Part shown: positions 1-64,000 of the stretch, piece by piece | Position numbering within the stretch: position 1 is the first letter of the stretch | Layout of the letters: every line of letters begins with the position of its first letter | The notes under the pieces: generated by a model | The model's input: the letters and a program-made list of their open reading frames with translations, nothing else | What the model was told of the DNA's origin: nothing | Database searches by the model: none | From: an uncultured Lachnospiraceae bacterium | Lineage (GTDB): Bacteria > Bacillota > Clostridia > Lachnospirales > Lachnospiraceae | DNA length: 64,000 nt | Direction of reading: 5' to 3' | Assembly: GCA_947589095.1 (NCBI GenBank) | Contig: CANQBX010000002.1 | Coordinates: forward strand, 1 to 64,000 | Made by a program: the position numbers and the translations under genes

Positions 1-73
1 TTTCCTGCAACACTAACGGCAACTTTTTTGCCGGGGTCTTTAGAAGTGGAAGTTAACTTTTCACTTCACTGGA

Positions 74-137
74 AAAATACCGGGAAATATACCGGGAATA
101 TACCGGGAAATATATCGGAATATACCGAAATACATCA
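74..137. repeat. Short tandem repeat behind the first gene
   Basis: About five degenerate copies of an 11-12 bp unit resembling AATATACCGGGA lie 8-70 bases beyond the stop codon of the 145-639 gene. The copies are contiguous with no spacers, so this is a minisatellite, not a CRISPR. A GAAGTG...CACTTC dyad lies further out (about 43-68). No gene is seen in bases 1-144. Confidence 0.7.
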
Positions 138-144
138 TTTAAGT

Positions 145-639
145 CTACAGAAGAAGAATATCCTCCCTGATCAGTCCCGCCTTCGTCATCGCCTCCCAGG
201 ACAGCTCCGGAACGACCCGCACGTCCTCCGTAACCTCCGTCCTGCGGCCCTGATCCTCCCAGTAAACGCAGATCAGCATTTCTTTGCTGACAAAGTAGGC
301 CCAGCGGTAATACCGATTTTCATACAGGAAATCCGAACTGTCAAAGCAGGGGAACCTTTCCTTTACAAGCAGAACCTTTCTGCCGTACATATCCCGGAAA
401 AGTCCGTTTTCCCGATCCACCGGCACCGCCGTCAGGGCCTTCGCCGCCGGATACGGAAGTCCCGCGGTGACAAATCCGGGCTGCGCCGAAAAGGTGTGCT
501 TTTGGGGCTCGGGCACCCGGCAGACAGCCGGCTGTCCTTCGGCATCCTTTTCCAGACTGATCCAGTCGATCAGCCGGTCCGTCTCGACAAACTTCGTGTT
601 CGGTTTTTTCGTTATTCTGGCAACAAGCGTCTCTGACAT
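145..639 (-). CDS. Unknown protein, last gene of the RNA-repair run
   Basis: A 164-residue protein I do not recognise. I chose the ATG at 639 because GGGAGGAACG stands just upstream; a longer frame to 681 would overlap the preceding gene. There is no signal peptide or membrane segment. The C-terminal half is aromatic-rich (YENRYYRWAYF, VYWED), as in compact alpha/beta proteins. It lies 26 bases behind the HD/kinase gene and is probably co-transcribed as the last gene of the run. Coding is supported by the good ribosome-binding site and tight spacing; function is open. Confidence 0.72.
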   Translation of the reverse strand: MSETLVARITKKPNTKFVETDRLIDWISLEKDAEGQPAVCRVPEPQKHTFSAQPGFVTAGLPYPAAKALTAVPVDRENGLFRDMYGRKVLLVKERFPCFDSSDFLYENRYYRWAYFVSKEMLICVYWEDQGRRTEVTEDVRVVPELSWEAMTKAGLIREDILLL

Positions 640-665
640 ATCCGTTCCTCCCGCTATTCCTGACC

Positions 666-1850
666 CTACACACAAACCCACTCCACCGTCTGCGCCTCGT
701 CCGGCATGGGCGGAACCGTCCGCTCCAGCATCCGTCCGACCACAGCTTCCGGAACCGGTTCCGGCCGGCCCGCGTTTCGGCGGATACGCTCGTTCAAACC
801 CGTTTCCAGATAAATGATCCGCACCCGCGCGCCGTACCGTTCAAAAAGATTTACCAGCTTCTGCCTGGTATCCTTTACGGTATCGGTGGCGTTCCAGACA
901 AACGGCTGTTTTTTCCGGAGATACGCCTTAGCCGCTTCCTGTGCCGCCCAAACGACTTCGCCCTGATTGTCCGCCGGTCCGATCCCCCTCGTCTTTCTGA
1001 GCGCATCCATGGAAACAACGGGCAGCCCCGGCAGGTTCTCCCGGATCCAGGTATCCTTGCCGGTACCCGGAAGGCCGGACAGCATAACCACCTCGCCCCA
1101 GGACGCGTCAAAGAGTTTCTGATCCGGATCCACATTCCGGCCGGACAGATAGGCGCGTTTTGTAAACGCGTCGCCGAAACGGTACGGCTGGTCCAAACAG
1201 CCGGCCTCTTCCGCAAGAATTTCCGCCAGCTGCACCCGCTCCAGAAGATCCGCGGTATCGCCGGCGATCCGGCCCTTCGCGTCCGCTTCCGCAAGCATAA
1301 GCAGAAGATCCGGCGCAAATCCGGCCGCAAGCTCGCCGATACAGGCGATTTCCCGGACGCGGCGTTTCGCATCCTCTTTCTCTGCCAGATGCACAGGCAG
1401 CATATGGTATCTGACCAGCGCGCAGACCGCCTCCCGAAACGCCATAGCACCGGGGGTTCCGCAAAGCGCGCAATCCCGCCACAGAAACGTCCTTACAATC
1501 CGGCTGCCGGCCGCAGAATGATTCGGAGAAGTCCAGACGCCGCCTTCGCTGCGGGTCGTCTTCGTCTTCCCGATATCATGAAGAAGCGCAGCCAGAAAAA
1601 GCGCCGTTCTCCGGCCGGCAGAAAGCCCGAAAAACCCCGGATTCAAAAGCAGTTCGCGGCAGACCAGCTGCGTATGCCTGTATACGTCGCCCTCGCCGTG
1701 GAAAACCGGATTCTGCGGCGTCTCTTTCATCGCCGTAAAGCCGGCCGGGGCGAGCAGCCGCCCGATTCTGTCCCAGTCAACTTCATCCGAAGGTCCGTTC
1801 GGAATACATGCCTGAAATTCCCGGATAAAATCCGGCGCCGTTTCCTTCAT
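666..1850 (-). CDS. HD phosphohydrolase-P-loop polynucleotide kinase fusion
   Basis: A 394-residue two-domain protein. The N-terminal half is an HD domain: His59, the HD pair at 91-92 in LLHDIGK, His111 and Asp190 are plausible metal ligands. The C-terminal part (from about 255) is a P-loop kinase with GLPGTGKDT at 259-267, like the kinase domains of T4 Pnkp and tRNA-ligase-associated kinases. By family knowledge such proteins heal RNA ends: the HD domain could remove a 2',3'-cyclic or 3' phosphate and the kinase could phosphorylate the 5'-OH. The RNA ligase gene immediately upstream supports this. Substrate and activities are inferred. A 256-bp repeat-filled gap separates the two genes. Confidence 0.82.
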   Translation of the reverse strand: MKETAPDFIREFQACIPNGPSDEVDWDRIGRLLAPAGFTAMKETPQNPVFHGEGDVYRHTQLVCRELLLNPGFFGLSAGRRTALFLAALLHDIGKTKTTRSEGGVWTSPNHSAAGSRIVRTFLWRDCALCGTPGAMAFREAVCALVRYHMLPVHLAEKEDAKRRVREIACIGELAAGFAPDLLLMLAEADAKGRIAGDTADLLERVQLAEILAEEAGCLDQPYRFGDAFTKRAYLSGRNVDPDQKLFDASWGEVVMLSGLPGTGKDTWIRENLPGLPVVSMDALRKTRGIGPADNQGEVVWAAQEAAKAYLRKKQPFVWNATDTVKDTRQKLVNLFERYGARVRIIYLETGLNERIRRNAGRPEPVPEAVVGRMLERTVPPMPDEAQTVEWVCV

Positions 1851-1896
1851 CTGCCTGCCTCCCGTCTGTTCTCCGCCGATCCCCCGCGGTTCATAC

Positions 1897-2112
1897 CGAC
1901 AGCCGTTCTGCGGAATCTCCCGCGTCTCGTGCGATCAGCTCTTCCGCGGAATCTCGCGCCTCGTGCGATCAGCTCTTCCGCGGTATCTCCCGCACCTCGT
2001 GCGATCAGCCGTTCTGCGGAATCTCCCGCGCCTCGTGCGATCAGCTGCTGCTTTGCGGAATCTCCTGCACCTCACGCGATCAGCCGCTTTGCGGAATCTC
2101 CGCCTCTCATGC
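1897..2112. repeat. 34-36 bp tandem repeat starting at the RNA ligase stop codon
   Basis: About six imperfect copies of a 34-36 bp unit (core GCGGAATCTCC...CGTGCGATCAGC on the plus strand) fill most of the gap between the HD/kinase gene and the RNA ligase gene. The first unit, read on the minus strand, includes the last codons and TGA stop of the ligase (GTTCGCATGAGAGG matches GATCGCGTGAGGTG in the next copy). The repeat therefore seems to have grown from the gene's own 3' end. No spacers occur between copies. Confidence 0.85.
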
Positions 2113-2901
2113 GAACAACCTCTCCACGGAACCGTCGAGCTGATTGGGTATAATCGGCTTATCGAGCCAGTGGATCTCCGAGAAATCCACGCACTGCAGA
2201 AAAGCGGCCCGCACATATTTCATCCGGTCAGCCACCTGCCCGTCTTCTTCAACCTTGATATAAAGCCCCTCCATCATCCCGGAAAGCTCCGTCTCCGCGC
2301 AGGCTCTCTCCGGATCCAGTCCCAGCCTTACGGCCGCCCCATACAGGCTCTGTCTCTGGTTTCCGGTCACGTACCGGGACTGCCCCAGAAGCTTAAGCAG
2401 CTGTTCTCTGCTTTCATACCGGCCTTCGCCCAGCACCGGAACGGACATGACCGGAAAGCCCGCAAGCATCCGCTGTCTGGTCGGCGTGTCCAGAAAAATC
2501 CCCGTCTCACGGTCCAGAATATCAAATTCCAAAAAATAATGCGGCAGCGCGTCATAGAACACCGTGTGCTTCGCGTAGAGCCATTCGCCGTACATGATAT
2601 ACCGTGTCCCGAGAAGCTCATAAAAAGCGTCACGGTGAACCGTGGCCCACTGCTTCATCAGGCTGTAATGACGCTCCCGCTCCCCGCCCGTCAGATAATG
2701 CCCCCGGCTCTGCAGCAGAAGCCCGCTGTCTGCATCAAAGGAAATGGCGGAATTCGCGCCGTCGCATTTCTCCTCGACAACCAGATGTCTCCCGCGGACC
2801 GCCTCAAACGGAATCTGACGCAGATCCTCGTCACCGGGCTGAAGGCGGGAGCCTTCAATATGCGGCGTCCGGGGATATTTGCGTATCGCAAACGGATTCA
2901 T
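2107..2901 (-). CDS. RNA ligase family protein
   Basis: A 264-residue nucleotidyltransferase of the ATP-dependent RNA ligase family. Motif I is EKCDGAN, with Lys45 the expected AMP-accepting lysine. YGEWLYAKH and FLEFDIL match motifs III and IIIa, MEGLYIK matches motif IV and MKYVR motif V. It should seal 5'-phosphate to 3'-OH RNA ends. The ATG at 2901 is preferred over the GTG two codons upstream because AGAGGTG is then correctly spaced. The HD/kinase downstream could prepare ends and the methyltransferase upstream could modify them, forming an RNA-repair trio. The motifs make the catalytic class secure; the RNA substrate is unknown. Confidence 0.9.
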   Translation of the reverse strand: MNPFAIRKYPRTPHIEGSRLQPGDEDLRQIPFEAVRGRHLVVEEKCDGANSAISFDADSGLLLQSRGHYLTGGERERHYSLMKQWATVHRDAFYELLGTRYIMYGEWLYAKHTVFYDALPHYFLEFDILDRETGIFLDTPTRQRMLAGFPVMSVPVLGEGRYESREQLLKLLGQSRYVTGNQRQSLYGAAVRLGLDPERACAETELSGMMEGLYIKVEEDGQVADRMKYVRAAFLQCVDFSEIHWLDKPIIPNQLDGSVERLFA

Positions 2902-2947
2902 TTTCACTCACCTCTTACGTTCATTCACGGCAGCCGCAGACCGCGGC

Positions 2948-3649
2948 TTAACCCGCAGCCGCCACCAGAAACAGATGCCCCTCCACGCCGTCAAAATGCA
3001 GCCGCGTCCATCCCGCGTCATAAAACATCCGCGTCAGCTTCTCCTTCGTCAGCAGATGGATATGCTCCGGGTTATCGTCCGGCTTCGACGGAACAGTGAC
3101 GACAACATACCGTTTCGCCATACGTACGGCCGCCTTCACCGCCCTCCCCGCGTCCGGGATATGTTCCAGCACCTCCAGCATCGTGACCACGTCGAAGCTG
3201 CCGTCCGCAAACGGCTGCTCACAGATGTCCTTCTGCAGCGCGCGAAGCTGTCCGAACCCGCCGTCCGCCAGCTCATTCAGGAACGTCACCCGCTTTTCAA
3301 GGAGGTCGAGGGACGTCACGCGCACCCACGGAAACTCCTTCATGAACGGAATCAGGAAGACGCCGCGCCCGCTGCCCACGTCCAGCATCGTCTCGAAGGG
3401 AACGGACCGCAGAAAGCCCATGGTCCTGCGTGTGCGCGCCAGAACCTGTACGCCCGCCTTAAACGGATACAGTTTCAGACCCGCCGCCTGCCCCGCGGCA
3501 AAAATCCGGTCGACCTCCTCCCCCGAACATTCACCGGCCGTTTTGTCCCTGACGGCAGCCGGAAGCTCCGGCACGCCGGTACCGCGCGCATGGCCCAGAA
3601 TCCAGGCCGCCGCGGTCATTTTATCATATCGCTCGTCCAGACTGCTCAC
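2948..3649 (-). CDS. Class I SAM-dependent methyltransferase
   Basis: A 233-residue Rossmann methyltransferase. Motif I is MLDVGSGRG (about 88-96), the acidic loop is TSLDLLEKR, and VVTMLEVLEHIP is the post-I/IV region. It starts at a GTG (3649) behind AGGAACGC. The EVLEH plus a later EHIHLL superficially resemble the metal-binding pattern of the Hen1 RNA 2'-O-methyltransferases that partner bacterial Pnkp, but the same residues are common in UbiE-like enzymes, so I do not call it Hen1. Its position next to an RNA ligase and kinase makes RNA a reasonable substrate guess. Confidence 0.82.
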   Translation of the reverse strand: MSSLDERYDKMTAAAWILGHARGTGVPELPAAVRDKTAGECSGEEVDRIFAAGQAAGLKLYPFKAGVQVLARTRRTMGFLRSVPFETMLDVGSGRGVFLIPFMKEFPWVRVTSLDLLEKRVTFLNELADGGFGQLRALQKDICEQPFADGSFDVVTMLEVLEHIPDAGRAVKAAVRMAKRYVVVTVPSKPDDNPEHIHLLTKEKLTRMFYDAGWTRLHFDGVEGHLFLVAAAG

Positions 3650-3724
3650 GCTGCGTTCCTGCCCCTTCTCTTCCCTTTTCTTTACTTCATAACCAAATCA
3701 GCCCAAAGCATGGATTTCTTCTCA

Positions 3725-5245
3725 TCAGCGGCCGGCCGGACCATTTCTCACGAACCGCAGGCCGTTTTCCGCGGCATAGCGTTCCGCCGCGGTTCCCGCC
3801 TTCCCATACAGAACCGTGTTCCCGGAAAATGCGCCGTACGCGATCTCCTGCACTTGTTCCGGGATCTCAATCCTCTTTAAGCTCCCGCTGTCCAGCGCGC
3901 AGCTTCCGATCACCCGAAGCGACGCCGACAGGCGTACGGATTGCAGTCTGCTGCAGTTTGCAAAAATCTTGCCGGGAAGCCCGGTGATCCCTTCCTCAAG
4001 CACGGCCTCCTCAAGCTCCTGACAGAACCAGAACGCCGCCTCGCCCAGCTTCGCATTCCCGGGGATGCGGATCGTACGCAGCTCAGAGCCCGCAAATGCT
4101 TTCCTGCCCAGCGCGACCCCGTCCGGCAATGGGATCTCCCGCAGCCCGCTATAAGAAAACGCCTCGTCCCCGATCCGCTTCAGACCCTCAGGAAGCCGGA
4201 TCCGCTTTAACGCACTCCCAAACTGGAACATACGGGCGGGAATCTCCTCAAGCATCTCGGGCAGATGGATCTCCTCGAGCCGGCGGCAGTCCATGCAAAG
4301 CCCGCTTCCCAGCACGGTCAGATGATCCGGCAGAATCAGTTTCCGCAGACTTTTGCAGCCGCTGAACGCGTAACCGGCGATGCTTCCGACCTGCGCCGGA
4401 ACAAGAATCTCCTCAAGCGTATCATTGCCGGAAAATGCGTTCGCGCCGATCGCGGACACCTGCTCCGGAATCGTATAGGCCGTCCCGTCTTCCCTGTAGG
4501 AAACCAGCACGCCGTTTCGGATTGTGACGCCTTTATGCCCGGCAAGAAGCCATTTGCAGCGTTCGGAATCGCTCCCCGCTCTTGTGCTCCTCCAGTATTC
4601 TTCCCGCTGACGCCGGTAGTTCTCCCCGGCTGTCCGGATTTCGCGCAGGAAACGCTCCTCATTGTTCCGATAGTCCAGATTCGAGTATCCCTTCAGGCAG
4701 CCGAGGCAGTTGAAGAATTCGTCAAACGCGTAAAAATCATAGAGCTCTTCCATCCCGAAGCCGTCCGTATCCGGCCCCTCATAACCATGATAGGTCTCCG
4801 CATAAAAGATGCCGTCCGCGTCCAGCGAACGGATCGAATACTCCTGTTCCGCCTTCATACTCAACAAGCCGGCCTTCCTTAGCTCGCTTCCCCGGATACT
4901 GACGCGGAAATCCTGTCCGGGGATGAAAAATTTCTCCGGAAGCAGCGAAAGCCTCCCCCATCCGGGATGCGCCGCCGCAATCTCCTCCGCCGGGGCGCTT
5001 CCATAGGCCTCCGCGCGCAGATACCACAGGATCCCCGCGCGCGCGTTAAACGCATCCTCCCCGTGATTTTCGAGATAATCCGCCAGTTCGTCCTCTTTCT
5101 GCCCGGGATTTTCTTCCCACTCCGCCTCCAGACGCAGATAGGCCGCAGGAAGCGCTCCCCGGAACGATTCCCCGAGCCGTAACATGGCCTTTATATCCCC
5201 CATGCCGGCACGCTCTGCCAGACTCCTAAACTGCCATTGCCACAC
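3725..5245 (-). CDS. Cytoplasmic BspA-type leucine-rich-repeat protein
   Basis: A 506-residue protein starting at GTG 5245 behind GAGGGGG. Residues 1-110 are helical and Sel1-like in character (RAGMGDIKAMLRLGES). From about residue 235 it consists of LRR_5/BspA-type repeats (pattern I...AF.GC..L..I.LP..L..IG..AF), ending in TAAERYAAENGLRFV, which is the usual tail of this family. Secreted BspA proteins have signal peptides; this one has none, so it should act inside the cell, probably as a protein-binding scaffold. It sits between the VWA gene and the RNA-repair genes. Confidence 0.85.
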   Translation of the reverse strand: MWQWQFRSLAERAGMGDIKAMLRLGESFRGALPAAYLRLEAEWEENPGQKEDELADYLENHGEDAFNARAGILWYLRAEAYGSAPAEEIAAAHPGWGRLSLLPEKFFIPGQDFRVSIRGSELRKAGLLSMKAEQEYSIRSLDADGIFYAETYHGYEGPDTDGFGMEELYDFYAFDEFFNCLGCLKGYSNLDYRNNEERFLREIRTAGENYRRQREEYWRSTRAGSDSERCKWLLAGHKGVTIRNGVLVSYREDGTAYTIPEQVSAIGANAFSGNDTLEEILVPAQVGSIAGYAFSGCKSLRKLILPDHLTVLGSGLCMDCRRLEEIHLPEMLEEIPARMFQFGSALKRIRLPEGLKRIGDEAFSYSGLREIPLPDGVALGRKAFAGSELRTIRIPGNAKLGEAAFWFCQELEEAVLEEGITGLPGKIFANCSRLQSVRLSASLRVIGSCALDSGSLKRIEIPEQVQEIAYGAFSGNTVLYGKAGTAAERYAAENGLRFVRNGPAGR

Positions 5246-5303
5246 CGGACGAACCCCCTCTCTGTTTTATGATATCCGGATCAAAAGGTATTCAGGGCGC
5301 CCT

Positions 5304-5948
5304 CTATTTTCTCTCGTTGTAATCTTTGTCAATCTTTCCGCGCCAGCTGCTGCCCACGTTTCCGTGGCCTCTCACGGCGGACGCAGCCTGGCCAAGCGCG
5401 TCAAAATTCGTCGCCGTGCCCACAGCGTCCGGCCGGTAATTCACGGCCCTGTCCGCGCTGATGCCGAGACCTCCGGCGACTTTCACCGCGTCCATATTGG
5501 CGCCCAGGAAAATGAATTCCCAGCCGTGCTTTTCCTGCTGCGCCGTGATCATCTGGCGGACCGTGCCGAGACTGAACTCATGGCTGGCGTTCTCCAGCCC
5601 GTCCGTGATGATGACCACCATGGTGTTCGCCGGCGTTTCCGCCTCCGGCATAAAGTTCTGGCGGTGTTCCACCTCTGTAACGGTCTTTCCCACCGCGTCC
5701 AGAAGCGCCGTCATTCCCCTTGCATAATACTCCCTTTTCGTGATCGGCGCAACCTTTTTCAGATCCACGTGATCATGCAGGATCTCATACTTGTCGTCGA
5801 ACAGCACCGTTGTGACGATCGCCTCGCCCGGCTCGGCCTTCTGCCGCTCCAGGAAGCTGTTGTAACCGCCGATGGTGTCGCTCTCCAGAGACTGCATCGA
5901 ACCGCTGCGGTCGAGAATAAACACAAGTTCCGTTAAATCCTTTTTCAT
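5304..5948 (-). CDS. VWA-domain protein with intact MIDAS site
   Basis: A 214-residue protein that is almost entirely a von Willebrand A domain. The metal-ion-dependent adhesion site is complete: DRSGS at 13-17, Thr80 in ARGMTALLDA, and Asp116 in IITDGLEN. The start at 5948 follows GGAGGA with normal spacing; the ATG five codons upstream lies on that same site and is rejected. Intracellular VWA proteins often act with AAA+ ATPases as adaptor or assembly factors, and an AAA+ gene lies 2.2 kb upstream in the same run. No membrane segment is seen. Confidence 0.9.
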   Translation of the reverse strand: MKKDLTELVFILDRSGSMQSLESDTIGGYNSFLERQKAEPGEAIVTTVLFDDKYEILHDHVDLKKVAPITKREYYARGMTALLDAVGKTVTEVEHRQNFMPEAETPANTMVVIITDGLENASHEFSLGTVRQMITAQQEKHGWEFIFLGANMDAVKVAGGLGISADRAVNYRPDAVGTATNFDALGQAASAVRGHGNVGSSWRGKIDKDYNERK

Positions 5949-5971
5949 TTCAAATTCCTCCATTCTCTGAA

Positions 5972-6760
5972 TTACGGCTGAGCCGCTCTCACCCGTCTCA
6001 CCGCGTCCATAAAACGCCGCACGCGCGCAGGATCCACGGGAGCGGACGTCACGCCGCCCGCCTTGAACCAGCTTCCCACGATGGCTCCGTCCGCGGCGGA
6101 AAGCTGCTCCGCGCAGGTCTCCTCCGTCATCCCTGCGCCGACAAACAGCGGGAAATCCCCCAGCGCGCTGCGGAACTGCCGGATCTTCTCCATGTCCGTC
6201 TCGATCCCGGTGCCCGCGCCGGTCACGACAATAGCGTCGCAGCGTCCCTTTCCGATCGCCAGATCCTCCTCGACGCTGCGCCCGGAATTGACCGGCTGGT
6301 ACTTAAACCGAACGCCGCCCAGCAGGAATACGGGGAACTGCGCCCGAAGCCCTGCCAGCCAGTCCGCGAAGTCGCCGTCATACATTCCATAATAATGGCC
6401 CGATCCCCCGCCGGCCTCCGCCCTTCTTCCCGGCCGCAAATGGCCGCACACGGAATCGATCTGCAGAAATGCCGCGCCGTACCGCGCAGCCAGCTCAAAG
6501 CCCAGCCGGGGATTGCCGAGGACATTGACACCGTACGCCTTTTGGGGATACTCTTTCTGAAGGTACCGGAGCATACGCTCCACATCGTCTGTATTTCCGA
6601 AATAATTCTCGACCAGAACGGCGTCCACGCCGTTCTCATACATCTGGGCGATCTCCCGTCTGGCCCGCTCGTCCACCGCCTCCGGCGATTCTCCGTTCAG
6701 ATGGAGCATGCCGAGAATCGGTTTGTTCGTATGAAATGTGTCAAATACTGCCCGGTTCAT
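5972..6760 (-). CDS. BtpA/SgcQ-family TIM-barrel protein
   Basis: A 262-residue TIM barrel. The sequence follows the BtpA/SgcQ pattern: KPILGMLHL near the N-terminus, GVDAVLVENYFG, GVNVLGNP, and IVVTGAGTG followed by FVGAGMT and GAIVGSWFK, which look like phosphate-binding loops. BtpA is known from photosystem I accumulation in cyanobacteria and SgcQ from an uncharacterised sugar cluster; the biochemical activity of the family is unclear. The start at 6760 follows AAAGGAGG. The frame overlaps the end of the small gene upstream by 20 bases, implying translational coupling. Its role in this cluster is unknown. Confidence 0.87.
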   Translation of the reverse strand: MNRAVFDTFHTNKPILGMLHLNGESPEAVDERARREIAQMYENGVDAVLVENYFGNTDDVERMLRYLQKEYPQKAYGVNVLGNPRLGFELAARYGAAFLQIDSVCGHLRPGRRAEAGGGSGHYYGMYDGDFADWLAGLRAQFPVFLLGGVRFKYQPVNSGRSVEEDLAIGKGRCDAIVVTGAGTGIETDMEKIRQFRSALGDFPLFVGAGMTEETCAEQLSAADGAIVGSWFKAGGVTSAPVDPARVRRFMDAVRRVRAAQP

Positions 6761-6980
6761 CTGCCGCAGCCTCCTTTCGCTTCCCTTCCGGAATCGGTTT
6801 GGGATCGTTCTGAAAGTCCCCGAACATCCCGCGGCCGGCACGGTCCCGCAGCGCTTTCCGGACGTTGATACTGTGCTCTATGGCAGCCAGCGTCGTCTCC
6901 TTCCGGGTGCTGACGGTCATTTTTCTTCCGCCGCCTCTCTCCCTGAAAAAATCCCTGGCCGTGTTCTCTTTTCTGTCCAT
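6741..6980 (-). CDS. Small basic protein overlapping btpA-like gene
   Basis: A 79-residue, charged, probably soluble protein of unknown family, first gene of the downstream half of the run. The ATG at 6980 follows GGGAGG at good spacing; an in-frame GTG two codons earlier is less well placed. Its last 20 bases overlap the next start, as in coupled operon genes. It has no recognised domain; TRKETTLAAIEHSINVRKALRDRAG could form one amphipathic helix. It is short and unrecognised, so I hold it with moderate confidence. Confidence 0.55.
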   Translation of the reverse strand: MDRKENTARDFFRERGGGRKMTVSTRKETTLAAIEHSINVRKALRDRAGRGMFGDFQNDPKPIPEGKRKEAAADEPGSI

Positions 6981-7032
6981 CTTCACGCCTCCCGCTTCAT
7001 CCGGTTTCCCTTCTCCAAACGTTCCTTTCTTC

Positions 7033-7085
7033 TAAAGAATAGCACGTTCGGAGACCATTTTCATCCTGCCGCCGGCAGAAGTTAT
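7033..7085 (-). promoter_or_regulatory. Promoter with 25-bp element shared with 15.9 kb
   Basis: The element at 7059-7083 (core TGCCGCCGGCAGAAGTT on the plus strand) is 24/25 identical to the one at 15923-15947. Read on the minus strand, it ends in ATGAAA, a 4/6 match to -35, followed after 17 bases by TATTCT (7041-7036), a good -10. It contains the 11-bp palindrome TGCCGGCGGCA. The likely job is an activator or repressor site overlapping -35 of the operon that starts with the 6741-6980 gene. Confidence 0.6.
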
Positions 7086-7106
7086 GAGAACTCATATCCG
7101 GACCGT

Positions 7107-7514
7107 TCAGCTGTCGCCGAGGGATTCGTCCGCCTCCGGCTCGGAAGACCCGGGCGCAGACTGGGTCTGAACCGCCGGCATGAGCTTTTCCAGCTCCCTG
7201 ACCGCCTTCTCTCCGATATTGGCGTCGGTCTCCGTCTTCAGCAGAAAATACTTCGCCGTCTCCGGCTCGGTCTTGAGCCAGTCCATGATGATAAATGCGT
7301 TGACCGGCTTAAATCCCCGCTCCTCGATCAGGTAACGCGCCGTGATGCCCTCGATCTCATCCTTCGGAAGGCGTCGGGCCACAATCCACCAGACCAGCCA
7401 GGAACGGCTCTGGCCGTCCATGGCCTTAAACGCCCGGAAAATCCTTGTGATCTCCCGCTCCGCGTATCCGTCGCTCTGCATATATTCCTTATATTCACTG
7501 AATGTCACTTTCAC
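7107..7514 (-). CDS. Unknown small protein coupled to the HExxH gene
   Basis: A 135-residue protein of unrecognised family. It begins at a GTG (7514) that overlaps the TGA of the upstream zincin gene by four bases (GTGA), with GAGGAGG inside the upstream gene's last codons serving as ribosome-binding site, so the two are translationally coupled. It is mostly helical (EREITRIFRAFKAMDG, SRSWLVWWIVARRLP), with a disordered acidic tail after about residue 115. The Trp-rich segment is too charged around it to be a confident membrane helix. It is the last gene before the internal promoter at about 7.05 kb. Confidence 0.72.
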   Translation of the reverse strand: MKVTFSEYKEYMQSDGYAEREITRIFRAFKAMDGQSRSWLVWWIVARRLPKDEIEGITARYLIEERGFKPVNAFIIMDWLKTEPETAKYFLLKTETDANIGEKAVRELEKLMPAVQTQSAPGSSEPEADESLGDS

Positions 7515-8164
7515 TTCTTCTTTACCTCCTCGATCACCGCCGCGGCAAAGGTAAACGCGTCCCTCTCGATCGGCTGCCGTGTGTACGCCTTCATGTCCGT
7601 GGCGCTGCTGATGTAATTACTCATATTGTCGGCCCACGCCTGCCGCTGCTGCTGTGTAAAGCCCCAGAAGCCCGGCTCCGAAATGCTCTTGTGCTGGACG
7701 GCGTGGCGAAGCTCGTGAACAATCGTGTCAAGAGACTCCCACACGCAGTAATCAAAATTCTCGTTCTGTCCGTCCACCATCAGAAGGAGAATATTGAAAA
7801 CCGCCTTCCGCTCCGACCAGTTGTAGGCCCCGCATTTCTCGACCGCGTCCACCGTCACATCCACCTGGATATCCAGGCCGTAGAGCTGCGCCAGCTTATT
7901 GGCGAATTCGTCCATCCGGTCGATCCGCTCCTTATTGCTGCTCTGGCGAAGGCTCTCCACAGGATCCTCGCCAAAGATCCGGGTGATCAGCTCCCGGGTG
8001 GCGGCAACCTCCTCCCAGTCCTTCTCGCTCAGTTCCTCCCTCGCGTCCTTTGGCAGCTTCATGGAGCGGTAGTGCCACGATCGGATCAGATTCTCAATTT
8101 TGGCAAGCAGGGCCGCTAACCCTGCCGCGATTGCAAAGACAATTACGTCGTCTATCACAACCAT
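7511..8164 (-). CDS. Membrane-anchored HExxH metallopeptidase-like protein
   Basis: A 217-residue protein with an N-terminal hydrophobic segment (about 2-24, VVIDDVIVFAIAAGLAALLA) followed by a soluble domain. HELRH at 150-154 in TIVHELRHAVQ is a complete HExxH zinc motif, and ERDAF near 199-203 could supply a third glutamate ligand as in gluzincins. It resembles small zincin-like proteins but I cannot name a family. Most of the protein probably faces the cytoplasm or the membrane surface. It sits five bases behind the AAA+ gene, suggesting the two work together on protein substrates. Confidence 0.82.
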   Translation of the reverse strand: MVVIDDVIVFAIAAGLAALLAKIENLIRSWHYRSMKLPKDAREELSEKDWEEVAATRELITRIFGEDPVESLRQSSNKERIDRMDEFANKLAQLYGLDIQVDVTVDAVEKCGAYNWSERKAVFNILLLMVDGQNENFDYCVWESLDTIVHELRHAVQHKSISEPGFWGFTQQQRQAWADNMSNYISSATDMKAYTRQPIERDAFTFAAAVIEEVKKK

Positions 8165-8169
8165 CGTTT

Positions 8170-10122
8170 TTACCCCCTGTATAGTTTTTCTCGTTCGTTC
8201 ATTTCAATCTCCGCGGCGGCCTCGTTGATCCGGCCGCGCAGGAAGCGGCTGACCGCCCAGTCATAGCTGTTGGCAAATTCCCTGCCGCTGTCTGTCAGGA
8301 TCGCGGCCGGCTGCGGTGCGTCCCCGCATTTTTCCGGATCCTGCCCGTCCGCTCCGGGCGCGTTTCTGCCTCTCATCCGGTCCAGATTCTCCCGGTGGTA
8401 ATCCGAGCTTCCAAAAAGCGCGTCTTTCGAGGTGGGGATAAATCCCTTCCGAAGCAGGCGGCAATAGGAAACCGCGATGGCGTCGATATTCTCCTCTCCC
8501 TGCCCGTAGGTGACGAAGGTGTCATCCTCCAGAACCTGTCTCATGGCGTTTCCCCACTCTGTCCTCGTAATGGGCCGAAGCGCCGCCGTCTTCTGCAGCG
8601 CGCGAAGCGCCAGGGACACCAGAGCATCCAGATCGGAACCGACCACGATCCTCGGGCGGCCGCCCGGGCCGGTCAGGTTCTCATTCACAAAATCCAGAAG
8701 GAAGCCGGGATCGGCGCAGTCCCCGGAAAAAATGGCCACATCGGCCGCGTCGGCCCTGCGGGCCCTGGCCGCCTCGGCGATTCTCTTTTCCATGCTCACT
8801 TTAAGGATGTCGGCGCACTCCTCGGCCGTGGGAAGATATACGGCAAACAGCGCGTCAAAACGGCCGGAGCGGAAGAATTCCTTCGGCAGCTGCCCGATGT
8901 CGTTGGCGGTGGCGAAGATAAAGCAGGGCTTCGTGTTCTCCTGCATCCAGCTCAGCATATAGCCGAACATCCGCTTAAACGAGCCATTGTCCCCGTCGCC
9001 GCTTGCCGCGCTGAACCCTTTTTCCAGCTCGTCCAGCCACAGTACGCACGGCGACACGGTCTCCGCCATCCGCAGGGCGTCCCGCATTCTCTGCTCGGAC
9101 ATTCCCTGAAACCTGTCCATCAGACTTCCCACGTCCATGCGCAGCAGTTCCAGTCCCAGCTCCTGGGCCGTGAATCTGGCCGCCGCGGATTTGCCGCACC
9201 CGGGAATGCCGCACATCAGCACGCCCTTCGGCGGCGGCGTTCCGATGCTCCGCCGGTAGGCGTTGGAGTTCTGCAGAGGCCCTTTCTGCTTCTTCAGCCA
9301 CTCCTTGTACCGCTCCATGCCGCCGATCCTGCCCCTGAGCTCGCAGTATTCCAGGATTCCGCCCTCCAGCTTCTGCTTCTTGCGCCGGCAGACGGTCTCC
9401 ACCATCAGCTCCTTTAACTGAGCCTCGTCCATCTCATCCAGACGTTTCACGGACATGATCTGCTGCATCGTGATGACAATCTCTTCCTCGGTAAAGCCCA
9501 GGAAATAGGTACACAGGCTGGAGAGCATGTCCCCTCCGGCCTGGCTGAGCCTGCCGGCGGAGACGGATTTGATGATTCCGCGTATCTCCTCCTCGTCCGG
9601 ATACGGCACGTCGATGATCTCCGTATAGGCCTGGAGCATCGGGGACACATAGGGCGTCAGGGAATACAGAATAACGACGCTGCTCTGCAGCACGTCATAC
9701 TGCCGGTGGGCGGGATTTTCCCGGTCTGTCACAAACGCCTCCAGACGCTTCATGATCCCGCCGGCATCCCCCGGTTTTTCCGGCATCTTGCAGGCCCATA
9801 TGGCCGGGCCGTGCTCGCACCGGGAATACAGATTGTCGCCTCCCCTGTATACATTGGGCACTTCGTGGTAAAAATTGACCGCATTCGGCAGCGTTCTCTC
9901 CGAAGACGTTCCCTTCTCGCCGAGAGGCCGGCTGACCCTGGCCTTGCCGTCGCAGCCGCCCTGACCGCTCACATTGACAAGCACCACCAACGGCTTGTCC
10001 TCCATGAGAACAAGCCGGTTGATAAAAATATCCGAGTCCGTCTTAATATACAGGATCGGCATTCCCGCCAGCATCGCCTCCCGGCACGCGGCGGCGACCT
10101 TTTTCAGCACACCGTCAGCCAT
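8170..10122 (-). CDS. AAA+ ATPase, Ycf46/FtsH-like
   Basis: A 650-residue protein with a canonical AAA module: Walker A GIPGCGKS at 305-312, Walker B LWLDE at 361-365, sensor-1 IFATAN (Asn407) and the RSGRFD arginine-finger motif at 418-423. The first 250 residues resemble the degenerate ATPase-like half of Ycf46 proteins (YIKTDS, SSVVILYSLTPYVSP, then an EEEI...helical lid) without a P-loop. It should be a ring-forming ATPase that remodels proteins. The start follows GGAGGAAGGGG. The neighbours - an Hsp70-like ATPase upstream, a zincin directly downstream and a VWA protein further on - fit a chaperone or disassembly machine. Confidence 0.9.
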   Translation of the reverse strand: MADGVLKKVAAACREAMLAGMPILYIKTDSDIFINRLVLMEDKPLVVLVNVSGQGGCDGKARVSRPLGEKGTSSERTLPNAVNFYHEVPNVYRGGDNLYSRCEHGPAIWACKMPEKPGDAGGIMKRLEAFVTDRENPAHRQYDVLQSSVVILYSLTPYVSPMLQAYTEIIDVPYPDEEEIRGIIKSVSAGRLSQAGGDMLSSLCTYFLGFTEEEIVITMQQIMSVKRLDEMDEAQLKELMVETVCRRKKQKLEGGILEYCELRGRIGGMERYKEWLKKQKGPLQNSNAYRRSIGTPPPKGVLMCGIPGCGKSAAARFTAQELGLELLRMDVGSLMDRFQGMSEQRMRDALRMAETVSPCVLWLDELEKGFSAASGDGDNGSFKRMFGYMLSWMQENTKPCFIFATANDIGQLPKEFFRSGRFDALFAVYLPTAEECADILKVSMEKRIAEAARARRADAADVAIFSGDCADPGFLLDFVNENLTGPGGRPRIVVGSDLDALVSLALRALQKTAALRPITRTEWGNAMRQVLEDDTFVTYGQGEENIDAIAVSYCRLLRKGFIPTSKDALFGSSDYHRENLDRMRGRNAPGADGQDPEKCGDAPQPAAILTDSGREFANSYDWAVSRFLRGRINEAAAEIEMNEREKLYRG

Positions 10123-10168
10123 TGCAATCCCCTTCCTCCGTCAGCGCCGGAGCGGATATCCCGCGCCG

Positions 10169-12301
10169 TCATACGGAAAACTGCCTGAGCGTCACGATAT
10201 CGACCGCTGTGGTGACCGTCTCGTCGATCAGATCTTCAAAGCCTTGGGTGACATCGTCCAGACTCTTTACGAACGTTTCCATCATCTCGTTCTTGGCTTT
10301 CGTCTCCGAGAGGGCTTCCGGCATCTGCTCTGCCACACGCTTCCTCGTATCCTTGCTCCGCTTCTTCTTCATATTCGTATCCCGCCAGAGATCATCCGCG
10401 ACCATGCTGTAGATCCACGCCACCAGAACCGAGATGCCGAACGTCTCCAGCGCAAGGGACACGGCAATGATCCAGGCTGCCGCCTGCAGTATCTGATTGA
10501 TCTGCTGCCGAATCAGCGTTGAGAAATCCATCGTCGCGAAAACAGAGTCGATGTTAAGGGCCCCCACATTGAGCTTGTCCGACTGCAGCTGCCTCCACAC
10601 GTCGGCAGGAATTATAAGGCTCTCGGCAGCCCTTGAGGTATAGAGACTCTTTACCTGGCTGTTGACCGCCTCCTCGATTGCGGCGGAAAGCCGCTCCTTC
10701 CATTTCTTTATCTCATCTGTGCAGACGTCCTTCATCCTCTGTTCCGTTTCAGGCGTGCCCGCCGCTTCCTTAATAATCGTCTTCAGATCTTCTCCCGTCA
10801 GATAGTCCCGCTCATCCTTCGCCCACAAATCCGCGGCGCCGATGAATATCTCCTGCATGATAGGATACATTCTCTCGGCCATGGCCTGCTTAAGCTTATC
10901 GGGCGCGCAGTCCTCCTTTTCCAGCACAGCCTGCTTTGCGGCTGCGATACACGACTCTCGGTTCTCATCCGAGATTTCCACCCAGGCAAGCCCCTGGGAT
11001 ACGGTGTAGGACGGGTCGCTTCCGCAGATGATGGCGGTCTTCTTCCCATTTTCGGAAAATACCTCCCTGCACAGCTCTGCGATGAAATCCATCTTGCTGG
11101 CGCCGCCGGTCAGAACGACGGTATCCACGCCGCAGGAATACGTCTTCTTCCTGCCGTCCGCTTCCACCGCGGTATAAGAAGATTCCCTCACCTGCCTCTC
11201 CGCCTCCCGGAAAAACGCCCTGCACAGCTCCTTCCAGCTGCCGGTTCTGACCCGGGAAACGTCATCGCTGCATCGGACGGAAAATGTCATTTCACCGGCC
11301 ACTCTATCCATAAAACTGCTGTCAATGTCCATGACGGGACTGACGCCCTTGCAGAAAGAGAACAGCTCCTCATGGCTTTCTCCGCCGTACTGGCCGCTGT
11401 AATAAGCCTCCTTGCAGCGGCGCATTTTCTCCATGACCTCCATAAATGCCGCCCGGTCGCTGCCGGGGCTGAAGGGAATATTCGCGGTCTTCGCCTTGAT
11501 CTCCGCCTGCCTGGACGCCTCCAGCGCCATATTGTACTCGATCTGGTGAGCCCCCAACGTCCAGCTGAATTCAATGATCCTGCGGCCCAGAAGCATATAG
11601 GTGCAGTCGGCGGTAGAGGAGCCGAAATCAAACACGATGGCGCCTTTTTCGGCGGAAATATTGTCGCCGCTCCCTTCGATGCCGCTGAACATCGCGGCCC
11701 GGGACTCCGGCACGATCCTGACGCTTCGCGTGCCCGTAGCCAGCTTCACCAGCTGCGCGTACTCCTGCTCCGCCTTCTCGGAGGTCCAGTCGGAGGTGGT
11801 GGGACAGCCCACTAAAAGGCAGGCGTCCTGCCGGCGGAGCGAACCGAGCTCATCTTTGTTGTACCGGAAAATATTTCTGACAATGGCATAGGCAAAACAG
11901 CCCATCAGGATGCCGTGGGTGATTCCGTTTTTCTTTGCGGCTGCGCTGTTCCCGCAGGCGCTGTCAAAATCCGCCGGTTTGACTTTAAAATAGGCGAATT
12001 TCTCGCCGCCGGCGACCCGCTCAGGAAGAGCGCTTCCGATCCGCAGCTCCTCCCCTGTCTCCTGCTCCATCCGCGAGAGAATGCCGTAGGTGGCCCGGCG
12101 GCTTCCGCCTGCCGGCAGCTCCTTTCCCAGAAAATCCATCTGACGGTCGGTCAGAATCAGCTGCGTGAGCGTGATATTCCGAATCTCTTCCACATTCAGC
12201 CGCTTCGCGCTGCATTTTACCTCCTCTGTGCCCGTAATCTCAGGCGCGGAGGCAGAAGACTGGTTATGCCCGATATCAAGGCATATCGCGTAGATTGCCA
12301 T
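10169..12301 (-). CDS. Hsp70/actin-fold ATPase with C-terminal membrane segment
   Basis: A 710-residue protein with the actin/Hsp70 nucleotide-binding pattern: phosphate-1 loop ICLDIGHNQSSA (6-17), phosphate-2 loop VFDFGSSTADCTY (223-235) and adenosine motif VVLTGGASKM (395-404). The normal DnaK substrate domain is absent. Instead residues about 450-600 are helical, followed by a hydrophobic stretch at about 600-634 (AAAWIIAVSLALETFGI...LVAWIYSMVA) and a basic, then coiled, tail. I infer a membrane-attached ATP-switch protein. AAGGAGGG precedes the ATG at 12301. It is the largest member of the upstream half-operon, and its pairing with AAA+ and VWA genes is notable. Confidence 0.86.
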   Translation of the reverse strand: MAIYAICLDIGHNQSSASAPEITGTEEVKCSAKRLNVEEIRNITLTQLILTDRQMDFLGKELPAGGSRRATYGILSRMEQETGEELRIGSALPERVAGGEKFAYFKVKPADFDSACGNSAAAKKNGITHGILMGCFAYAIVRNIFRYNKDELGSLRRQDACLLVGCPTTSDWTSEKAEQEYAQLVKLATGTRSVRIVPESRAAMFSGIEGSGDNISAEKGAIVFDFGSSTADCTYMLLGRRIIEFSWTLGAHQIEYNMALEASRQAEIKAKTANIPFSPGSDRAAFMEVMEKMRRCKEAYYSGQYGGESHEELFSFCKGVSPVMDIDSSFMDRVAGEMTFSVRCSDDVSRVRTGSWKELCRAFFREAERQVRESSYTAVEADGRKKTYSCGVDTVVLTGGASKMDFIAELCREVFSENGKKTAIICGSDPSYTVSQGLAWVEISDENRESCIAAAKQAVLEKEDCAPDKLKQAMAERMYPIMQEIFIGAADLWAKDERDYLTGEDLKTIIKEAAGTPETEQRMKDVCTDEIKKWKERLSAAIEEAVNSQVKSLYTSRAAESLIIPADVWRQLQSDKLNVGALNIDSVFATMDFSTLIRQQINQILQAAAWIIAVSLALETFGISVLVAWIYSMVADDLWRDTNMKKKRSKDTRKRVAEQMPEALSETKAKNEMMETFVKSLDDVTQGFEDLIDETVTTAVDIVTLRQFSV

Positions 12302-12348
12302 CGTATTGCCCTCCTTTTATGTTTTGTACTCCCATCATTCCCTCTGAC

Positions 12349-13350
12349 TTATCCGGCGCTGCCCCTGGCAGGCAGATGAGCCGTCAGCTCTTCCGTCTGC
12401 GTCCGGTAGTACTCCCCCACTTCCCCGGCAGTCATACCGGCCATCCCGCAGGACGGCGAGTCCGGGTCGAAGGTGCTAAACCACGCTTCCGTCAGATATT
12501 TCGCTATAAAATCGTACAGGACACTTCCCCTGCGGATATTGGCGTCCATGGCGTCCATCCGGATGCGGAGCCCCGCGCAGAGCTGGTCAATCTCCTCAGC
12601 GGCAGCGGCCGGATCGCTGCGAAGAAGGTCCGCGGCCTGAAATACCTCCCCGAACCGGCGCCACTGGGACTGGGTCATGGGCTTGCCCGCCCGCATATCT
12701 TCCAGAAGCTTTCTTCCGTCGTACCATCGTTTGGGGAGGTCGCAGACAGCCGCCACGTGCTGGCATTCCTCCCCGATGAACCTGGCATTTCCCTCCGCTC
12801 CCCGGGGAATCTCCGCAGAAGCGTCCAATATCCGCTTCCGGCCGACCACAAGCTTTTCTGTCTCGCTGCGCAGATAGAACATATGGCTGTTGTAGCCCAG
12901 CCTGCAGGCCTCTCTTCCGTCAGAAAAACCTTCTGCCTCATCGGCAAACCGCCGCTGCTCCCCGATCAGATCGCGGATGCCTCCGCTCTGGTCAAATGCG
13001 GCGATAACCGCCTTGGCCGCCTCATTCTGCGGTGCCCGCCCCGCCATACCGGCCCACAGCCGGTAACCGTTCTCCAGCGCTTCGCTGAGCCGGGCCATAA
13101 GGCTCCCGGGCCTGCGAAGGTTCAGGCTCAGAAAATCCTCCATATACTCCAGCTGTTCCGAAAGCTGGGCGATCTCCTGCCGCCCGGCCGCCGCTGGTCC
13201 TTTCTCCCGCAGAGTGCCGCTTCTGCCCTTAAGGGAATTCAGCCGGCCTATATATCTGTTCAAAAAATCTGCCTCCCTTCCATTGGACTGCGTCCTGAAT
13301 GCGGCATTCTGTGCCGGCAGCGGTTCGTTTTCCGACACATTTTTCCTCAC
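12349..13350 (-). CDS. Unknown helical protein
   Basis: A 333-residue protein without a recognised domain. It is rich in Ala, Glu, Arg and Leu and almost entirely helical by composition (QEIAQLSEQLEYMEDFLSLNL, AAAAEEIDQLCAGLRIRMDAMD), so a coiled or bundle protein is likely. The annotated start is GTG 13350 but no strong ribosome-binding site precedes it; a second GTG lies four codons downstream. The frame is open back to the stop of the upstream gene, so the start is uncertain. It lies between two other orphans and the Hsp70-like gene, presumably as a partner of that ATPase. Confidence 0.78.
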   Translation of the reverse strand: MRKNVSENEPLPAQNAAFRTQSNGREADFLNRYIGRLNSLKGRSGTLREKGPAAAGRQEIAQLSEQLEYMEDFLSLNLRRPGSLMARLSEALENGYRLWAGMAGRAPQNEAAKAVIAAFDQSGGIRDLIGEQRRFADEAEGFSDGREACRLGYNSHMFYLRSETEKLVVGRKRILDASAEIPRGAEGNARFIGEECQHVAAVCDLPKRWYDGRKLLEDMRAGKPMTQSQWRRFGEVFQAADLLRSDPAAAAEEIDQLCAGLRIRMDAMDANIRRGSVLYDFIAKYLTEAWFSTFDPDSPSCGMAGMTAGEVGEYYRTQTEELTAHLPARGSAG

Positions 13351-13388
13351 GGGACGCCAGACGCCGCAGCTTTTACAAAAACCGGCTC

Positions 13389-14693
13389 CTATGTGAACCG
13401 GATGCCCTTACCGCCGCCTTCCGTATTTTCCAGGGTAAATCCGCCGCCGAATGCCGCGCGGCACCTGCCCCCGCTGAAAAGAACCGCGGCGCTCCTGCCG
13501 CTTAAAGATAAAGCGCACTCGCCCGCGTCCTTCTCTCCCAGTACCTTAAGGCCGAAGCCCTGCCCCCTGCCGCTTAAGGACAACACGCCCGTTCTCGGCG
13601 GCACGTCTCCGCCGGCGGCCGTCGTTCCATCCTCTAAAAGCACCTCAAAACCGCCCTCGGTCACCCGGACCTCCACGGCCGGTTTCGTGATGCTCTCAAG
13701 CACAAACCGGTTGAAAGAATCCTCCGCGTCCCGGAAAAAGGCGAAATTCAGCCGTCCGTTCTGTATAAACAGCATCCCTCTTCCGCCGCTTCCGGCGGAC
13801 ATGGAAGTGACGCCGTCCTCCCTCAGCTCCCATTCCTCGCCGTTTTGGGGCTTTATGCGTATCGTCTGCCCCGAATAACCGGCCCGAAAGGCGCACAGGT
13901 CGTCGCTGACGCACAGGGACGGAAGGAAGCAGATGATCCTGTCTCCCACGGCGCTGCAGTACCGGTATTCGCCCGGCGCAAGCTTCTGCGTCAGCACCGG
14001 CGAAGAGGCGCCGTCAGGCCACAGTTCCACCGTGGCAAATTTCCCGCTGCGGCCTGCCTTGGCGGCAATCCGCACCGTCCGTATACGCTCCCCCGGCTTG
14101 AGGGCACCGCCGCCGCGGCAGAGAAACCGATACGGAATTTTAGACACGGCAAGAGGGGCTTCGTCCACATAGCCGAAGCCCTCCGGCCGGCTCGGGATGT
14201 CATTTTCCTGCCACTCCCCGGACCGGACCGTCCTGGCGTCCACCTCGGAAAGCTCGCTTATGGCCAGCATAAGCACGGCTCTCACCGCATCCTGTACGCC
14301 TCCCCGGATGATCGCCTCCAGCTTCTCATACAGAAATCCGTGGGCCGCCTCCCCGGCGATGTCCTGCACCGCGGCGCCGGCTTCTTCCCCGGCAGACTCC
14401 CGCTGCGGCACAAGCTCCTTTAACAGCGCATCGAGAAGCCGGGCCGGCGCCGTTTGGCCGGGCCACTGGCTTCTCCCAAGCAGGCTGTACCAGAATTCCT
14501 TCGTCACATACCGGGCTATATACAGCTCCTTCGTATCGGAATCGGTATAGCAGATTCCCAGCGGCACACAGTGTACCGCCGCGAACCGCCGGAAATCTGC
14601 AAGCTGGCCATAAAGCTCTGCCGGTGAAAAATTTTCCCGCAGATCCATAAAATTCAGGATCCGCTCTCCGTTTATCCTAAGAAGCGTTCTCAT
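13389..14693 (-). CDS. Unknown protein with beta-rich C-terminal half
   Basis: A 434-residue protein I do not recognise. Residues 1-170 are mixed alpha/beta and helical (ELYGQLADFRRFAAVHC, DAVRAVLMLAISELSEV). The remainder is Gly-rich and beta-strand-rich with short alternating strands (FATVELWPDG, GFEVLLEDGT, SGRSAAVLF), reminiscent of jelly-roll or FHA-like sandwiches but without a firm match. There is no signal peptide. GGAGATTCC precedes the ATG at 14693, and the gene lies 17 bases behind the membrane-protein gene, so it belongs to the same operon. Confidence 0.78.
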   Translation of the reverse strand: MRTLLRINGERILNFMDLRENFSPAELYGQLADFRRFAAVHCVPLGICYTDSDTKELYIARYVTKEFWYSLLGRSQWPGQTAPARLLDALLKELVPQRESAGEEAGAAVQDIAGEAAHGFLYEKLEAIIRGGVQDAVRAVLMLAISELSEVDARTVRSGEWQENDIPSRPEGFGYVDEAPLAVSKIPYRFLCRGGGALKPGERIRTVRIAAKAGRSGKFATVELWPDGASSPVLTQKLAPGEYRYCSAVGDRIICFLPSLCVSDDLCAFRAGYSGQTIRIKPQNGEEWELREDGVTSMSAGSGGRGMLFIQNGRLNFAFFRDAEDSFNRFVLESITKPAVEVRVTEGGFEVLLEDGTTAAGGDVPPRTGVLSLSGRGQGFGLKVLGEKDAGECALSLSGRSAAVLFSGGRCRAAFGGGFTLENTEGGGKGIRFT

Positions 14694-14710
14694 ATGGAAT
14701 CTCCGTTATC

Positions 14711-15850
14711 TCATTCCTGGGCCGGGGCCGCGACGATCTCCTCCTCATCCTCCACCGTCTCCGTCTTCTGGCCGGTATGGACAAATGAGCGGAGCTTCTC
14801 CAGCATATCCGCCGCGAGCGCGGTAACCTTCGGGATTATGTTCCGGTCTGCATATTCGGCGGCCGTCCTGGCGCCCTGCATCACGGTCCTTACGGCGGCT
14901 ACCGAGAATTTCACAATGGCCTCGGCAAGCTTCGCCCATTCATCGGCGGCGACCAGAAATGCCTTCGCCGTCAGGACTCCCACCATGAACGCGGCGGGAA
15001 TGGCCAGAATAACGGAAAATACGGAGACCGCGCTGATCGCCGCAAAGGCAGCCGTAATGCAGAGATTCGCCAGCAAAACGACGCCCAGCACGGTCAGGGC
15101 CGCAACGGCCAGATCAACGGCCATGGAACCGTTCCCGACGGCCTCAAGGATCCGCGCCTGCTCGATCTGAGCGCAGACAACAGCGGCCACCTGAGCGGCG
15201 CCCATGTTCACAGGCATATCTTCATACACGCCGCTGATAATATCGGTATAGGCCAGCATGGAGAGGATGGCCCTGTACTCCACATCATGGCTTCCGATGT
15301 CAATGAGGAGCCCCGCGGCCTCCTCGGCGGTATCCATACCGGCAAGCGCCTCCGCCTGCTCCGCCAGAGAGCCCAGCAGCACGCCCGAATTCATCAGGGC
15401 TTCCTTCGCCTGGGCGCGCAGCTTCTCCTCCAGCTCCGGCGTCGCCTCGCCCTCCGGGACAGACAGTGCGCCAAGCTCCGCGATAACCGCCTCCCGGTCC
15501 ACCGCTTCGCCGCCTGCCGCGCTGGCCGCGGCCGCAATACCGGCGCTGAGCTTCAGCCAGTATTCGCATCTCTCCGCACAGCTTCTGTCTCCGTCAATCC
15601 GCTTCATCAGCTTGTCCACATACCGGTCCACATCCGTCCTGGCCTCGGCATAATCGGCGTCAAACCCGCGGACGCTTTTCAGGATCGTATCCGCGATGAG
15701 AAGTCCCTGCTTCTCGGTCTTGTCGTCAAGATTCTCCACATAGATCCGCGCCAGCACGGTACGGACGTCTTCTCCGCCCTCAAGCGCGGCGATGTAGGCT
15801 GTCTCCCTGTTCTTCAGTCCTTCAAGCTGCTCGTTCGTAAGATTCTTCAT
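14711..15850 (-). CDS. Membrane protein of unknown family
   Basis: A 379-residue, mostly helical protein. Two long hydrophobic segments lie at about 245-300 (DLAVAALTVLGVVLLANLCI, then AISAVSVFSVILAIPAAFMV), after a soluble N-terminal domain rich in Glu and Ala and before an acidic tail. It is probably an integral membrane component that could hold the Hsp70/AAA machinery at the membrane. It is the first gene after the shared 25-bp regulatory element, with AAGGAGG a few bases before the ATG at 15850. Confidence 0.8.
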   Translation of the reverse strand: MKNLTNEQLEGLKNRETAYIAALEGGEDVRTVLARIYVENLDDKTEKQGLLIADTILKSVRGFDADYAEARTDVDRYVDKLMKRIDGDRSCAERCEYWLKLSAGIAAAASAAGGEAVDREAVIAELGALSVPEGEATPELEEKLRAQAKEALMNSGVLLGSLAEQAEALAGMDTAEEAAGLLIDIGSHDVEYRAILSMLAYTDIISGVYEDMPVNMGAAQVAAVVCAQIEQARILEAVGNGSMAVDLAVAALTVLGVVLLANLCITAAFAAISAVSVFSVILAIPAAFMVGVLTAKAFLVAADEWAKLAEAIVKFSVAAVRTVMQGARTAAEYADRNIIPKVTALAADMLEKLRSFVHTGQKTETVEDEEEIVAAPAQE

Positions 15851-15894
15851 TCTTTTTTCCTCCTTAATGACCGCCGGTCTCCGGCTTTGTTATG

Positions 15895-15950
15895 GATATA
15901 CCTTATCACTTTCCCGGCCGCATTTCATCATGCCGCCGGCAGAAGTTTTG
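15895..15950 (-). promoter_or_regulatory. Second copy of the 25-bp cluster element
   Basis: Positions 15923-15947 repeat the 7059-7083 element with one mismatch in 25 bases. On the minus strand the same ATGAAA hexamer is followed 17 bases later by TAAGGT, a weak -10, with TATAT three bases beyond. A promoter here would serve the 14711-15850 gene and the Hsp70/AAA+ block. The conserved core and the equal offset from -10 are the evidence; the regulator is unknown, though the two HTH-like proteins at 16-17.3 kb are candidates. Confidence 0.58.
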
Positions 15951-16004
15951 CGGCTCCGACCGTTTGTCTCTCCCTTCCGCCCCCGTCCGCCGCAGGAAGA
16001 AAAT

Positions 16005-16583
16005 CTATATCCTGCTGTCCTTTTTCCGGGCGGAAGAACCGGGAATCTCGTAGATGCTCACAAAGGATCTTTTGCCGTTTAAGCTGTAATAATCAAGAAT
16101 TTCCACCGCGTCGTCCACAGTGATATCAAACCCTGCCTTCCGCACGTCGATCATGGCCAGCACAACCTGGTCCTGGGGATCGCTCTGGTCAAAACCGCTC
16201 CGCCCTTTCCGAAGAAGCCGGACAGCCTCGTCCTCATCCAGCTTTAAGGCGATAATCAGCTTCAGAATCGTCTTCTTGCTGGTGGCCACAAGCCCCCATT
16301 TCATCTCGCTCCAGGTGGATTTGTCAATATAGGCGTAACTGTAGAATCTCGCCTCCCGGACCGTCCCGTTCTTCCGCAAAAACCGCGGATCGCCAAGACG
16401 CAGGATATACGCGGTCACATCGTCATAGAGCGCCGAATTTTTCCCTTCCGTTTTCACGTCGGAATACTCTTTTATCTTCTCATCGATGCCCGCAAGCAGC
16501 GACCGGGAAACCTTGTCCGCCGCCGCTGCTCCCCGCCTGGCGATGGACTCATCAAGCAGAATTTTTATCCGAAGATCTTTCAA
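16005..16583 (-). CDS. Probable HTH protein, TTG start
   Basis: A 192-residue protein starting at TTG 16583, well placed behind GGGGGAG. The middle and C-terminal part (about 85-175) has the pattern TWSEMKWGLVATSKKTILKLIIALKLDEDEAVRLL, then a Phe and DQVVLAMIDV, which matches a helix-turn-helix-like module found at the C-terminus of many Firmicutes signalling and conflict proteins. Its residues TSKKTILKL would be the recognition-helix region. I infer nucleic-acid binding or a protein-interaction adaptor. The gene is transcribed toward the Hsp70/AAA+ block, divergent from the XRE regulator at 16826. Confidence 0.75.
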   Translation of the reverse strand: MKDLRIKILLDESIARRGAAAADKVSRSLLAGIDEKIKEYSDVKTEGKNSALYDDVTAYILRLGDPRFLRKNGTVREARFYSYAYIDKSTWSEMKWGLVATSKKTILKLIIALKLDEDEAVRLLRKGRSGFDQSDPQDQVVLAMIDVRKAGFDITVDDAVEILDYYSLNGKRSFVSIYEIPGSSARKKDSRI

Positions 16584-16699
16584 GCTTTCTCCCCCTTTTC
16601 CGATACCGAAAACAGCTGCTTACTGTTTTTACGATAACACATCGCTCTTATATTTTGGTGTTCTGACAGAAGACTTTTTCATCTCCCGCGGATATAAGA

Positions 16700-16728
16700 T
16701 TGTTTTTTGAAACATTCTATTATATACT
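16700..16728 (+). promoter_or_regulatory. Sigma-A promoter for the XRE regulator
   Basis: TTGTTT (16700-16705) and TATACT (16723-16728) are separated by 17 bases in an AT-rich divergent intergenic region. The predicted start near 16735 leaves a leader of about 90 bases ending in AAGGAGG before the ATG at 16826. The 240-bp gap between 16584 and 16825 holds no other gene that I can support. Confidence 0.6.
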
Positions 16729-16825
16729 GAAAATACCAGACAAAACTGCGGGCGGAACGCCGTCTGCGGATGAAATTGGCTGCGATCGTCAAATCATATG
16801 GAAAATTTACAAGGAGGTACACCGG

Positions 16826-17272
16826 ATGAACGAACAGAAGAAACGCCTGACCACCACGCAGCTTTTGTCGCTTATCCGGCGGTCCAAACATTTTACGGTC
16901 GTGGAGAATGCCCTGGGAAATATGGAACAGCCCCCGGATTTCTGCCAGTATCTGTATGAGCTCATGGAGCATCACCAGGTCAACGCGAAGGAAGTGATCC
17001 GGCGAAGCGGCATCGAGCGTTCCTATTTCTACCATATCCTGAGCGGTCAGAAGACGCCCTCCAGGAATATGCTTCTGCGGATCAGCCTCTGTATCGACGC
17101 CAGCCTTTCAGAGACCAACCAGCTGCTGCGGCTGGCCGCCCTCGGTTCCCTCTACGCTAAGGTGCGGCGGGACGCGGGAATCATTTTCTGCATTGAGAAC
17201 GGATATACGATGCGGCAGACCAATGAATTCTTAAAGGAACTGAACGAAGCGCCGCTTTACCAGGATGAATAA
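16826..17272 (+). CDS. XRE-like HTH regulator
   Basis: A 148-residue protein. Residues about 38-100 form a lambda-repressor-like HTH (FCQYLYELMEHHQVNAKEVIRRSGIERSYFYHILSGQKTPSRNMLLRI in outline), with SYFYHILSGQKTPSR as the recognition helix and turn. It is followed by the family's typical tail SETNQLLRLAALGSLYAKVRRDAGIIF. I chose ATG 16826, directly behind AAGGAGG, over the longer open frame to 16700. It is 59 bases before the receptor-kinase gene and probably in its operon. It is the best candidate for control of the divergent cluster. Confidence 0.87.
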   Translation: MNEQKKRLTTTQLLSLIRRSKHFTVVENALGNMEQPPDFCQYLYELMEHHQVNAKEVIRRSGIERSYFYHILSGQKTPSRNMLLRISLCIDASLSETNQLLRLAALGSLYAKVRRDAGIIFCIENGYTMRQTNEFLKELNEAPLYQDE

Positions 17273-17331
17273 GGCGCGCCGGGACGCGGCGGATGCGATC
17301 TGCCGGTACGGCAACAGGAGATTGAGATTGT

Positions 17332-19374
17332 ATGTCAGATATACCGAGATTTGAAGAACCATCCTATGAAACGGAGCTGCCGGAATATCTGAAAGAACAG
17401 TACCGCATCTGCTCCTGCCTCCGGCGGGAGGACGGCTACGGAACCTATCTGGTGACCGAGACAGACAGCGGACGGCAGATGATCTTTAAGACTGCCTCCG
17501 ACCCCGTTTCCATGCGGATCCTTGCAAATGAACAGGCGATCCTTCAGGATATCCACAATTCGCCGCGCAGGGAGCTGGCGGATACCTTTCCCGTGATCTG
17601 CCGCTTCCGGACCGGGGAAGAACGCGCGTGGTACCTGCGCAGCTATATTCCGGGCAGCACGCTGGAAGAATTATGCGAATCCTGCAAAGAAAAACCGGGA
17701 CTGCCCATACGGCAGGTCTTCCACTATATGATCCAGCTGACCGAACTTCTGTCGTTTCTCCATTCCATGAAGCCCAGCATTATCCACCGGGACATCAAAC
17801 CGCAGAACGTGGTCGTAGACGCGAAAGGCGTTTGCCATTTCATCGACCTGGGCATTTCCAGACATTTTGACAACAGCAAGGACAGCGACACCCTGGTCAT
17901 GGGCACACAGCTCACGGCGCCCCCGGAACAGTTCGGCTTTAAGAGGACCGACGCGCGGAGCGACGTTTATTCCCTGGGCATCCTCCTGCTCTACTGTCTG
18001 ACCGGCGAGTACCAGGCGACAGAGCAATGTCTCGGCGAGACCGGCGCCCTGCTGCGCCCGATCATCGAAAAAGCCACCCGCTTCGACCCGGATAAGCGCT
18101 ACCAGTCCGTACAGGAATTCCAGAAGGATCTTCTGGAGGCGCAGTATTCCTTTCTGCGGCAGGAGCAGAACCGCGCCGGGAACGGCTCCGTTCCTTTCTG
18201 GAAGCGGCGGATCCCCGCCTGGCTCGCTGCGCTTCCTGCCGCGGCCGTGCTGGTACTTTCCGTCCTGATCCTGTATTCCCCGCAAAACGGCGGCCTTCGG
18301 CTGCCCGGTTCCGGACAGGCAGGCGCCCTTTCCGGCGACCCGCTGACGGCAGATACTGCGGAGACGGATCCGGACCAGATCTACCATTTTACGGAACCGC
18401 TGATCGAGGAGGCGGTCCGAAGGCAGCTGCAGGTCTGGGACAGGGACCTGACGCTGGGCGAACTGGCCAAGATCACGTCGATCCATATTATGGGGCTGGA
18501 GATCTATGTGGACGACAGCTATCTGTGGCTTAGGGGGGACACTCCCATGTTCTACGACGAATGGACGCAGGAAAGCGGAAAATTCCTGCAGAGCGGCCCC
18601 ATTTCCTCGCTGGAAGACATCGTGCATATGCCTTCCCTGCACACCCTGTGCCTTTACAATCAGAATATCGACGATATCTCCCTGCTTAAGGACACGCGGA
18701 TCTCCTACCTGGGCCTCGGCTACAATCCGCTTACGGATCTTTCACCGCTGGAGAACAATCCCAGCATCCGGACGCTGATGATTCCGGACCTGCCGATCAC
18801 AAATCTGGCTTCCGTCGCCACGCTGCCGAATCTGAACGAGCTGAATCTCAGCGGCTGCGGGGGTATCACTTCCATCGAGGAGCTGGCGGGCGGTCCCATC
18901 GTCGTCCTGGACCTGTCCCTGATCGAGCTTACGGATTACAGCCAGCTTCGCGCCCTGCCCAACCTCTACTCCCTGTTCCTGAAGCGGATGGACAGCAATA
19001 TTTTAAGCGAACTAAACGGCCTGCCGCTGACCTCCCTCACCTTCTACTATTCCCACAACCTGAAGCTGGAAGACATTCAGGGGCTGGAGAATCTGGAATA
19101 CCTGGGTATCTGGGGGGACGGAGAATCGCTGTTTGAAATGGGAGAAAATAATAACCTGCCGCGCGTGTGGCATATCGCGCTGGCAGGCATGAAGATTGAT
19201 GATTTCTCAAATCTTGACGCCATTCCCAACCTGACCCGGCTGGAGATACACGGGGCCGACGTCATAAACTATCAGGGACTCGACCGGCTCCCGAGGCTGA
19301 ACAACATCGTCTGCTCGCCTGAGCAGCGGGAGGAGATCGACCGGGTCTATCCGGATAATGAATTTCTCTTTTGA
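17332..19374 (+). CDS. Transmembrane Ser/Thr kinase with leucine-rich-repeat ectodomain
   Basis: A 680-residue receptor-like kinase. Residues 20-280 are a Hanks-type kinase: Lys53 in MIFKTA, HRDIKPQN at 152-159, and DLG (172-174) in place of DFG. A single membrane span lies near 298-318 (WLAALPAAAVLVLSVLILYS). The rest, outside the cell, is an array of internalin-like LRRs (LCLYNQNIDDISLL, LGLGYNPLTDLSPL and so on). PASTA domains, usual in Firmicutes PknB, are absent. It should sense an external ligand and phosphorylate cytoplasmic targets; the cluster's AAA+/VWA/LRR proteins are the obvious candidates, by inference only. Confidence 0.92.
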   Translation: MSDIPRFEEPSYETELPEYLKEQYRICSCLRREDGYGTYLVTETDSGRQMIFKTASDPVSMRILANEQAILQDIHNSPRRELADTFPVICRFRTGEERAWYLRSYIPGSTLEELCESCKEKPGLPIRQVFHYMIQLTELLSFLHSMKPSIIHRDIKPQNVVVDAKGVCHFIDLGISRHFDNSKDSDTLVMGTQLTAPPEQFGFKRTDARSDVYSLGILLLYCLTGEYQATEQCLGETGALLRPIIEKATRFDPDKRYQSVQEFQKDLLEAQYSFLRQEQNRAGNGSVPFWKRRIPAWLAALPAAAVLVLSVLILYSPQNGGLRLPGSGQAGALSGDPLTADTAETDPDQIYHFTEPLIEEAVRRQLQVWDRDLTLGELAKITSIHIMGLEIYVDDSYLWLRGDTPMFYDEWTQESGKFLQSGPISSLEDIVHMPSLHTLCLYNQNIDDISLLKDTRISYLGLGYNPLTDLSPLENNPSIRTLMIPDLPITNLASVATLPNLNELNLSGCGGITSIEELAGGPIVVLDLSLIELTDYSQLRALPNLYSLFLKRMDSNILSELNGLPLTSLTFYYSHNLKLEDIQGLENLEYLGIWGDGESLFEMGENNNLPRVWHIALAGMKIDDFSNLDAIPNLTRLEIHGADVINYQGLDRLPRLNNIVCSPEQREEIDRVYPDNEFLF

Positions 19375-19443
19375 GAAGGCTGCCCGCTGAACCCGGGCTG
19401 TCCTGCGGCATCGGGCACAGGTTCCGAAACTCCGCTTCTATGC

Positions 19444-20190
19444 TCAGCCCGGCCGCCCGCTCATCTCACAGCTCAGGCTGTGGGGGATCTTCCGCTGGCT
19501 GCGGACCGCGTAGACGCCGAAGCCTTTCAGAAAATCGCGGGTGAAGCGGTCCGGCGCGTAGCGTTCCAGAAGCTCGATCTTCATGGCCTTTTTGATCGTC
19601 AGGTTCTCGTCCTCATAGGAATACGGAATATTTGCTTCGACGACCCTGCATTTATAGAGAACCGCACAGACCGGGGCGGCCATGTACATGTAAATCGTAT
19701 CTCCCACCCTGATATCGGCGGTCTGCTTCCACTCCATCACGGGGTTCTCCCGAAAGCCTGCTTCCACATCGTAATACTTCGGATTCGCCGGGATGATCCA
19801 GTCCACCGGGCCGCGCAGACGCTCCTTTTTCTTCTTCGAGGCCGTAAGCGCGTAGCTTAAGTCGATCAGATCCATGACCCGGTCCTTTGGAACGGTTCCG
19901 TCCAGAAGGACGGAGATCCATTCCGTGTGATTCATATGGTAGGCCGGGAAAATGCCGGGCTCCGCCCGCAGTATGTCTCCCATGGCCGGATCGCATTTCA
20001 GATTCAGGATATCCGCCGGTTCCGGCTCCGCAAGCCCCAGCCTGCGGCGGCTCACATACATGAGAAGGCCGTACCATTTGCGGCTGTCCGCGTGACGCAG
20101 GACCGCGCTGTCCGGATCGCCGCACCACGGATAATCCGGTTCGGTTCCGTATTGTTCCTTTACGTATGTCAATACTTCCTCGCGCGTCAT
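19444..20190 (-). CDS. MmcQ/YjbR-EVE-like fusion protein
   Basis: A 248-residue protein. Residues 1-120 match the MmcQ/YjbR (CyaY-like) fold: YPWCGDPDSAVLRH, MYVSRRRLGL, LNLKCDP, FPAYHMNHTEWISVLLDG. Residues 130-210 resemble a PUA/EVE-type module (DWIIPANPKYYD, VGDTIYMYMAAPVCAVLYKC). EVE domains bind modified bases in some proteins; here binding is inferred. It is the last gene of the SPFH operon, 12 bases behind the RHH gene, and converges on the kinase gene across a 69-bp gap. Confidence 0.85.
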   Translation of the reverse strand: MTREEVLTYVKEQYGTEPDYPWCGDPDSAVLRHADSRKWYGLLMYVSRRRLGLAEPEPADILNLKCDPAMGDILRAEPGIFPAYHMNHTEWISVLLDGTVPKDRVMDLIDLSYALTASKKKKERLRGPVDWIIPANPKYYDVEAGFRENPVMEWKQTADIRVGDTIYMYMAAPVCAVLYKCRVVEANIPYSYEDENLTIKKAMKIELLERYAPDRFTRDFLKGFGVYAVRSQRKIPHSLSCEMSGRPG

Positions 20191-20202
20191 GAGCGTACTC
20201 CT

Positions 20203-20406
20203 CTATTCAATATCCAGCTCCGGCGGCTCATCCAGATGCTCGGATACGTATTTTCCGTTCTTCTTCCGCTGCCGCACGCATTCGGTCAGCAAATATTCGA
20301 TCTGGCCGTTGACCGACCGGAAATCGTCCTCCGCCCAGGCAGCGATGGCGTCGTAGAGCTTGGCCGACAGGCGCAGCGGGATCTGCTTCTTCTGGTTATC
20401 CGCCAT
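20203..20406 (-). CDS. Ribbon-helix-helix DNA-binding protein
   Basis: A 67-residue protein with the Arc/MetJ-like ribbon-helix-helix pattern: the strand KKQIPLRL followed by [31 protein letters not shown]. It starts one base after the SPFH stop codon. Small RHH proteins of this type commonly accompany SPFH proteins in Clostridia. The SPFH promoter contains repeated TGATATT/AATATCA half-sites, a plausible autoregulatory target. The C-terminal tail ([11 protein letters not shown]) is acidic. Confidence 0.85.
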
Positions 20407-20407
20407 A

Positions 20408-21445
20408 TCAGTAGAGGCTGCCCGAATTCACGATGGGCTGGGCGTCCCGGTTGCCGCAGAGAACCACCAGCAGATTGGAGACCATAGCCGCCTTGCGCTC
20501 CTCATCCAGTTCCACCACCTGCTTCTTGCTTAACTGCTCCAAAGCCATCTCCACCATACCCACAGCGCCGTCCACGATCATTTTCCGGGCGTCGATGATG
20601 GCCGAGGCCTGCTGCCGCTGCAGCATCACCGCCGCGATCTCCGGCGCATAAGCCAGATAGGTGATCCGAGCCTCGATGATCTCGATGCCGGCCTCTTTCA
20701 CCTTCTCCTGAATCTCGTCCCGGATGCGGGCCGCCACGATCTCGCTGGAGCCGCGCAGGCTCCCCTCGTCGGCCACGCCGTCGCCGGTGGTATCCACGCC
20801 GGGCGCCACGTCGTAGGGATAGATGCGGACGATATTGCGCAGGGCGCTGTCGCACTGCAGGGACAGATACTCTTTGTAGTTATCTACCACGAACACGGCC
20901 TTCGCCGTATCCACCACCCGCCACATGACCGCGATGCCGATCTCGATGGGATTGCCAAGGCAGTCGTTGATCTTCTGACGGTTGTTGTTCAGCGTCATGA
21001 TCTTAAGGGAAATCTTCTTGCTCGGCGTCTCCGAGGAGCCCGCGCCGGACGAACTGCCTGCCACGATCACGGGCATGGATTTCCCCCCGTCGCCGTCCAC
21101 ATCGCCACTCTGCCGAAGTCTTGTCTTCGCCGCGGGATTCACCGCGGAGCAGAAGGGATTGACGAAATAGAATCCCGGCTCCTTAAGCGTTCCCACATAG
21201 TTGCCGAACAGCGTCAGCACCACCGCCTCCTGCGGCTTAATGACCGTCAGGCCGCAGAAAGGAATCCATCCTATTACCGCCCAGAAAATGCCCACACTAA
21301 GCAGAACCGCTCCCAGTGTCTTCGAGCCGTGATCCAGCTGCAATCCGCCAATCACGATCGTCACGACCGCCGCGATGTAAAGCAGGCCGAAAAGCAGAAG
21401 CATCTGCATGCCGTTCCGATTGCCGTTTAATACTTTCTCCTTCAT
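20408..21445 (-). CDS. SPFH/band-7 membrane protein
   Basis: A 345-residue SPFH (stomatin/prohibitin/flotillin) protein. Two N-terminal membrane helices (about 14-34 and 43-62) are followed by the band-7 domain from [21 protein letters not shown] through [18 protein letters not shown] and [27 protein letters not shown], ending in a helical tail. An inserted Gly/Ser-rich loop lies near residue 125-150. Such proteins form membrane microdomain cages that organise proteases and signalling proteins. ATG 21445 follows GGAGGTAAAATC. A membrane scaffold beside a receptor kinase and a membrane-attached Hsp70/AAA set suggests a shared envelope location. Confidence 0.92.
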
Positions 21446-21601
21446 GATTTTACCTCCATTCTGTGCACTGTGCTGTCTATGCACGGTACTTTTCCGCGCT
21501 CTTTGTGTGCTGTACTATGGTGCGTGCTTCACTATGGTGTTTTCTGTACTTCTGTGCGATCCCGCGAATAGATTGACAGCCGCACCGAGTACTTACCTGG
21601 G

Positions 21602-21650
21602 TTGATATTTTCATGATATCATTTTAATATCATATTGTCAATATCAAACT
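21602..21650 (-). promoter_or_regulatory. SPFH operon promoter with repeated ATATCA half-sites
   Basis: TTGACA (21641-21636) and TATCAT (21618-21613) are 17 bases apart. The same 45 bp carries several TGATAT/ATATCA half-sites about 11-13 bases apart, overlapping both hexamers and forming dyads, as expected for a cooperatively bound repressor such as the RHH protein of the operon. The leader is about 160 bases. The rest of the 317-bp gap (21446-21762) has no gene. Confidence 0.72.
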
Positions 21651-21693
21651 GTAAATATTATCTCCTTTGGAAAAATTTCCTAAGAGATACACA

Positions 21694-21733
21694 AAGCATG
21701 AAACACAGCAAGTAGCCTCTGCGCCTCATGCTT
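21694..21733 (-). terminator. Stem-loop after the TrmH-family gene
   Basis: AAGCATGA and TCATGCTT bracket a region whose inner arms CGCAG/CTGTG also pair, giving a stem of about 15 pairs with several G-U pairs and a ten-base loop. It lies 30 bases beyond the stop of the 21763-22788 gene. The minus strand lacks a clear U-run, so termination is uncertain. Confidence 0.4.
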
Positions 21734-21762
21734 CTTTTACAGCTATTAATTTTGCGCCGTCT

Positions 21763-22788
21763 TCACTTCCGCCCCAGCTGCCAGAACGCCACCGCGCCGG
21801 CCGCGGCTACATTCAGGGAATCGACGCCATGGGCCATCGGGATCCGGATCGTGTAATCGCAGGCGCGGATCGTGCTGTCCCTGAGGCCGCTTCCCTCATT
21901 GCCGAGTATGACCGCGATCTTCTCCTCCGCCAGCAGGCGGGGGTCGTCGATCCGCACGGAATCCTCCCGCAAAGCCATGGCGGCTGCGGCGAAGCCCATA
22001 TTCTGCAGGCGGGATACATAATCTGCGTGCCAGGGCATTCCGGTATTTATCCGGTCCGGCGCGCTGCCGGACTTCCGCTTCGCGTCCGGTTCCGGATTTC
22101 TGCTCTGCCGTTCTTTCATACCGTTTTCACAGGCCGCAGCTTCCCCGCTCTTTCCACCGTCCATATACGTCCACGGAATCTGAAACACCGTCCCCATGCT
22201 CACCCGGATCGACCGCCGGTACAGCGGATCGCAGCAGTCTCCTGTCAGCAGCACCGCGTCGAATCCCAGCGCCGCCGCGCTGCGGAACACCGCTCCGATA
22301 TTCGTCTGGTTCGTCACGTCCTCCAGCACAGCGATACGCCCTGCCCCGGCGCAGACTTCCTTCACCGAAGGCAGTTCTCTCCGACGCATGGCGCAAAGCA
22401 CGCCCTGGGTCAGCCGGAAGCCGGTAATCTGCGTCAGCGTGTCCAGACCCGCGCTGTAGACCGGCGCATCCCCGCAGCGGCGCAGGATCTCCTGCAGCAG
22501 TCCGGCCGCTTCCCCATCCCCGGAAAGGGCCGCCTCTTCCGAAGTATCTTCGCGGGCAGCGGACTCCTCCTCCGGGAATCCTCCCGCCTTCCGAAGCAGC
22601 TTCCGCTCCGCCAGAAGCGACAACGGCGCATATCCCGCGTCAAGCGCCCTCAGGATCACCTTCGGGCTTTCCGCGATGAAGAGTCCCGGCTGCGGCTCAT
22701 AATACCGCATAAGCTGCACCTCCGACCGGCAGTTATAGACGGCCAGTTCCGGCAGGCTTAAATCACTCCCATTTACTATACGTTCCAT
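21763..22788 (-). CDS. SpoU/TrmH-family RNA methyltransferase
   Basis: A 341-residue trefoil-knot RNA 2'-O-methyltransferase. The C-terminal half has all three SpoU motifs: NIGAVFRSA, LGNEGSGL and MAHGVDSLNVAAAGAVAF. The N-terminal substrate-binding domain is longer than in TrmH (about 150 residues) and the middle contains a variable charged insert (about 220-255). It should methylate a ribose in rRNA or tRNA from SAM; the nucleotide cannot be told from sequence. AGAAAGG precedes ATG 22788. It lies 21 bases behind the SpoIID-domain gene and is likely co-transcribed. Confidence 0.9.
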   Translation of the reverse strand: MERIVNGSDLSLPELAVYNCRSEVQLMRYYEPQPGLFIAESPKVILRALDAGYAPLSLLAERKLLRKAGGFPEEESAAREDTSEEAALSGDGEAAGLLQEILRRCGDAPVYSAGLDTLTQITGFRLTQGVLCAMRRRELPSVKEVCAGAGRIAVLEDVTNQTNIGAVFRSAAALGFDAVLLTGDCCDPLYRRSIRVSMGTVFQIPWTYMDGGKSGEAAACENGMKERQSRNPEPDAKRKSGSAPDRINTGMPWHADYVSRLQNMGFAAAAMALREDSVRIDDPRLLAEEKIAVILGNEGSGLRDSTIRACDYTIRIPMAHGVDSLNVAAAGAVAFWQLGRK

Positions 22789-22809
22789 AATGACCTTTCT
22801 GCATCGTAT

Positions 22810-25707
22810 TCAATACACGGTCTCCATTCTGGTCCCCGCATAGAAGAAATCCAGAATGTCCCCATATTTCCAGCCCTGCTTCGCCATGGCCTGCGCGCCG
22901 TTCTGGCTCATGCCGATGCCATGGCCGTAACCGCCCCCGTAGATAGTCCAACACGGTTCTCCATTTTCCGCCGTTCCGCCTTCGATGGATAGGAACGCGC
23001 TGGGAAGGCTTTCCCAGCCGCTTAAGGTGCTTCCTCCGGCTTTCGTGATCACCGAACCGGGGTGTCCAAGCGCCGCGCGGATCCGGCTTTCGCCCTCGAT
23101 CTCCTTTGTTCCCCCGGTACCGGTCACGATCACGCGCTGCGCCACGCCGCCCGCCCCTCGCACGGCGACCTGCACGTCCGTGATCCGGCCGATGTCGGGA
23201 ATATTTTCCTGAAGCTGCGAGGCGGTGATCCGCGTCTGCCAGCGGTACATACTGCACGAAGCTTCGAAATCGGCCTGCCCGCCGCTGCTCCCGCCCGCCC
23301 GGATGAACGCGGCGAACGCCTCTTCACCGGACGGGTCGGATGATCCGGCTGCTTCGCCGTCCAAAGCGGCCGTCTTCACGCCGTCATACCACTCGCCGTT
23401 CACCACCGGGCCGTCCCCGGCAATTCCATTCTCCGCAGCGCCGCTGTCCGCATCCGCAGCGCCGCCCGTCTCGATCGCACCTCCGTCCGGCCGCACCTCC
23501 ACCGCGTGCAGGTACGGCGTACGCTGCGGTTCCTGCCCCCAGGCCCCCATGTCCGTCGTATGGCCGCAGGAGGTAGAGAAATAGTAGGTCTCCGCTGCGC
23601 TGTCGCCGTACATCAGGATCTGCCCGTAGGTGGCGTCCACCGCTTCCGCGGCCTCGCGGCCGGTATCGCTGTTATTGTAGACCTGATAATGGGTGCTGTC
23701 GTCCACATGGGCGCCGTACTGACGGCAGGAATTGCCACGGATCTGCCGGTACGCGTAGGTGCGGGCGCAGACCGCCTGGGCTTTAAGGGCTTCCGTCTCG
23801 TAGCTGAGCGGCATCTCGCTGGGAAGCACACGTTTCAGATAATCCTCCATATACAGTTCATTGACCAGCACCAGACCGCTCTCCTCACAAGACACCTCCA
23901 GACGTCCCGGACAGACCGGCGCGCCCTGCCCGCGCGTCACGCTCGCGACGCGGATCCCGGCGCTTTCATCCGCCGGACAGAAAACGACTCGTCCGTCAGA
24001 CGGTGCAAGCACGATGCGCCCAGGAATCACCCCGGTCGCCGCAGCGGCTGTGCTGTCATCTGCGTTTCCCAGCTCCCCGAGCGCTTCGCTCACAGCTTCA
24101 CCCAATACATCGGCCGCTCCTCCCATAGCCTCGACCGTTTGGCCGGCCGCTTCGCTCACGATTTCTTCGGACTCCCCGGATATCCCGCTCACGACTTCGT
24201 CCGAACCAGCCTCGGTCTCCTGCCCGCTGCCGCTCCACGCCGTCAGCACGACGCTCTCTCCCGCGTGGAAAACCGTCTCCTTCTCCCCCTGCCGCATGAT
24301 TCCGCCGCTTAGGAATTCCAGCCGGATCTCCGGATGGAAAATGGAATGAAAACCGGTGTCCGTGATCAGCACGCGGATCGACTCCGCGCCGAAGCTTCTC
24401 ACGATCAGCGCGGCGCATATTTTTCCATCGGCCACGATAAACTCCTGCGTATCGTATCCCACCAGGATCCGGGAAATATCCTGCCGTTCAAATTCCCCGT
24501 ATGTCTTATAGACGCAGAAGTCCTGATCAAGACCGATCTCTCCGTAGCCTTCCAGTTCGATGGCATCCTCCCGGACGGCCAGAACCTTCGCGGTAAGCTT
24601 CTCCCGCTTTAACGCGATTCGCTCCACCCTGCCGCCCGACATCTGCAGATCGGCCAGCTGACCAGCCAGATCCCCTGCCTGCGCCAGCTCCTTTTCGACC
24701 GCAAACTCCCGCATGCAGTCCCCGGCAAAACCGGTAATCGCTGCCGCAGAAGCGCTTACGATCCATACGTTCCGGCAGACGACTTCCTCCGAAACGATCT
24801 CCATAACACGGATCAGCTCATGGTCCTTCGCCAGCACCCGGATCTGGCAGTCTATGTATCCGGCCAGGCCCAGCCCCTCGAAACCGTAAATACCCTGATC
24901 GGTATAAACGGTCCAGGCCGGCGCGTCCGCCACATTGTCCGGCGTGCCGATGATCTGCAGGATTTCCTCAGTCACCGGAACGGTATTCTCATCCGGTTCC
25001 ACATCTGTATCCGATCCCTCACTTCTATCCGATTCCGCCGCCATTCCGCAAAGCTCCCCGTACATCTCCCAGAAGCGCTCCGCGGGGATCGGCTTATCCC
25101 GATTCCGATTCGTCCTTCGCACAATATCCGTCAGCCGCCGCTTTATTTCCTGCAGTCCTTCCGCATCCTGCCGCGCCCCGCCGGCGGTCTCCGACAAAAT
25201 TTCCGCCGTTCCCCGCAGATTTTTCCTTGTCTCAGGCAAATCTTCCGTAGTCGGCCTAACCTCTCCCGCCACCGACAGGACTTCTGTCATTTCCAGCGGA
25301 TCTGTCTCCGGCAGAACCTCTGCGCTCTTCACGGCGCCCTTTTCTCCCCAGACCGCTTCCGCAAGTCCTTCTGCCAGCCGGTCCGCCTCCTCATACGTCA
25401 GCCGGCCCTCCGCCGTCCGGCTTCCCGGCGGCGTCATTTCCCCGGAAAGCAGCCCGCGGCGGTACAGCCAGTCCATATACTTCACATACCACTGCCGCTG
25501 GTCTGCCGCCGCGAAGAACGAGTCTTCCGTCTCCGCCTCCGCCCGGCACGCATCCGCCGTTGTTAAAAAAAGAACCGCTGCCTTACAGGCCGCGGCTCTT
25601 GAGATCCCTTCCCGCACCGGCCTCTCCTTATAAAGGATCGCAATGACCAGCGCCAGCGCTGCCAGGGAAATGCCAAGCATCCACACGATACCTTTTCCTC
25701 TCCTCAT
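22810..25707 (-). CDS. Large SpoIID/LytB-domain cell-envelope protein
   Basis: A 965-residue protein. An N-terminal membrane anchor (about 9-28, VWMLGISLAALALVIAILY) places the rest outside the membrane. The C-terminal part from about 600 is a SpoIID domain: NELYMEDYLKRVLPSEMPLSYETEALKAQAVCARTYA in outline, YYFSTSCGHTTDMG, and the final GYGHGIGMSQNGAQAMAKQG. SpoIID proteins are peptidoglycan lytic transglycosylases in sporulation. The 600-residue N-terminal region is much longer than in SpoIID itself and contains low-complexity Glu/Ala stretches. The gene could act in sporulation or in vegetative wall turnover. Confidence 0.88.
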   Translation of the reverse strand: MRRGKGIVWMLGISLAALALVIAILYKERPVREGISRAAACKAAVLFLTTADACRAEAETEDSFFAAADQRQWYVKYMDWLYRRGLLSGEMTPPGSRTAEGRLTYEEADRLAEGLAEAVWGEKGAVKSAEVLPETDPLEMTEVLSVAGEVRPTTEDLPETRKNLRGTAEILSETAGGARQDAEGLQEIKRRLTDIVRRTNRNRDKPIPAERFWEMYGELCGMAAESDRSEGSDTDVEPDENTVPVTEEILQIIGTPDNVADAPAWTVYTDQGIYGFEGLGLAGYIDCQIRVLAKDHELIRVMEIVSEEVVCRNVWIVSASAAAITGFAGDCMREFAVEKELAQAGDLAGQLADLQMSGGRVERIALKREKLTAKVLAVREDAIELEGYGEIGLDQDFCVYKTYGEFERQDISRILVGYDTQEFIVADGKICAALIVRSFGAESIRVLITDTGFHSIFHPEIRLEFLSGGIMRQGEKETVFHAGESVVLTAWSGSGQETEAGSDEVVSGISGESEEIVSEAAGQTVEAMGGAADVLGEAVSEALGELGNADDSTAAAATGVIPGRIVLAPSDGRVVFCPADESAGIRVASVTRGQGAPVCPGRLEVSCEESGLVLVNELYMEDYLKRVLPSEMPLSYETEALKAQAVCARTYAYRQIRGNSCRQYGAHVDDSTHYQVYNNSDTGREAAEAVDATYGQILMYGDSAAETYYFSTSCGHTTDMGAWGQEPQRTPYLHAVEVRPDGGAIETGGAADADSGAAENGIAGDGPVVNGEWYDGVKTAALDGEAAGSSDPSGEEAFAAFIRAGGSSGGQADFEASCSMYRWQTRITASQLQENIPDIGRITDVQVAVRGAGGVAQRVIVTGTGGTKEIEGESRIRAALGHPGSVITKAGGSTLSGWESLPSAFLSIEGGTAENGEPCWTIYGGGYGHGIGMSQNGAQAMAKQGWKYGDILDFFYAGTRMETVY

Positions 25708-25713
25708 ACACCC

Positions 25714-26952
25714 CTACCTGACAAAAGTTTTACGGTCTTCGTCGATATGCTTCAGTCCCCTGTAATCATCCGTATTGACGGACAACGCTTTCTTCTTCAG
25801 ACGTTTCTCCACCGCTTCCGTCACAAGACGGCTGATCACCGCGAAAGTCGGTACGCCGATGATCATTCCGACCGGTCCCATGATACCGCCAAAGAACAGG
25901 ATCGAGAACAGCACCCAGAAGCTGGACAGCCCCGTGGAGTTGCCCAGGATCTTCGGCCCTAAGATATTCCCGTCAAACTGCTGGATCAGAAGGATCAGGA
26001 TCAAAAAGATCAGGCACTGCTTCGGGCTCACCAGAAGGAGCAGGACCGCGCTCGGGATCGCCCCGATGAACGGTCCGAAGAACGGTATGATGTTCGTCAC
26101 GCCGATGATCACGCTGATCAGCATGGTATACGGCATTCTGAGAAGGCTCATGATGACGAAGGTCAGGATCCCGATGATCAGGGAATCGATCAGCTTGCCC
26201 AGAATAAACCCGCCGAACACCTTATGGACAAAGCGGCACTTCTCCACCAGCTCATTGGCAAAGCCGAGGGAGAACAGGCCGTAAGCCATCTTCTTCGCCT
26301 GCGCGGTCAGCGTGTCCTTGATATTCAGAAGATAGATCATGACGATCACGCCGATCAGGCTGTTCTTTGTCAGGTTGACGATCCCCATGACGCCGGAATA
26401 GACGCTGCTCAAAGCGGTCTCCAGGTTCGGCATCCAGTTAGCTGTGGATCTGGTCCATTCCAGCAGCCGGTCCACGCTGTGCTGGTAGGCGTTCATCACC
26501 GCCGCCTCCACCTCGGGATTATTGGCAAATATGGTCTGGATCCAGCTGGAGATCTTCTGCACATAGGAAGGAATGGAATTCACGATCCCCATGATGCTCT
26601 CCACGACCGTAGGAATGATCATCGAGATCAGGCCCACGATGACCGCCGCCAGGAACAGCAGGCTTCCCGCCGTGGACAGCGCCTTGGAAAAGGAGGCTCT
26701 GCGTTCCGGCTTCTTCACCGCCTTCCCGAGCAGCATTCCCGTCCACCCGTACAGCCGGTTATAGACCGGCGACATCAGATAAGCCAGAATGACGCCATAG
26801 GTGATCGGCGCAAGGATCTCGTTGATCACGCCGATCGCGCCCCTGACCGCCTGCCAGCGCAGAAGCAGCAGCGCCACCAGAATACAGGATACGATCACAA
26901 GAAATGCCGTTACTCCCCACACGATGTATTTGCCATATTTATGATCCTTCAT
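25714..26952 (-). CDS. AI-2E family membrane transporter (YtvI/PerM-like)
   Basis: A 412-residue protein with about eight membrane helices, matching the AI-2E/PerM family: paired N-terminal helices, a periplasmic/extracellular helical stretch (PSYVQKISSWIQTIFANNPEVEAAV), then NIIPFFGPFIGAIPSA and DGNILGPKILGNSTGLSSFWVLF. Members export small molecules or sodium; the substrate here is unknown. The open frame runs to 27306, but ATG 26952 gives a typical length and follows AAGGAACGGGG at slightly long spacing. The gene has its own promoter at 27.05 kb, behind the small-RNA terminator. Confidence 0.9.
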   Translation of the reverse strand: MKDHKYGKYIVWGVTAFLVIVSCILVALLLLRWQAVRGAIGVINEILAPITYGVILAYLMSPVYNRLYGWTGMLLGKAVKKPERRASFSKALSTAGSLLFLAAVIVGLISMIIPTVVESIMGIVNSIPSYVQKISSWIQTIFANNPEVEAAVMNAYQHSVDRLLEWTRSTANWMPNLETALSSVYSGVMGIVNLTKNSLIGVIVMIYLLNIKDTLTAQAKKMAYGLFSLGFANELVEKCRFVHKVFGGFILGKLIDSLIIGILTFVIMSLLRMPYTMLISVIIGVTNIIPFFGPFIGAIPSAVLLLLVSPKQCLIFLILILLIQQFDGNILGPKILGNSTGLSSFWVLFSILFFGGIMGPVGMIIGVPTFAVISRLVTEAVEKRLKKKALSVNTDDYRGLKHIDEDRKTFVR

Positions 26953-27032
26953 CTGTATGCCCCGTTCCTTGGAAATATATTGTCTGCCTCTTTTGTTCCG
27001 GAGAAGATCGCAGAGGATCTCCACCCCCCTAT

Positions 27033-27061
27033 AGAATAGCATATTTTGCCGGAGGACGCAA
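27033..27061 (-). promoter_or_regulatory. Promoter of the AI-2E transporter gene
   Basis: TTGCGT (27061-27056) and TATTCT (27038-27033) are 17 bases apart, with TGC before the -10 giving an extended -10. The leader is about 75 bases. The -10 region AAAATATGCTATtCT closely resembles that of the GNAT promoter at 30.73 kb. Confidence 0.65.
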
Positions 27062-27138
27062 GCCATACGGAAAACCTGCATACGCAAAACCCGGTCAGCG
27101 GGATCCTCATGCCGCCCCAGCGTTTTCCCCTCCGACAC

Positions 27139-27366
27139 AAAAAGCAGCGATCGCTCGCTGCTTTTTTCATTTGTAACTCCCAAGATGCCGGTTCTTACTA
27201 TTTGACGCCTAGCCAAGCTAGGTGGGCAACCGCACTCCGGCTTCTGCCTTCCACTGCTGACGGAGGCCTGACATCCACCGAAAAATATAGGAATCCCTTC
27301 TGTCACAATGTAGGTTCAAAGAAAGTAAGAGTTGTCGCACATCCCAGGAATCACATCTGTTCTATT
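27139..27366 (-). ncRNA. ssrS: Probable 6S RNA (SsrS)
   Basis: A free-standing transcript of about 228 nt with its own consensus promoter (27373-27401) and a strong terminator (27139-27167; 12-bp stem AAAAAGCAGCGA...TCGCTGCTTTTT). Its ends pair: 27340-27354 with 27173-27187 over 15 positions including G-U pairs, and TCTTACT with AGTAAGA just inside. The result is a long closed rod with an open centre and a terminal CCTAGC...GCTAGG hairpin, which is the architecture of 6S RNA. The internal sequence CCTACATTGTGACAGAAGG looks like Firmicutes 6S RNAs I remember, but I cannot run a covariance model. No conserved ORF occupies it. 6S RNA sequesters sigma-A RNA polymerase in stationary phase. Confidence 0.72.
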
Positions 27367-27372
27367 GCGCTT

Positions 27373-27401
27373 ATTATACTACAGAAGCGTCTTCTTGGCA
27401 A
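27373..27401 (-). promoter_or_regulatory. Promoter of the 6S-like RNA
   Basis: TTGCCA (27401-27396) and a perfect TATAAT (27378-27373) with a 17-base spacer. The predicted start is near 27366. This is one of the strongest promoters in the window and sits in the gap after the pdp stop codon. Confidence 0.85.
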
Positions 27402-27459
27402 GCAATTTTTCACAAAAAAGTGTGGAAATAACTGTCAAAATTAGTAAAAGCGACATAAC

Positions 27460-28785
27460 TCAAAACCGTTCCACGCCGTCTTTCGTTACCCGGGCGTAGA
27501 CCAGCTTCTTCTCCGGCGCCGGCTGCGTGCCGATCGTATACGAAGCCAGGAACTTCTGCTCCGCCCCCGCAAAGAGCGCTTCATCGGAGGCGTACAGCTC
27601 CGCCAGCACGTCGCCCTTCTTCACCGGATCGCCGTATTTCTTATGGAGATAGATCCCGGCGCTGTAATCGATGGTATCTTCCTTCTTCGCCCGTCCGGCT
27701 CCCAGCATTGTGGACGCGAGCCCGCAGCCCTCGGTATCGATATGGGTGATATATCCGTCCGCCGGAGCCGGTACTTCCTTTCGGTACGGCGCCTTCCGGA
27801 ACAGCGACGTATCATAGATATAATCCGGGTCGCCCCCCTGAGCCTTCACCATGGCCGCCAGCACATCCACGGCGCTGCCGTCCGCCATGGCCTTCTCCGC
27901 CAGCGCGCGGCATTCGGAAATGGTCCCCTTCCCGGCCATAGAAAGCATATTCGAGGCCAGCTGCAGGCATACCTCGGTCAGGTCCGCCGGGCCTTCGCCC
28001 CGGAGCGTCTGAACGGCTTCCTGCACCTCCATGGCGTTCCCGATGGCGCGGCCGAGCGGCACATCCATATCTGTGATCAGCGCGCAGCATTTCCGTCCCG
28101 CGCCGACGCCGATGGCGACCATCTCCTTCGCCAGGGCAACGGAATCCTCCAGCGTCTTCATGAACGCGCCGCTGCCGGTCTTCACGTCCAGAACGATTGC
28201 GTCGCTGCCGGCCGCCAGCTTCTTACTCATGATCGACGAGGCGATCAGCGGCACACTGTCCACCGTCGCCGTCACATCCCGAAGGGCGTAAAGCTTCTTG
28301 TCCGCCGGAACCATGTTGCCGGTCTGTCCGATGATGGCGATGCCGGTCGCGTTCACGATCTCAAAGAACCGCTCCTTATCGATGCTTGTCGTAAGCCCCG
28401 GAATCGACTCCAGCTTATCCAGGGTCCCGCCGGTGTGGCCCAGCCCCCGCCCCGACATCTTGGCGATCTTAACGCCCAGGGACGCCGCGATCGGACCGAT
28501 GACCAGGGAGGTCTTGTCTCCCACGCCGCCGGTGCTGTGCTTATCCACCTTGATGCCCTGGATCCCCGACAGGTCCGCCGTATCGCCGGAATGGGCCATC
28601 TCCATAGTAAGATATGTGGTTTCCTGCGCGTTCATTCCCCGAAAATAGATCGCCATCAGCATGGCCGACATCTGGTAGTCCGGAATGTCCCCGGCTACAT
28701 AGCCGGTCACCATCGCGTGGATCTCTTCCTCAGAAAGAGCGCCGCCGTGTTTCTTCTTCTCGATCAGATCATACATTCTTATCAT
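27460..28785 (-). CDS. pdp: Pyrimidine-nucleoside phosphorylase
   Basis: A 441-residue member of the thymidine/pyrimidine-nucleoside phosphorylase family. KHSTGGVGDKTSLV is the phosphate-binding signature, MSGRGLGHTGGTLDKLESIPG and SSIMSKKLAAGSDAIVLDVK the active-site segments. The C-terminal biotinyl-like domain (DYSAGIYLHKKYGDPVKKGDVLA) is present. It splits uridine or thymidine with phosphate into base and (deoxy)ribose-1-phosphate. It is the last gene of a salvage operon with cdd, deoC and a GNAT gene. Confidence 0.95.
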   Translation of the reverse strand: MIRMYDLIEKKKHGGALSEEEIHAMVTGYVAGDIPDYQMSAMLMAIYFRGMNAQETTYLTMEMAHSGDTADLSGIQGIKVDKHSTGGVGDKTSLVIGPIAASLGVKIAKMSGRGLGHTGGTLDKLESIPGLTTSIDKERFFEIVNATGIAIIGQTGNMVPADKKLYALRDVTATVDSVPLIASSIMSKKLAAGSDAIVLDVKTGSGAFMKTLEDSVALAKEMVAIGVGAGRKCCALITDMDVPLGRAIGNAMEVQEAVQTLRGEGPADLTEVCLQLASNMLSMAGKGTISECRALAEKAMADGSAVDVLAAMVKAQGGDPDYIYDTSLFRKAPYRKEVPAPADGYITHIDTEGCGLASTMLGAGRAKKEDTIDYSAGIYLHKKYGDPVKKGDVLAELYASDEALFAGAEQKFLASYTIGTQPAPEKKLVYARVTKDGVERF

Positions 28786-28817
28786 AACTCATTATCCCCT
28801 TTTTATCATCCGCCGCG

Positions 28818-29228
28818 TTACTTTCCGAGCATCTCCGCTCCGAACGACAGCGGCAGAAGCTCCTCCAGCGTCTTCTCGATATAATCCTCTTCCGATTTTG
28901 CCATGATCACCCGGAAATCCGGCCCGCAGAATTCCTTCATCACCTGCCGGCAGACGCCGCAGGGCGAGCAGTAATCGGCGATCACGCCGTTTAAGCCGCC
29001 GCATATGACAATGGCTTCAAACTCCCGTTTTCCTTCATTGATCGCCCGAAAGAACGCGCTCCGCTCCGCGCAGACCGTCGGCGTATAGGTGGCGTTTTCA
29101 ATATTGAAGCCGGTATAGACGGTTCCGTCCTTACACAGTAACGCCGCCGACACATGGAAATGAGAATAAGGAGCATAGGAATTCGGCAGGTTCTCAATAG
29201 CCGCTCGGATCAGACTTTTCCTGTCCAT
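28818..29228 (-). CDS. cdd: Cytidine deaminase
   Basis: A 136-residue zinc enzyme that converts cytidine and deoxycytidine to uridine and deoxyuridine. [21 protein letters not shown] contains the catalytic Glu and first Cys; [12 protein letters not shown] holds the other two zinc cysteines. Length matches the tetrameric Cdd class. GGAGGAATCCT precedes ATG 29228, which lies inside the last 35 bases of deoC, so translation is coupled. The product feeds Pdp and DeoC downstream in the pathway. Confidence 0.95.
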
Positions 29229-29886
29229 AGGATTCCTCCTCTGCCTTCGCCAGTTTCACAATACGGCTGGTTCCAAGCCGGGACGCGCCCAGGCGCAGGA
29301 ATTCCTCCGCGTCCGCGAAGGACGAAATGCCTCCCGCCGCCTTCATCTTCACGCCCGGTCCCACATGCTCCGCAAACAGCTTAATATCCGCGAACGTAGC
29401 TCCCGCCTTCGAAAAGCCGGTGGAAGTCTTGATGTAATCCGCTCCCGCCTCTGTGACGATCCCGCACATCTTCACCTTCTCCTCGTCGGTCAGCAGGCAG
29501 GTCTCGATTATGACCTTCAGGATATGGTCGCCGCAGACCGTTTTAATGGAGCGGATCTCCTCCAGGATCTTCTGATAATTCTTATCCTTCAGATCGCCGA
29601 TATTGATGACCATGTCGATTTCGTCGGCGCCGTTCTCCAGAGCGTCCTCGGTCTCAAATACCTTGGCCGCCGTCGTGTTGTAACCGTTGGGGAACCCGAT
29701 GACCGTACAGACCGCCATCCTGCCACCGAGGTATTCCTTCGCGCGCTTCACATAGGACGGCGGAATGCAGACGGACGCCGTGCCGTATTTTACCGCGTCG
29801 TCGCACAGCTGCCGGATCTCCTCCCACGTGGCCCCCTGCGCCAGAAGCGTGTGATCCACTGCCTGAAACATTGTTTTTCTGTCCAT
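29194..29886 (-). CDS. deoC: Deoxyribose-phosphate aldolase
   Basis: A 230-residue class I aldolase that cleaves 2-deoxyribose-5-phosphate to glyceraldehyde-3-phosphate and acetaldehyde. [11 protein letters not shown] carries the Schiff-base lysine, [12 protein letters not shown] and [12 protein letters not shown] are conserved, and [12 protein letters not shown] ends the barrel. The C-terminus extends into the cdd start region. GAGGAGAGG overlaps the end of the GNAT gene three bases upstream. It completes the deoxynucleoside catabolism set. Confidence 0.95.
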
Positions 29887-29889
29887 AAG

Positions 29890-30681
29890 CTACCTCTCCT
29901 CCATTTCCTTTAAACGATACACCTGGTACTCTCTCTCAAATACATACCCCAGCTTCTCCGCCAGTCCCACGGACTGGAGATTGACCGCGTCCCAGTTGGG
30001 AACCAGGCCCTTGTCCAGACACTCCAGGACAAACGCCGCGCTGCAGGCCAGGGCCAGGCCATTCCGCCGCCAGTCCTTCCTCGTGTCCACCTCGATCTCC
30101 ATCATTCCCTCGCTGACGCCGTAGCAGGAGCAGCCGGCGATCAGCTCACGGCCCTTCAGCGCCACATAGCCGAACGCGTACTTCATGAACCGTTCGGCCG
30201 TGTCGAAATTCGAGCAGAGATCACGGCTCCATTCTTCCTTCATGACCTGATGATAAAGCCGCTCATCGATCCTTCGGATCCGGACGCCCTTCGGCACCGA
30301 CTTCACATAGCCGCGAAGCTTCTCCAGATCGAAATGATGCTCGTCCTTCCTAAGCGCGTAGCGGGTCACGATACGCAACTGAGCCGGAAACTGTTCTTCC
30401 AGCCAGTCGGCCCACCGCTCATCCTGCGGATAGAGAAACGCCTGCTGCGCCGACTCAAAGATCTGGCCCTTCAGATCCAGCGCCTTCTCACCCCTGGGCG
30501 GAAGACCGAGAAGATAAGCGAAATCGCCGACTACCACCAGACAGTAGGAGGGATTTATCAGATGGGGAACCCATACCCGGCCGATCGCGCCTTCCGCCGC
30601 GCCCCGAAGCAGCACGTCCCTGCTTCCTTCGCAGATCGACTGAATAACCTGCCGTTTCGCCCTGCCAAGTTCAATCATCAT
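29890..30681 (-). CDS. GNAT-family acetyltransferase
   Basis: A 263-residue protein resembling the two-domain GNAT_acetyltran family of Firmicutes. The N-terminal half (HLINPSYCLVVVGDFAYLLG) is a degenerate GNAT-like fold; the C-terminal half has the acetyl-CoA pattern EIEVDTRKDWRRNGLALACSAAFVLECL and a terminal LGYVFEREYQVY strand. The substrate is unknown. It heads the deoC-cdd-pdp operon behind its own promoter, a combination more likely historical than functional. Confidence 0.85.
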   Translation of the reverse strand: MMIELGRAKRQVIQSICEGSRDVLLRGAAEGAIGRVWVPHLINPSYCLVVVGDFAYLLGLPPRGEKALDLKGQIFESAQQAFLYPQDERWADWLEEQFPAQLRIVTRYALRKDEHHFDLEKLRGYVKSVPKGVRIRRIDERLYHQVMKEEWSRDLCSNFDTAERFMKYAFGYVALKGRELIAGCSCYGVSEGMMEIEVDTRKDWRRNGLALACSAAFVLECLDKGLVPNWDAVNLQSVGLAEKLGYVFEREYQVYRLKEMEER

Positions 30682-30725
30682 GTCGAAGCCCTCCTTTTCC
30701 CTCTGTCTTGCCGGTTAGTCTCTAC

Positions 30726-30734
30726 AGTATAGCA
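30726..30734 (-). promoter_or_regulatory. Extended -10 promoter of the GNAT-deoC-cdd-pdp operon
   Basis: TGCTATACT on the minus strand is an extended -10 without a good -35 hexamer at 17-18 bases. It lies 45 bases upstream of the GNAT start. The surrounding AAAATATGC also appears in the AI-2E promoter. Confidence 0.5.
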
Positions 30735-30766
30735 TATTTTAACAAAAAATTCTATCGATTTATAAA

Positions 30767-30802
30767 AATAAGACGAAATATTCTATAATATTCCGTCTTA
30801 TT
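30767..30802. terminator. Terminator between ilvA and the GNAT operon
   Basis: AATAAGACG and CGTCTTATT bracket paired AATATT/AATATT arms with a short loop, making an almost perfect 16-bp stem. On the minus strand it is followed by TTTTATAAA, so it would stop transcription from ilvA before the GNAT promoter. Confidence 0.75.
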
Positions 30803-30871
30803 ATCCGGCTCAGTGCCGGCATCCTATTTGCATACTGACATAAAACGAATCGCCGCTGCCCGCAGTTCCAA

Positions 30872-30993
30872 AACGCCTCCGGCTTTAGAACGCTCCGGCT
30901 CCAGAAGCGCCCCGGCTCCGGAACATCCCGGCTCCAGAACGTCCCGACTCCGGAACGTCCCGGCTCCAGAACGTCCCGGCGCTAGAACGCTCC
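30872..30993. repeat. 16-bp tandem repeat starting at the ilvA stop codon
   Basis: Seven or more contiguous copies of a 16-17 bp unit (AACGTCCCGGCTCCAG on the plus strand). The unit at 30974-30989 contains the ilvA stop (CTA, 30982-30984), and the last ilvA codons (GGAGCGTTC) match the unit too. The array runs outward from the gene end, as it does behind the RNA ligase and hflX genes. Confidence 0.85.
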
Positions 30994-32199
30994 CGTCGAT
31001 TTCACTACCTTCGGCCGGTATCCGGCGTCGTTCAGCGCCTGAACGATCTCATTCTTATGATCGGTGCCGTAAGCCTCCAGCGTGATCCGCAGCTCCACCG
31101 CCGCGTTGCGGTTGATGCTGATGAACTGGTTATGCTCCAGCTTGATGACGTTGCCCTGGTGCTCCGCCAGAAGCGTGGACACCTTGGCCAGCTGTCCGGG
31201 CTTATCCGGCAGAAGCACGGAGACGGTGAAGACCCTGTCGCGCTGGATCAGGCCGTGCTGGACGATGGATGCCATGGAAATGATATCCATATTGCCGCCG
31301 CTTAAGATGGATACGATCTTTTTCTTCTTCACATCCATATGGCGCAGGGCGGCCACGGTCAGAAGGCCGGAATTCTCCACGATCATCTTGTGGTTCTCCA
31401 CCATATCCAGGAAGGCCACGATCAGCTCGTTGTCGTCCACGGTGATGATATCGTCTACATTCTCCTGAATGTAGGGGAAAATCTTCTCTCCGGGGCACTT
31501 GACGGCCGTGCCGTCGGCAATGGTGCTGACCGACTTCAGCGCGACCACATGGCCGGCTTTCAGGGACTCCTGCATGCAGTTAGCCCCGGACGGCTCCACG
31601 CCGATGACCTTGATCTTCGGATTCAGAAGCTTCGCCAGCGTGGATACGCCGGCCGCCAGGCCGCCGCCGCCGATGGGCACCAGGATATAATCCACGGTGG
31701 GCAGTTCCTTAATGATCTCCATGGCGATGGTTCCCTGCCCCGTAGCCACGGCCAGGTCGTCGAAAGGATGGACGAATGCCATCTTCCTCTCCTCGGCGAT
31801 CTTCTTCGCGTACTCGCAGGCCTCGTCGAAAACGTCTCCGTAAAGGATCACTTCCGCTCCGTAATTCTTCGTGCGGTTGATCTTAATGAGCGGCGTCGCC
31901 GTAGGCATCACGATCGTCGCCGGCACGCCGGCCAGCTTGGCGGCGTAGGCCACGCCCTGGGCGTGATTGCCGGCGGAAGCAGTGATCAGGCCGTTCTTCT
32001 CTTCCTCGGCGGTCAGGGTGCTGATCTTATAGTAGGCGCCGCGAACCTTGTACGCGCCGGTATACTGCATATTCTCCGGCTTGAAATAAACCTTGTTGCC
32101 GGTCTGCTCGGAATAGTATTCGCTGTAGACCAGCTTGGTCTCTTGGATCACTTTTCCTACAACTTCGGTTGCTTCCTCGAAACTCTCAAGTGTCATCAT
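30982..32199 (-). CDS. ilvA: Threonine ammonia-lyase with ACT domain
   Basis: A 405-residue PLP enzyme that deaminates threonine to 2-oxobutanoate. YTGAYKVRGAYYKI holds the PLP lysine, ASAGNHAQGVAYAA and VPIGGGGLAAGVSTLA are the cofactor-phosphate loops. Residues about 325-405 form a single ACT domain (RVFTVSVLLPDKPGQLAKVSTLLAEHQGN in outline). The length and single ACT domain match the shorter Clostridia form rather than E. coli IlvA with its larger double regulatory domain. It could serve isoleucine synthesis or threonine catabolism. Two adjacent ATG codons begin the gene behind GAGAGGAATG. Confidence 0.93.
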   Translation of the reverse strand: MMTLESFEEATEVVGKVIQETKLVYSEYYSEQTGNKVYFKPENMQYTGAYKVRGAYYKISTLTAEEEKNGLITASAGNHAQGVAYAAKLAGVPATIVMPTATPLIKINRTKNYGAEVILYGDVFDEACEYAKKIAEERKMAFVHPFDDLAVATGQGTIAMEIIKELPTVDYILVPIGGGGLAAGVSTLAKLLNPKIKVIGVEPSGANCMQESLKAGHVVALKSVSTIADGTAVKCPGEKIFPYIQENVDDIITVDDNELIVAFLDMVENHKMIVENSGLLTVAALRHMDVKKKKIVSILSGGNMDIISMASIVQHGLIQRDRVFTVSVLLPDKPGQLAKVSTLLAEHQGNVIKLEHNQFISINRNAAVELRITLEAYGTDHKNEIVQALNDAGYRPKVVKSTGAF

Positions 32200-32363
32200 G
32201 GTAAATCATTCCTCTCTTCCTGTTTCTCTTCTATCTATAATCTGCGCTTCCCGCCATAACTGCCGCTTACTGTGCGTTCTGTCCGCGCAGCGGTGCCTCT
32301 GGCACAATCGCAGCGCAGGCGTAGTTCCATGCGAGCAGGGCGCCAGCGACGCCTTGCTCGTAT

Positions 32364-33287
32364 CTACGCAAACAGCGCGTTGATAAACGCGTCCGCGTCG
32401 AATTTCTGGAGATCGTCGATCTTCTCGCCGATACCGATGTATTTGACCGGGATCCCCAGCTCCGACTGGATCGCCACGGCGATGCCGCCCTTGGCCGTCC
32501 CGTCAAGCTTCGTCAGGATGATGCCGGTCACATCGGCTGCTTCCATGAACTGCCTTGCCTGGGCCAGGGCGTTCTGTCCGGTGGTGCCGTCCAGCACCAC
32601 CAGCGTCTCCCGGTAAGCGTCCGGATACTCCCGGGTTATAACCCGGTCGATCTTCTTCAGCTCCTCCATCAGATTCTTCTTATTGTGGAGACGGCCGGCC
32701 GTATCGCAGATCAGCACATCCGCGCCGCGGGCTTTGGCCGCCGCCACTGCGTCGTAGACCACCGCGGCCGGATCGGATCCCTCCTGATGGGCGATGATCT
32801 CCACGCCGGCCCTTCCGGCCCATTCGGTCAGCTGCTCCACCGCGGCCGCGCGGAAGGTATCCGCCGCCGCCAGGATCACCCTCTTGCCCTGGTCCTTTAA
32901 CTGCCCGGCCAGCTTGCCGATGGAGGTGGTCTTTCCGACGCCGTTGACGCCGATCACGAGCACGACGCTCTTCCGGTTCTCAAATTCGTAAGCGTTCTCA
33001 CCCAGATCCATCTGGCGCTTTAAGCTGTCCATCAGAAGCGCTTTGCACTCGGACGGCTCCTTGATATGCCGCTCCTTCACCTGCTGCCGCAGATCCTCCA
33101 TCACCTTCATGGTCGTGGCGATCCCCAGATCCCCCATGATCAGGGTCTCCTCAATCTCCTCATAGAAGTCGTCGTCAATGGCCGAAAATCCGGAAAAGAT
33201 CGAATCGATCCCGGACACGATATTATCTCTTGTCTTCTGAAGACCTTCCACCAGTCTTCCAAAGAATCCCTTTTTTCCTTCCGCCAT
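32364..33287 (-). CDS. ftsY: Signal recognition particle receptor FtsY
   Basis: A 307-residue SRP-type GTPase that docks ribosome-SRP complexes at the membrane. GVNGVGKTTSIGKLA is G1, DTFRAAAVEQL and DTAGRLHNK follow, and TKLDGTAKGG is G4. The N-terminal acidic A domain is short, as in many Firmicutes (KKGFFGRLVEGLQKTRDNI). An imperfect GC-rich stem-loop (32332-32360) follows the stop codon without a U-run. It lies 50 bases behind smc, a common clostridial pair. Confidence 0.96.
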   Translation of the reverse strand: MAEGKKGFFGRLVEGLQKTRDNIVSGIDSIFSGFSAIDDDFYEEIEETLIMGDLGIATTMKVMEDLRQQVKERHIKEPSECKALLMDSLKRQMDLGENAYEFENRKSVVLVIGVNGVGKTTSIGKLAGQLKDQGKRVILAAADTFRAAAVEQLTEWAGRAGVEIIAHQEGSDPAAVVYDAVAAAKARGADVLICDTAGRLHNKKNLMEELKKIDRVITREYPDAYRETLVVLDGTTGQNALAQARQFMEAADVTGIILTKLDGTAKGGIAVAIQSELGIPVKYIGIGEKIDDLQKFDADAFINALFA

Positions 33288-33337
33288 GGCTGTCCTCCTT
33301 CTCTCACTTTCCTGTCCCGCCGTCCGGCGGCACGCTG

Positions 33338-36300
33338 CTAATTATCCAGCTTATCCTCGATCAGATTCACCGACACCAGGGCCGACACGCCCTTCTCCTG
33401 CATCGTGATCCCGTAGAGCCGGTCCGCGCTGACCATGGTGCCTCTCCGGTGGGTGATCACGATGAACTGCGTATTCCTTGTCAGCTTGTGAAGGTATTTC
33501 GCGAACCGTTCCACATTGGAATCGTCCAGCGCCGCCTCGATCTCATCCAGCAGGCAGAACGGCGACGGCTTCAGGTTCTGGATCGCGAACAGCAGGCAGA
33601 TCGCCGTCAGCGCCTTCTCGCCGCCGGACAGCTGCATCATGTTCTGCAGCTTCTTGCCGGGCGGCTGAGCGATGATCTGGATGCCGGCCTCCAGGATATC
33701 CTCGTCCTCCACCAGCTCCAGCGTACCGTGGCCTCCGCCGAACAGTTCCCTAAACACCTTATCGAATTCCTGCCGGATATCGTGGAATTTCTCCGTGAAC
33801 TGCCTGCGCATCCCGGCGTCCAGCTCCTCAATGATCTGAAGCAGGGTCGCCTCCGCCCTCGCCAGATCCTCATGCTGGCTGTTCATGAACTCGTAGCGCT
33901 CGGAGACCTCCTTATAGTCTTCGATGGCGTTGACATTTACATTCCCGAGAGCCCGGATATCCGCCTTCAGCTGTTCGGTGTGCCTGCGCATTTCCGGCAC
34001 GGAACGAAGCTCGGGGCTGCGGAACGCCTCGGCCGTGGTAAACGTCAGCTCATATTCGGTCCACATGTAATCCACATGGCGGTCCAGCCGCTCATTCACC
34101 TTCTCCTGCTGGCTCTGGAGCCGGAACTGGTCCTTATCCAGCTGGGCCAGCCGTCCGGACAGCTCCTCCCGCTTCTCAAACAGGCCTTTCTGTTTCGCCG
34201 ACTGCTCATCCTTCACAGCCGTGTCCTGTTCGATCAGCGCGTCAAGCCGGCCCTTATGCTCCTCCGACGCCCGGATATGTTCCTTCAGTCCCTCGATCTC
34301 CTGCTGCTTTCCGCCGATCACCGCATCTGTGTCATGGCTGCCCGCGGACAGCTCCGCTTTCTCTTCCTCCAGACGGCGGATCTCCTCATTCACACGGTTC
34401 ACATTCTCCTGAACGAATCCGTATTTCTGCAGCAGGTTGGCCGTCTCCAGACGGATGGCGGAAAGGGACTCGGCCATGGTCTCGCGGCGGCTCCGCTCTT
34501 CCTCCAGCTTCTTCGTCAGTTCTTCGATATCCTGATTGGCCTGCTGATTCCGATCCTCCAGGCCCTTTACGTCGGCGGACAGCTCCTCCTGGTTCTTCTT
34601 AAGATCCAGCGCCTGCTCCTCCAGCTGCCGGTTCTCGATGACCAGATCCCGGCCGGAATCGGCGATATCCTGGATCTTCTCCTCCAGCTGCGCCATGTTC
34701 ATCTGTATCGTGTTCTGCCGCAGATAGGTCTTCTGAAGAGCCGCCTTGATCTCTTCCAGTTCTTCCCGCTTCTGGGCAAGAACGCTCTCGTTCAGTTCCA
34801 GATCCGCCTGCAGCCGTTCTGTCTCTTTCCGGATCCTCTCGCAGAGATTTTCCAGCTCCTCAATCTCCCTGCGGCGTCCCAGGAGATTGCTGCTGTTCTT
34901 AAATGCGCCGCCCGTCATGGATCCTCCGGCGCTTAACAGCTCGCCCTCCAGCGTAACGATACGCAGCGAATGCTTGTATTTGCGCGCCAGCGCGATGGCG
35001 TGATCGATGTCCTTCGCCACCACGACGCGTCCGAGAAGATATTCCACCAGCCCCGCGTACTGGCTGTCCGCCTCCGCCAGCTGGCTGGCAAGGCCCAGTA
35101 CTCCCGGTTCCTTAAGCGCTTCCTTCGGGCCGAAGCTTCCGTTCCTCCCGACGCTGTCGAGAGGGAGAAATGTCGCCCGGCCGTACCGGTTCTTCTTCAG
35201 ATATTCGATCAGCTGCTTGGCCGTCGTCTCCGAATCCGTGACAATGTTCTGGATGCTGCCGCCAAGAGCCGTCTCGATCGCCGTCTCGTATTCCTTCTTC
35301 GTGGTAATGATATCGGCGACCACGCCGCGGACGCCCTTCACCCGGTCGCGGACCTCCATGACCCGCCGGATACTGCCGCCGTAGCCGTCGTAACGCTCCG
35401 CCAGATTCCTGAGCGATTCCAGTCTGGCGTAATCCGCCCGGTATTCCTGCTGCTTCTCGTTCAGGCTCCGGCTTAAGCGGCGGCTCTGCTGCTCGCAGCC
35501 GGCGATCTCCTCCGCGCAGGCCTCCTGCTTCGCGGTAAGTCCGGCGATCTCTTCCTCCGCCTGCCGAAGCTCCGCCTGGGCCGAATCCTTTAACTCCGCC
35601 TGGGCCGACTCGTCGCTCTTGATCCGCAGAAGGCGCTGAGCCACCTCCGAATGCCGCACCTGCACCTGTTCCAGCATAGTCATATAATGCTGCTGCCTGG
35701 CAGTCAGCGAGGCGCGTTCATTCAGATTGGTAATAATGCCTGCCTTATAGCCTTCGATCCTCGCGTCCAGCAGCATGATCCTCTCATCCGCCTGGCGAAG
35801 ATCCTCTTCCGCTTCCTCCTGCTTCTTCTGACTGGCCTCCGCCTGTCCGGCAATGTCCGCGTTATCCGCCAGGTACTGACCGATCTGCTCACGCTTCCCG
35901 GCCACATCCCGGTCGATCGCCTGGATCCTCTGGCTGAGATGTTCGGCGTTCAGCTGCTCCGTCTTGATCTGTTCCAACAGGACGTTGATCTGGCCTTCCA
36001 GATTCCCTTTCAGAACGTCCTCCATATTCCGCTGGTTCCGGTTTTCTTCGATCCGGCCGCTTAACTCCGCAATCGCCCGATCCAGTTCCTCATAGGTAGT
36101 TCGGAGCCTGTCCGACTCCTCCCGGGTCTCCGAAAGATCGGCAGAGACGATCTCCTCTTTCTCCGCAAGCTCCTTTAACTGGGACTGCAGAGCTTCCGTT
36201 TCATTCAGAAACAGGTTCACATCGTAAAGCTTCAGTTCATCCCGCAGCCGCAGGTACTCCCGCGCGGTTTCCGACTGTTTCTTAAGAGGCCCCGCCTGCT

Positions 36301-36898
36301 TCTCCAGCTCCGACAGGATATCCTCCACCCGCACCATATTCTGGTGCTCGTCCTCCAGCTTCTTTACGGCAATGCTCTTGCGCCGTTTGAACTTGACGAT
36401 GCCGGCGGCCTCGTCGAACAGTTCGCGCCGGTCCTCCGGCTTACCGCTTAAGATCTTATCGATCTGGCCCTGACCGATAATGGAGTAGCCCTCCTTGCCG
36501 ATGCCGGTGTCGTAGAACAGCTCATTGATGTCCTTTAAGCGGCAGGCGCTGCCGTTCAGCAGATACTCGCTCTCACCGGAACGGTAGATCCGGCGGGCGA
36601 CCGTGACCTGGTCGTAATCGATGGCCAGCTGATGGTCGGAATTATCCAGTGTGATCGCCACATAGGCGAAACCCTGGGGCTTGCGCATCTCCGTTCCGGA
36701 GAAGATCACGTCCTGCATGCTGGCGCCCCGCAGCTGCTTTACGCGCTGCTCGCCGAGCACCCACCGGACCGCGTCCGCCACGTTGGACTTACCGCTGCCG
36801 TTGGGTCCCACAATGCCGGTAATTCCGTTATGAAATTCAAATACGATCTTATTGGCAAAGGACTTAAAGCCCTGTACCTCTATGCTCTTCAGATACAT
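33338..36898 (-). CDS. smc: Chromosome partition protein SMC
   Basis: A full-length 1186-residue condensin ATPase. GPNGSGKSN (33-41) is Walker A; LSGGEKALTAI near 1090 is the ABC signature, followed by Walker B PFCLLDEIEAALDD. Two long coiled coils flank a hinge at about 500-680 (GVRGVVADIITTKKEYETAIE in outline). It compacts and segregates the chromosome with ScpA/ScpB, whose genes are not in the window. It lies between rnc and ftsY, the usual order. Confidence 0.97.
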   Translation of the reverse strand: MYLKSIEVQGFKSFANKIVFEFHNGITGIVGPNGSGKSNVADAVRWVLGEQRVKQLRGASMQDVIFSGTEMRKPQGFAYVAITLDNSDHQLAIDYDQVTVARRIYRSGESEYLLNGSACRLKDINELFYDTGIGKEGYSIIGQGQIDKILSGKPEDRRELFDEAAGIVKFKRRKSIAVKKLEDEHQNMVRVEDILSELEKQAGPLKKQSETAREYLRLRDELKLYDVNLFLNETEALQSQLKELAEKEEIVSADLSETREESDRLRTTYEELDRAIAELSGRIEENRNQRNMEDVLKGNLEGQINVLLEQIKTEQLNAEHLSQRIQAIDRDVAGKREQIGQYLADNADIAGQAEASQKKQEEAEEDLRQADERIMLLDARIEGYKAGIITNLNERASLTARQQHYMTMLEQVQVRHSEVAQRLLRIKSDESAQAELKDSAQAELRQAEEEIAGLTAKQEACAEEIAGCEQQSRRLSRSLNEKQQEYRADYARLESLRNLAERYDGYGGSIRRVMEVRDRVKGVRGVVADIITTKKEYETAIETALGGSIQNIVTDSETTAKQLIEYLKKNRYGRATFLPLDSVGRNGSFGPKEALKEPGVLGLASQLAEADSQYAGLVEYLLGRVVVAKDIDHAIALARKYKHSLRIVTLEGELLSAGGSMTGGAFKNSSNLLGRRREIEELENLCERIRKETERLQADLELNESVLAQKREELEEIKAALQKTYLRQNTIQMNMAQLEEKIQDIADSGRDLVIENRQLEEQALDLKKNQEELSADVKGLEDRNQQANQDIEELTKKLEEERSRRETMAESLSAIRLETANLLQKYGFVQENVNRVNEEIRRLEEEKAELSAGSHDTDAVIGGKQQEIEGLKEHIRASEEHKGRLDALIEQDTAVKDEQSAKQKGLFEKREELSGRLAQLDKDQFRLQSQQEKVNERLDRHVDYMWTEYELTFTTAEAFRSPELRSVPEMRRHTEQLKADIRALGNVNVNAIEDYKEVSERYEFMNSQHEDLARAEATLLQIIEELDAGMRRQFTEKFHDIRQEFDKVFRELFGGGHGTLELVEDEDILEAGIQIIAQPPGKKLQNMMQLSGGEKALTAICLLFAIQNLKPSPFCLLDEIEAALDDSNVERFAKYLHKLTRNTQFIVITHRRGTMVSADRLYGITMQEKGVSALVSVNLIEDKLDN

Positions 36899-36931
36899 AT
36901 CTCACCCGCATATTCTTTCGTCTGTAAATGT

Positions 36932-37627
36932 TCAGCCGTCCGCGTTTTTCTTTCGCTCAAGGATCGCCCGGTAAGCCGCCATGGCCTCCGCCGCCTTCTT
37001 TGTGCGGCCCGTACCGCGGCCCACTTCCTTCTCCCCCACAAGGGCCCGCACTTCGAACCGCTTATTGTGGTCCGGCCCCTCCTCCCGCAGAAGCTCGTAG
37101 CTCAATTCGCCTTCGTCCTCCGCCTGCACCATCTCCTGCAGGATAGTCTTGCTATCATAAAAGAGCTGCTTATGCCCGATATCGTTCAGTACGAAGCTGT
37201 GAATAAACTCCTTTGCACTAGCAAAACCACCATCCAGATAGATCGCTCCGATCAGTGCCTCCATCGCGTCCGACACCACCGACGCGCGGCCCCGGCCGCC
37301 CGTGGCCTCCTCGCCTTTTCCCAAAAGCAGATACTCTCCCAGCTTAAGCTCCTCGGCGCACAGCGCCAGCGTGGGCTCGCACACGATGCTGGCCCGCAGC
37401 TTCGTCATTTCCCCTTCCGGCTTATCCCCGTAGGTCCGGTACAGATAATCGCTGCATACCAGCTCCAGCACCGCATCCCCCAGAAACTCCAGCCGCTCAT
37501 TGCAGTCCGCTTTCGAGAGCCGGTGCTCGTTGGCGTAGGAGCTATGGGTCATGGCCCGCTTAAACAGCTCCTTATCCCGGAAAATATAGCCGACTTCCTG
37601 CTCCAGCCTGCGCAAATCCCTGTTCAT
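36932..37627 (-). CDS. rnc: Ribonuclease III
   Basis: A 231-residue double-strand-specific endoribonuclease. NERLEFLGDAVLELV is the signature, with further acidic residues in SDAMEALIGAIYLD. The double-stranded-RNA-binding domain occupies the last 70 residues (SKTILQEMVQAEDEG, TGRTKKAAEAMAAYRAI). The start is ATG 37627 behind AAGGAGGAGTTTG; the frame is open 24 codons further but without support. It matures rRNA and also digests structured RNAs. It lies between acpP and smc. Confidence 0.96.
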   Translation of the reverse strand: MNRDLRRLEQEVGYIFRDKELFKRAMTHSSYANEHRLSKADCNERLEFLGDAVLELVCSDYLYRTYGDKPEGEMTKLRASIVCEPTLALCAEELKLGEYLLLGKGEEATGGRGRASVVSDAMEALIGAIYLDGGFASAKEFIHSFVLNDIGHKQLFYDSKTILQEMVQAEDEGELSYELLREEGPDHNKRFEVRALVGEKEVGRGTGRTKKAAEAMAAYRAILERKKNADG

Positions 37628-37704
37628 CAAACTCCTCCTTACAAAAGTAAGCGCTGCGTATGGGTTCTTAAGCCACCGCAGCGCCTGCTCACCTCTCAAT
37701 CCTC

Positions 37705-37935
37705 TTAATTAGCCAGATTCTTGATCTGCTCGACTGCGTCGCCCACCGTCACGATGCTCTCCGCAGCATCCTGGGGAATCTCAATATCAAATTCTTCTTC
37801 GATTCCCATGATAATCTGAAAAACATCCAGAGAATCTGCACCAAGGTCATCTACAAAAGTCGTGGCCATGGTAATGTCCTCGGCGTCTACATTGAGGACT
37901 TCTGCGATTATACTCTGTAATTTCTCAAATTCCAT
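37705..37935 (-). CDS. acpP: Acyl carrier protein
   Basis: A 76-residue acidic carrier. [20 protein letters not shown] contains the serine that receives 4'-phosphopantetheine. AAAGGAG precedes the ATG. It carries fatty acyl chains for PlsX, encoded 21 bases upstream, and for the fatty acid synthase. Confidence 0.96.
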
Positions 37936-37956
37936 TCTGCGTCACTCCTTTCTCCC

Positions 37957-38988
37957 TCAGATTTGTCCGTCTGACCCGCCTGGCTCGGGGGCCCCCACCG
38001 TCAGACTTTCTTTTATCTTTCCATTAATATCCTGCTCCTTAAAGGAAACGCACTGGATGATGGAATGACTGATCTCCGTGGCCGTCGAATTCCCATGGGC
38101 CTTCACCACCAGTCCGTTCAGTCCCAGAAGCGGAGCGCCGCCGTACTCGCTGGCGTCGAACCGTTTCAGGGTCGTCTTAAGCGCCGGCTTCACCAGAAGA
38201 GCGCCGATCTTGCTGCGCAGGCTGGTCATCATACCTTTCTTCACCATGCTGATCAGCGTCGCGCCGACTCCCTCGTAAAGCTTTAAGATCACATTCCCCA
38301 CGAACGCCTCGCAGACGATCACGTCCGCGTACCCATGAGGAATCTCCCTTGCCTCGATGCTGCCGATGAAATTGATATCCTCACAGGCTTTCAGAAGAGG
38401 AAATGTCTCCTTGACCAGGGCGTTGCCCTTCTCCTCCTCGGCGCCGATGTTGACGATCGCAACCCTCGGATGCTTGATACCTATGACATTCTCCATATAG
38501 ATAGAACCCATTCTGGCAAATTGTACCAGATGGGAAGGCCGGGCGTCTACATTGGCCCCGCAGTCGATCAGCAGGGACACGCCCTTCTCCGTGGGGATCA
38601 GAGGCGCCAGCGGCGGCCGTTCCACGCCTTTGATGCGTCCCACGATCACCTGTCCGCCGACCAGTACGGCCCCGGAGCTTCCGGCCGAGACGAAGGCGTC
38701 CGCCTCACCCCGCTTCACCAGATTCATACCCACCACGATCGAAGAATCCTTCTTCCGGCGGATCGCGTTCACCGGCGGCTCCTCGGTCTCAATGACCTCC
38801 GCCGCATTCACCACGCGGATCCTGGTCTTATCATACGAATGCTTCTGAAGCTCCGCATTGACCGCAGCCTCCTGTCCCACCAGCAGAACCTCTATATCCG
38901 TCCGCTGCGCCGCCGCGTCCACGGCTCCGGCCACGATCTGGCCCGGGGCGTTGTCGCCTCCCATGGCGTCTACCGCTACTCTGATCAT
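37957..38988 (-). CDS. plsX: Phosphate acyltransferase PlsX
   Basis: A 343-residue enzyme making acyl-phosphate from acyl-ACP for phospholipid synthesis. MIRVAVDAMGGDNAP at the N-terminus, ASGSSGAVL-like SAGSSGAVLVGGQVIVGRI, and GYADVIVCEAFVGNVILKLYEG are typical. AAAAGGAG precedes ATG 38988. The C-terminus is slightly extended (APEPGGSDGQI). A promoter at 39.03-39.06 kb starts the plsX-acpP-rnc-smc-ftsY series. Confidence 0.96.
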   Translation of the reverse strand: MIRVAVDAMGGDNAPGQIVAGAVDAAAQRTDIEVLLVGQEAAVNAELQKHSYDKTRIRVVNAAEVIETEEPPVNAIRRKKDSSIVVGMNLVKRGEADAFVSAGSSGAVLVGGQVIVGRIKGVERPPLAPLIPTEKGVSLLIDCGANVDARPSHLVQFARMGSIYMENVIGIKHPRVAIVNIGAEEEKGNALVKETFPLLKACEDINFIGSIEAREIPHGYADVIVCEAFVGNVILKLYEGVGATLISMVKKGMMTSLRSKIGALLVKPALKTTLKRFDASEYGGAPLLGLNGLVVKAHGNSTATEISHSIIQCVSFKEQDINGKIKESLTVGAPEPGGSDGQI

Positions 38989-39028
38989 TTCCGCCGCTCC
39001 TTTTAGTCCTTCGGATTCATCTATCCCT

Positions 39029-39057
39029 ACTATATATCATATCAAAATAGAAATCAA
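39029..39057 (-). promoter_or_regulatory. plsX promoter
   Basis: TTGATT (39057-39052) and TATAGT (39034-39029) are separated by 17 bases, 40 bases before the plsX start. No FapR-type palindrome is visible. The remainder of the 333-bp gap between plsX and rpmF holds two rpmF terminators and no gene. Confidence 0.72.
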
Positions 39058-39178
39058 CCAGTTTTTCACACGGAAATAATGTTTCGGATGCCCGTTTCTG
39101 AATTCCGCCATAATGTTGAAAGCACACCGGCACAATACGCTCGGGGCATCGCCGGTACTCTATTCGCACGAAAATGCC

Positions 39179-39248
39179 AAAAAAACAACCGCCAGCGGTT
39201 TTAAATGCCGGCGCAGCAAAAGCGGCGCAGTCTTACGACTGCACCGCC
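39179..39248 (-). terminator. Two tandem terminators after rpmF
   Basis: First comes GGCGGTGCAGTC/GACTGCGCCGC with a GTAA loop followed by TTTTGC (39217-39248). Then AACCGC-TGG... forms a compact stem followed by GTTTTTTT (39179-39200). Together they should stop the yceD-rpmF transcript before plsX. Confidence 0.8.
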
Positions 39249-39321
39249 CTGAATATCTTAATCACGCCGCCGGATCGTTCCGACAGCCGGATTCCGCGCG
39301 TTACCGCACGTCACACATCCA

Positions 39322-39510
39322 TTAGTCCTCGTCAACCTTGACGATCTCTCTCTTATTATAAGTTCCGCAGGCCTTGCAGACTCTGTGCGGCATCATCAGC
39401 GCGCCGCATCTGGAGCACTTGACCAGATTCACGGAACCCATCTTAAAGTTGGCTGATCTCCGCTTATCTCTCCTGGCCTTGGAAGTCCGGTTCTTTGGGC
39501 AGATAGACAT
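39322..39510 (-). CDS. rpmF: 50S ribosomal protein L32
   Basis: A 62-residue zinc-ribbon ribosomal protein. CSRCGALMMPHRVCKACGTYNKR carries four zinc-binding cysteines, and the N-terminus MSICPKNRTSKARRDKRRS is basic. AAGGAGGTGTAAACC precedes the ATG, three bases behind yceD, the standard bacterial pair. Confidence 0.96.
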   Translation of the reverse strand: MSICPKNRTSKARRDKRRSANFKMGSVNLVKCSRCGALMMPHRVCKACGTYNKREIVKVDED

Positions 39511-39513
39511 GGT

Positions 39514-40041
39514 TTACACCTCCTTAAACTGATTGAAAATATCCTGGATAACAGACATTCTTGGGTCCAACGAACTCCTGTCACAGTCGCAGGCGGTCTT
39601 ATTAAGATTGGCCCCACATCTATTACAAATCCCTTTGCAGTCTTCCTTGCACAGGACCTTCATCGGCAGGTTCAGATACAACTCATCGCATACCAGCTGA
39701 TCCACATCCAGCGTGTACCCCTGCAAATAGGGCTGTTCCTCCAGAGCCTCGGCCCGTTCCCGCGAAGACAGCTTCATATCGAACGTTCTCGCGAGATCCA
39801 GGGAGAATGGAACCTTCACCGGTTCCAGACAGCGGCTGCACGGAATCATCAGCGCCAGCTGCGCGCTTCCTTCCGCCGTCAGCGTCCGGTCTCCGGCATT
39901 CACGAAGTGAAGCCTCACCGGCTCCGCCTCCGCCAGTTCATACTCGCCTTCCGGGGTACGGAGACTGGCCATGTCCAAATTCACGGTCACATCCAGCTCT
40001 TTCCCGTCTCTGGTAAACAGTTCGGTCAGGTTTATCTGCAT
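39514..40041 (-). CDS. yceD: YceD/DUF177 protein
   Basis: A 175-residue protein of the YceD (DUF177) family, linked to large-subunit rRNA accumulation. PCSRCLEPVKVPFSL and CKGICNRCGANLNKTACDCD hold the cysteine pairs; YLQGYTLDVDQLVCDELYLNLPMKVLC is the family core. ATG 40041 follows TTAGGAG; the longer frame is rejected because it runs through the promoter. It is co-transcribed with rpmF. Confidence 0.92.
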   Translation of the reverse strand: MQINLTELFTRDGKELDVTVNLDMASLRTPEGEYELAEAEPVRLHFVNAGDRTLTAEGSAQLALMIPCSRCLEPVKVPFSLDLARTFDMKLSSRERAEALEEQPYLQGYTLDVDQLVCDELYLNLPMKVLCKEDCKGICNRCGANLNKTACDCDRSSLDPRMSVIQDIFNQFKEV

Positions 40042-40066
40042 AATAACTCCTAACACGCACCCTAAC

Positions 40067-40095
40067 ATTATACAAAGGGGCGCAATGTTTGTCAA
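40067..40095 (-). promoter_or_regulatory. Consensus promoter of yceD-rpmF
   Basis: A perfect TTGACA (40095-40090) and perfect TATAAT (40072-40067) with a 17-base spacer. The start falls near 40060, giving a short leader of about 20 bases ending in TTAGGAG. The strength fits ribosomal-protein expression. Confidence 0.9.
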
Positions 40096-40242
40096 CTGGT
40101 TTTTTCACGCCGGCGCAGAAATATGCTTTCATGACCGCAGCTTACCGGCGCACTGCCGGACCGCGGCCTTTTCCGCATCTGCCTTAAGCTGTCGGCGCCG
40201 CCTGCGCATTCGTCCTTCCGCCCGTCCGGCGCGGATGTTAAA

Positions 40243-41436
40243 TTACTGCACCAGCCGCAGGGTCTCGCGGGCGATGGCCAGCTCCTCGTTGGTCGGGATC
40301 AGCATGACCTTGACCTTGGAGTTGGCGGAGGAGATCACCGCGTTCCTGCCTCTCACGTCGTTGGCCTCATCGTCGATCTCCACGCCCAGGTATCCCAGGT
40401 AAGCGCAGACGGCCTTGCGGGTCTTCTTGTCGTTCTCGCCCACGCCGGCGGTGAAGGCGATGGCGTCCACGCCGTTCATGGCCGCGGTATAAGCGCCGAT
40501 GTACTTGGCGACGCGGTAAATGAACGCGTCCAGGGCTACCTGCGCGTCATGGTTGCCCGCCTCGGCGGCCGCGCCCAGATCGCGGAAGTCGCTGGATACG
40601 CCGCTCATGCCGAGAACGCCGGACTTCTTATTCAGAATGTTCAGCACCTCGTCCACGGTCTTGCCTTCGTTGTTGCAGATGAACTGCACGACGGCCGGGT
40701 CGATGTCGCCGCTTCTGGTGCCCATGATCAGGCCTTCCAGCGGGGTCAGGCCCATGCTGGTGTCCACGCACTTGCCGCCGATGGACGCGGAAATGCTGGC
40801 GCCGTTGCCCAGGTGGCAGACGATGACCTTCGCATTCTCCGGATCCAGCCCGCCGAACTTGATGGCCTCGCCGGACACGAACATATGGCTGGTGCCGTGG
40901 AAGCCGTAGCGGCGGATGCTGTATTTCTCAAGATACTCCTTGGGGATCGCGTACATATAAGCCTTCTCCGGCATCTTCATGCCGAACGCCGTATCCCAGA
41001 CGGCCACGTTGGGCTTGCCGGGCATGGCGGCCTCGCAGGCCTCGATTCCCATCAGATTGGCCGGATTGTGCAGCGGCCCCAGCGGGAAACACTCGCGGAT
41101 GACTGCCTTCACGTCCTCGGTGACCAGGCAGGAATCGCTGTACTTGGTGCCCGCGTGGAGCACGCGGTGGCCGATGGCGGTGATCTCGTCGGTGCTGGCG
41201 ATCACGCCGTGCTCCTTATCCTGCAGAGCTTCCAGAACCAGCTCGATGGCTACATGATGATCCGGCATGGGCTTCTCAACGACATATTTGTCCTTGCCCG
41301 CCGGCTGGTGGGTCAGCTTGGAACCGTCGATGCCGATCCTCTCGCAGAGGCCCTTGGCAATCACGCCCTCATTGTCCATGTCGATCAGCTGATATTTTAA
41401 AGAAGAACTTCCGCAGTTAACGACTAATATTTTCAT
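40243..41436 (-). CDS. ackA: Acetate kinase
   Basis: A 397-residue ASKHA-fold kinase that converts acetyl phosphate plus ADP to acetate plus ATP. MKILVVNCGSSSLKYQLID starts the protein, VWDTAFG and YGFHGTSH are active-site segments, and ICHLGNGASI-type VCHLGNGASISA and FTAGVGEN are the nucleotide loops. AAGGAGAG precedes the ATG. With PduL upstream it forms an energy-yielding acetate pathway. Confidence 0.97.
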   Translation of the reverse strand: MKILVVNCGSSSLKYQLIDMDNEGVIAKGLCERIGIDGSKLTHQPAGKDKYVVEKPMPDHHVAIELVLEALQDKEHGVIASTDEITAIGHRVLHAGTKYSDSCLVTEDVKAVIRECFPLGPLHNPANLMGIEACEAAMPGKPNVAVWDTAFGMKMPEKAYMYAIPKEYLEKYSIRRYGFHGTSHMFVSGEAIKFGGLDPENAKVIVCHLGNGASISASIGGKCVDTSMGLTPLEGLIMGTRSGDIDPAVVQFICNNEGKTVDEVLNILNKKSGVLGMSGVSSDFRDLGAAAEAGNHDAQVALDAFIYRVAKYIGAYTAAMNGVDAIAFTAGVGENDKKTRKAVCAYLGYLGVEIDDEANDVRGRNAVISSANSKVKVMLIPTNEELAIARETLRLVQ

Positions 41437-41523
41437 CTTGGTCTACTCTCCTTTTTGTTCAATCATACTGGCTGGCGGCGCGGCGCGCCTGCAGCCTTTC
41501 TCTTCCGTATGCAATATGACTTC

Positions 41524-41555
41524 ACACGGGCTGCCTTATGCACGGCAGCCCGTGT
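41524..41555. terminator. Perfect 12-bp stem-loop between pduL and ackA
   Basis: ACACGGGCTGCC and GGCAGCCCGTGT flank an eight-base loop. Neither strand has a following U-run, so it may be an RNA-stabilising or attenuating hairpin rather than a strong terminator. It is the only clear structure in the 285-bp gap 41437-41721, where I see no gene. Confidence 0.5.
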
Positions 41556-41721
41556 TTGGAATTCGACTGTTATTCGTACGGTACGTTCATTCGTCTACCC
41601 TCACGCTCGCCTTATGGCCTGCATTCTCTGCACCGCAGACATCTCTTGGGATGACTCATGAACGGCTTTCGCACTAACCTCACGCTTCGCCTGCAGCTCG
41701 CGCTCGCTCAGTACGCAATGC

Positions 41722-42291
41722 TTATTTCACGATCTCGCCCATCACAACGCCTGCGCAGCCGGCCGCGTTGGACTCGTCGGTATCAATGTGCATCGCCAGC
41801 GCATAGCTGTCGCTCACGCGGACAACCACGTCGCCGAAGATCAGGCTTCTGCCATCGGTGTCAATCTTCACGCTTACAATGTCGCCGTTCTCCACGCCCA
41901 GCTCCTTCGCGTCCGCAACGGTCGCGTGGATGTGGCGCTTCGCCGCGATCACGCCCTCGGTGATCTCGATCTCGCCCTTCGGGCCGACGATCTTGCAGGC
42001 GCCGCTGCCGGCAACGTCGCCGGACTCACGAACCGGAGCCACAACGCCGATGGAACGGGCGTCGGTCAGGGACAGCTCCACCTGGGTGGCCTTTCTCACC
42101 GGGCCGAGGATCGATACGCCTTTCAGTTCCTTCTTGCTTCCCACAATGGTAACTCTCTCTTCGCAGGCAAACTGCCCGGGCTGGGACAGGTCTTTCTTCT
42201 TGGTCAGCTGGTAGCCCTCGCCGAACAGGGTCTCCAGATCAGCCTGGGTCAGATGAATGTGACGCGCACTGGTCTCAACGATGAATTTCAT
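41722..42291 (-). CDS. pduL: Phosphate propanoyltransferase/phosphotransacetylase PduL
   Basis: A 189-residue PduL-type phosphotransacylase. Two conserved His clusters bind zinc: SARHIHLT near residue 10 and AAKRHIHATVADA in the second half; CEERVTIVG and LGPVRKATQVELSLTDA are family blocks. It exchanges CoA for phosphate on acetyl- or propanoyl-CoA. There is no N-terminal encapsulation peptide and no microcompartment gene nearby, so with AckA it probably serves housekeeping acetate formation in place of Pta. Confidence 0.93.
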   Translation of the reverse strand: MKFIVETSARHIHLTQADLETLFGEGYQLTKKKDLSQPGQFACEERVTIVGSKKELKGVSILGPVRKATQVELSLTDARSIGVVAPVRESGDVAGSGACKIVGPKGEIEITEGVIAAKRHIHATVADAKELGVENGDIVSVKIDTDGRSLIFGDVVVRVSDSYALAMHIDTDESNAAGCAGVVMGEIVK

Positions 42292-42372
42292 GATGAATCC
42301 TCTCCTTTTCCTGTGATATAAGGCCCATAGGCCGGGGAGCCGTTCCTTGCAGACACGTCTCCATTAAAATCT

Positions 42373-42401
42373 ATTCTATGTGGTTTTTGCCGATTTTTCA
42401 A
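42373..42401 (-). promoter_or_regulatory. pduL promoter
   Basis: TTGAAA (42401-42396) and TAGAAT (42378-42373) with a 17-base spacer. The leader is about 75 bases and contains GC-rich short dyads before AAAAGGAGAGG. The 257-bp gap 42292-42548 holds this promoter, the fucI stem-loop and two similar AT-rich stretches ending in TTTTNGCCAAA (42411-42437 and 42480-42507). Confidence 0.75.
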
Positions 42402-42500
42402 GCCCTGATTAGAAATAAATTGCATTTTTTGCCAAACATCCTACGACTGAGATTTTCACTGAGGCACCAGCCATGCTGATCGAAAATAAAATACATTTTC

Positions 42501-42530
42501 GCCAAAACAGGGAGAGCATATGCCCTCCCC
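42501..42530 (-). terminator. Probable fucI terminator
   Basis: GGGAGGGCATATGCTCTCCC on the minus strand forms a stem with one mismatch and is followed by TGTTTTGG. It lies 19 bases beyond the fucI stop codon. The U-run is short. Confidence 0.55.
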
Positions 42531-42548
42531 GTTCCAAAACGCTCCTGC

Positions 42549-44351
42549 TTATTTCTTGTACATCGGTCCGTACGCCGCGCAGGCCCGGTAATCCGCGCCC
42601 TCCGGATCCATGCCGAACGCGTTCCAGGACGCCGGACGGAAGATCTTCTCCACCGGCACGTTGTGCATGGCCACCGGGATCCGCAGCATCGAGCACATCG
42701 TGATCAGATCCGCGCCGATATGGCCGTAGCTGATCGCTCCGTGGTTGGCGCCCCAGTGGTTCATCACGTCGTAGGCCGTCGCGAACGGACTTCCCACTTT
42801 GCCGTCGCAGCGGGGCGTGAACCAGGTGCAGGGCCAGGTGTAGTCGGTCCGCTTCCAAAGCACGTCCGACACCTCGTCCGGAAGGTTCACGGTCCAGCCT
42901 TCCGCGATCTGCAGCATCGGCCCGAGGCCGCGTACCAGATTCAGACGGATCATCGTCGCAGGCATCACGGCCCTTGTGAGGAATCGGGAGGAATAGCCGC
43001 CGCCGCGGAAGTAGCCGTTGTCCGCCGGGTTCCAGGTGGTCGCGTTAAGGATCGCCTTCTGGTCCTCCTCCGTTACCTCCCACCACTGCTTCATAACGCC
43101 GTTTCCGTCCGCGTCCTTCGCCTCTCCGCAGGCGTCCAGACAGGCCGCGCCCGAATTGATCAGGTGGATCAGGCCGCCGTTTGCCTTCGCCGCGCCTTCC
43201 AGCTCATAACCGGTAGCCCGCTTCACCGCCTCCGGGCTCCAGAACGTACGCACATCCGCAAAGATCTGCGCCCGGTTGGTCAGAAGCTTCATGAAAAGCA
43301 TTCCCAGGCCGTTCAGCACATCGTTCTCCGTCGCCAGAATGTAGGGCTCCCTCGCGCCGTCCCAGTCGAAGGAAGTATTCAGAAGCGATTCCGCGAAGTC
43401 TGCGTTGGGATAGAAATCGGTCCACTGCCTCTGGCCCTGGAAGCCGGCCGCGATGGCGTTATGGCCGATGGCCTCCTCGGAGAACTTCGGGTCCAGCTTG
43501 TCGCAGCCGCTCATCAGCTCCTTGATGATGACCATCATCTTCACCACAAACTCCCAGTCCTTCTCCTTCTGCTCCGGGCTCTTGCGGATGAATTCCAGGT
43601 TCTTGTCGAAGCCTTCCTTACAGTTCTTCTTCGTCCAGGCCAGCGCCCTCTCGTACTCGTCGTGGTCGTAGATGCCCTCGGTCATGCGCCGGATGATCTC
43701 AACCTCGTCCACGGACTCCACGCGCATTCCCAGATAGGATTCAATGAAATCACTGTCGATAATGGAGCCGCCAATGCCCATGCAGATGGAACCGATCTGC
43801 AGGTAGGACTTGCCGCGCATGGTAGCCACCGCCACCGCCGCGCGCCCGAACCGCAGAAGCTTCTCCTTTACATCCTCCGGGATCGAGGTGTCGTCCGCGT
43901 CGCAGACCTCATGGCCGTAGATCCCGAAAGCCGGAAGCCCCTTCTGCGCGTGGGTCGCCAGCACCGACGCCAGATACACCGCGCCGGGGCGCTCCGTGCC
44001 GTTGAAGCCCCAGACCGCCTTGATCGTGTTGCGGTCCATATCCATGGTCTCCGCGCCGTAGCACCAACAGGGCGTCACGGTCAGCGTGATGGCCACGCCC
44101 GCCTTCTCGAACTTCGCCTGGCAGGCCGCCGCCTCGCCCACGCGCCCGATGGTGGTATCGGCGATGACCACCTTTACCGGATCACCGTTGGAATAACAAA
44201 GATTTTCCTCAAATAGCTTCGCAGCCGATCTGGCCATGTTCATGGTCTGATCCTCCAGATCCCCGCGGACATCCAGCGCTCCCCTGCGCCCGTCGATCGT
44301 CGGCCGGATCCCGATCACCGGATATTCGCCGACCATTCTGTTCTTTGCCAT
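42549..44351 (-). CDS. fucI: L-fucose isomerase
   Basis: A 600-residue ketol-isomerase converting L-fucose to L-fuculose (also D-arabinose to D-ribulose in relatives). [37 protein letters not shown] and [14 protein letters not shown] are typical, with later Glu/Asp/His metal ligands in [22 protein letters not shown]. Length equals the family norm. No fuculokinase, aldolase or permease gene adjoins it, so it is isolated from a normal fuc operon. It lies 67 bases behind nrdD. AAGGGGGCC precedes the ATG. Confidence 0.95.
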
Positions 44352-44418
44352 CGTTTGGCCCCCTTTCTACATATCATAAATCCGCTGCCGCAGTATTGCG
44401 TACCCTGCATACAGCCGG

Positions 44419-46860
44419 TTACTTTCGGCTGTCCACAAACTTCTTTATATTACTTGCGTTCACAAACTTCTCTATCTTGCCGTCCTTCACCAGTACGAGC
44501 GTCGGGGCCTGCATGATGCCGAACGCATCCGAAAGCTCCGGATTCTCTTCCGCGTCGATTACCTGATAATCCACATCCTTTAAAAATTCCCTGGCGATCC
44601 TGCAGTTGGGACAGGTCTTGGTAGTGAAAAGATAGGCTCCCGGCGCGGTGCATGACGCGCTCCCGGCGGACTCACCGGACGCCGCCGGGGCCCCGGACGC
44701 AGACGCGCTGCGAAGGATCGCCTGGGCCGTCTTCTCCGCCACCGTATCCGCCACATGAACCGCCGCGTCTCCGCCTCTCTTCAGCACGGAGTGCGCCACA
44801 TCGTAAGTCGTACGGTTCTTGTACTCCTGGGTCTTGCCCGCGTTCCAGTTCTTCACCGGACGGTAGTAACCGGTGATGCGGCTGTAGACCTCGGCTTCAT
44901 TGCCGCAGATCGGGCAGGTGAAATGCTCGCCGATCAGGTAGCCGTGATCCTTGCAGATCGAATAGGTCGGCGACATCGTGTAATACGGAAGCTTGTAGTT
45001 CTCGGCGATGGTGCGCACCAGTTTGGCCGCAGACTTCCAGGAAGGCAGCTTCTCGCCCAGGAACGCGTGGAACACGGTACCGGACGTGTAGAGGGTCTGC
45101 AGCTCGTCCTGGATATCCAGCGCGTCGAAGATGTCCGCCGTGTAATCCACCGGCAGATGGGAGCTGTTGGTGTAGTAAGGCGTATCGCCCTCATTCCCGG
45201 CGGTAATGATATCCGGATAGCGGCTCTTGTCGTGCTTGGCCAGACGGTAGGAGGTGGACTCCGCCGGCGTGGCCTCCAGGTTGTACAGATCGCCGTACAG
45301 CTCCTGATAGTCGGACAGGCGCTCGCGCATGTGGTTCAGCACGTCCTTCGTAAACTGCTGGGTCTCCGGATGGGTCAGATCCCTGCGGAGCCATTTCGCG
45401 TTCAGGCCGACCTCGTTCATACCCACCAGTCCGATGGTGGAGAAATGGTTCTCGAAGGTTCCCAGATAACGCTTCGTGTACGGATACAGGCCGTTGTCCA
45501 GGAGCTTCGTGATGACCTCGCGCTTGGTCTTTAAGGACCTGGCGGAGATATCCATCATCCGGTCGAGCCTCTTGTAGAAATCGGCCTCGTCCTTGGCCAG
45601 GTAAGCGATCCTGGGCATATTGATCGTGACGACGCCGATGGAACCGGTGCTCTCTCCCGCTCCGAAGAAGCCGCCGGTCTTGCGGCGCAGCTCGCGCAGA
45701 TCCAGGCGCAGGCGGCAGCACATGCTGCGAACGTCGCTGGGCTGCATATCGCTGTTGATATAGTTGGAGAAATACGGCGTACCGTATTTGGCTGTCATCT
45801 CAAAGAGGAGCTTGTTGTTCTCTGTCTCGGACCAGTCGAAGTCCTTCGTGATGGAGTAGGTCGGGATCGGATACTGGAAGCCGCGGCCGTTGGCGTCGCC
45901 CTCGATCATCGTCTCGATGAAGGCGCGGTTGACCATATCCATCTCCTTCTTGCAGTCCTTATACTTGAACGGCATCTCCCTGCCGCCGACGATCGCCGGC
46001 ATCTCCGCCATATCGTCCGGCACGGTCCAGTCCAGCGTAATGTTGGAGAACGGCGCCTGGGTGCCCCAGCGGCTGGGCGTATTCACGCCGTAAACGAAGG
46101 ATTCGATGCACTTCTTCACGCCGTCGTAATCCAGGTTGTCCGCCTTCACGAACGGCGCCAGATAGGTATCGAAGGAGGAAAACGCCTGCGCTCCGGCCCA
46201 CTCGTTCTGCATGATGCCGAGGAAGTTGACCATCTGGTTGCACAGCACGGACAGATGCTTGGCCGGGGAGGACGTGATCTTGCCGGGGATCCCTCCGAGT
46301 CCTTCCACGATCAGCTGCTTTAAGGACCATCCCGCGCAGTAGCCGGTCAGCATGGACAGGTCGTGCAGGTGGATGTCCGCGTTACGGTGGGCGTCGGCGA
46401 TCTCCTTGTCGTAGATCTCGGACAGCCAGTAGTTGGCGGTCACCGCGCCGGAGTTGCTTAAGATCAGGCCGCCGACGGAATAGGTGACGGTGGAATTCTC
46501 CTTCACGCGCCAGTCCTCAACCTTCACGTAGCTGTTGACCACGTCACGGTAGTCCAGGATCGTATTCTTCATGTTGCGGATCTTCTCGCGCTGCTTCCTG
46601 TAAAGGATGTATGCCTTGGCCACATCCGTGTAGCCGGCCTGCTCCAGCACATGCTCCACGCTGTCCTGAATCTGCTCCACGGTGATCTTCCCGTCCTTCA
46701 TCTTGCTCTGGAAATCCGCGGTCACGCGAAGAGCCAGAAGCTCTAAGATCTCGTTATTGAATTCTTTCTCTGTGGCCTTAAATGCCTTCTTGATGGCCTC
46801 TGTGATCTTGCTCAGATTAAACTCCGCAACCTCGCCGTCTCGCTTTACTACGCTGATCAT
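44419..46860 (-). CDS. nrdD: Anaerobic ribonucleoside-triphosphate reductase with thioredoxin-like tail
   Basis: An 813-residue class III reductase. Residues 1-90 are an ATP-cone (VVKRDGEVAEFNLSKI); the core has HLHDLSMLTGYCAGWSL and CCRLRLDLRELR; the zinc site is CKDHGYLIGEHFTCPICG, and RITGYYRP carries the glycyl-radical Gly. After a Ser/Ala/Gly-rich linker (about 690-735) a thioredoxin/glutaredoxin-like domain follows, with CPNC in LFTTKTCPNCRIAREFL and MQAPTLVLVKDG. Ordinary NrdD ends at the radical loop, so the tail is an added redox module that may supply electrons. No nrdG activase gene is adjacent. Two NrdR boxes precede it. Confidence 0.95.
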   Translation of the reverse strand: MISVVKRDGEVAEFNLSKITEAIKKAFKATEKEFNNEILELLALRVTADFQSKMKDGKITVEQIQDSVEHVLEQAGYTDVAKAYILYRKQREKIRNMKNTILDYRDVVNSYVKVEDWRVKENSTVTYSVGGLILSNSGAVTANYWLSEIYDKEIADAHRNADIHLHDLSMLTGYCAGWSLKQLIVEGLGGIPGKITSSPAKHLSVLCNQMVNFLGIMQNEWAGAQAFSSFDTYLAPFVKADNLDYDGVKKCIESFVYGVNTPSRWGTQAPFSNITLDWTVPDDMAEMPAIVGGREMPFKYKDCKKEMDMVNRAFIETMIEGDANGRGFQYPIPTYSITKDFDWSETENNKLLFEMTAKYGTPYFSNYINSDMQPSDVRSMCCRLRLDLRELRRKTGGFFGAGESTGSIGVVTINMPRIAYLAKDEADFYKRLDRMMDISARSLKTKREVITKLLDNGLYPYTKRYLGTFENHFSTIGLVGMNEVGLNAKWLRRDLTHPETQQFTKDVLNHMRERLSDYQELYGDLYNLEATPAESTSYRLAKHDKSRYPDIITAGNEGDTPYYTNSSHLPVDYTADIFDALDIQDELQTLYTSGTVFHAFLGEKLPSWKSAAKLVRTIAENYKLPYYTMSPTYSICKDHGYLIGEHFTCPICGNEAEVYSRITGYYRPVKNWNAGKTQEYKNRTTYDVAHSVLKRGGDAAVHVADTVAEKTAQAILRSASASGAPAASGESAGSASCTAPGAYLFTTKTCPNCRIAREFLKDVDYQVIDAEENPELSDAFGIMQAPTLVLVKDGKIEKFVNASNIKKFVDSRK

Positions 46861-46958
46861 TATAAATCCCCTTTCTTCCCGCCTCGGGTCCTCTCATCTG
46901 TCCGCTTCTTGTTCTGAATTCTGTCTGCCCCCACTGCCGCAGAAGCGCCGCTCATATC

Positions 46959-47026
46959 ATTATAGCAGAGGATAAAAGAAAACACAATATCTAGATTTAA
47001 AAATTTTTCCGTGCTAGATATTGTGC
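46959..47026 (-). promoter_or_regulatory. nrdD promoter with two NrdR boxes
   Basis: TTGTGT (46987-46982) and TATAAT (46964-46959) are 17 bases apart. Two 16-bp sites fit the NrdR consensus: AACACAATATCTAGAT at 46981-46996, overlapping -35, and GTGCTAGATATTGTGC at 47011-47026, in inverted orientation and 30 bases centre to centre. NrdR represses ribonucleotide reductase genes when dATP is high, so nrdD is very probably in its regulon. The nrdR gene is not in the window. Confidence 0.87.
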
Positions 47027-47154
47027 TGAATTTGGGCTGTATCGTCTGATAATTTGGGTGGGATGGTAGAGTTGACTTGCGTAGAGTTTATGGGGAGGGA
47101 ATTCGCGTTTTTTGGGGGGAGCGCATTGCGGGAGGGGTGTGTCGCGAATGGGGC

Positions 47155-47357
47155 GCGTCGGGAGTGTCGTCCGCGGAAGGTTCAGGTTTGCTCACGGGAA
47201 AATTCCGGATTCACAGCAATTTGCTAAGAGCATGACGAAAAATGGACAACTCGCTTCGCTCAAACAGGTCCATTTTTCGTCATAACGCAAATCACTGTTC
47301 ATCAGGAATTTTCAGCCGTTCGCAAAATTCACCTTCCGCGGACGACACTCCCGACGC
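47155..47357. repeat. 203-bp imperfect palindrome
   Basis: The outer arms are identical for 26 bases or more: the start GCGTCGGGAGTGTCGTCC is the complement of the end GGACGACACTCCCGACGC, and pairing continues with small interruptions (GGAAAATTCC/GGAATTTTC, ATGACGAAAAATGGAC/GTCCATTTTTCGTCAT) to a 20-base loop with CTCGCTTCGCTC. It lies between hflX and the nrdD regulatory region. It has no ORF. It could be a MITE-like or intergenic repeat unit or a large RNA hairpin. Confidence 0.88.
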
Positions 47358-47505
47358 TTGGTTCATCCGGGGATGACGTAAGATCTCATTTTGGGCTTGG
47401 GGCGTCCGGGGATGATGTAATGTCCCATATTGGGCTTGGGGCGTCCGGGGATGACGTAAAATCCCATATTGGGCTTGGGGCGCCCGGGGATGGTACTATA
47501 TCTCA
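47358..47505. repeat. 39-bp tandem repeat starting at the hflX stop codon
   Basis: Four copies of a 38-39 bp unit (core GGGCTTGGGGCGTCCGGGGA then TGACGTAAAATCCCATATT). The last copy on the plus strand includes the hflX stop (TCA, 47503-47505). Copies are contiguous. The array abuts the 203-bp palindrome at its other end. Confidence 0.88.
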
Positions 47506-48750
47506 GATGAGTCTTCCGAACAGTTCGGCGGGGACGTATGCGCGTACATGGATTCCGGCTTCCGTATACTCTTCTTCCAAAAGCTCCCCGAATTTGCGGA
47601 TCTCCTGGATGCGGCCGGCTTCGCTGTAGCTGAATACTTTCTCCAGACAGACTTTTCGCTCGCGTAAAATATGCCCCAGCGTCTCCAGAAGATCGGGGAT
47701 GCCGTCGCCGGTTTTGGCCGAGATTTTTACCTGGCGATCCGCCTGCAGATCCTTGAGGATCACTTCGTGATCCAGCTTGTCGGTCTTGTTGAATACGGTT
47801 ACGATCACCTTGTCCGTGACCCCAAGCTGCTTCAGCGTCTCATAGACAATGTGCATCTGCATCTCCATCTGGGGGTTCGTGCAGTCTACGACATGCAGGA
47901 TAATATCATTGTACTTCGCTTCCTCCAGAGTGCTCTTGAACGCCTCGATCAGATGGTGGGGCAGCTTGCGGATCAATCCGACTGTGTCGGTCAGAAGGAT
48001 CTGCTGTCCATCCGGCAGCCGCAGGCTTCTGGTCGTCGGATCCAGCGTCGCGAACAGCTTGTCTTCCGCCAGGATCCCGGCGTCCGTCAGGTAATTGAGA
48101 AGCGTGGATTTGCCGGCGTTGGTGTAACCGACGATGGCGGCTCCTGTCGTATGTCCCCGGTCCCTCTGCTGCCGCTGGACCTGGCGGTGGCGCTCCACGT
48201 CCTTCAGCTCTTCCTTAAGAACGGATATCCTTTCGTGGATCCGCCGCCGGTCGATCTCCAGCTTGGATTCGCCGGGGCCCCTGGTGCCGATACCGCCGCC
48301 AAGCCTTGACAGAGAGCTGCGAAGGCCCACCAGCCGGGACGCCCGGTACCGCAGCTGGGCCAGTTCCACCTGCAGCTTGCCTTCCCGCGTACCGGCTCTG
48401 GACGCGAAAATGTCCAGGATCACCATGGTTCGGTCCATCACCTTGCAGTCCAAGGCTTCCTCCAGGTTCTTAAGCTGCGCCGGCGACAGTTCATCGTCGC
48501 AGACCACGCCGGTAGCCTCCGTCTCCCACAGAAGCTCCTTCACTTCGTCGATCTTGCCTTTTCCGAAATACGTCCCCGGATGGATCTGTTCCCGGTTCTG
48601 GATCACGCGGCCCAGGACTGCGCCTCCCGCCGTCTTCACCAGTTCTTCCAGCTCGTCCAGGCATTGCTGCGTGTCCGCACCGCCGCCTGTGTCGACAGCC
48701 AGCAGGATCACCCGATCCTCGACGTCTTTGATCTCATATAATTCCGCCAA
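47503..48750 (-). CDS. hflX: Ribosome-associated GTPase HflX
   Basis: A 415-residue GTPase that rescues stalled or stress-inactivated ribosomes by splitting them. The N-terminal glycine-rich domain includes GTYFGKGKIDEVKELL and a coiled linker; GYTNAGKSTLLNYLT is G1, DTVGLIRKLPHHLIEAFKSTLEE covers G3, and NKTDKLD is G4. A short C-terminal domain follows. The start is TTG 48750 closely behind GGAGGAGAA. It may be the last gene of a transcript with the TPR lipoprotein. Confidence 0.95.
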   Translation of the reverse strand: MAELYEIKDVEDRVILLAVDTGGGADTQQCLDELEELVKTAGGAVLGRVIQNREQIHPGTYFGKGKIDEVKELLWETEATGVVCDDELSPAQLKNLEEALDCKVMDRTMVILDIFASRAGTREGKLQVELAQLRYRASRLVGLRSSLSRLGGGIGTRGPGESKLEIDRRRIHERISVLKEELKDVERHRQVQRQQRDRGHTTGAAIVGYTNAGKSTLLNYLTDAGILAEDKLFATLDPTTRSLRLPDGQQILLTDTVGLIRKLPHHLIEAFKSTLEEAKYNDIILHVVDCTNPQMEMQMHIVYETLKQLGVTDKVIVTVFNKTDKLDHEVILKDLQADRQVKISAKTGDGIPDLLETLGHILRERKVCLEKVFSYSEAGRIQEIRKFGELLEEEYTEAGIHVRAYVPAELFGRLI

Positions 48751-48781
48751 ATTCTCCTCCTGTCAATACTCCGTTCTTCTT

Positions 48782-49549
48782 TCAGTCGGCCCGCGTCTTA
48801 AGAAATGCGATCTCCTTCTCCACTTCTTCCGAGGCGCCGAACTCTCCGGCGTAATCCTCAAGCGCCTTAAGGGCCGAAGCAAAATCCAGCTTGCGCTCAT
48901 ACGCGACCGCCCTGTTAAAAAGCAGCTTCTGCCTGGCGCCGTCGCCGAGAGCCAGTCCTTTTTCAATAAACGCCAGCGCCTGATCGTATTCTTCGAATTC
49001 CAGCTCATTTAACGCCAGCTGGTTATAAAGTTCCCCATTCTGCGCGCCGTCATCCACAGCCTGCTGGAACAGTTCCGCCGCCTCCGGGCCGCGGTCCGCT
49101 TCCCGCAGGGCCGCTCCCAGCACCAGAAGCACCTCGATCGTATCCTTATCCTCCGGCTGCTGCGGGTTATAAAGAGACAGATACCGCTCCTTCGCCTGAT
49201 CCAGCCGGCCGTCCAGCACCAGCATCGCGCAGCAGCGGGACAGGTATTCCGCCTTCTCCTTATCCCCGTCCACCTGCCAGAGCGTATCGTAGGTTTCGGC
49301 GGCAGCTTCGTAATCGCCCATACGGTATTCCGCTTCGGCGCGGTATTTCAGCACGTCGATCTCGAAATTCCCTACTTTGCCGTCCGATTTCTCCAGCGCC
49401 TCGTCAAACAGCTGCACAGCCGCCGGAAAATTGCCCGCGTTCATCCGCAGGATCCCGTTCTCCCGAAGCTCGTATTTCTCCTTCGAGGCGCAGCCGGACA
49501 ACAAAAGAACCGCGGCCATACATATAGCCAGATACGCACGTTTTCTCAT
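48782..49549 (-). CDS. TPR-repeat lipoprotein
   Basis: A 255-residue exported protein. A signal peptide ends in the lipobox LLLSGC (cysteine near residue 19), so it should be anchored to the outer face of the membrane. The mature part is built from TPR helices (AAVQLFDEALEKSDGKVG, AEYRMGDYEAAAETYDTLW, LNELEFEEYDQALAFIEKGLALG). I chose ATG 49549, which has GGAG six bases upstream. The role is probably protein-protein contact at the envelope. It lies 31 bases before hflX and 128 bases after dut. Confidence 0.87.
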   Translation of the reverse strand: MRKRAYLAICMAAVLLLSGCASKEKYELRENGILRMNAGNFPAAVQLFDEALEKSDGKVGNFEIDVLKYRAEAEYRMGDYEAAAETYDTLWQVDGDKEKAEYLSRCCAMLVLDGRLDQAKERYLSLYNPQQPEDKDTIEVLLVLGAALREADRGPEAAELFQQAVDDGAQNGELYNQLALNELEFEEYDQALAFIEKGLALGDGARQKLLFNRAVAYERKLDFASALKALEDYAGEFGASEEVEKEIAFLKTRAD

Positions 49550-49677
49550 TCCGCTCTCCATTCCGCCGCCTTTATATCCGCGGCACATACTCTTTCCCGG
49601 CCGCCGGCCTCTCCCGTACGGAAGATCCTCCGGTGCCGCCCTTTCCCGCCTTATACCGGCACGGCAGGTGGCTGCGC

Positions 49678-50112
49678 TTACCGGATGCCGGTACTGCCGA
49701 AGCCTCCCCGGTTCTCTCCTTCCAGACGTTCCGTTTCCTCAAAGCAGATCCGCGGCTGATGTTCCATGATCCGGAACTGGCAGATCCGGTCGTTTATGCG
49801 GATCTGTGTGTCCCGCACGGCAAGCGCCGGAAAATACCACTGATCCCCGTCGCCGCAGTAGCTCTCGTCGATGATCCCGAAATGATTGGTCTGAATGATC
49901 CCGAAATTCTTATAGGTGGAGCTGCGGGGCACCACATGGGCCTCGTAGCCCTCCGGCAGCTTCATGGCCACCCCCAGAGGGATCAGCTTAAATTCCCCGG
50001 CCTTAAGGGTCACATCCGCCGCCGAGCGAAGATCGATCCAGTCGGATCTGCCGTCAATGTAAGTCAGACGGTCGATCCTATCCGTAAAATATTTAATCCT
50101 GATGGTCTCCAT
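49678..50112 (-). CDS. dut: dUTP diphosphatase
   Basis: A 144-residue trimeric dUTPase that hydrolyses dUTP to dUMP and pyrophosphate. The five family motifs appear: [12 protein letters not shown] (motif 1 region), [13 protein letters not shown] (2), [14 protein letters not shown] (3), RICQFRIM (4) and GGFGSTG (5). ATG 50112 follows GGAGGCATT. It starts 11 bases after the zinc-ribbon/beta-propeller gene stop. Confidence 0.93.
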
Positions 50113-50123
50113 AATGCCTCCAT

Positions 50124-52664
50124 TCACTGGATCCGAGCGCTCCCATTTCTGGGCACGAACCCGGTCACCTCTTCGGCCAGCATCCGTGTGTCTTTTCCGT
50201 CGAAATACAGGAGGTCGCCCTCCCCTTTAAGCGGGTCAAAGTCCGTAAGCGTCACGACCGTACCGTCCGGCGCGCAGTCGGCGCACAGGATCTCCTTTCC
50301 CACCACGGTTTTCTCCCCGTCCTTATAAAGCGCGAGGGAAAAATCCGCGTTTCCCGAAGGATCGCTGTCATAATCATAAATGTACGCCAGCTGCCCATCC
50401 GTCATCCACATGCCGGAGACATCGTAAGCGATCTCCTGCCCGTTAAAATACAGGTCGCCGCCGTAAGCCCCCGGATCCCTGATATAATAGATCCCCTCAT
50501 CCGCCGCAGTCATGGACCGGATCCCATCGATCTCTTCATCCACAGGCTCGGGCTCACCGGCGCGGCTCCCGGTCAGGGGCACCTTGTAAAGCGTCCCCCG
50601 GTCCTCTCCGTCCGAAGTCATAAACAGATAAAGGATGCGGTTCTCCCTGTCATAGCAGGCGCTTTCCCGGCCGTCGGGAAGCTCCGCATTCTCATATTCA
50701 TTGACCGTGCGTCCCTCCGCGGCCAGCCGCAGGCCGGAAAACTGCCCGTTCCCGTTCAGCGTTTCCAAAAGACGCGTTCCGAAATCGCCGCCCTCCAGCC
50801 GGTCCTTAAACTCCGACCAGTCCGCCTTCAGATCCTCGATTCTCGGGCCTTCCCTGAAAATGCAGTACGCGCCGTCTTCCGACACGCACGCGTCTTCGTC
50901 CTGACTGTCCAAAAAGCATCTGCCCGAGACCTCCGAATCCCCTTCCGGCCAATGGTAGCGCAGCTGCCGGTACGGAACCTCGAACTGCCCCAGATCGCTG
51001 ACATAAAGCCAGTCCTCTTCGGTCATCGCGCCCTCATCGTCGCGGACGACATCCGTATAAGCAAGACGCACCGGATTCTCCGTCATATAGTAGAACCGGC
51101 CCTCATCCAGATCATAGCTTTCCACAGATACCACGTTCTGGGCGATCCGTTCCTTCTCTCCGGACGCGTCCAGCAGATAGAGCACTCCGCCCTTCAGGCT
51201 CATAAACCGGCTCAGGCTGTCGGATGCGTAAAAACCGGTCACATTCTTATCCAGCTCCACCTTTTCCGATCCGTCGGCCAGAGCCTGCAGATAGCAGGCG
51301 TTGCCGTCTTCCCCGGTCTTCTCCATCCAGCAGACAAGCTTTCCCTCCCGGTCTGCCTGCCAGAAAAGAATATCCCTGCCAAGGCGGACCGGTTCCGCGT
51401 CTTTGCAGTAATAGAGGGATCCGCCCCGCTCAAACAGAACGTTCTCATCCGCCGGCACCTGATAGGAGGAAACATGGGCCGCAAGCTTTTCCTTCGCGGA
51501 ACCGTCCAAAAGAGACATCCGGTACAGATCAAAGGTTTCGCCGTCAAATTCTTCCCGCCAGTACAGCCATTTCCCGTCCCGGCTTATCCGATCGCCGCTT
51601 ACCAGGCCCTCATAGGGGGGAACCCCCACGTCCAGGCAGGAATCCGTGATCGCAGCGGGGGGCTCTTCCGTCATAAGATCCGCCAGATAAAGCGCGTCCT
51701 CATGGTAATAAATCACCCTCGTCTGCCCCGCTTCTTCCGGCCGGCCGCCGGCAAAAAGCCGCAGAAACGCCGTAAGTACCAGCAAAAAGACAAGTCCTGC
51801 CGCCACAGGCGCGAGGTAGCTGAAGCGCTTCAGAAGCTCCGCGGCTTTTTCCGCTGCGGCCGGTTTCTGTTTCTCTTCCATGGCGGCCGCGATTTCCGAT
51901 CCGGCTTCCGGAACGGCTGCAGGTTCCGTTTCCCCTTCCGGGACGGCTGCAGGTTCCGGTTCCCCTTCCGGATCTGCTTCCGCTTCTTCTCCCGCCTCCG
52001 GTTCCGGCTCAGGTTCCGTCTCTTCCGCCTCCGGCTCCGCGCCTTCCGACTCAGATTCCGTCTCTCCCGCCTCCGGCTCCGCGCCTTCCGACTCAGATTC
52101 CGTCTCTCCCGCCTCCGGCTCCGCGCCTTCCGACTCAGACTCCGTCTCTCCCGCCTCCGGCTCCGCGCCTTCCGACTCAGACTCCGTCTCTCCCGCCTCC
52201 GGCTCCGCGCCTTCCGGCTCAGACTCCGTCTCTCCCGCCTCCGGCCCGACACCTTCCGGTTTCTCTGCACCTGCCGTTTGCTGCCCGACGACTTCTGCCG
52301 CCGGCCTCTCTTCTTTTGCCTCCGGCTCCGTATCTGTCTCTTTCGCCTCCGGCCCGGCCACAGTCTCATGTCTCTCTTCCGCTTCCGGCCCGACCGCAGC
52401 CTCGTATTCCCCGGCCACAAGCTCATGTCTCTCTTCCGCTTCCGGCCCGGCCGCAGCCTCGTATTCCCCGGCCGCAAGCTCCCGGCCGCAGAATCCGCAG
52501 TACACGTCATCCGCCTGCACGCTCCTGCCGCAATATGGGCAGACAGCCTGCTCCATTCGGACAGTCCGGCCGCTGCCGGTCATATCCGGCTCTACCCTGG
52601 CGCCGCATTTCTCGCAATAGAAGCTCCCTTCCGCAAGCTCCGCCCCGCATTTCCCGCATGTCAT
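50124..52664 (-). CDS. Zinc-ribbon membrane protein with acidic repeats and beta-rich ectodomain
   Basis: An 846-residue protein. Two zinc ribbons open it ([19 protein letters not shown] and [19 protein letters not shown]). A long acidic region follows with five near-identical 15-residue copies of [16 protein letters not shown] membrane helix ([20 protein letters not shown]) then leads to about 500 extracellular residues of repeated blade-like strands ([28 protein letters not shown]), like DUF5050/WD40-type propellers. ATG 52664 follows GGGAGGATACGT. It is probably an envelope sensor or scaffold; the ligand is unknown. Confidence 0.85.
52013..52240. repeat. 45-bp in-frame coding repeat
   Basis: Five tandem copies of a 45-bp unit encode [15 protein letters not shown]-like repeats in the acidic stalk of the 50124-52664 gene. 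Copies are nearly identical, so copy number may vary between strains by slippage. It also produces a long open frame on the opposite strand that I reject as a gene. Confidence 0.9.
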
Positions 52665-52720
52665 ACGTATCCTCCCGGGTACATCCGTCCTTGTACTTCC
52701 GACATCCACTCCCGACATCC

Positions 52721-53281
52721 TCATCTAAGCTTCATGCCGCATTTCCGGCAGAAGTTCGCGTCCGCCGGACACGCCGCCCCACATCGGGAGCAGTAAATTT
52801 CCGGATGACGCTCCTGTCCAAATACCGCCTCCCCACCTGGCAGCGTATCGCCGTCGTCCTCTTCCTCGATCACCACGCCGCCGGCGGGAGCGACCCCTTC
52901 CAAAACAGGTTCCTCCGGGGCAGTTCCTTCGGCCATTCTGCCTCCGTAATCCGGCAGAAGCGGCCTGGCCGGTTCCTTATCCGGCTTTTCCTCCGCCGTC
53001 TCACCGGCGCTTCTCGCCTTTACCTGAAGGATCTGCTCCTTCTTCTCCCCGATCTCCTCCTGCTTCCGTCGGATCGCCTCAAAATACTTCACCAGCCTGC
53101 CGGTATCCACATTCTGGTGCTTCCACATGGAAAACATCATCGTTCCGACAGTCGTATACAGATCCTTTATCTCGCTTTCAAGAGCGCCGATCCTTCCGCG
53201 CAGCCTGGCTTCCTCCAGCATCCCGGAAGTCTTCCGGCCCAGGTATTCCAGGCGTCTGGACACATCCTCCTTAAACCCCAT
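52721..53281 (-). CDS. Zinc-ribbon protein with coiled-coil N-terminus
   Basis: A 186-residue cytoplasmic protein. Residues 1-85 are a helical coiled-coil (MGFKEDVSRRLEYLGRKTSGMLEEAR, EAIRRKQEEIGEKKEQILQV), then an acidic linker, then a C-terminal zinc ribbon CSRCGAACPADANFCRKCG. It has a consensus promoter. The downstream gene also carries zinc ribbons, so the two may interact or share a ligand. Function is not known. Confidence 0.87.
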   Translation of the reverse strand: MGFKEDVSRRLEYLGRKTSGMLEEARLRGRIGALESEIKDLYTTVGTMMFSMWKHQNVDTGRLVKYFEAIRRKQEEIGEKKEQILQVKARSAGETAEEKPDKEPARPLLPDYGGRMAEGTAPEEPVLEGVAPAGGVVIEEEDDGDTLPGGEAVFGQERHPEIYCSRCGAACPADANFCRKCGMKLR

Positions 53282-53317
53282 AACCGCACTCTCCTCTTCC
53301 GTGCATATCTATCCTTC

Positions 53318-53346
53318 ATTATACGGTTCTCCCCTTTTACTGTCAA
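53318..53346 (-). promoter_or_regulatory. Consensus promoter of the zinc-ribbon operon
   Basis: Perfect TTGACA (53346-53341) and TATAAT (53323-53318) with a 17-base spacer. The start is near 53311 and the leader about 30 bases. The IS target duplication begins nine bases upstream of the -35, so the insertion replaced everything upstream but left the core promoter whole. Confidence 0.9.
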
Positions 53347-53567
53347 TCGTAAAAAGTCCCATGCAGCGCTGAAGAATAAAACCGGCGACGCCACCACTAG
53401 AACATACATTTTTCTGAAAAATATACTTATCAACATCTACATTGGATAATGGAATAGTTTTCCACATCGCACGGCTACAATTATCCCTTCTCTTTTTCCT
53501 GTATATTCTGCATATTCTATTGTTTTGCATCTTCCATTCTATCACCGCCTGTGTTATAATACTCCTG

Positions 53568-54697
53568 TTATTCGAGATATATTGTTGTATATCTCTTTAT
53601 GTAGGATACATCTTCATCCGTTACTGTTTGTCTGCGAAAACTTTCCAGTAGCCTTGAAGATGTATTCTTTTTGCTCTGTCCTGTCTCTTTGATCATCGGG
53701 CTCCATGCCATATACACCTGCATCAGGATGTCCGCGATCTGCGTCAGCAGGTAATGGTTCTTCATCGCATTCCCTTCCCGGCTGTTCAGATGCTCGATCC
53801 GGTACAGTCCATTCTTTTGGTTATTGAACCCTTCGTTCTCGATCTTCCACCTCCCCCTTCCTGCTTCCACCATCTCCTCCAGGTTCCTTTTCGTCAGCTC
53901 TATATTTGTCAGCCATTGGAATCGGACCACTTTTTCTTCCGCCTCCTGCTTTTTCCTATATTCATACTCATATATATGAATCGTTTCTTCCTTTCCCGCG
54001 GTCTCCTCCACATGATTGGCATACCTTCCTGTCCCTTGCTCTTTCCCGATGCCTTTTACAACGGCTGCTCCTCCTCCTCCCTTTATCCACGCATAGCTTT
54101 CCCCTATCACGGCTTGCCTTGCCTCTTTCTGTGTGAAAATATACTTCCACCCGTTTTTCCGGCAAAGCCGCATCATCGGTTCCACCGCGTACAGCGCATC
54201 TCCCTGCACACAGACTGGCAACCGCGGATATTCCTTCTTCAGCCGCCCCTCCAGCCTTTTCGCCGCGTTGAATTCACAATCCTGCTTCTTCACATCTTCC
54301 GACTCATTCTCTACGAATTCTGTCCCCAGGCTGATCACCAGATTCTCCCCTAGCACCAGCTTTGCTTCCACAACTTTATGGTAATACCGTCTCCTTTCCT
54401 TCCCTTCCGCGTCCTTCACCGTTTCACACAGGCAGTTCTCACAGTGCTTTTCTCGGAAATAAAACAGGCCCGTCCCATCCAGGATCACACGCCAGTATTT
54501 CCCCAACAGCCTGGCACGGTAGAATTGTTTCATCCTCAGCAGGGTAACCACCAGCCTCCTGCGTATCTCTGACAGGCATTGGGGGGATAACCTTTCCAGG
54601 TAATGATTCAGGGTATCATAATGGGGCATTTCCTCCAGTCCACGGTCACCGGACAGCAGCCGCAGCGTATCAATGCAGGTCTGCTCATTAAATTTTT
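53568..54697 (-). pseudogene. C-terminal part of the interrupted DDE transposase
   Basis: This codes for about 373 residues of a DDE transposase from NEQTCIDTLRLLSGDRGLEE onward; an internal ATG at 54629 may allow a 353-residue product. Candidate catalytic acids are the Asp in VILDGTG, the Asp in VCVQGDALY and the Glu in KIENEGFNNQ. The remaining N-terminus lies at 59718-59976. A GAGATATA/TATATCTC stem-loop overlaps its end (53575-53596). The fragment alone lacks its N-terminal domain and is probably inactive. Confidence 0.88.
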
Positions 54698-54790
54698 CTC
54701 CCTTTTCAGGAAGATGTGTTCTTACTGTCAGCCACCGGCTGGCTATGTATATTCATACATTTTCCACAGATACCTGTCATTTTGAAGCAC

Positions 54791-54827
54791 AAAAAAAGAG
54801 ACAATCCATATCTTCTGGACTGCCTCT
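54791..54827 (-). terminator. Terminator after the lipoprotein gene
   Basis: AGAGGCAGTCCA and TGGATTGTCTCT on the minus strand pair (with G-U pairs) around a seven-base loop and are followed by seven Ts. It lies 30 bases beyond the lipoprotein stop. Confidence 0.78.
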
Positions 54828-54857
54828 ATTTTGACTATGCTACAAACGGGAAGTTGA

Positions 54858-55676
54858 TTAAGGAGCTTTAACAGGTGGGTCAGAGGGATTCTTTACAACA
54901 TACCAGTCACTTTCAATAAGCAAATAACAATCGTCAGGCCCACAGATGATATAATCAAACCCCGGATAGTCTCCCCCAGTCAGTTCAAACCAATATGCCT
55001 CTTGACCTTCTTCGTCTCCCGGTGTGTTCCCATCCTCAAATTCTCGAAGCTCATACTCCAATCCGTTTGCCCATAGGCGCAGATCTTCAATGTCATTGCC
55101 CTCAATGTTCCACTCCGTTAATTGACCCATCAAAACATGGGTTATTTTTACCCCTGTAACATCGTCGCCGATATAAGCAGCGATAGCCTTGCCGGGGTCT
55201 TCACTGTCAGACGGCGTGTCTTTTTTTCCCCAGTATTCGCTGTCGTCATGATGGAACTCTGTGCTGAAAAGTGCGCCGTCCTCGAGCTTGCAGAACGGCA
55301 GTTCATCTGAACCGTCGGCGATAAACGTCAGCTCCGTCTTATCATCATTGATGCGGAACAGGAACTCCTTATATTCCGTCGATGTCGCGGATCTCAGCGT
55401 GACAACATCCCCGTCCACGTAAAAGTAACCTCTGTAGACTGTGCTGCTCAGTGGTCCTTCGCACATTTGAAACGTGTTAAGCGGTTCCAGTGTAATGACG
55501 AATTCGCCGCCAAAACCGACTTCTTCCCATACGAACGTAACTGATTCGGATACGTAGCTGTCCTCCGCAGAAAAACCGGTCGGCGTCGTTTCTCTTTCCT
55601 GATTGACTGCATTTGCCTTACACGCTGACAACAGCATTGCGCCCCCAAGTAATGCAATACATATATATTTCTTCAT
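54858..55676 (-). CDS. Secreted lipoprotein of unknown function
   Basis: A 272-residue protein with signal peptide MKKYICIALLGGAMLLSACK; LLSAC is a lipobox. The mature protein is acidic and beta-rich (YRGYFYVDGDVVTLRS, FLFRINDDKTELTFIADGS, YPGFDYIICGPDDCYLLIE) with no recognised domain. ATG 55676 follows AAGGAG. It is inside the inner mobile element yet less AT-rich than the nuclease and methyltransferase, so it may be a later or separately acquired passenger. The 180-bp gap to the transposase stop (55677-55856) has no gene. Confidence 0.82.
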   Translation of the reverse strand: MKKYICIALLGGAMLLSACKANAVNQERETTPTGFSAEDSYVSESVTFVWEEVGFGGEFVITLEPLNTFQMCEGPLSSTVYRGYFYVDGDVVTLRSATSTEYKEFLFRINDDKTELTFIADGSDELPFCKLEDGALFSTEFHHDDSEYWGKKDTPSDSEDPGKAIAAYIGDDVTGVKITHVLMGQLTEWNIEGNDIEDLRLWANGLEYELREFEDGNTPGDEEGQEAYWFELTGGDYPGFDYIICGPDDCYLLIESDWYVVKNPSDPPVKAP

Positions 55677-55856
55677 AAATGTTTCTCCTTGCAAACGATT
55701 TGTCTATTCCCTTATAACTGTATATCAAATATATCATACCGATAAATAAACTACAATGTTGCTTATTCTTAATTTTTTCCTACAACTTTATCACCCCCAT
55801 CTTAACTACCCTTTACTACAAAATTGTCTGTACTACCATACTTAAAGTTCCAAATC

Positions 55857-57038
55857 TTATACCTGTTCCTTTGAACAGAGCCTCTCTACATTGATTCTTG
55901 TCTTATGCTTGCTGATGGAATTGTAATCAACCGTCGTTTTCCCATAAACTTCCAACAGGATTTTATATAGTCCGTCCACCTTTTCATCGACAGTCAGTTG
56001 TTCATTTTGATTCAACCACCAAAACAACATAATTTCAACATCCATGTACTTCAATGACGGGGCACGTCCTAACTTATGTGGCCAATACCTGTTCAAATTT
56101 GAATGTAAACCATTTACTTTTCCAAGATTGAATTTTCCAACAGTATGTTCCCCAGACTGTATCTGCATGTGTAATAAATTCTCTGAGGCCGCTAATGATG
56201 GATACGCATTATGCGAATCTGTCACAAGTGTATTCGCCTGTTCAAATTTTCCCTTTAACGGCTCCATGTCAGAAATATTCAATCTTCCAACACAAACTGG
56301 CTGTACATAAACATCATTAGAACTATCTACAAATGTCAGAAAACATACTTGATCATCACTGATTCCCGGCTTCTTAGCATTGACATCCCCATATAGTAAG
56401 TCATTCAAATATGCAGGATCGTTCAGTTCTAAGTGTTCATATATGCCATTCTTTTCAAGATACTCTATTTTCTCAGCAAGTGTTCTATGATGACGAGGCA
56501 TTCTTTTCAGTTCATAAATAAAGAATTTTGCGTCCCTCTTACCTTTGAAAGAAGTAGGAAGATAATATTCATCCGCTTCAACTGTACCTTTGAAACCTTC
56601 AACTTGATACCCGTACTTCTCTTGAATCGCCATACATAGTTTTATCTTATTAGTCCAACATGTGTTTTTACTGATTCCTGTCATTGCTGAGAGTTTAGGG
56701 ATACTTAGATTCAGTACAATACCCTTTAATAAATCTCTCCACTGCTTTTCTGACAACTTACCATATCTAATACCTGTATAATTAGGGACGGTGAATGTCT
56801 TACCGCAATCTTTGCAAATATAACGGGGACTCCCATTCGCTATCTTACCATGTCTGATTATTTTTGTACTCTTGCAGAACTTACAATTACTAGGACGTTC
56901 TGACTGAATTGTTGGAGCCTTTGTCTTTTCTTCAGCAGTCATATTCAGAAAGTCTAATATAAACTCCTTTAATGACTGTAATTCCTCTTCGTTGCATGTC
57001 TCAAAAATTTTCTTTATACTTTCATTCTTTTCTTCCAC
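55857..57038 (-). CDS. IS1595-family (ISXO2-like) transposase
   Basis: A 393-residue transposase. A zinc ribbon is near residues 52-80 (CKFCKSTKIIRHG...CKDCGKTF), an HTH-like region follows (LSIPKLSAMTGISKNTCWT), and the ISXO2-like catalytic core has VEADEYYLP, LVTDSHNAY and VNGLHSNLNRYWPH. These match the D-D-N order of IS1595 members. It appears complete, so the element may still be mobile. It starts 36 bases after the nuclease gene stop. Confidence 0.92.
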   Translation of the reverse strand: MEEKNESIKKIFETCNEEELQSLKEFILDFLNMTAEEKTKAPTIQSERPSNCKFCKSTKIIRHGKIANGSPRYICKDCGKTFTVPNYTGIRYGKLSEKQWRDLLKGIVLNLSIPKLSAMTGISKNTCWTNKIKLCMAIQEKYGYQVEGFKGTVEADEYYLPTSFKGKRDAKFFIYELKRMPRHHRTLAEKIEYLEKNGIYEHLELNDPAYLNDLLYGDVNAKKPGISDDQVCFLTFVDSSNDVYVQPVCVGRLNISDMEPLKGKFEQANTLVTDSHNAYPSLAASENLLHMQIQSGEHTVGKFNLGKVNGLHSNLNRYWPHKLGRAPSLKYMDVEIMLFWWLNQNEQLTVDEKVDGLYKILLEVYGKTTVDYNSISKHKTRINVERLCSKEQV

Positions 57039-57074
57039 GGTTAATGCTTCAAGAACATTACCATAGATTTCCCT

Positions 57075-57737
57075 TCAGCCGTATTCAAGCCCTTTAATTA
57101 CTGCAATCTTTTTTGCTTCAAGAGCTTCTTTCAACTTCTCTGTTGCCTTTAACTGTAATATCTCATAATCATCTATCAGTCCTTTTGCTCTGTCAAACTC
57201 TGTTACAATCTGTAACTTTTGAGCCTCTGACTTACTATCAGACTCTACACTTAAATATGCCTGTTTAAGGTTCTTATCAAACTCTGCTTCCTTTGTTATC
57301 TCTGACAAGATAATACTCATTAAAAGTGGTACATTATATATGTCAGCCTTAGAATTTTGATAAGCACGGTTTATTAGTGTAACCTCTCTTTTGTCAATGA
57401 TTTCTACCCCTAACTCTCTGGCATAATTTCGTGCATTGAAAGAAAACAGATTGTTTGTAATTACAACAGGATGTGCATTTTTATCATTGTATAAATGCAT
57501 TCCTGCATAAACCTCTTGTATCGGGCCATTGCCCAGTGTATTATTCCAAAACTTACACTGAATATAAAACTTAAACTCTCTGCCATCTTTAGAGTATGTA
57601 GCAATAATGTCTACGCCTCCGTCATTTCCGCCTACACGTGTCGCATTGAAATGAAGTATCTCTAAAAACTTGACAACATACTGTTCAAAATCAATGCCTG
57701 TTTCACAATATCTAGGTTCAAATATTACTTTTTTCAT
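57075..57737 (-). CDS. Mrr-like restriction endonuclease
   Basis: A 220-residue nuclease with the Mrr/PD-(D/E)XK core: GIDFEQYVVKFLEIL, GGNDGGVDIIATYSK and FYIQCKFWNNTLGNGPIQEVYAGM give the D-QxK active site, followed by PVVITNNLFS and GVEIIDKREV. A helical tail follows. ATG 57737 lies behind AAGGAG at long spacing. With the methyltransferase upstream it is the cutting half of a probable type II system; a stand-alone methyl-dependent nuclease is the alternative. Confidence 0.85.
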   Translation of the reverse strand: MKKVIFEPRYCETGIDFEQYVVKFLEILHFNATRVGGNDGGVDIIATYSKDGREFKFYIQCKFWNNTLGNGPIQEVYAGMHLYNDKNAHPVVITNNLFSFNARNYARELGVEIIDKREVTLINRAYQNSKADIYNVPLLMSIILSEITKEAEFDKNLKQAYLSVESDSKSEAQKLQIVTEFDRAKGLIDDYEILQLKATEKLKEALEAKKIAVIKGLEYG

Positions 57738-57738
57738 A

Positions 57739-57832
57739 GAGTATGTACTCCTTTGTATATGATAGTCTTTCAAATTTGAAAGCTACCCACCAATACAAAA
57801 GAGTATGTTTACTCATTTCGTATATGTATGTC
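57739..57832 (-). promoter_or_regulatory. Two direct repeats upstream of the nuclease gene
   Basis: GAGTATGTACTC (57739-57750) followed by TTTGTATATGATAGTC recurs as GAGTATGTTTACTC (57801-57814) followed by TTCGTATATGTATGTC. Each starts with a dyad. The position just before the start codon suggests an operator delaying nuclease expression, like C-boxes of restriction systems, but no controller gene is present. Confidence 0.6.
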
Positions 57833-57903
57833 TTATTTTCTGTATAGCTTACTGACTGAAAGGAAAATCTTTATGGTATGTCTTGAAAACAACCTCCCCT
57901 CTT

Positions 57904-57949
57904 AAAAAATGAGACTGTTACAAAGTAAAAAACTACCTTGCAACAGTCA
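57904..57949 (-). terminator. Terminator after the methyltransferase gene
   Basis: GACTGTTGCAAGGTAG pairs with ACTTTGTAACAGTC around a T-rich loop, and TCATTTTTT follows on the minus strand. It lies 18 bases beyond the methyltransferase stop, so nuclease transcription must start separately. Confidence 0.82.
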
Positions 57950-57966
57950 GTTCAAAATTCCAATGT

Positions 57967-59403
57967 TTAGTCATACGGATTTATAGTCTGTTCTATATAG
58001 TCTATTTCTTCTTGTGAAAGATTGTACTTTTTATAAAGTTGCTTATCAATGTCTGCTACAGTCTGAGACCAGTCAATATCAGAGTTAGATGAAAAGTCTT
58101 GATCGGGTACTAATGAGAAACGATAGGGAGAAATACGATTCATTTGTCCATTTATCATTCTTACCAAATATCTAACAAATTTAGTTTGAAGATATTTTAT
58201 TACATTAACTGTTAATTCCAAACTATCACTACTATAAATAACGCTAAACGACCCCGTACATATCTGCCCAGGTTTTAAGCCCCAAACACCACAAATAACT
58301 GTGCTGTTTTTATTTATTACTCTAGAACAAATTGCTTTATACTTTTTAATCAAATGTTTATTCTTTTCTATCTCCAGTTCATTCCCATAAAGAAAATATG
58401 GTTTGCTGGCGTCCCCGTCAGACCACAGTATAGGCATAGTATGATTTACATCGGCCTTGCTTGTTGTACTTACATATAATCCTAATTTAGAATGTCCTAA
58501 TTTCCCATTTGTTTCTATACCAAATGGCATTGTAGGTGCCATATTTTTACAAAGTTCTGTTTCACTGGATGGCTTTACTTTCTTTGTAATTGTATAATCA
58601 CATTTACTACAAGGAATAAAACTATATCCTGTTAAATCTTCTGTATATTCTTGATCTAACTTCTTATTTCTCACGCTTCTGTAATGAGTATTTGTTTCAT
58701 TTACTCTATCTATGTAAAAAATAGCAACGCTTACACCTACGGTATTAAACACTTCGCTTGGGATTGGATAATGTACTATATCCGATATGCCCGCTAGAAT
58801 CATCTTTTCTCTAGTGCTTTTCAGTACTTCCGATTCAATCCAGTTATCTTTTGTAATCATACAAACTCTCGGTGCTAAACATAAAGCTGCTTCAATGAAA
58901 TACGGATATATACTAGTGCTACCATTCTGATACGGTGGGTTTCCTATTACTATGTCAAATGTCATGTCCTTTGCAAATGCTCCTTCTATGATTTTCTTAA
59001 TGTCTTTTCCTTTACTGTTAGACACTCTAGCTATGTAATTATCTGCATAAACTATGTTACCTCTATACACTGCCGTATCATATAACATGGCTCTTGATAG
59101 TGTAGCCGCCGTCGGAGACGTTGCTAAACCAAATAATTGATTATGAAGTATATGTTCTCTACGCTCTTTTTCATTCATATACGATAATAGAGGACTATTA
59201 AAAAGCCTGTTATATATTTCTTTTAAGAACCTACCACTTTTAACGGCAGGATCTAAAAAAGTAGTATCCGGATTAAATACTTCTTGAGGCAATAAATCTA
59301 CCATGTCTGATACTATATTCTGAGGTGTCAAAATCTCTGAATCTGAGTATCTCGTTATATCTACGTTGCCTAGAGATTTTAATAGACTAAAAATATCTGG
59401 CAT
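57967..59403 (-). CDS. N6-adenine DNA methyltransferase, Eco57I-like
   Basis: A 478-residue gamma-type adenine methyltransferase. SAM motif I is TFLDPAVKSGRFLKEIY, motif IV is DIVIGNPPYQNG, and motif VI-VIII parts follow (MITKDNWIESEVLK). The C-terminal target-recognition part has CSKCDYTITKK, and the end IDKQLYKKYNLSQEEIDYIEQ is common in this group. It should protect adenine sites from the adjacent nuclease. Its AT-rich composition contrasts with chromosomal genes. ATG 59403 lies just left of the 129-bp repeats. Confidence 0.92.
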   Translation of the reverse strand: MPDIFSLLKSLGNVDITRYSDSEILTPQNIVSDMVDLLPQEVFNPDTTFLDPAVKSGRFLKEIYNRLFNSPLLSYMNEKERREHILHNQLFGLATSPTAATLSRAMLYDTAVYRGNIVYADNYIARVSNSKGKDIKKIIEGAFAKDMTFDIVIGNPPYQNGSTSIYPYFIEAALCLAPRVCMITKDNWIESEVLKSTREKMILAGISDIVHYPIPSEVFNTVGVSVAIFYIDRVNETNTHYRSVRNKKLDQEYTEDLTGYSFIPCSKCDYTITKKVKPSSETELCKNMAPTMPFGIETNGKLGHSKLGLYVSTTSKADVNHTMPILWSDGDASKPYFLYGNELEIEKNKHLIKKYKAICSRVINKNSTVICGVWGLKPGQICTGSFSVIYSSDSLELTVNVIKYLQTKFVRYLVRMINGQMNRISPYRFSLVPDQDFSSNSDIDWSQTVADIDKQLYKKYNLSQEEIDYIEQTINPYD

Positions 59404-59427
59404 TAGAATACCCCCAAATCTTTACTT

Positions 59428-59685
59428 ATATAAAAATCATACTCTCACTATAATTAAGATTCAAAATTAGTATGGGAAATAATAAGAAAAGGGTGTTGAT
59501 GAACACCCTAATGATTGTAGCAACAAAATGATAGAATATACAGAAATAGTGTATAAATATAAAAATCATACTCTCACTACAATTAAGATTCCAAATTAGT
59601 ATGGGAAATAATAAGAAAAGGGTGTTGATGAACACCCTAATGATTGTATCAATATAATGATAGAATATACAGAAATAGTGTATAA
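59428..59685. repeat. Two tandem 129-bp copies with terminator hairpins
   Basis: Units 59428-59556 and 59557-59685 are nearly identical, and a third begins at 59686 before the element end. Each has GGGTGTTGATGAACACCC (59491-59508 and 59620-59637). Read on the minus strand the hairpin is followed by TTTTCTTATT, so each is a terminator for transcription entering from the right end. They would shield the element from outside transcription. The small open frames here are repeat artefacts. Confidence 0.88.
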
Positions 59686-59717
59686 ATATAAAAACACACT
59701 TTTTCTGGAAAAGGGAC

Positions 59718-59976
59718 TAAATTTTTCTTCCATCTGGCGCATGCTTTCCACGGAGCAGGCATTTTTTAGTATCCCCATGTAAATGAGATCAGCCTGTGTG
59801 TAGGTGATATAGGATTCATGCCGTGGATCCTCCATTTCATTGATCCAGTCAGGCAGGTTTTTAAAAAAGTGCTCCTGAATCATCGCAAAATCTACGATCC
59901 CACGGTCTTTTTTCTTCTGTTCACGCTTATGTGATTTTCGGTTCCAGTCACAGCGTTTTTTCATTTTCTTTTTCAT
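59718..59976 (-). pseudogene. N-terminal part of the interrupted DDE transposase
   Basis: About 86 codons from ATG 59976, behind GGAGGAATCCT, to the TAAATTTTT duplication. The protein begins with a basic segment (MKKKMKKRCDWNRKSHKREQ) and continues FKNLPDWINEMEDPRHESY, the DPR-type start common in ISAs1/IS4-like transposases, to SMRQMEEKF. It joins NEQTCID of the other fragment without frame change (259 + 1121 bases = 460 codons). The frame read beyond 59718 is inner-element sequence. Confidence 0.9.
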
Positions 59977-60115
59977 AGGATTCCTCCTGCATGTAAAATT
60001 TTTTCTTTCATTTTACACGAACAGAAAGAATCCTGCATGAAATCTGGCTATTTTATTGCGTAATATTTTTATTCTTCAGAGCTGAGTCCCATGTAACCGC
60101 GCCGGCAATCGATCC

Positions 60116-60156
60116 AAAAAGACCGAAACAGCCGATATCTCCGCCGTTCCGGTCTT
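60116..60156 (-). terminator. copA terminator
   Basis: AAGACCGGAACGGC and GGCTGTTTCGGTCTT pair with one or two mismatches around GGAGATATC-type loop sequence and are followed by TTTTTGG on the minus strand. It lies 44 bases beyond the copA stop and just inside the chromosomal side of the IS target site. Confidence 0.78.
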
Positions 60157-60199
60157 CTTCAGATACATGGGTCTCCGTCTGTAACAAGAAATTCCGCCT

Positions 60200-60424
60200 T
60201 TACTGGATCGCCGTTACCGTGTAGTCCTGCGCCTCCACGGCCGCCTTAAGCGCCGCGTCGTCCACCGGAGCGGACAAAGTCACCACCGCGGTCCCCTTCT
60301 CATGGCTGACCTCGGCCGCGCTCACCGGCTCAAGGGCCTCAAGCGCCTTCTTGACGCGGGCCTCGCAGTGTCCGCACATCATTCCTTCGATCTTCATTGT
60401 CTTTGTCATAGTTCGTTCCTCCTT
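60200..60424 (-). other. copZ: Internal start for a free CopZ-like chaperone inside copA
   Basis: Within copA an AAGGAGGAAC sequence (60424-60415) stands six bases before an in-frame ATG (60409). Initiation there would give a 69-residue protein containing only the HMA domain ([18 protein letters not shown] start), the size of CopZ. The linker codons HKEERT are what a former intergenic ribosome-binding site would encode if the copA stop had been lost. Both fused and free forms may be made. Internal initiation is inferred. Confidence 0.55.
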
Positions 60425-62806
60425 ATGATTCTTATTATTATGTTTTATTTTTTTATCCCGCGCCGTGCTGTTCATATCGAACAGATTCAGGCGGAGGGCA
60501 TTGGTAACGACACAGAAGCTGGACAGGCTCATGGCCGCCGCCCCGAACATGGGATTCAGCTTCAGCCCGAATAAGGGATACCACAGACCGGCCGCCAGCG
60601 GGATCCCGATCACATTGTAAAAGAACGCCCAGAACAGATTCTCATGAATGTTCGTCAGGGTCGCGCGGCTTAGGCGGATGGCCGCCGGCACGTCGCTTAA
60701 GCGGCTCTTCATCAGAACCACGTCCGCCGCGTCGATGGCGATATCCGTGCCCGCGCCGATGGCGATGCCGATATCCGCCCTGGTCAGGGCCGGAGCGTCG
60801 TTGATGCCGTCTCCTACCATGGCCACCTTGCCCTGCTTCTTCAGATCCCGGATCACATTCTCCTTGCCGTCCGGAAGCACGCCGGCAATCACCTGATCCA
60901 CGCCGGCCTGACGGCCGATGGCGCGGGCTGTCCGCTCGTTGTCGCCCGTCAGCATGACCACGCGGATACCCATATTCTGAAGCTGCCGGATCGCTTCGGG
61001 ACTGTCCTCGCGGATCACATCCGCCACGGCGATGATTCCCAGGAACCTGCCGTCGCAGCTGAAATACAGCGGCGTTCTGCCTTCCTCCGCCAGCGCGTCG
61101 GCGCGGGCGCGCAGCGTATCCGAGGCCGCCTTTTCAAGCCGCCCGCTTATAAACGCCAGATTTCCGCCGCAGAGCGACATCCCATGCAGCCTTCCGGTCA
61201 GACCGTTGCCTGGAAGCGCCTCGAAATCCTCCGCTTCCTCCCCGGCGATCCCCAGCTCCTCCGCCCGCTTAAGGACGGCTCTCGCCAGAGGATGCTCGCT
61301 CTTCTTCTCCAGCGCGCAGGCAAGCCGCAGAAGTTCCTCCTCCGTCACGCCTTCCGCCGGGATCACATCCGTGACTTTCGGCTCGCCGCTTGTGATCGTC
61401 CCGGTCTTATCAAGCGCGACGATCTCCATTTTCCCGGCCGCTTCCAGGGACGCGGCCGTCTTAAACATCACGCCGCGGCGCGCGCCCATGCCGTTTCCCA
61501 CCATGATGGCCACCGGCGTCGCAAGACCTAAGGCGCAGGGACAGCTGATGACCAGCACCGAGATGCCCATGGAGAGCGAAAAGCCCAGGCTGTGGCCCGT
61601 CACAAGCCACAGAAACGTCGTGACCGCCGCGATCGTGATCACCGCCGGCACGAAAACGCCGCTGACCTTATCCGCCACCTTGGCGATCGGGGCCTTGGTG
61701 GCCGCCGCGTCGCTGACCATCTGGATGATCTGGGATAAGGTGGTATCCTCGCCGACCCTCGTGGCCCGGCAGCGGATGAAACCGGACTGGTTCACCGTAG
61801 CCGCCGACACCGTATCCCCGGCCGTTTTATCCACCGGGATGCTCTCGCCGGTCAGCGCCGCCTCATTGACCGCGCTTGTACCCTCCAGCACCACGCCGTC
61901 CACCGGGATATTCTCTCCCGGACGCACGACGAAAATGTCGCCTTTCTGCACCTGATCGACGGACACCTCCGTCTCCGCGCCTTCATAGACCACCACCGCC
62001 GTCTTCGGCGCCAGCTTCATCAGGCTCTTAAGCGCGTCCGTGGTCTTGCCCTTGGATCGGGCCTCCAGCATCTTCCCGACCGTGATCAGCGTCAGGATCA
62101 TGGCCGCCGATTCGAAATAGAACTCGTGCATATAGCCCATGACGCCTTCCATGTCCATCCGCATCTGGGCGTCCGTCATCGCGAACAGCGCGTAGGTGCT
62201 GTAGCCGAACGCCGCCGTGGAGCCCAGCGCCACCAGCGTATCCATGTTCGGCGCCCGGTGCCACAGGGACTTGTAGCCGCTGATAAAGAATTTCTGGTTA
62301 ATGACCATGATAACGACCGTCAGAAGCAGCTGCAGAAGCCCCTGGGCCACATGGTTCTCCGCCAGGAACGCCGGAAGCGGCCAGCCCCACATCATATGCC
62401 CCATGGAAATGTACATGAGCGCGGCCAGAAAGCCCAGCGACGTAAACAGCCTCCGCTTCAGAACCGGCGTTTCCCGGTCGCGGAGCATTTCTTCCGCCTC
62501 GGACATGGAACCGCCGCCGGAAACCGCCGCACCGGACACGCCCGCGGATGCGGAACCGCCGCCCGCCCTGCCGCCGGCCGCGGAAGTCCGGCCTGCCGCG
62601 CCGCCTCTCTGCTTCAGCGACGCGCCGTATCCGGCCTCTTCCACCGCCCGGATCACGGCCTCAGGCGAAGCCGTGCCTTCCACGCCCATGGAATTGGTCA
62701 GAAGGCTCACCGAGCAGGACGTGACGCCCTCCACCTTCGATACCGCCTTCTCCACCCGGGAACTGCACGCCGCGCAGCTCATTCCGGTTACAAGATATTG
62801 CTGCAT
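60200..62806 (-). CDS. copA: Copper-exporting P1B ATPase with C-terminal CopZ-like domain
   Basis: An 868-residue Cu(I) ATPase. The N-terminal HMA domain has [10 protein letters not shown]; a Gly/Ala/Ser linker (about 75-105) follows. CPC in [18 protein letters not shown] and GDGINDAP mark the transport and ATPase core, with eight expected membrane helices. Unusually a second HMA domain lies at the C-terminus ([10 protein letters not shown], last 69 residues), after a hydrophilic link [14 protein letters not shown]. It exports copper from the cytoplasm. AAGGAGATGAC precedes ATG 62806. It is the third gene of the csoR operon. Confidence 0.95.
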
Positions 62807-62867
62807 TGCCTGTCATCTCCTTATATCGACTCATATCTAAAATTCCACCTGTCGCTAACTGGCCCTG

Positions 62868-62965
62868 CACTGTCTGGGCCTGCCGGATTACCTGATTCCG
62901 TTCGGATCGCCTGCCCGCTTTCATCCGGATTGCCTAATCCCACACGGATTACCCGGAGCATCCTG
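62868..62965. repeat. Degenerate short repeat upstream of copA
   Basis: Four GGYRATCCG motifs (minus strand) recur at spacings of roughly 19, 23 and 19 bases, within loosely similar units. They lie in the 237-bp gap between the HMA gene and copA. I see no gene or clear promoter in this gap, so copA is probably read from the csoR promoter. Confidence 0.5.
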
Positions 62966-63043
62966 AACTCCAGCAGTAGGGAAAATGCGTCCCCGACTCT
63001 CTGTCCTCACGGAAATCCGAACCGTCTGTATCGGCGTCCGCCG

Positions 63044-63397
63044 TCAGGCAGTCTCGATCTTCACCACTTTAAAATCCGCCCGTTCCACCGCACGGATCAG
63101 TTCCTCATCCTCCACCATACGGCTCATGGAGACCCGGGCAATATTTTTCTTCAGATCCACCTTCGCCACGGCACCGTCGATCCGGTTGATCTGTCTCTCC
63201 ACGCTGTTCTTACAGTTCTCGCAGTGCATGCCCTCGATGGTGACGATCTTCTCGCCCACTTTCTCGCCTTCCAGCTCCTTCTGCGGCGCCTCCGGCACGG
63301 AACCGCCGCAGCAGCCGTTCCTGCTGCGCTTCAATGCTTCCCTGACGCCGAAAAACAAACCAACCGCAACGATCAGAACAATAATAATATCTCCCAT
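63044..63397 (-). CDS. Membrane-anchored HMA-domain protein
   Basis: A 117-residue protein. Residues 3-22 are a membrane helix (DIIIVLIVAVGLFFGVREAL), followed by a basic stretch and GCCGGS, resembling FeoB-associated Cys-rich proteins. Residues about 50-117 are an HMA domain with GMHCENCKNSV. It could bind Cu(I) at the membrane and pass it to CopA. ATG 63397 has GGAGAAG upstream; an ATG five codons earlier overlaps that site. It sits 23 bases after csoR. Confidence 0.88.
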   Translation of the reverse strand: MGDIIIVLIVAVGLFFGVREALKRSRNGCCGGSVPEAPQKELEGEKVGEKIVTIEGMHCENCKNSVERQINRIDGAVAKVDLKKNIARVSMSRMVEDEELIRAVERADFKVVKIETA

Positions 63398-63420
63398 GAT
63401 CTTCTTCTCCATTCTGCCTG

Positions 63421-63723
63421 CTATTTCATTAATTTACGCAGCGTCCCCACCAGCTCATCCAGCGTTTCTTCCTTGCCTTCCTTAATATCACGGACCACGC
63501 AGCTCCGGATATGATTCTCCAGAAGCACCTTGTTAAAGCTGTTCAGCGCCGCGTTCACCGCCGCCACCTGCACCAGAATATCCGTGCAGTACGCGTCCTG
63601 CTCCACCATTCCTTTAATCCCCCGCACCTGTCCCTCGATACGGTTTAAGCGGTGGATCAGATCCTTATATTCCTTCTCCGAACGTTCCTTGGTCTTATGA
63701 CAGCCGCATTGATTCTCTTCCAT
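63421..63723 (-). CDS. csoR: Copper-sensing repressor CsoR
   Basis: A 100-residue helical repressor of the CsoR/RcnR family. LIHRLNRIEGQVRGIKGM is the family signature. The Cu(I) ligands appear as Cys in DAYCTDILVQ and His and Cys in LENHIRSCVV. The N-terminus holds CGCH, possibly extra metal ligands. ATG 63723 follows AAAGGAG; the longer open frame runs into the promoter and is rejected. It represses its own operon. Confidence 0.95.
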   Translation of the reverse strand: MEENQCGCHKTKERSEKEYKDLIHRLNRIEGQVRGIKGMVEQDAYCTDILVQVAAVNAALNSFNKVLLENHIRSCVVRDIKEGKEETLDELVGTLRKLMK

Positions 63724-63831
63724 GGGCAATTCTCCTTTCTTCCAGACTCGGCCGCCTCCCCGGCAGCCGATCCGTCCTTCATCCTTATATCCATCTGCCC
63801 CGGCCGAAAAGGTATTCCGGATCCAGCGTTT

Positions 63832-63860
63832 ATTATATACCCCCATGGGGTATATTTCAA
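63832..63860 (-). promoter_or_regulatory. csoR promoter with operator in the spacer
   Basis: TTGAAA (63860-63855), a 17-base spacer and TATAAT (63837-63832). The spacer is the near-palindrome TATACCCCATGGGGGTA, matching the CsoR operator pattern of C-run and G-run arms between TA ends. Repressor bound there would block polymerase directly and copper would release it. The single promoter can drive csoR, the HMA gene and copA. Confidence 0.93.
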
Positions 63861-63921
63861 GCCCCTTTTTTTATTTTTTTGGCAATGCGGCGAATGCATG
63901 GAAAACCGAAACTTCCGCAGA

Positions 63922-64000
63922 TCACTCCGCTTCCCGGTGCCGCGACCTCTCCGTATCGAATCCTTCCGGATACCGTTTCTTAAGCTTCTCGATATTCCGT
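63922..64000 (-). CDS. C-terminus of a MazG-like pyrophosphohydrolase (partial)
   Basis: The frame reads in from the window edge and ends at TGA (63922-63924). The last 25 residues, NIEKLKKRYPEGFDTERS followed by RHREAE, look like the C-terminus of MazG-type NTP pyrophosphohydrolases (pattern N-KL-RYP-GF---RS--R). Only the tail is visible, so the family call is tentative. Confidence 0.55.
   Translation of the reverse strand, partial: RNIEKLKKRYPEGFDTERSRHREAE

Follow-up and report, generated by a model that had tools for sequence, protein, structure and literature searches.

A composite Lachnospiraceae locus with a receptor-like kinase, exchangeable NTPase-peptidase cassettes and a predicted RNA-repair pair

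Closest described systems

The described part of the conflict systems reported by Kaur et al. (2020; PMC7159879) includes systems with MoxR-type AAA+ proteins and VMAP/iSTAND, or with DO-GTPases and GAP1. The locus has in common with these GTPase-centric and MoxR-vWA systems switch NTPases, vWA, Hsp70, membrane parts and modular effectors, and the same portion of the paper places GrpE beside Hsp70 in certain firmicute systems, and kinases in some systems (PMC7159879). A VWA gene (g06, weak match) is present here, but for the AAA+ gene g10 the general AAA model is the best match (3.8e-25), with no MoxR-type model such as AAA_3 at E 0.1. VMAP, iSTAND and GAP1 are not among the profile matches of the locus, the profile sets searched being without dedicated models for them. 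The available text of Kaur et al. (2020) has 0 mentions of RNA ligase (PMC7159879), whereas a ligase is found here. The 5′ extensions of type III-A CoCoNuT, in the portion of the source considered, carry VWA genes by exchangeable ATPase cassettes, including SpoVK/p97-like AAA+ (PMC11090510). The locus resembles these in its VWA and exchangeable ATPase cassettes, with Hsp70-like parts situated elsewhere in CoCoNuT operons (same portion, PMC11090510). However, McrB/McrC or a coiled-coil nuclease is not recognised in the locus, and its constant frame consists of RNA repair and a switch of XRE protein and kinase.

For the RNA-repair genes, the excerpted source on Deinococcus DRB0098-DRB0100 gives an HD and then a kinase domain in one protein with a ligase gene nearby, and describes DRB0100 as an ATP-dependent DNA-ligase-like protein (PMC1997131). 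The same HD-then-kinase order with a nearby ligase is present in g02, but unlike DRB0100, g03 belongs to the RNA_ligase family and lies within a large island. The HD-Pnk of Runella is another case of this HD-Pnk/RNA ligase repair kind. Pnkp1-Rnl-Hen1 likewise brings together an RNA ligase with end healing and a gene for a methyltransferase. Membership of that system was rejected; g04 scores 19.6 bits (2.6e-4) versus a cut-off of 340 for Hen1 (TIGR04074) and g02 scores 18.3 bits versus a cut-off of 750 for Pnkp.

IetAS consists of the AAA+ protein IetA beside the subtilisin-type IetS. IetA is the nearest PADLOC model to g10 (4.5e-17, 60.5 bits, AAA domain only), and the NCBIfam IteA model gives 51.9 against a cut-off of 510. 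The neighbour of g10 is the HExxH protein g09, which is not subtilisin-type, and membership was rejected; the AAA+ and peptidase of cassette A resemble IetAS in the NTPase domain alone and the partner genes differ. The likeness of cassettes B and C (see below) to LeoA/LeoBC and DynA is of the same sort, as these cassettes carry dynamin-like GTPases of which only the NTPase domain matches, beside an M48 peptidase and other partners. Delayed lysis after phage infection is reported for the DynA dynamin (PMC8844932). Matches of B and C to the Leo models cover the dynamin GTPase domain and not the full length. BrxR/CapW are WYL-domain regulators reportedly found with diverse defence systems, i.e. 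one family with changing cargo, which is the likeness to the present locus. Here, in contrast, an XRE-like protein and a receptor kinase form one orthologous switch, and cargo is exchanged at a shared sequence junction. A literature search, its scope being without Burroughs and Aravind 2016 (RNA damage/repair in conflicts), found no such gene combination among the papers listed.

Gene content and block structure

The window is the whole 64,000-nucleotide stretch analysed, from an uncultured Lachnospiraceae bacterium of the gut. At 0.15-21.45 kb it contains 18-19 genes with domains as named in Table 1 (ORF calls and Pfam search). Homology breakpoints and silent-site divergence divide the locus into three blocks, M1, M2 and M3. 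All 18 genes g02-g19 show dN/dS of 0.035-0.46 versus relatives and therefore behave as coding genes, while a small open reading frame at 6741-6986 shows no coding signal in the same comparison (dN ~ dS). The Pfam search at E 0.1 gives no match for g01, g08 and g13-g15, and only a sub-threshold match for g12. No counterpart of g01 was found in G533, G527 or G526.

Table 1. Blocks, genes and sequence features. E-values are Pfam matches; those of the VWA_2, HExxH-protein, XRE and g11 entries fall below Pfam's own cut-offs
Feature	Position	Strand	Block	Description
M1	16,627-21,475			XRE, LRR-kinase, YjbR, SPFH
M2 (cassette A)	5,293-16,626			Hsp70-like, AAA+, HExxH, VWA, BtpA, hypotheticals
M3	665-5,292			BspA-LRR, methyltransferase, RNA ligase, HD-Pnk
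g01	145..681	-		hypothetical, 178 aa; overlaps g02
g02	666..1850	-	M3	HD-Pnk; HD 1.3e-6, AAA_33 1.7e-20 (HD phosphoesterase and polynucleotide-kinase-like P-loop domain)
g03	2107..2907	-	M3	ATP-grasp RNA ligase; RNA_ligase 1.7e-33; KCDG motif (KxDG type)
g04	2948..3649	-	M3	SAM methyltransferase; Methyltransf_11 1.6e-14
g05	3725..5245	-	M3	BspA-type LRR protein; LRR_5 1.1e-42
g06	5304..5963	-	M2	VWA protein; VWA_2 1.8e-4; MIDAS residues present
g07	5972..6841	-	M2	BtpA/SgcQ-family protein; BtpA 8.7e-26
g08	7107..7514	-	M2	hypothetical, 135 aa; dN/dS 0.11-0.17
g09	7511..8164	-	M2	HExxH protein; DUF3920 2.2e-4; HELRH at residue 150; N-terminal hydrophobic segment 1-27
g10	8170..10122	-	M2	AAA+ ATPase; one active AAA domain; AAA (PF00004) 3.8e-25
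g11	10169..12301	-	M2	Hsp70-like ATPase; MreB_Mbl 3.7e-4 only; C-terminal hydrophobic region, segments 604-635
g12	12349..13350	-	M2	hypothetical, 333 aa; dN/dS 0.38-0.46
g13	13389..14693	-	M2	hypothetical, 434 aa; dN/dS 0.24-0.26
g14	14711..15850	-	M2	hypothetical membrane protein; hydrophobic 240-302
g15	16005..16583	-	M2	hypothetical, first cassette A gene; dN/dS 0.45 at low dS
Cassette junction	16627			end of the homology to the cassette B genome G526 and the cassette C genome G531
24-bp element	16653..16676	-		AAGTCTTCTGNCAGAACACCAAAA, containing palindrome TTCTGNCAGAA
g16	16826..17272	+	M1	XRE-like regulator; HTH_31 2.3e-4
g17	17332..19374	+	M1	Ser/Thr kinase - TM - LRR; Pkinase 5.7e-21, LRR_4 1.8e-13
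g18	19444..20190	-	M1	YjbR-domain protein; YjbR 3.5e-23
g19	20408..21445	-	M1	SPFH/Band 7 protein; Band_7 2.8e-22

The regulator g16 and the kinase g17 of M1 are divergent from the cassette. The g16 ATG at 16826 is preceded by AAGGAGG, and a longer open reading frame starts from 16700. The g17 sequence carries HRD and DLG motifs and gives kinase models as its best PADLOC matches. Its order of kinase, transmembrane segment (293-318) and LRR fits a receptor, with a predicted topology. The left edge of the block common to the G000 region and G527 is formed by g19. SPFH and YjbR are intact in the otherwise decayed locus of G535 and are therefore probably bystanders, and SPFH is not kept next to the kinase in G531.

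In cassette A, g06 is included by the homology breakpoints. The start of g07, a gene absent from G527, is probably inside the open reading frame at 'MNRAVF'. The phosphate-1, phosphate-2 and adenosine motifs of the Hsp70 superfamily are present in g11, and its homologue in G105 matches HSP70 at 1.2e-9. By its motifs g11 appears to be an Hsp70-like superfamily member, any substrate-binding domain and chaperone activity being putative. The G105 Hsp70-AAA+ pair is found without RNA repair in 20 kb. Homology of g12-g15 with the G105 cassette A2 or with cassette B was considered and rejected, as the profile comparison is not significant (best 4.3% probability, g14; 1.7%, g15).

In M3, g02 has intact HDIG and GLPGTGKD motifs, with both domains in one protein. 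By domains and motifs g02 and g03 form a putative HD-Pnk/RNA ligase repair pair with predicted RNA healing and sealing. They occur as a stand-alone pair in 6/6 genomes outside the genus. A transmembrane or signal segment was not found in g05 by hydropathy. M3 adjoins both cassette A and cassette B, and was not found beside cassette C at either of the two loci examined in G531.

The sequence-only reading had named this gene set with its domains at about these places, which is confirmed by ORFs, Pfam and motifs. Its SPFH start at 21,445 is borne out by the G142 homologue, which begins alike, and the six outside genomes display the pair that it had named, an RNA ligase and an end-healing enzyme of HD-kinase type. 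It had also taken the locus for one coherent system, which did not hold. The blocks are separate, differ in divergence and exist apart (in the six genomes, in G105, and in G142 and G955, where XRE-kinase is found without any NTPase cassette). Because of the homology breakpoints and this separate occurrence, a single fixed system of ~18 genes is ruled out, and the sequences indicate a composite, recombining chromosomal locus. The proposed halves, split at 6.98 and 15.85 kb, are replaced by boundaries at 5,292 and 16,627, although a second, weaker change is seen at ~7 kb by silent-site divergence. The suggestion that the halves might never be found together is answered by their co-presence in four genomes of the genus and by G535, where they look decayed together.

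Cassette exchange, transfer and decay

The kinase is found in 7/26 genomes of the genus; cassette A accompanies it in three, and cassettes B and C in two each. Cassette B consists of two dynamin-like GTPases, an M48-like peptidase, a different Hsp70 and membrane proteins, and in G526 is flanked as cassette A is, on two contigs that overlap by exactly 77 bp. In G531 and G523 the same regulators are followed by cassette C, which encodes an M48 peptidase, a LeoBC-like protein of 582 aa and a dynamin-like GTPase. Dynamin_N matches in B and C are 1.4e-13, 2.5e-12 and 3.8e-22, and the best PADLOC models are LeoA/LeoBC, as partial matches (best 39.7 bits). The three cassettes are unrelated, yet occupy one port within a single genus, share the breakpoints 5,292 and 16,627, and each combine a large NTPase with a metallopeptidase motif or domain. 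M1, an M2-type cassette and M3 are together in four genomes (three with A, one with B). Presence is very patchy, at 5/26 genus genomes and 1/398 in the phylum sample.

The 24-bp element sits between the XRE gene and the cassette, in an intergenic region of 242 bp (16,584-16,825), and is identical, save for the central base N, in 7/7 kinase-bearing genomes of the genus. No chance copies are expected in the window. G142, of another genus, has a copy with 3 mismatches, behind which the gene divergent from XRE encodes a Big_2-domain protein of 1,859 aa; in G955 a 1,273-aa BspA-LRR protein adjoins the kinase. The element is a candidate XRE operator or promoter element. A coding leader was also considered and appears unlikely. 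The frame KSLL[STPA]EHQ[NK] is readable in 7/7 but is closed directly upstream in G000, there is no shared start codon, and the sole variable base alters an amino acid while silent sites are invariant.

Between G000 and G533, dS is 0.03-0.16 for g02-g15 versus 0.80-1.57 for nine flanking genes, and therefore these genes spread recently between species. Silent-site divergence differs between g08-g15 and g02-g07 (exact Mann-Whitney p 6.7e-4). Recent transfer connects the genomes that carry A and M3, so that the co-occurrence of these blocks represents no more than two independent unions. In G535 the XRE gene, kinase domain, cassette B and methyltransferase are decayed and the ligase and HD-Pnk are absent; the blocks look to have decayed together, with the BspA-LRR and a 329-aa gene intact despite decay around them.

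Possible roles of the locus

We favour, with no more than even confidence, a mobile, possibly anti-phage locus in which the kinase/XRE switch would drive membrane NTPase-protease cassettes that can replace one another, accompanied by RNA repair. The kinase would sense an envelope or phage signal and the XRE protein, acting at the 24-bp element, would release the promoter of the cassette. The products of cassette A would assemble at the membrane; there its two ATPases, AAA+ and Hsp70-like, may remodel or unfold targets that the HExxH protein probably cleaves, the VWA protein being a possible adaptor. HD-Pnk would heal and the ligase seal RNAs cut during the episode, which may keep self-damage low or reverse the action of a foreign ribonuclease. 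The purpose would most likely be to protect the cell from phages or other mobile elements. In favour of this reading are the shared breakpoints, the exchange of cassettes behind an invariant element, the similar make-up of the cassettes, the low dS and the co-decay in G535. Counting against it are the at most two independent unions of A and M3, the ligase-HD-Pnk pairs that stand alone, the XRE-kinase pairs of G142 and G955, cassette C without M3 in G531, the intact BspA-LRR and 329-aa genes of G535, and the want of matches in viral contigs and of an integrase. The stress or conflict response that had been proposed from sequence finds support in the IetA-nearest AAA+ and the LeoA/LeoBC-like dynamins, all at superfamily level, a level of defence-model match that would itself count against the favoured reading. 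A more specific form is offered tentatively, as a doubtful one. The orthologous XRE/receptor-kinase switch and its 24-bp element may be a 'docking port' at which unrelated NTPase-protease cassettes are swapped by recombination, with constant RNA repair as the way back after attack. If so, a cassette swap behind one receptor-controlled promoter would change effectors with the sensor kept.

The locus neighbours infC, and unrelated genes lie before infC in other genus members, as expected of a hotspot that collects unrelated genes so that M1, M2 and M3 share a place and not a function. The differing divergence of the blocks, the RNA-repair pair alone in 6/6 genomes and the regulators of G142 and G955, which have no NTPase cassette, point the same way. 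However, an invariant element heads three cassette types, exchange falls exactly at this element in G526 and G531, the kinds of parts are alike across the three cassettes, and there is the co-decay in G535, so that a mere hotspot is rather unlikely. An envelope-stress or protein-quality-control island, in which AAA+, Hsp70-like, HExxH and SPFH proteins maintain membrane proteins with no special phage link, would account for the hydrophobic segments in g09, g11, g14, g17 and g19. In one related family the Hsp70-like protein has a ~300-aa partner in 7/7 matches, apparently a two-gene unit, and SPFH relatives modulate proteases, g19 weakly matching HflK. Yet a housekeeping role agrees less well than a conflict system with the very patchy presence, the replacement of cassettes and their recent transfer, and the kinase of G531 has no SPFH gene next to it; this alternative appears quite improbable. 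It is harder still to credit that the kinase/XRE pair controls surface-associated or social functions, with cassettes that build or extrude something. The Big_2 protein behind the element in G142 and the BspA-LRR protein by the kinase in G955 are in its favour, but secretion or surface genes are not recognised in cassettes A-C.

On the favoured reading, of a switch with interchangeable cassettes, the sister species present a natural experiment, with one sensor kinase, regulator and promoter element before three effector cassettes. If the element is an XRE operator, then signal, switch and effector would be separable and swappable in the laboratory, and why RNA repair adjoins conflict systems would become testable. 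The locus is also an example of how a gene neighbourhood taken for a unit in one genome can be an assembly of modules with differing histories.

A phage or plasmid origin was considered and rejected, as the Hsp70 profile and the AAA+ protein match nothing in the viral contigs searched. These contigs hold no copy of the 24-bp element, and no integrase was identified. The plasmid search gave one distant Hsp70-like match (26% identity), and nine phage records carry an RNA ligase at ~25-31% identity.

Gene content of the locus

The window spans bases 1–64,000 of contig C2 in genome G000. The locus under study consists of 19 genes, g01–g19. Pfam matches agree with the domains named in the sequence-only reading for g02 (HD plus kinase, HD-Pnk), g03 (RNA ligase), g04 (methyltransferase), g05 (BspA-LRR), g07 (BtpA), g10 (AAA), g17 (Ser/Thr kinase with LRR) and g19 (Band_7, the SPFH protein). 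The VWA (g06), HExxH (g09), Hsp70-like (g11) and XRE (g16) assignments of that reading are partly borne out, with motifs present and Pfam matches below threshold. Pfam also places g18 in the YjbR family and gives no family for g08 and g12–g15. The dN/dS values of g02–g19 are 0.035–0.46. The highest values, 0.38–0.46, are displayed by g12 and g15 at low dS, and these two genes are possibly fast-evolving parts. A small ORF that overlaps the BtpA start is without a coding signal. The RNA ligase and HD-Pnk genes are separated by a minisatellite in the window; their spacing in the genus relatives G533 and G527 is only ~17 bp.

Features of the locus and of related loci (window positions unless a locus is named)
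Feature	Position	Strand	Description
Tandem repeat, contig end	71–127		short, 12–23 bp
g01–g19	145–21,484	minus, except g16 and g17	locus under study
Homology to G526	665–5,292; 16,627–21,310		the only homologous segments
Homology to G531	16,627–19,375		the only homologous segment
Minisatellite	1900–2101		~36 bp, 5.6 copies
Cassette A	5,293–16,626		11.3 kb; g06–g15
Small ORF	6741–6986
g12	12349–13350
g15	16005–16583
24-bp element	16,653–16,676	minus	AAGTCTTCTGTCAGAACACCAAAA; between XRE (ATG at 16,826) and cassette A
End of homology to G527	21,439
Cassette B, G526			176-aa gene; Peptidase_M48 protein of 332 aa (5.4e-6); 563-aa gene; pair of Dynamin_N proteins, 724 aa and 858 aa long; 170-aa gene; 267-aa gene; an Hsp70 distinct from g11 (29% to it)
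Cassette C, G523			after the LRR-kinase/XRE pair: M48 peptidase (2.2e-21); 582-aa LeoBC-like protein; Dynamin_N (3.8e-22)
Extra genes, G526	L090 5538–7111		two genes separating HD-Pnk from infC; one has a SocA_Panacea match (4.4e-20) and a weak match to MqsA antitoxin
G142 locus	L131 8135–17900		SPFH, kinase without LRR, XRE, element with 3 mismatches, 1,859-aa Big_2-domain protein

Exchangeable cassettes and their histories

The modular architecture of the locus is unusual and is well supported. The interval between the RNA repair block (g02–g05) and the XRE gene is filled by cassette A in the window genome (G000), G533 and G527, and by cassette B in G526. The cassette C loci of G531 and G523 share 91% identity over 3.5 kb, and both run to contig ends. 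The G526 locus is split over two contigs that share exactly 77 bp at their ends, a length that is probably the assembler's k-mer. This overlap lies within a 329-aa gene that precedes the BspA-LRR gene in G533, G527, G526 and G535 and is absent from the window.

On the right side, infC follows the RNA repair block in G533, G527 and G526, with two extra genes intervening in G526. A search of G000 for infC gave no match; with only 145 bases of contig past g01, this genome does not show its right flank. On the left side, the window's flank is common to G533, and in G527 engB and lon (named by eye) directly adjoin the SPFH gene.

Between G000 and G533, dS is 0.029–0.077 for g08–g15, 0.088–0.162 for g02–g07, 0.137 for XRE, 0.181 for the kinase, 0.311 for SPFH and 0.419 for YjbR, and reaches 0.80–1.57 in nine genes further left. 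Exact Mann-Whitney tests give p = 6.7e-4 for g08–g15 vs g02–g07 and p = 2.4e-6 for the 14 island genes vs the nine flank genes, values that serve as a guide only since adjacent genes are not independent. The low dS of the island genes reflects recent exchange between species. g06 and g07 group with cassette A by breakpoint and resemble the RNA repair block by dS, so cassette A is itself composite.

In G535 (contigs C108 and C2, overlapping by 77 bp) the locus is decayed. XRE is fragmented, the kinase lacks residues ~58–341 with the LRR part kept, cassette B is reduced to pieces of five genes, the methyltransferase gene is also in pieces, and the ligase and HD-Pnk genes are absent. Open frames are kept for SPFH, YjbR, BspA-LRR (76%) and the 329-aa gene. 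This co-decay, seen in one genome only, could be explained by large deletions without functional linkage.

The 24-bp element at the cassette junction

The element contains the palindrome TTCTGNCAGAA and is free of mismatches outside the central base in all seven kinase-bearing genus genomes, those with cassette A (G000, G533, G527), B (G526, G535) and C (G531, G523). At the XRE silent divergence of ~0.4–0.6, the chance of 23 unchanged bases is roughly estimated at 1e-4 to 1e-5 per pair. A TATAAT-like box is found ~40–45 bases before the element on the cassette strand in 7/7. A short frame is readable across the element; a DNA or RNA signal is the preferred reading over a coding frame, and the element is a candidate site for binding by XRE. 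With up to 3 mismatches allowed, the window contains it only once. A copy with 3 mismatches precedes the gene for a 1,859-aa protein in G142, of another genus, and no copy is found in G955 at up to 4 mismatches.

Interpretation and separate occurrence of the blocks

Judged from sequence, a conflict system consisting of a switchable, exchangeable membrane NTPase-peptidase cassette and a companion RNA repair block fits best. The kinase may sense phage or envelope signals, the cassette would be under XRE control, the HExxH protein may be an active peptidase, and RNA repair would serve recovery. The nearest published kinds are modular NTPase conflict systems (PMC7159879) and VWA-bordered ATPase cassettes (PMC11090510). 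Regulators associated with variable defence cargo are already known (PMC9122601), and Bacillus subtilis DynA is reported to delay phage-induced lysis.

The blocks also occur apart. The RNA ligase gene is directly followed by HD-Pnk in 6/6 genomes (G033, G046, G194, G199, G216, G345), with no other island genes beside the pair in the 16–35 kb examined per genome. An operon in G105 carries Hsp70 (24%) and AAA+ (29%) homologues with unnamed genes, and no RNA repair genes are found near it in 20 kb. Two more Ycf46-like AAA+ genes, ~4 kb apart, are present on G105 contig C34 (L026). XRE-kinase pairs are found in G142 (SPFH nearby, 79% identical) and G955, with no AAA+, Hsp70 or dynamin cassette in 20 kb by similarity to window genes and by eye.

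The Hsp70-like protein is found in 3/150 family genomes (its own, G053 and G105), 5/26 genus genomes, 9/392 order genomes by profile search (its own, seven of family f8 and one other) and 1/398 phylum genomes (its own), counts for which samples and thresholds differ. AAA+ is found in 8/150 family genomes, and the RNA ligase in 3/150 family and 5/392 order genomes. Two rabbit-gut Lachnospiraceae MAGs (loci L030 and L031) carry Hsp70 at 98–99% identity. A related ~300-aa gene lies just upstream of Hsp70 in all seven f8 genomes and G053, one copy being truncated at a contig end; this pair is apparently an undescribed small unit. Its eight loci are L040, L042, L044, L046, L048–L050 and L023, seven of them from one family of the order.
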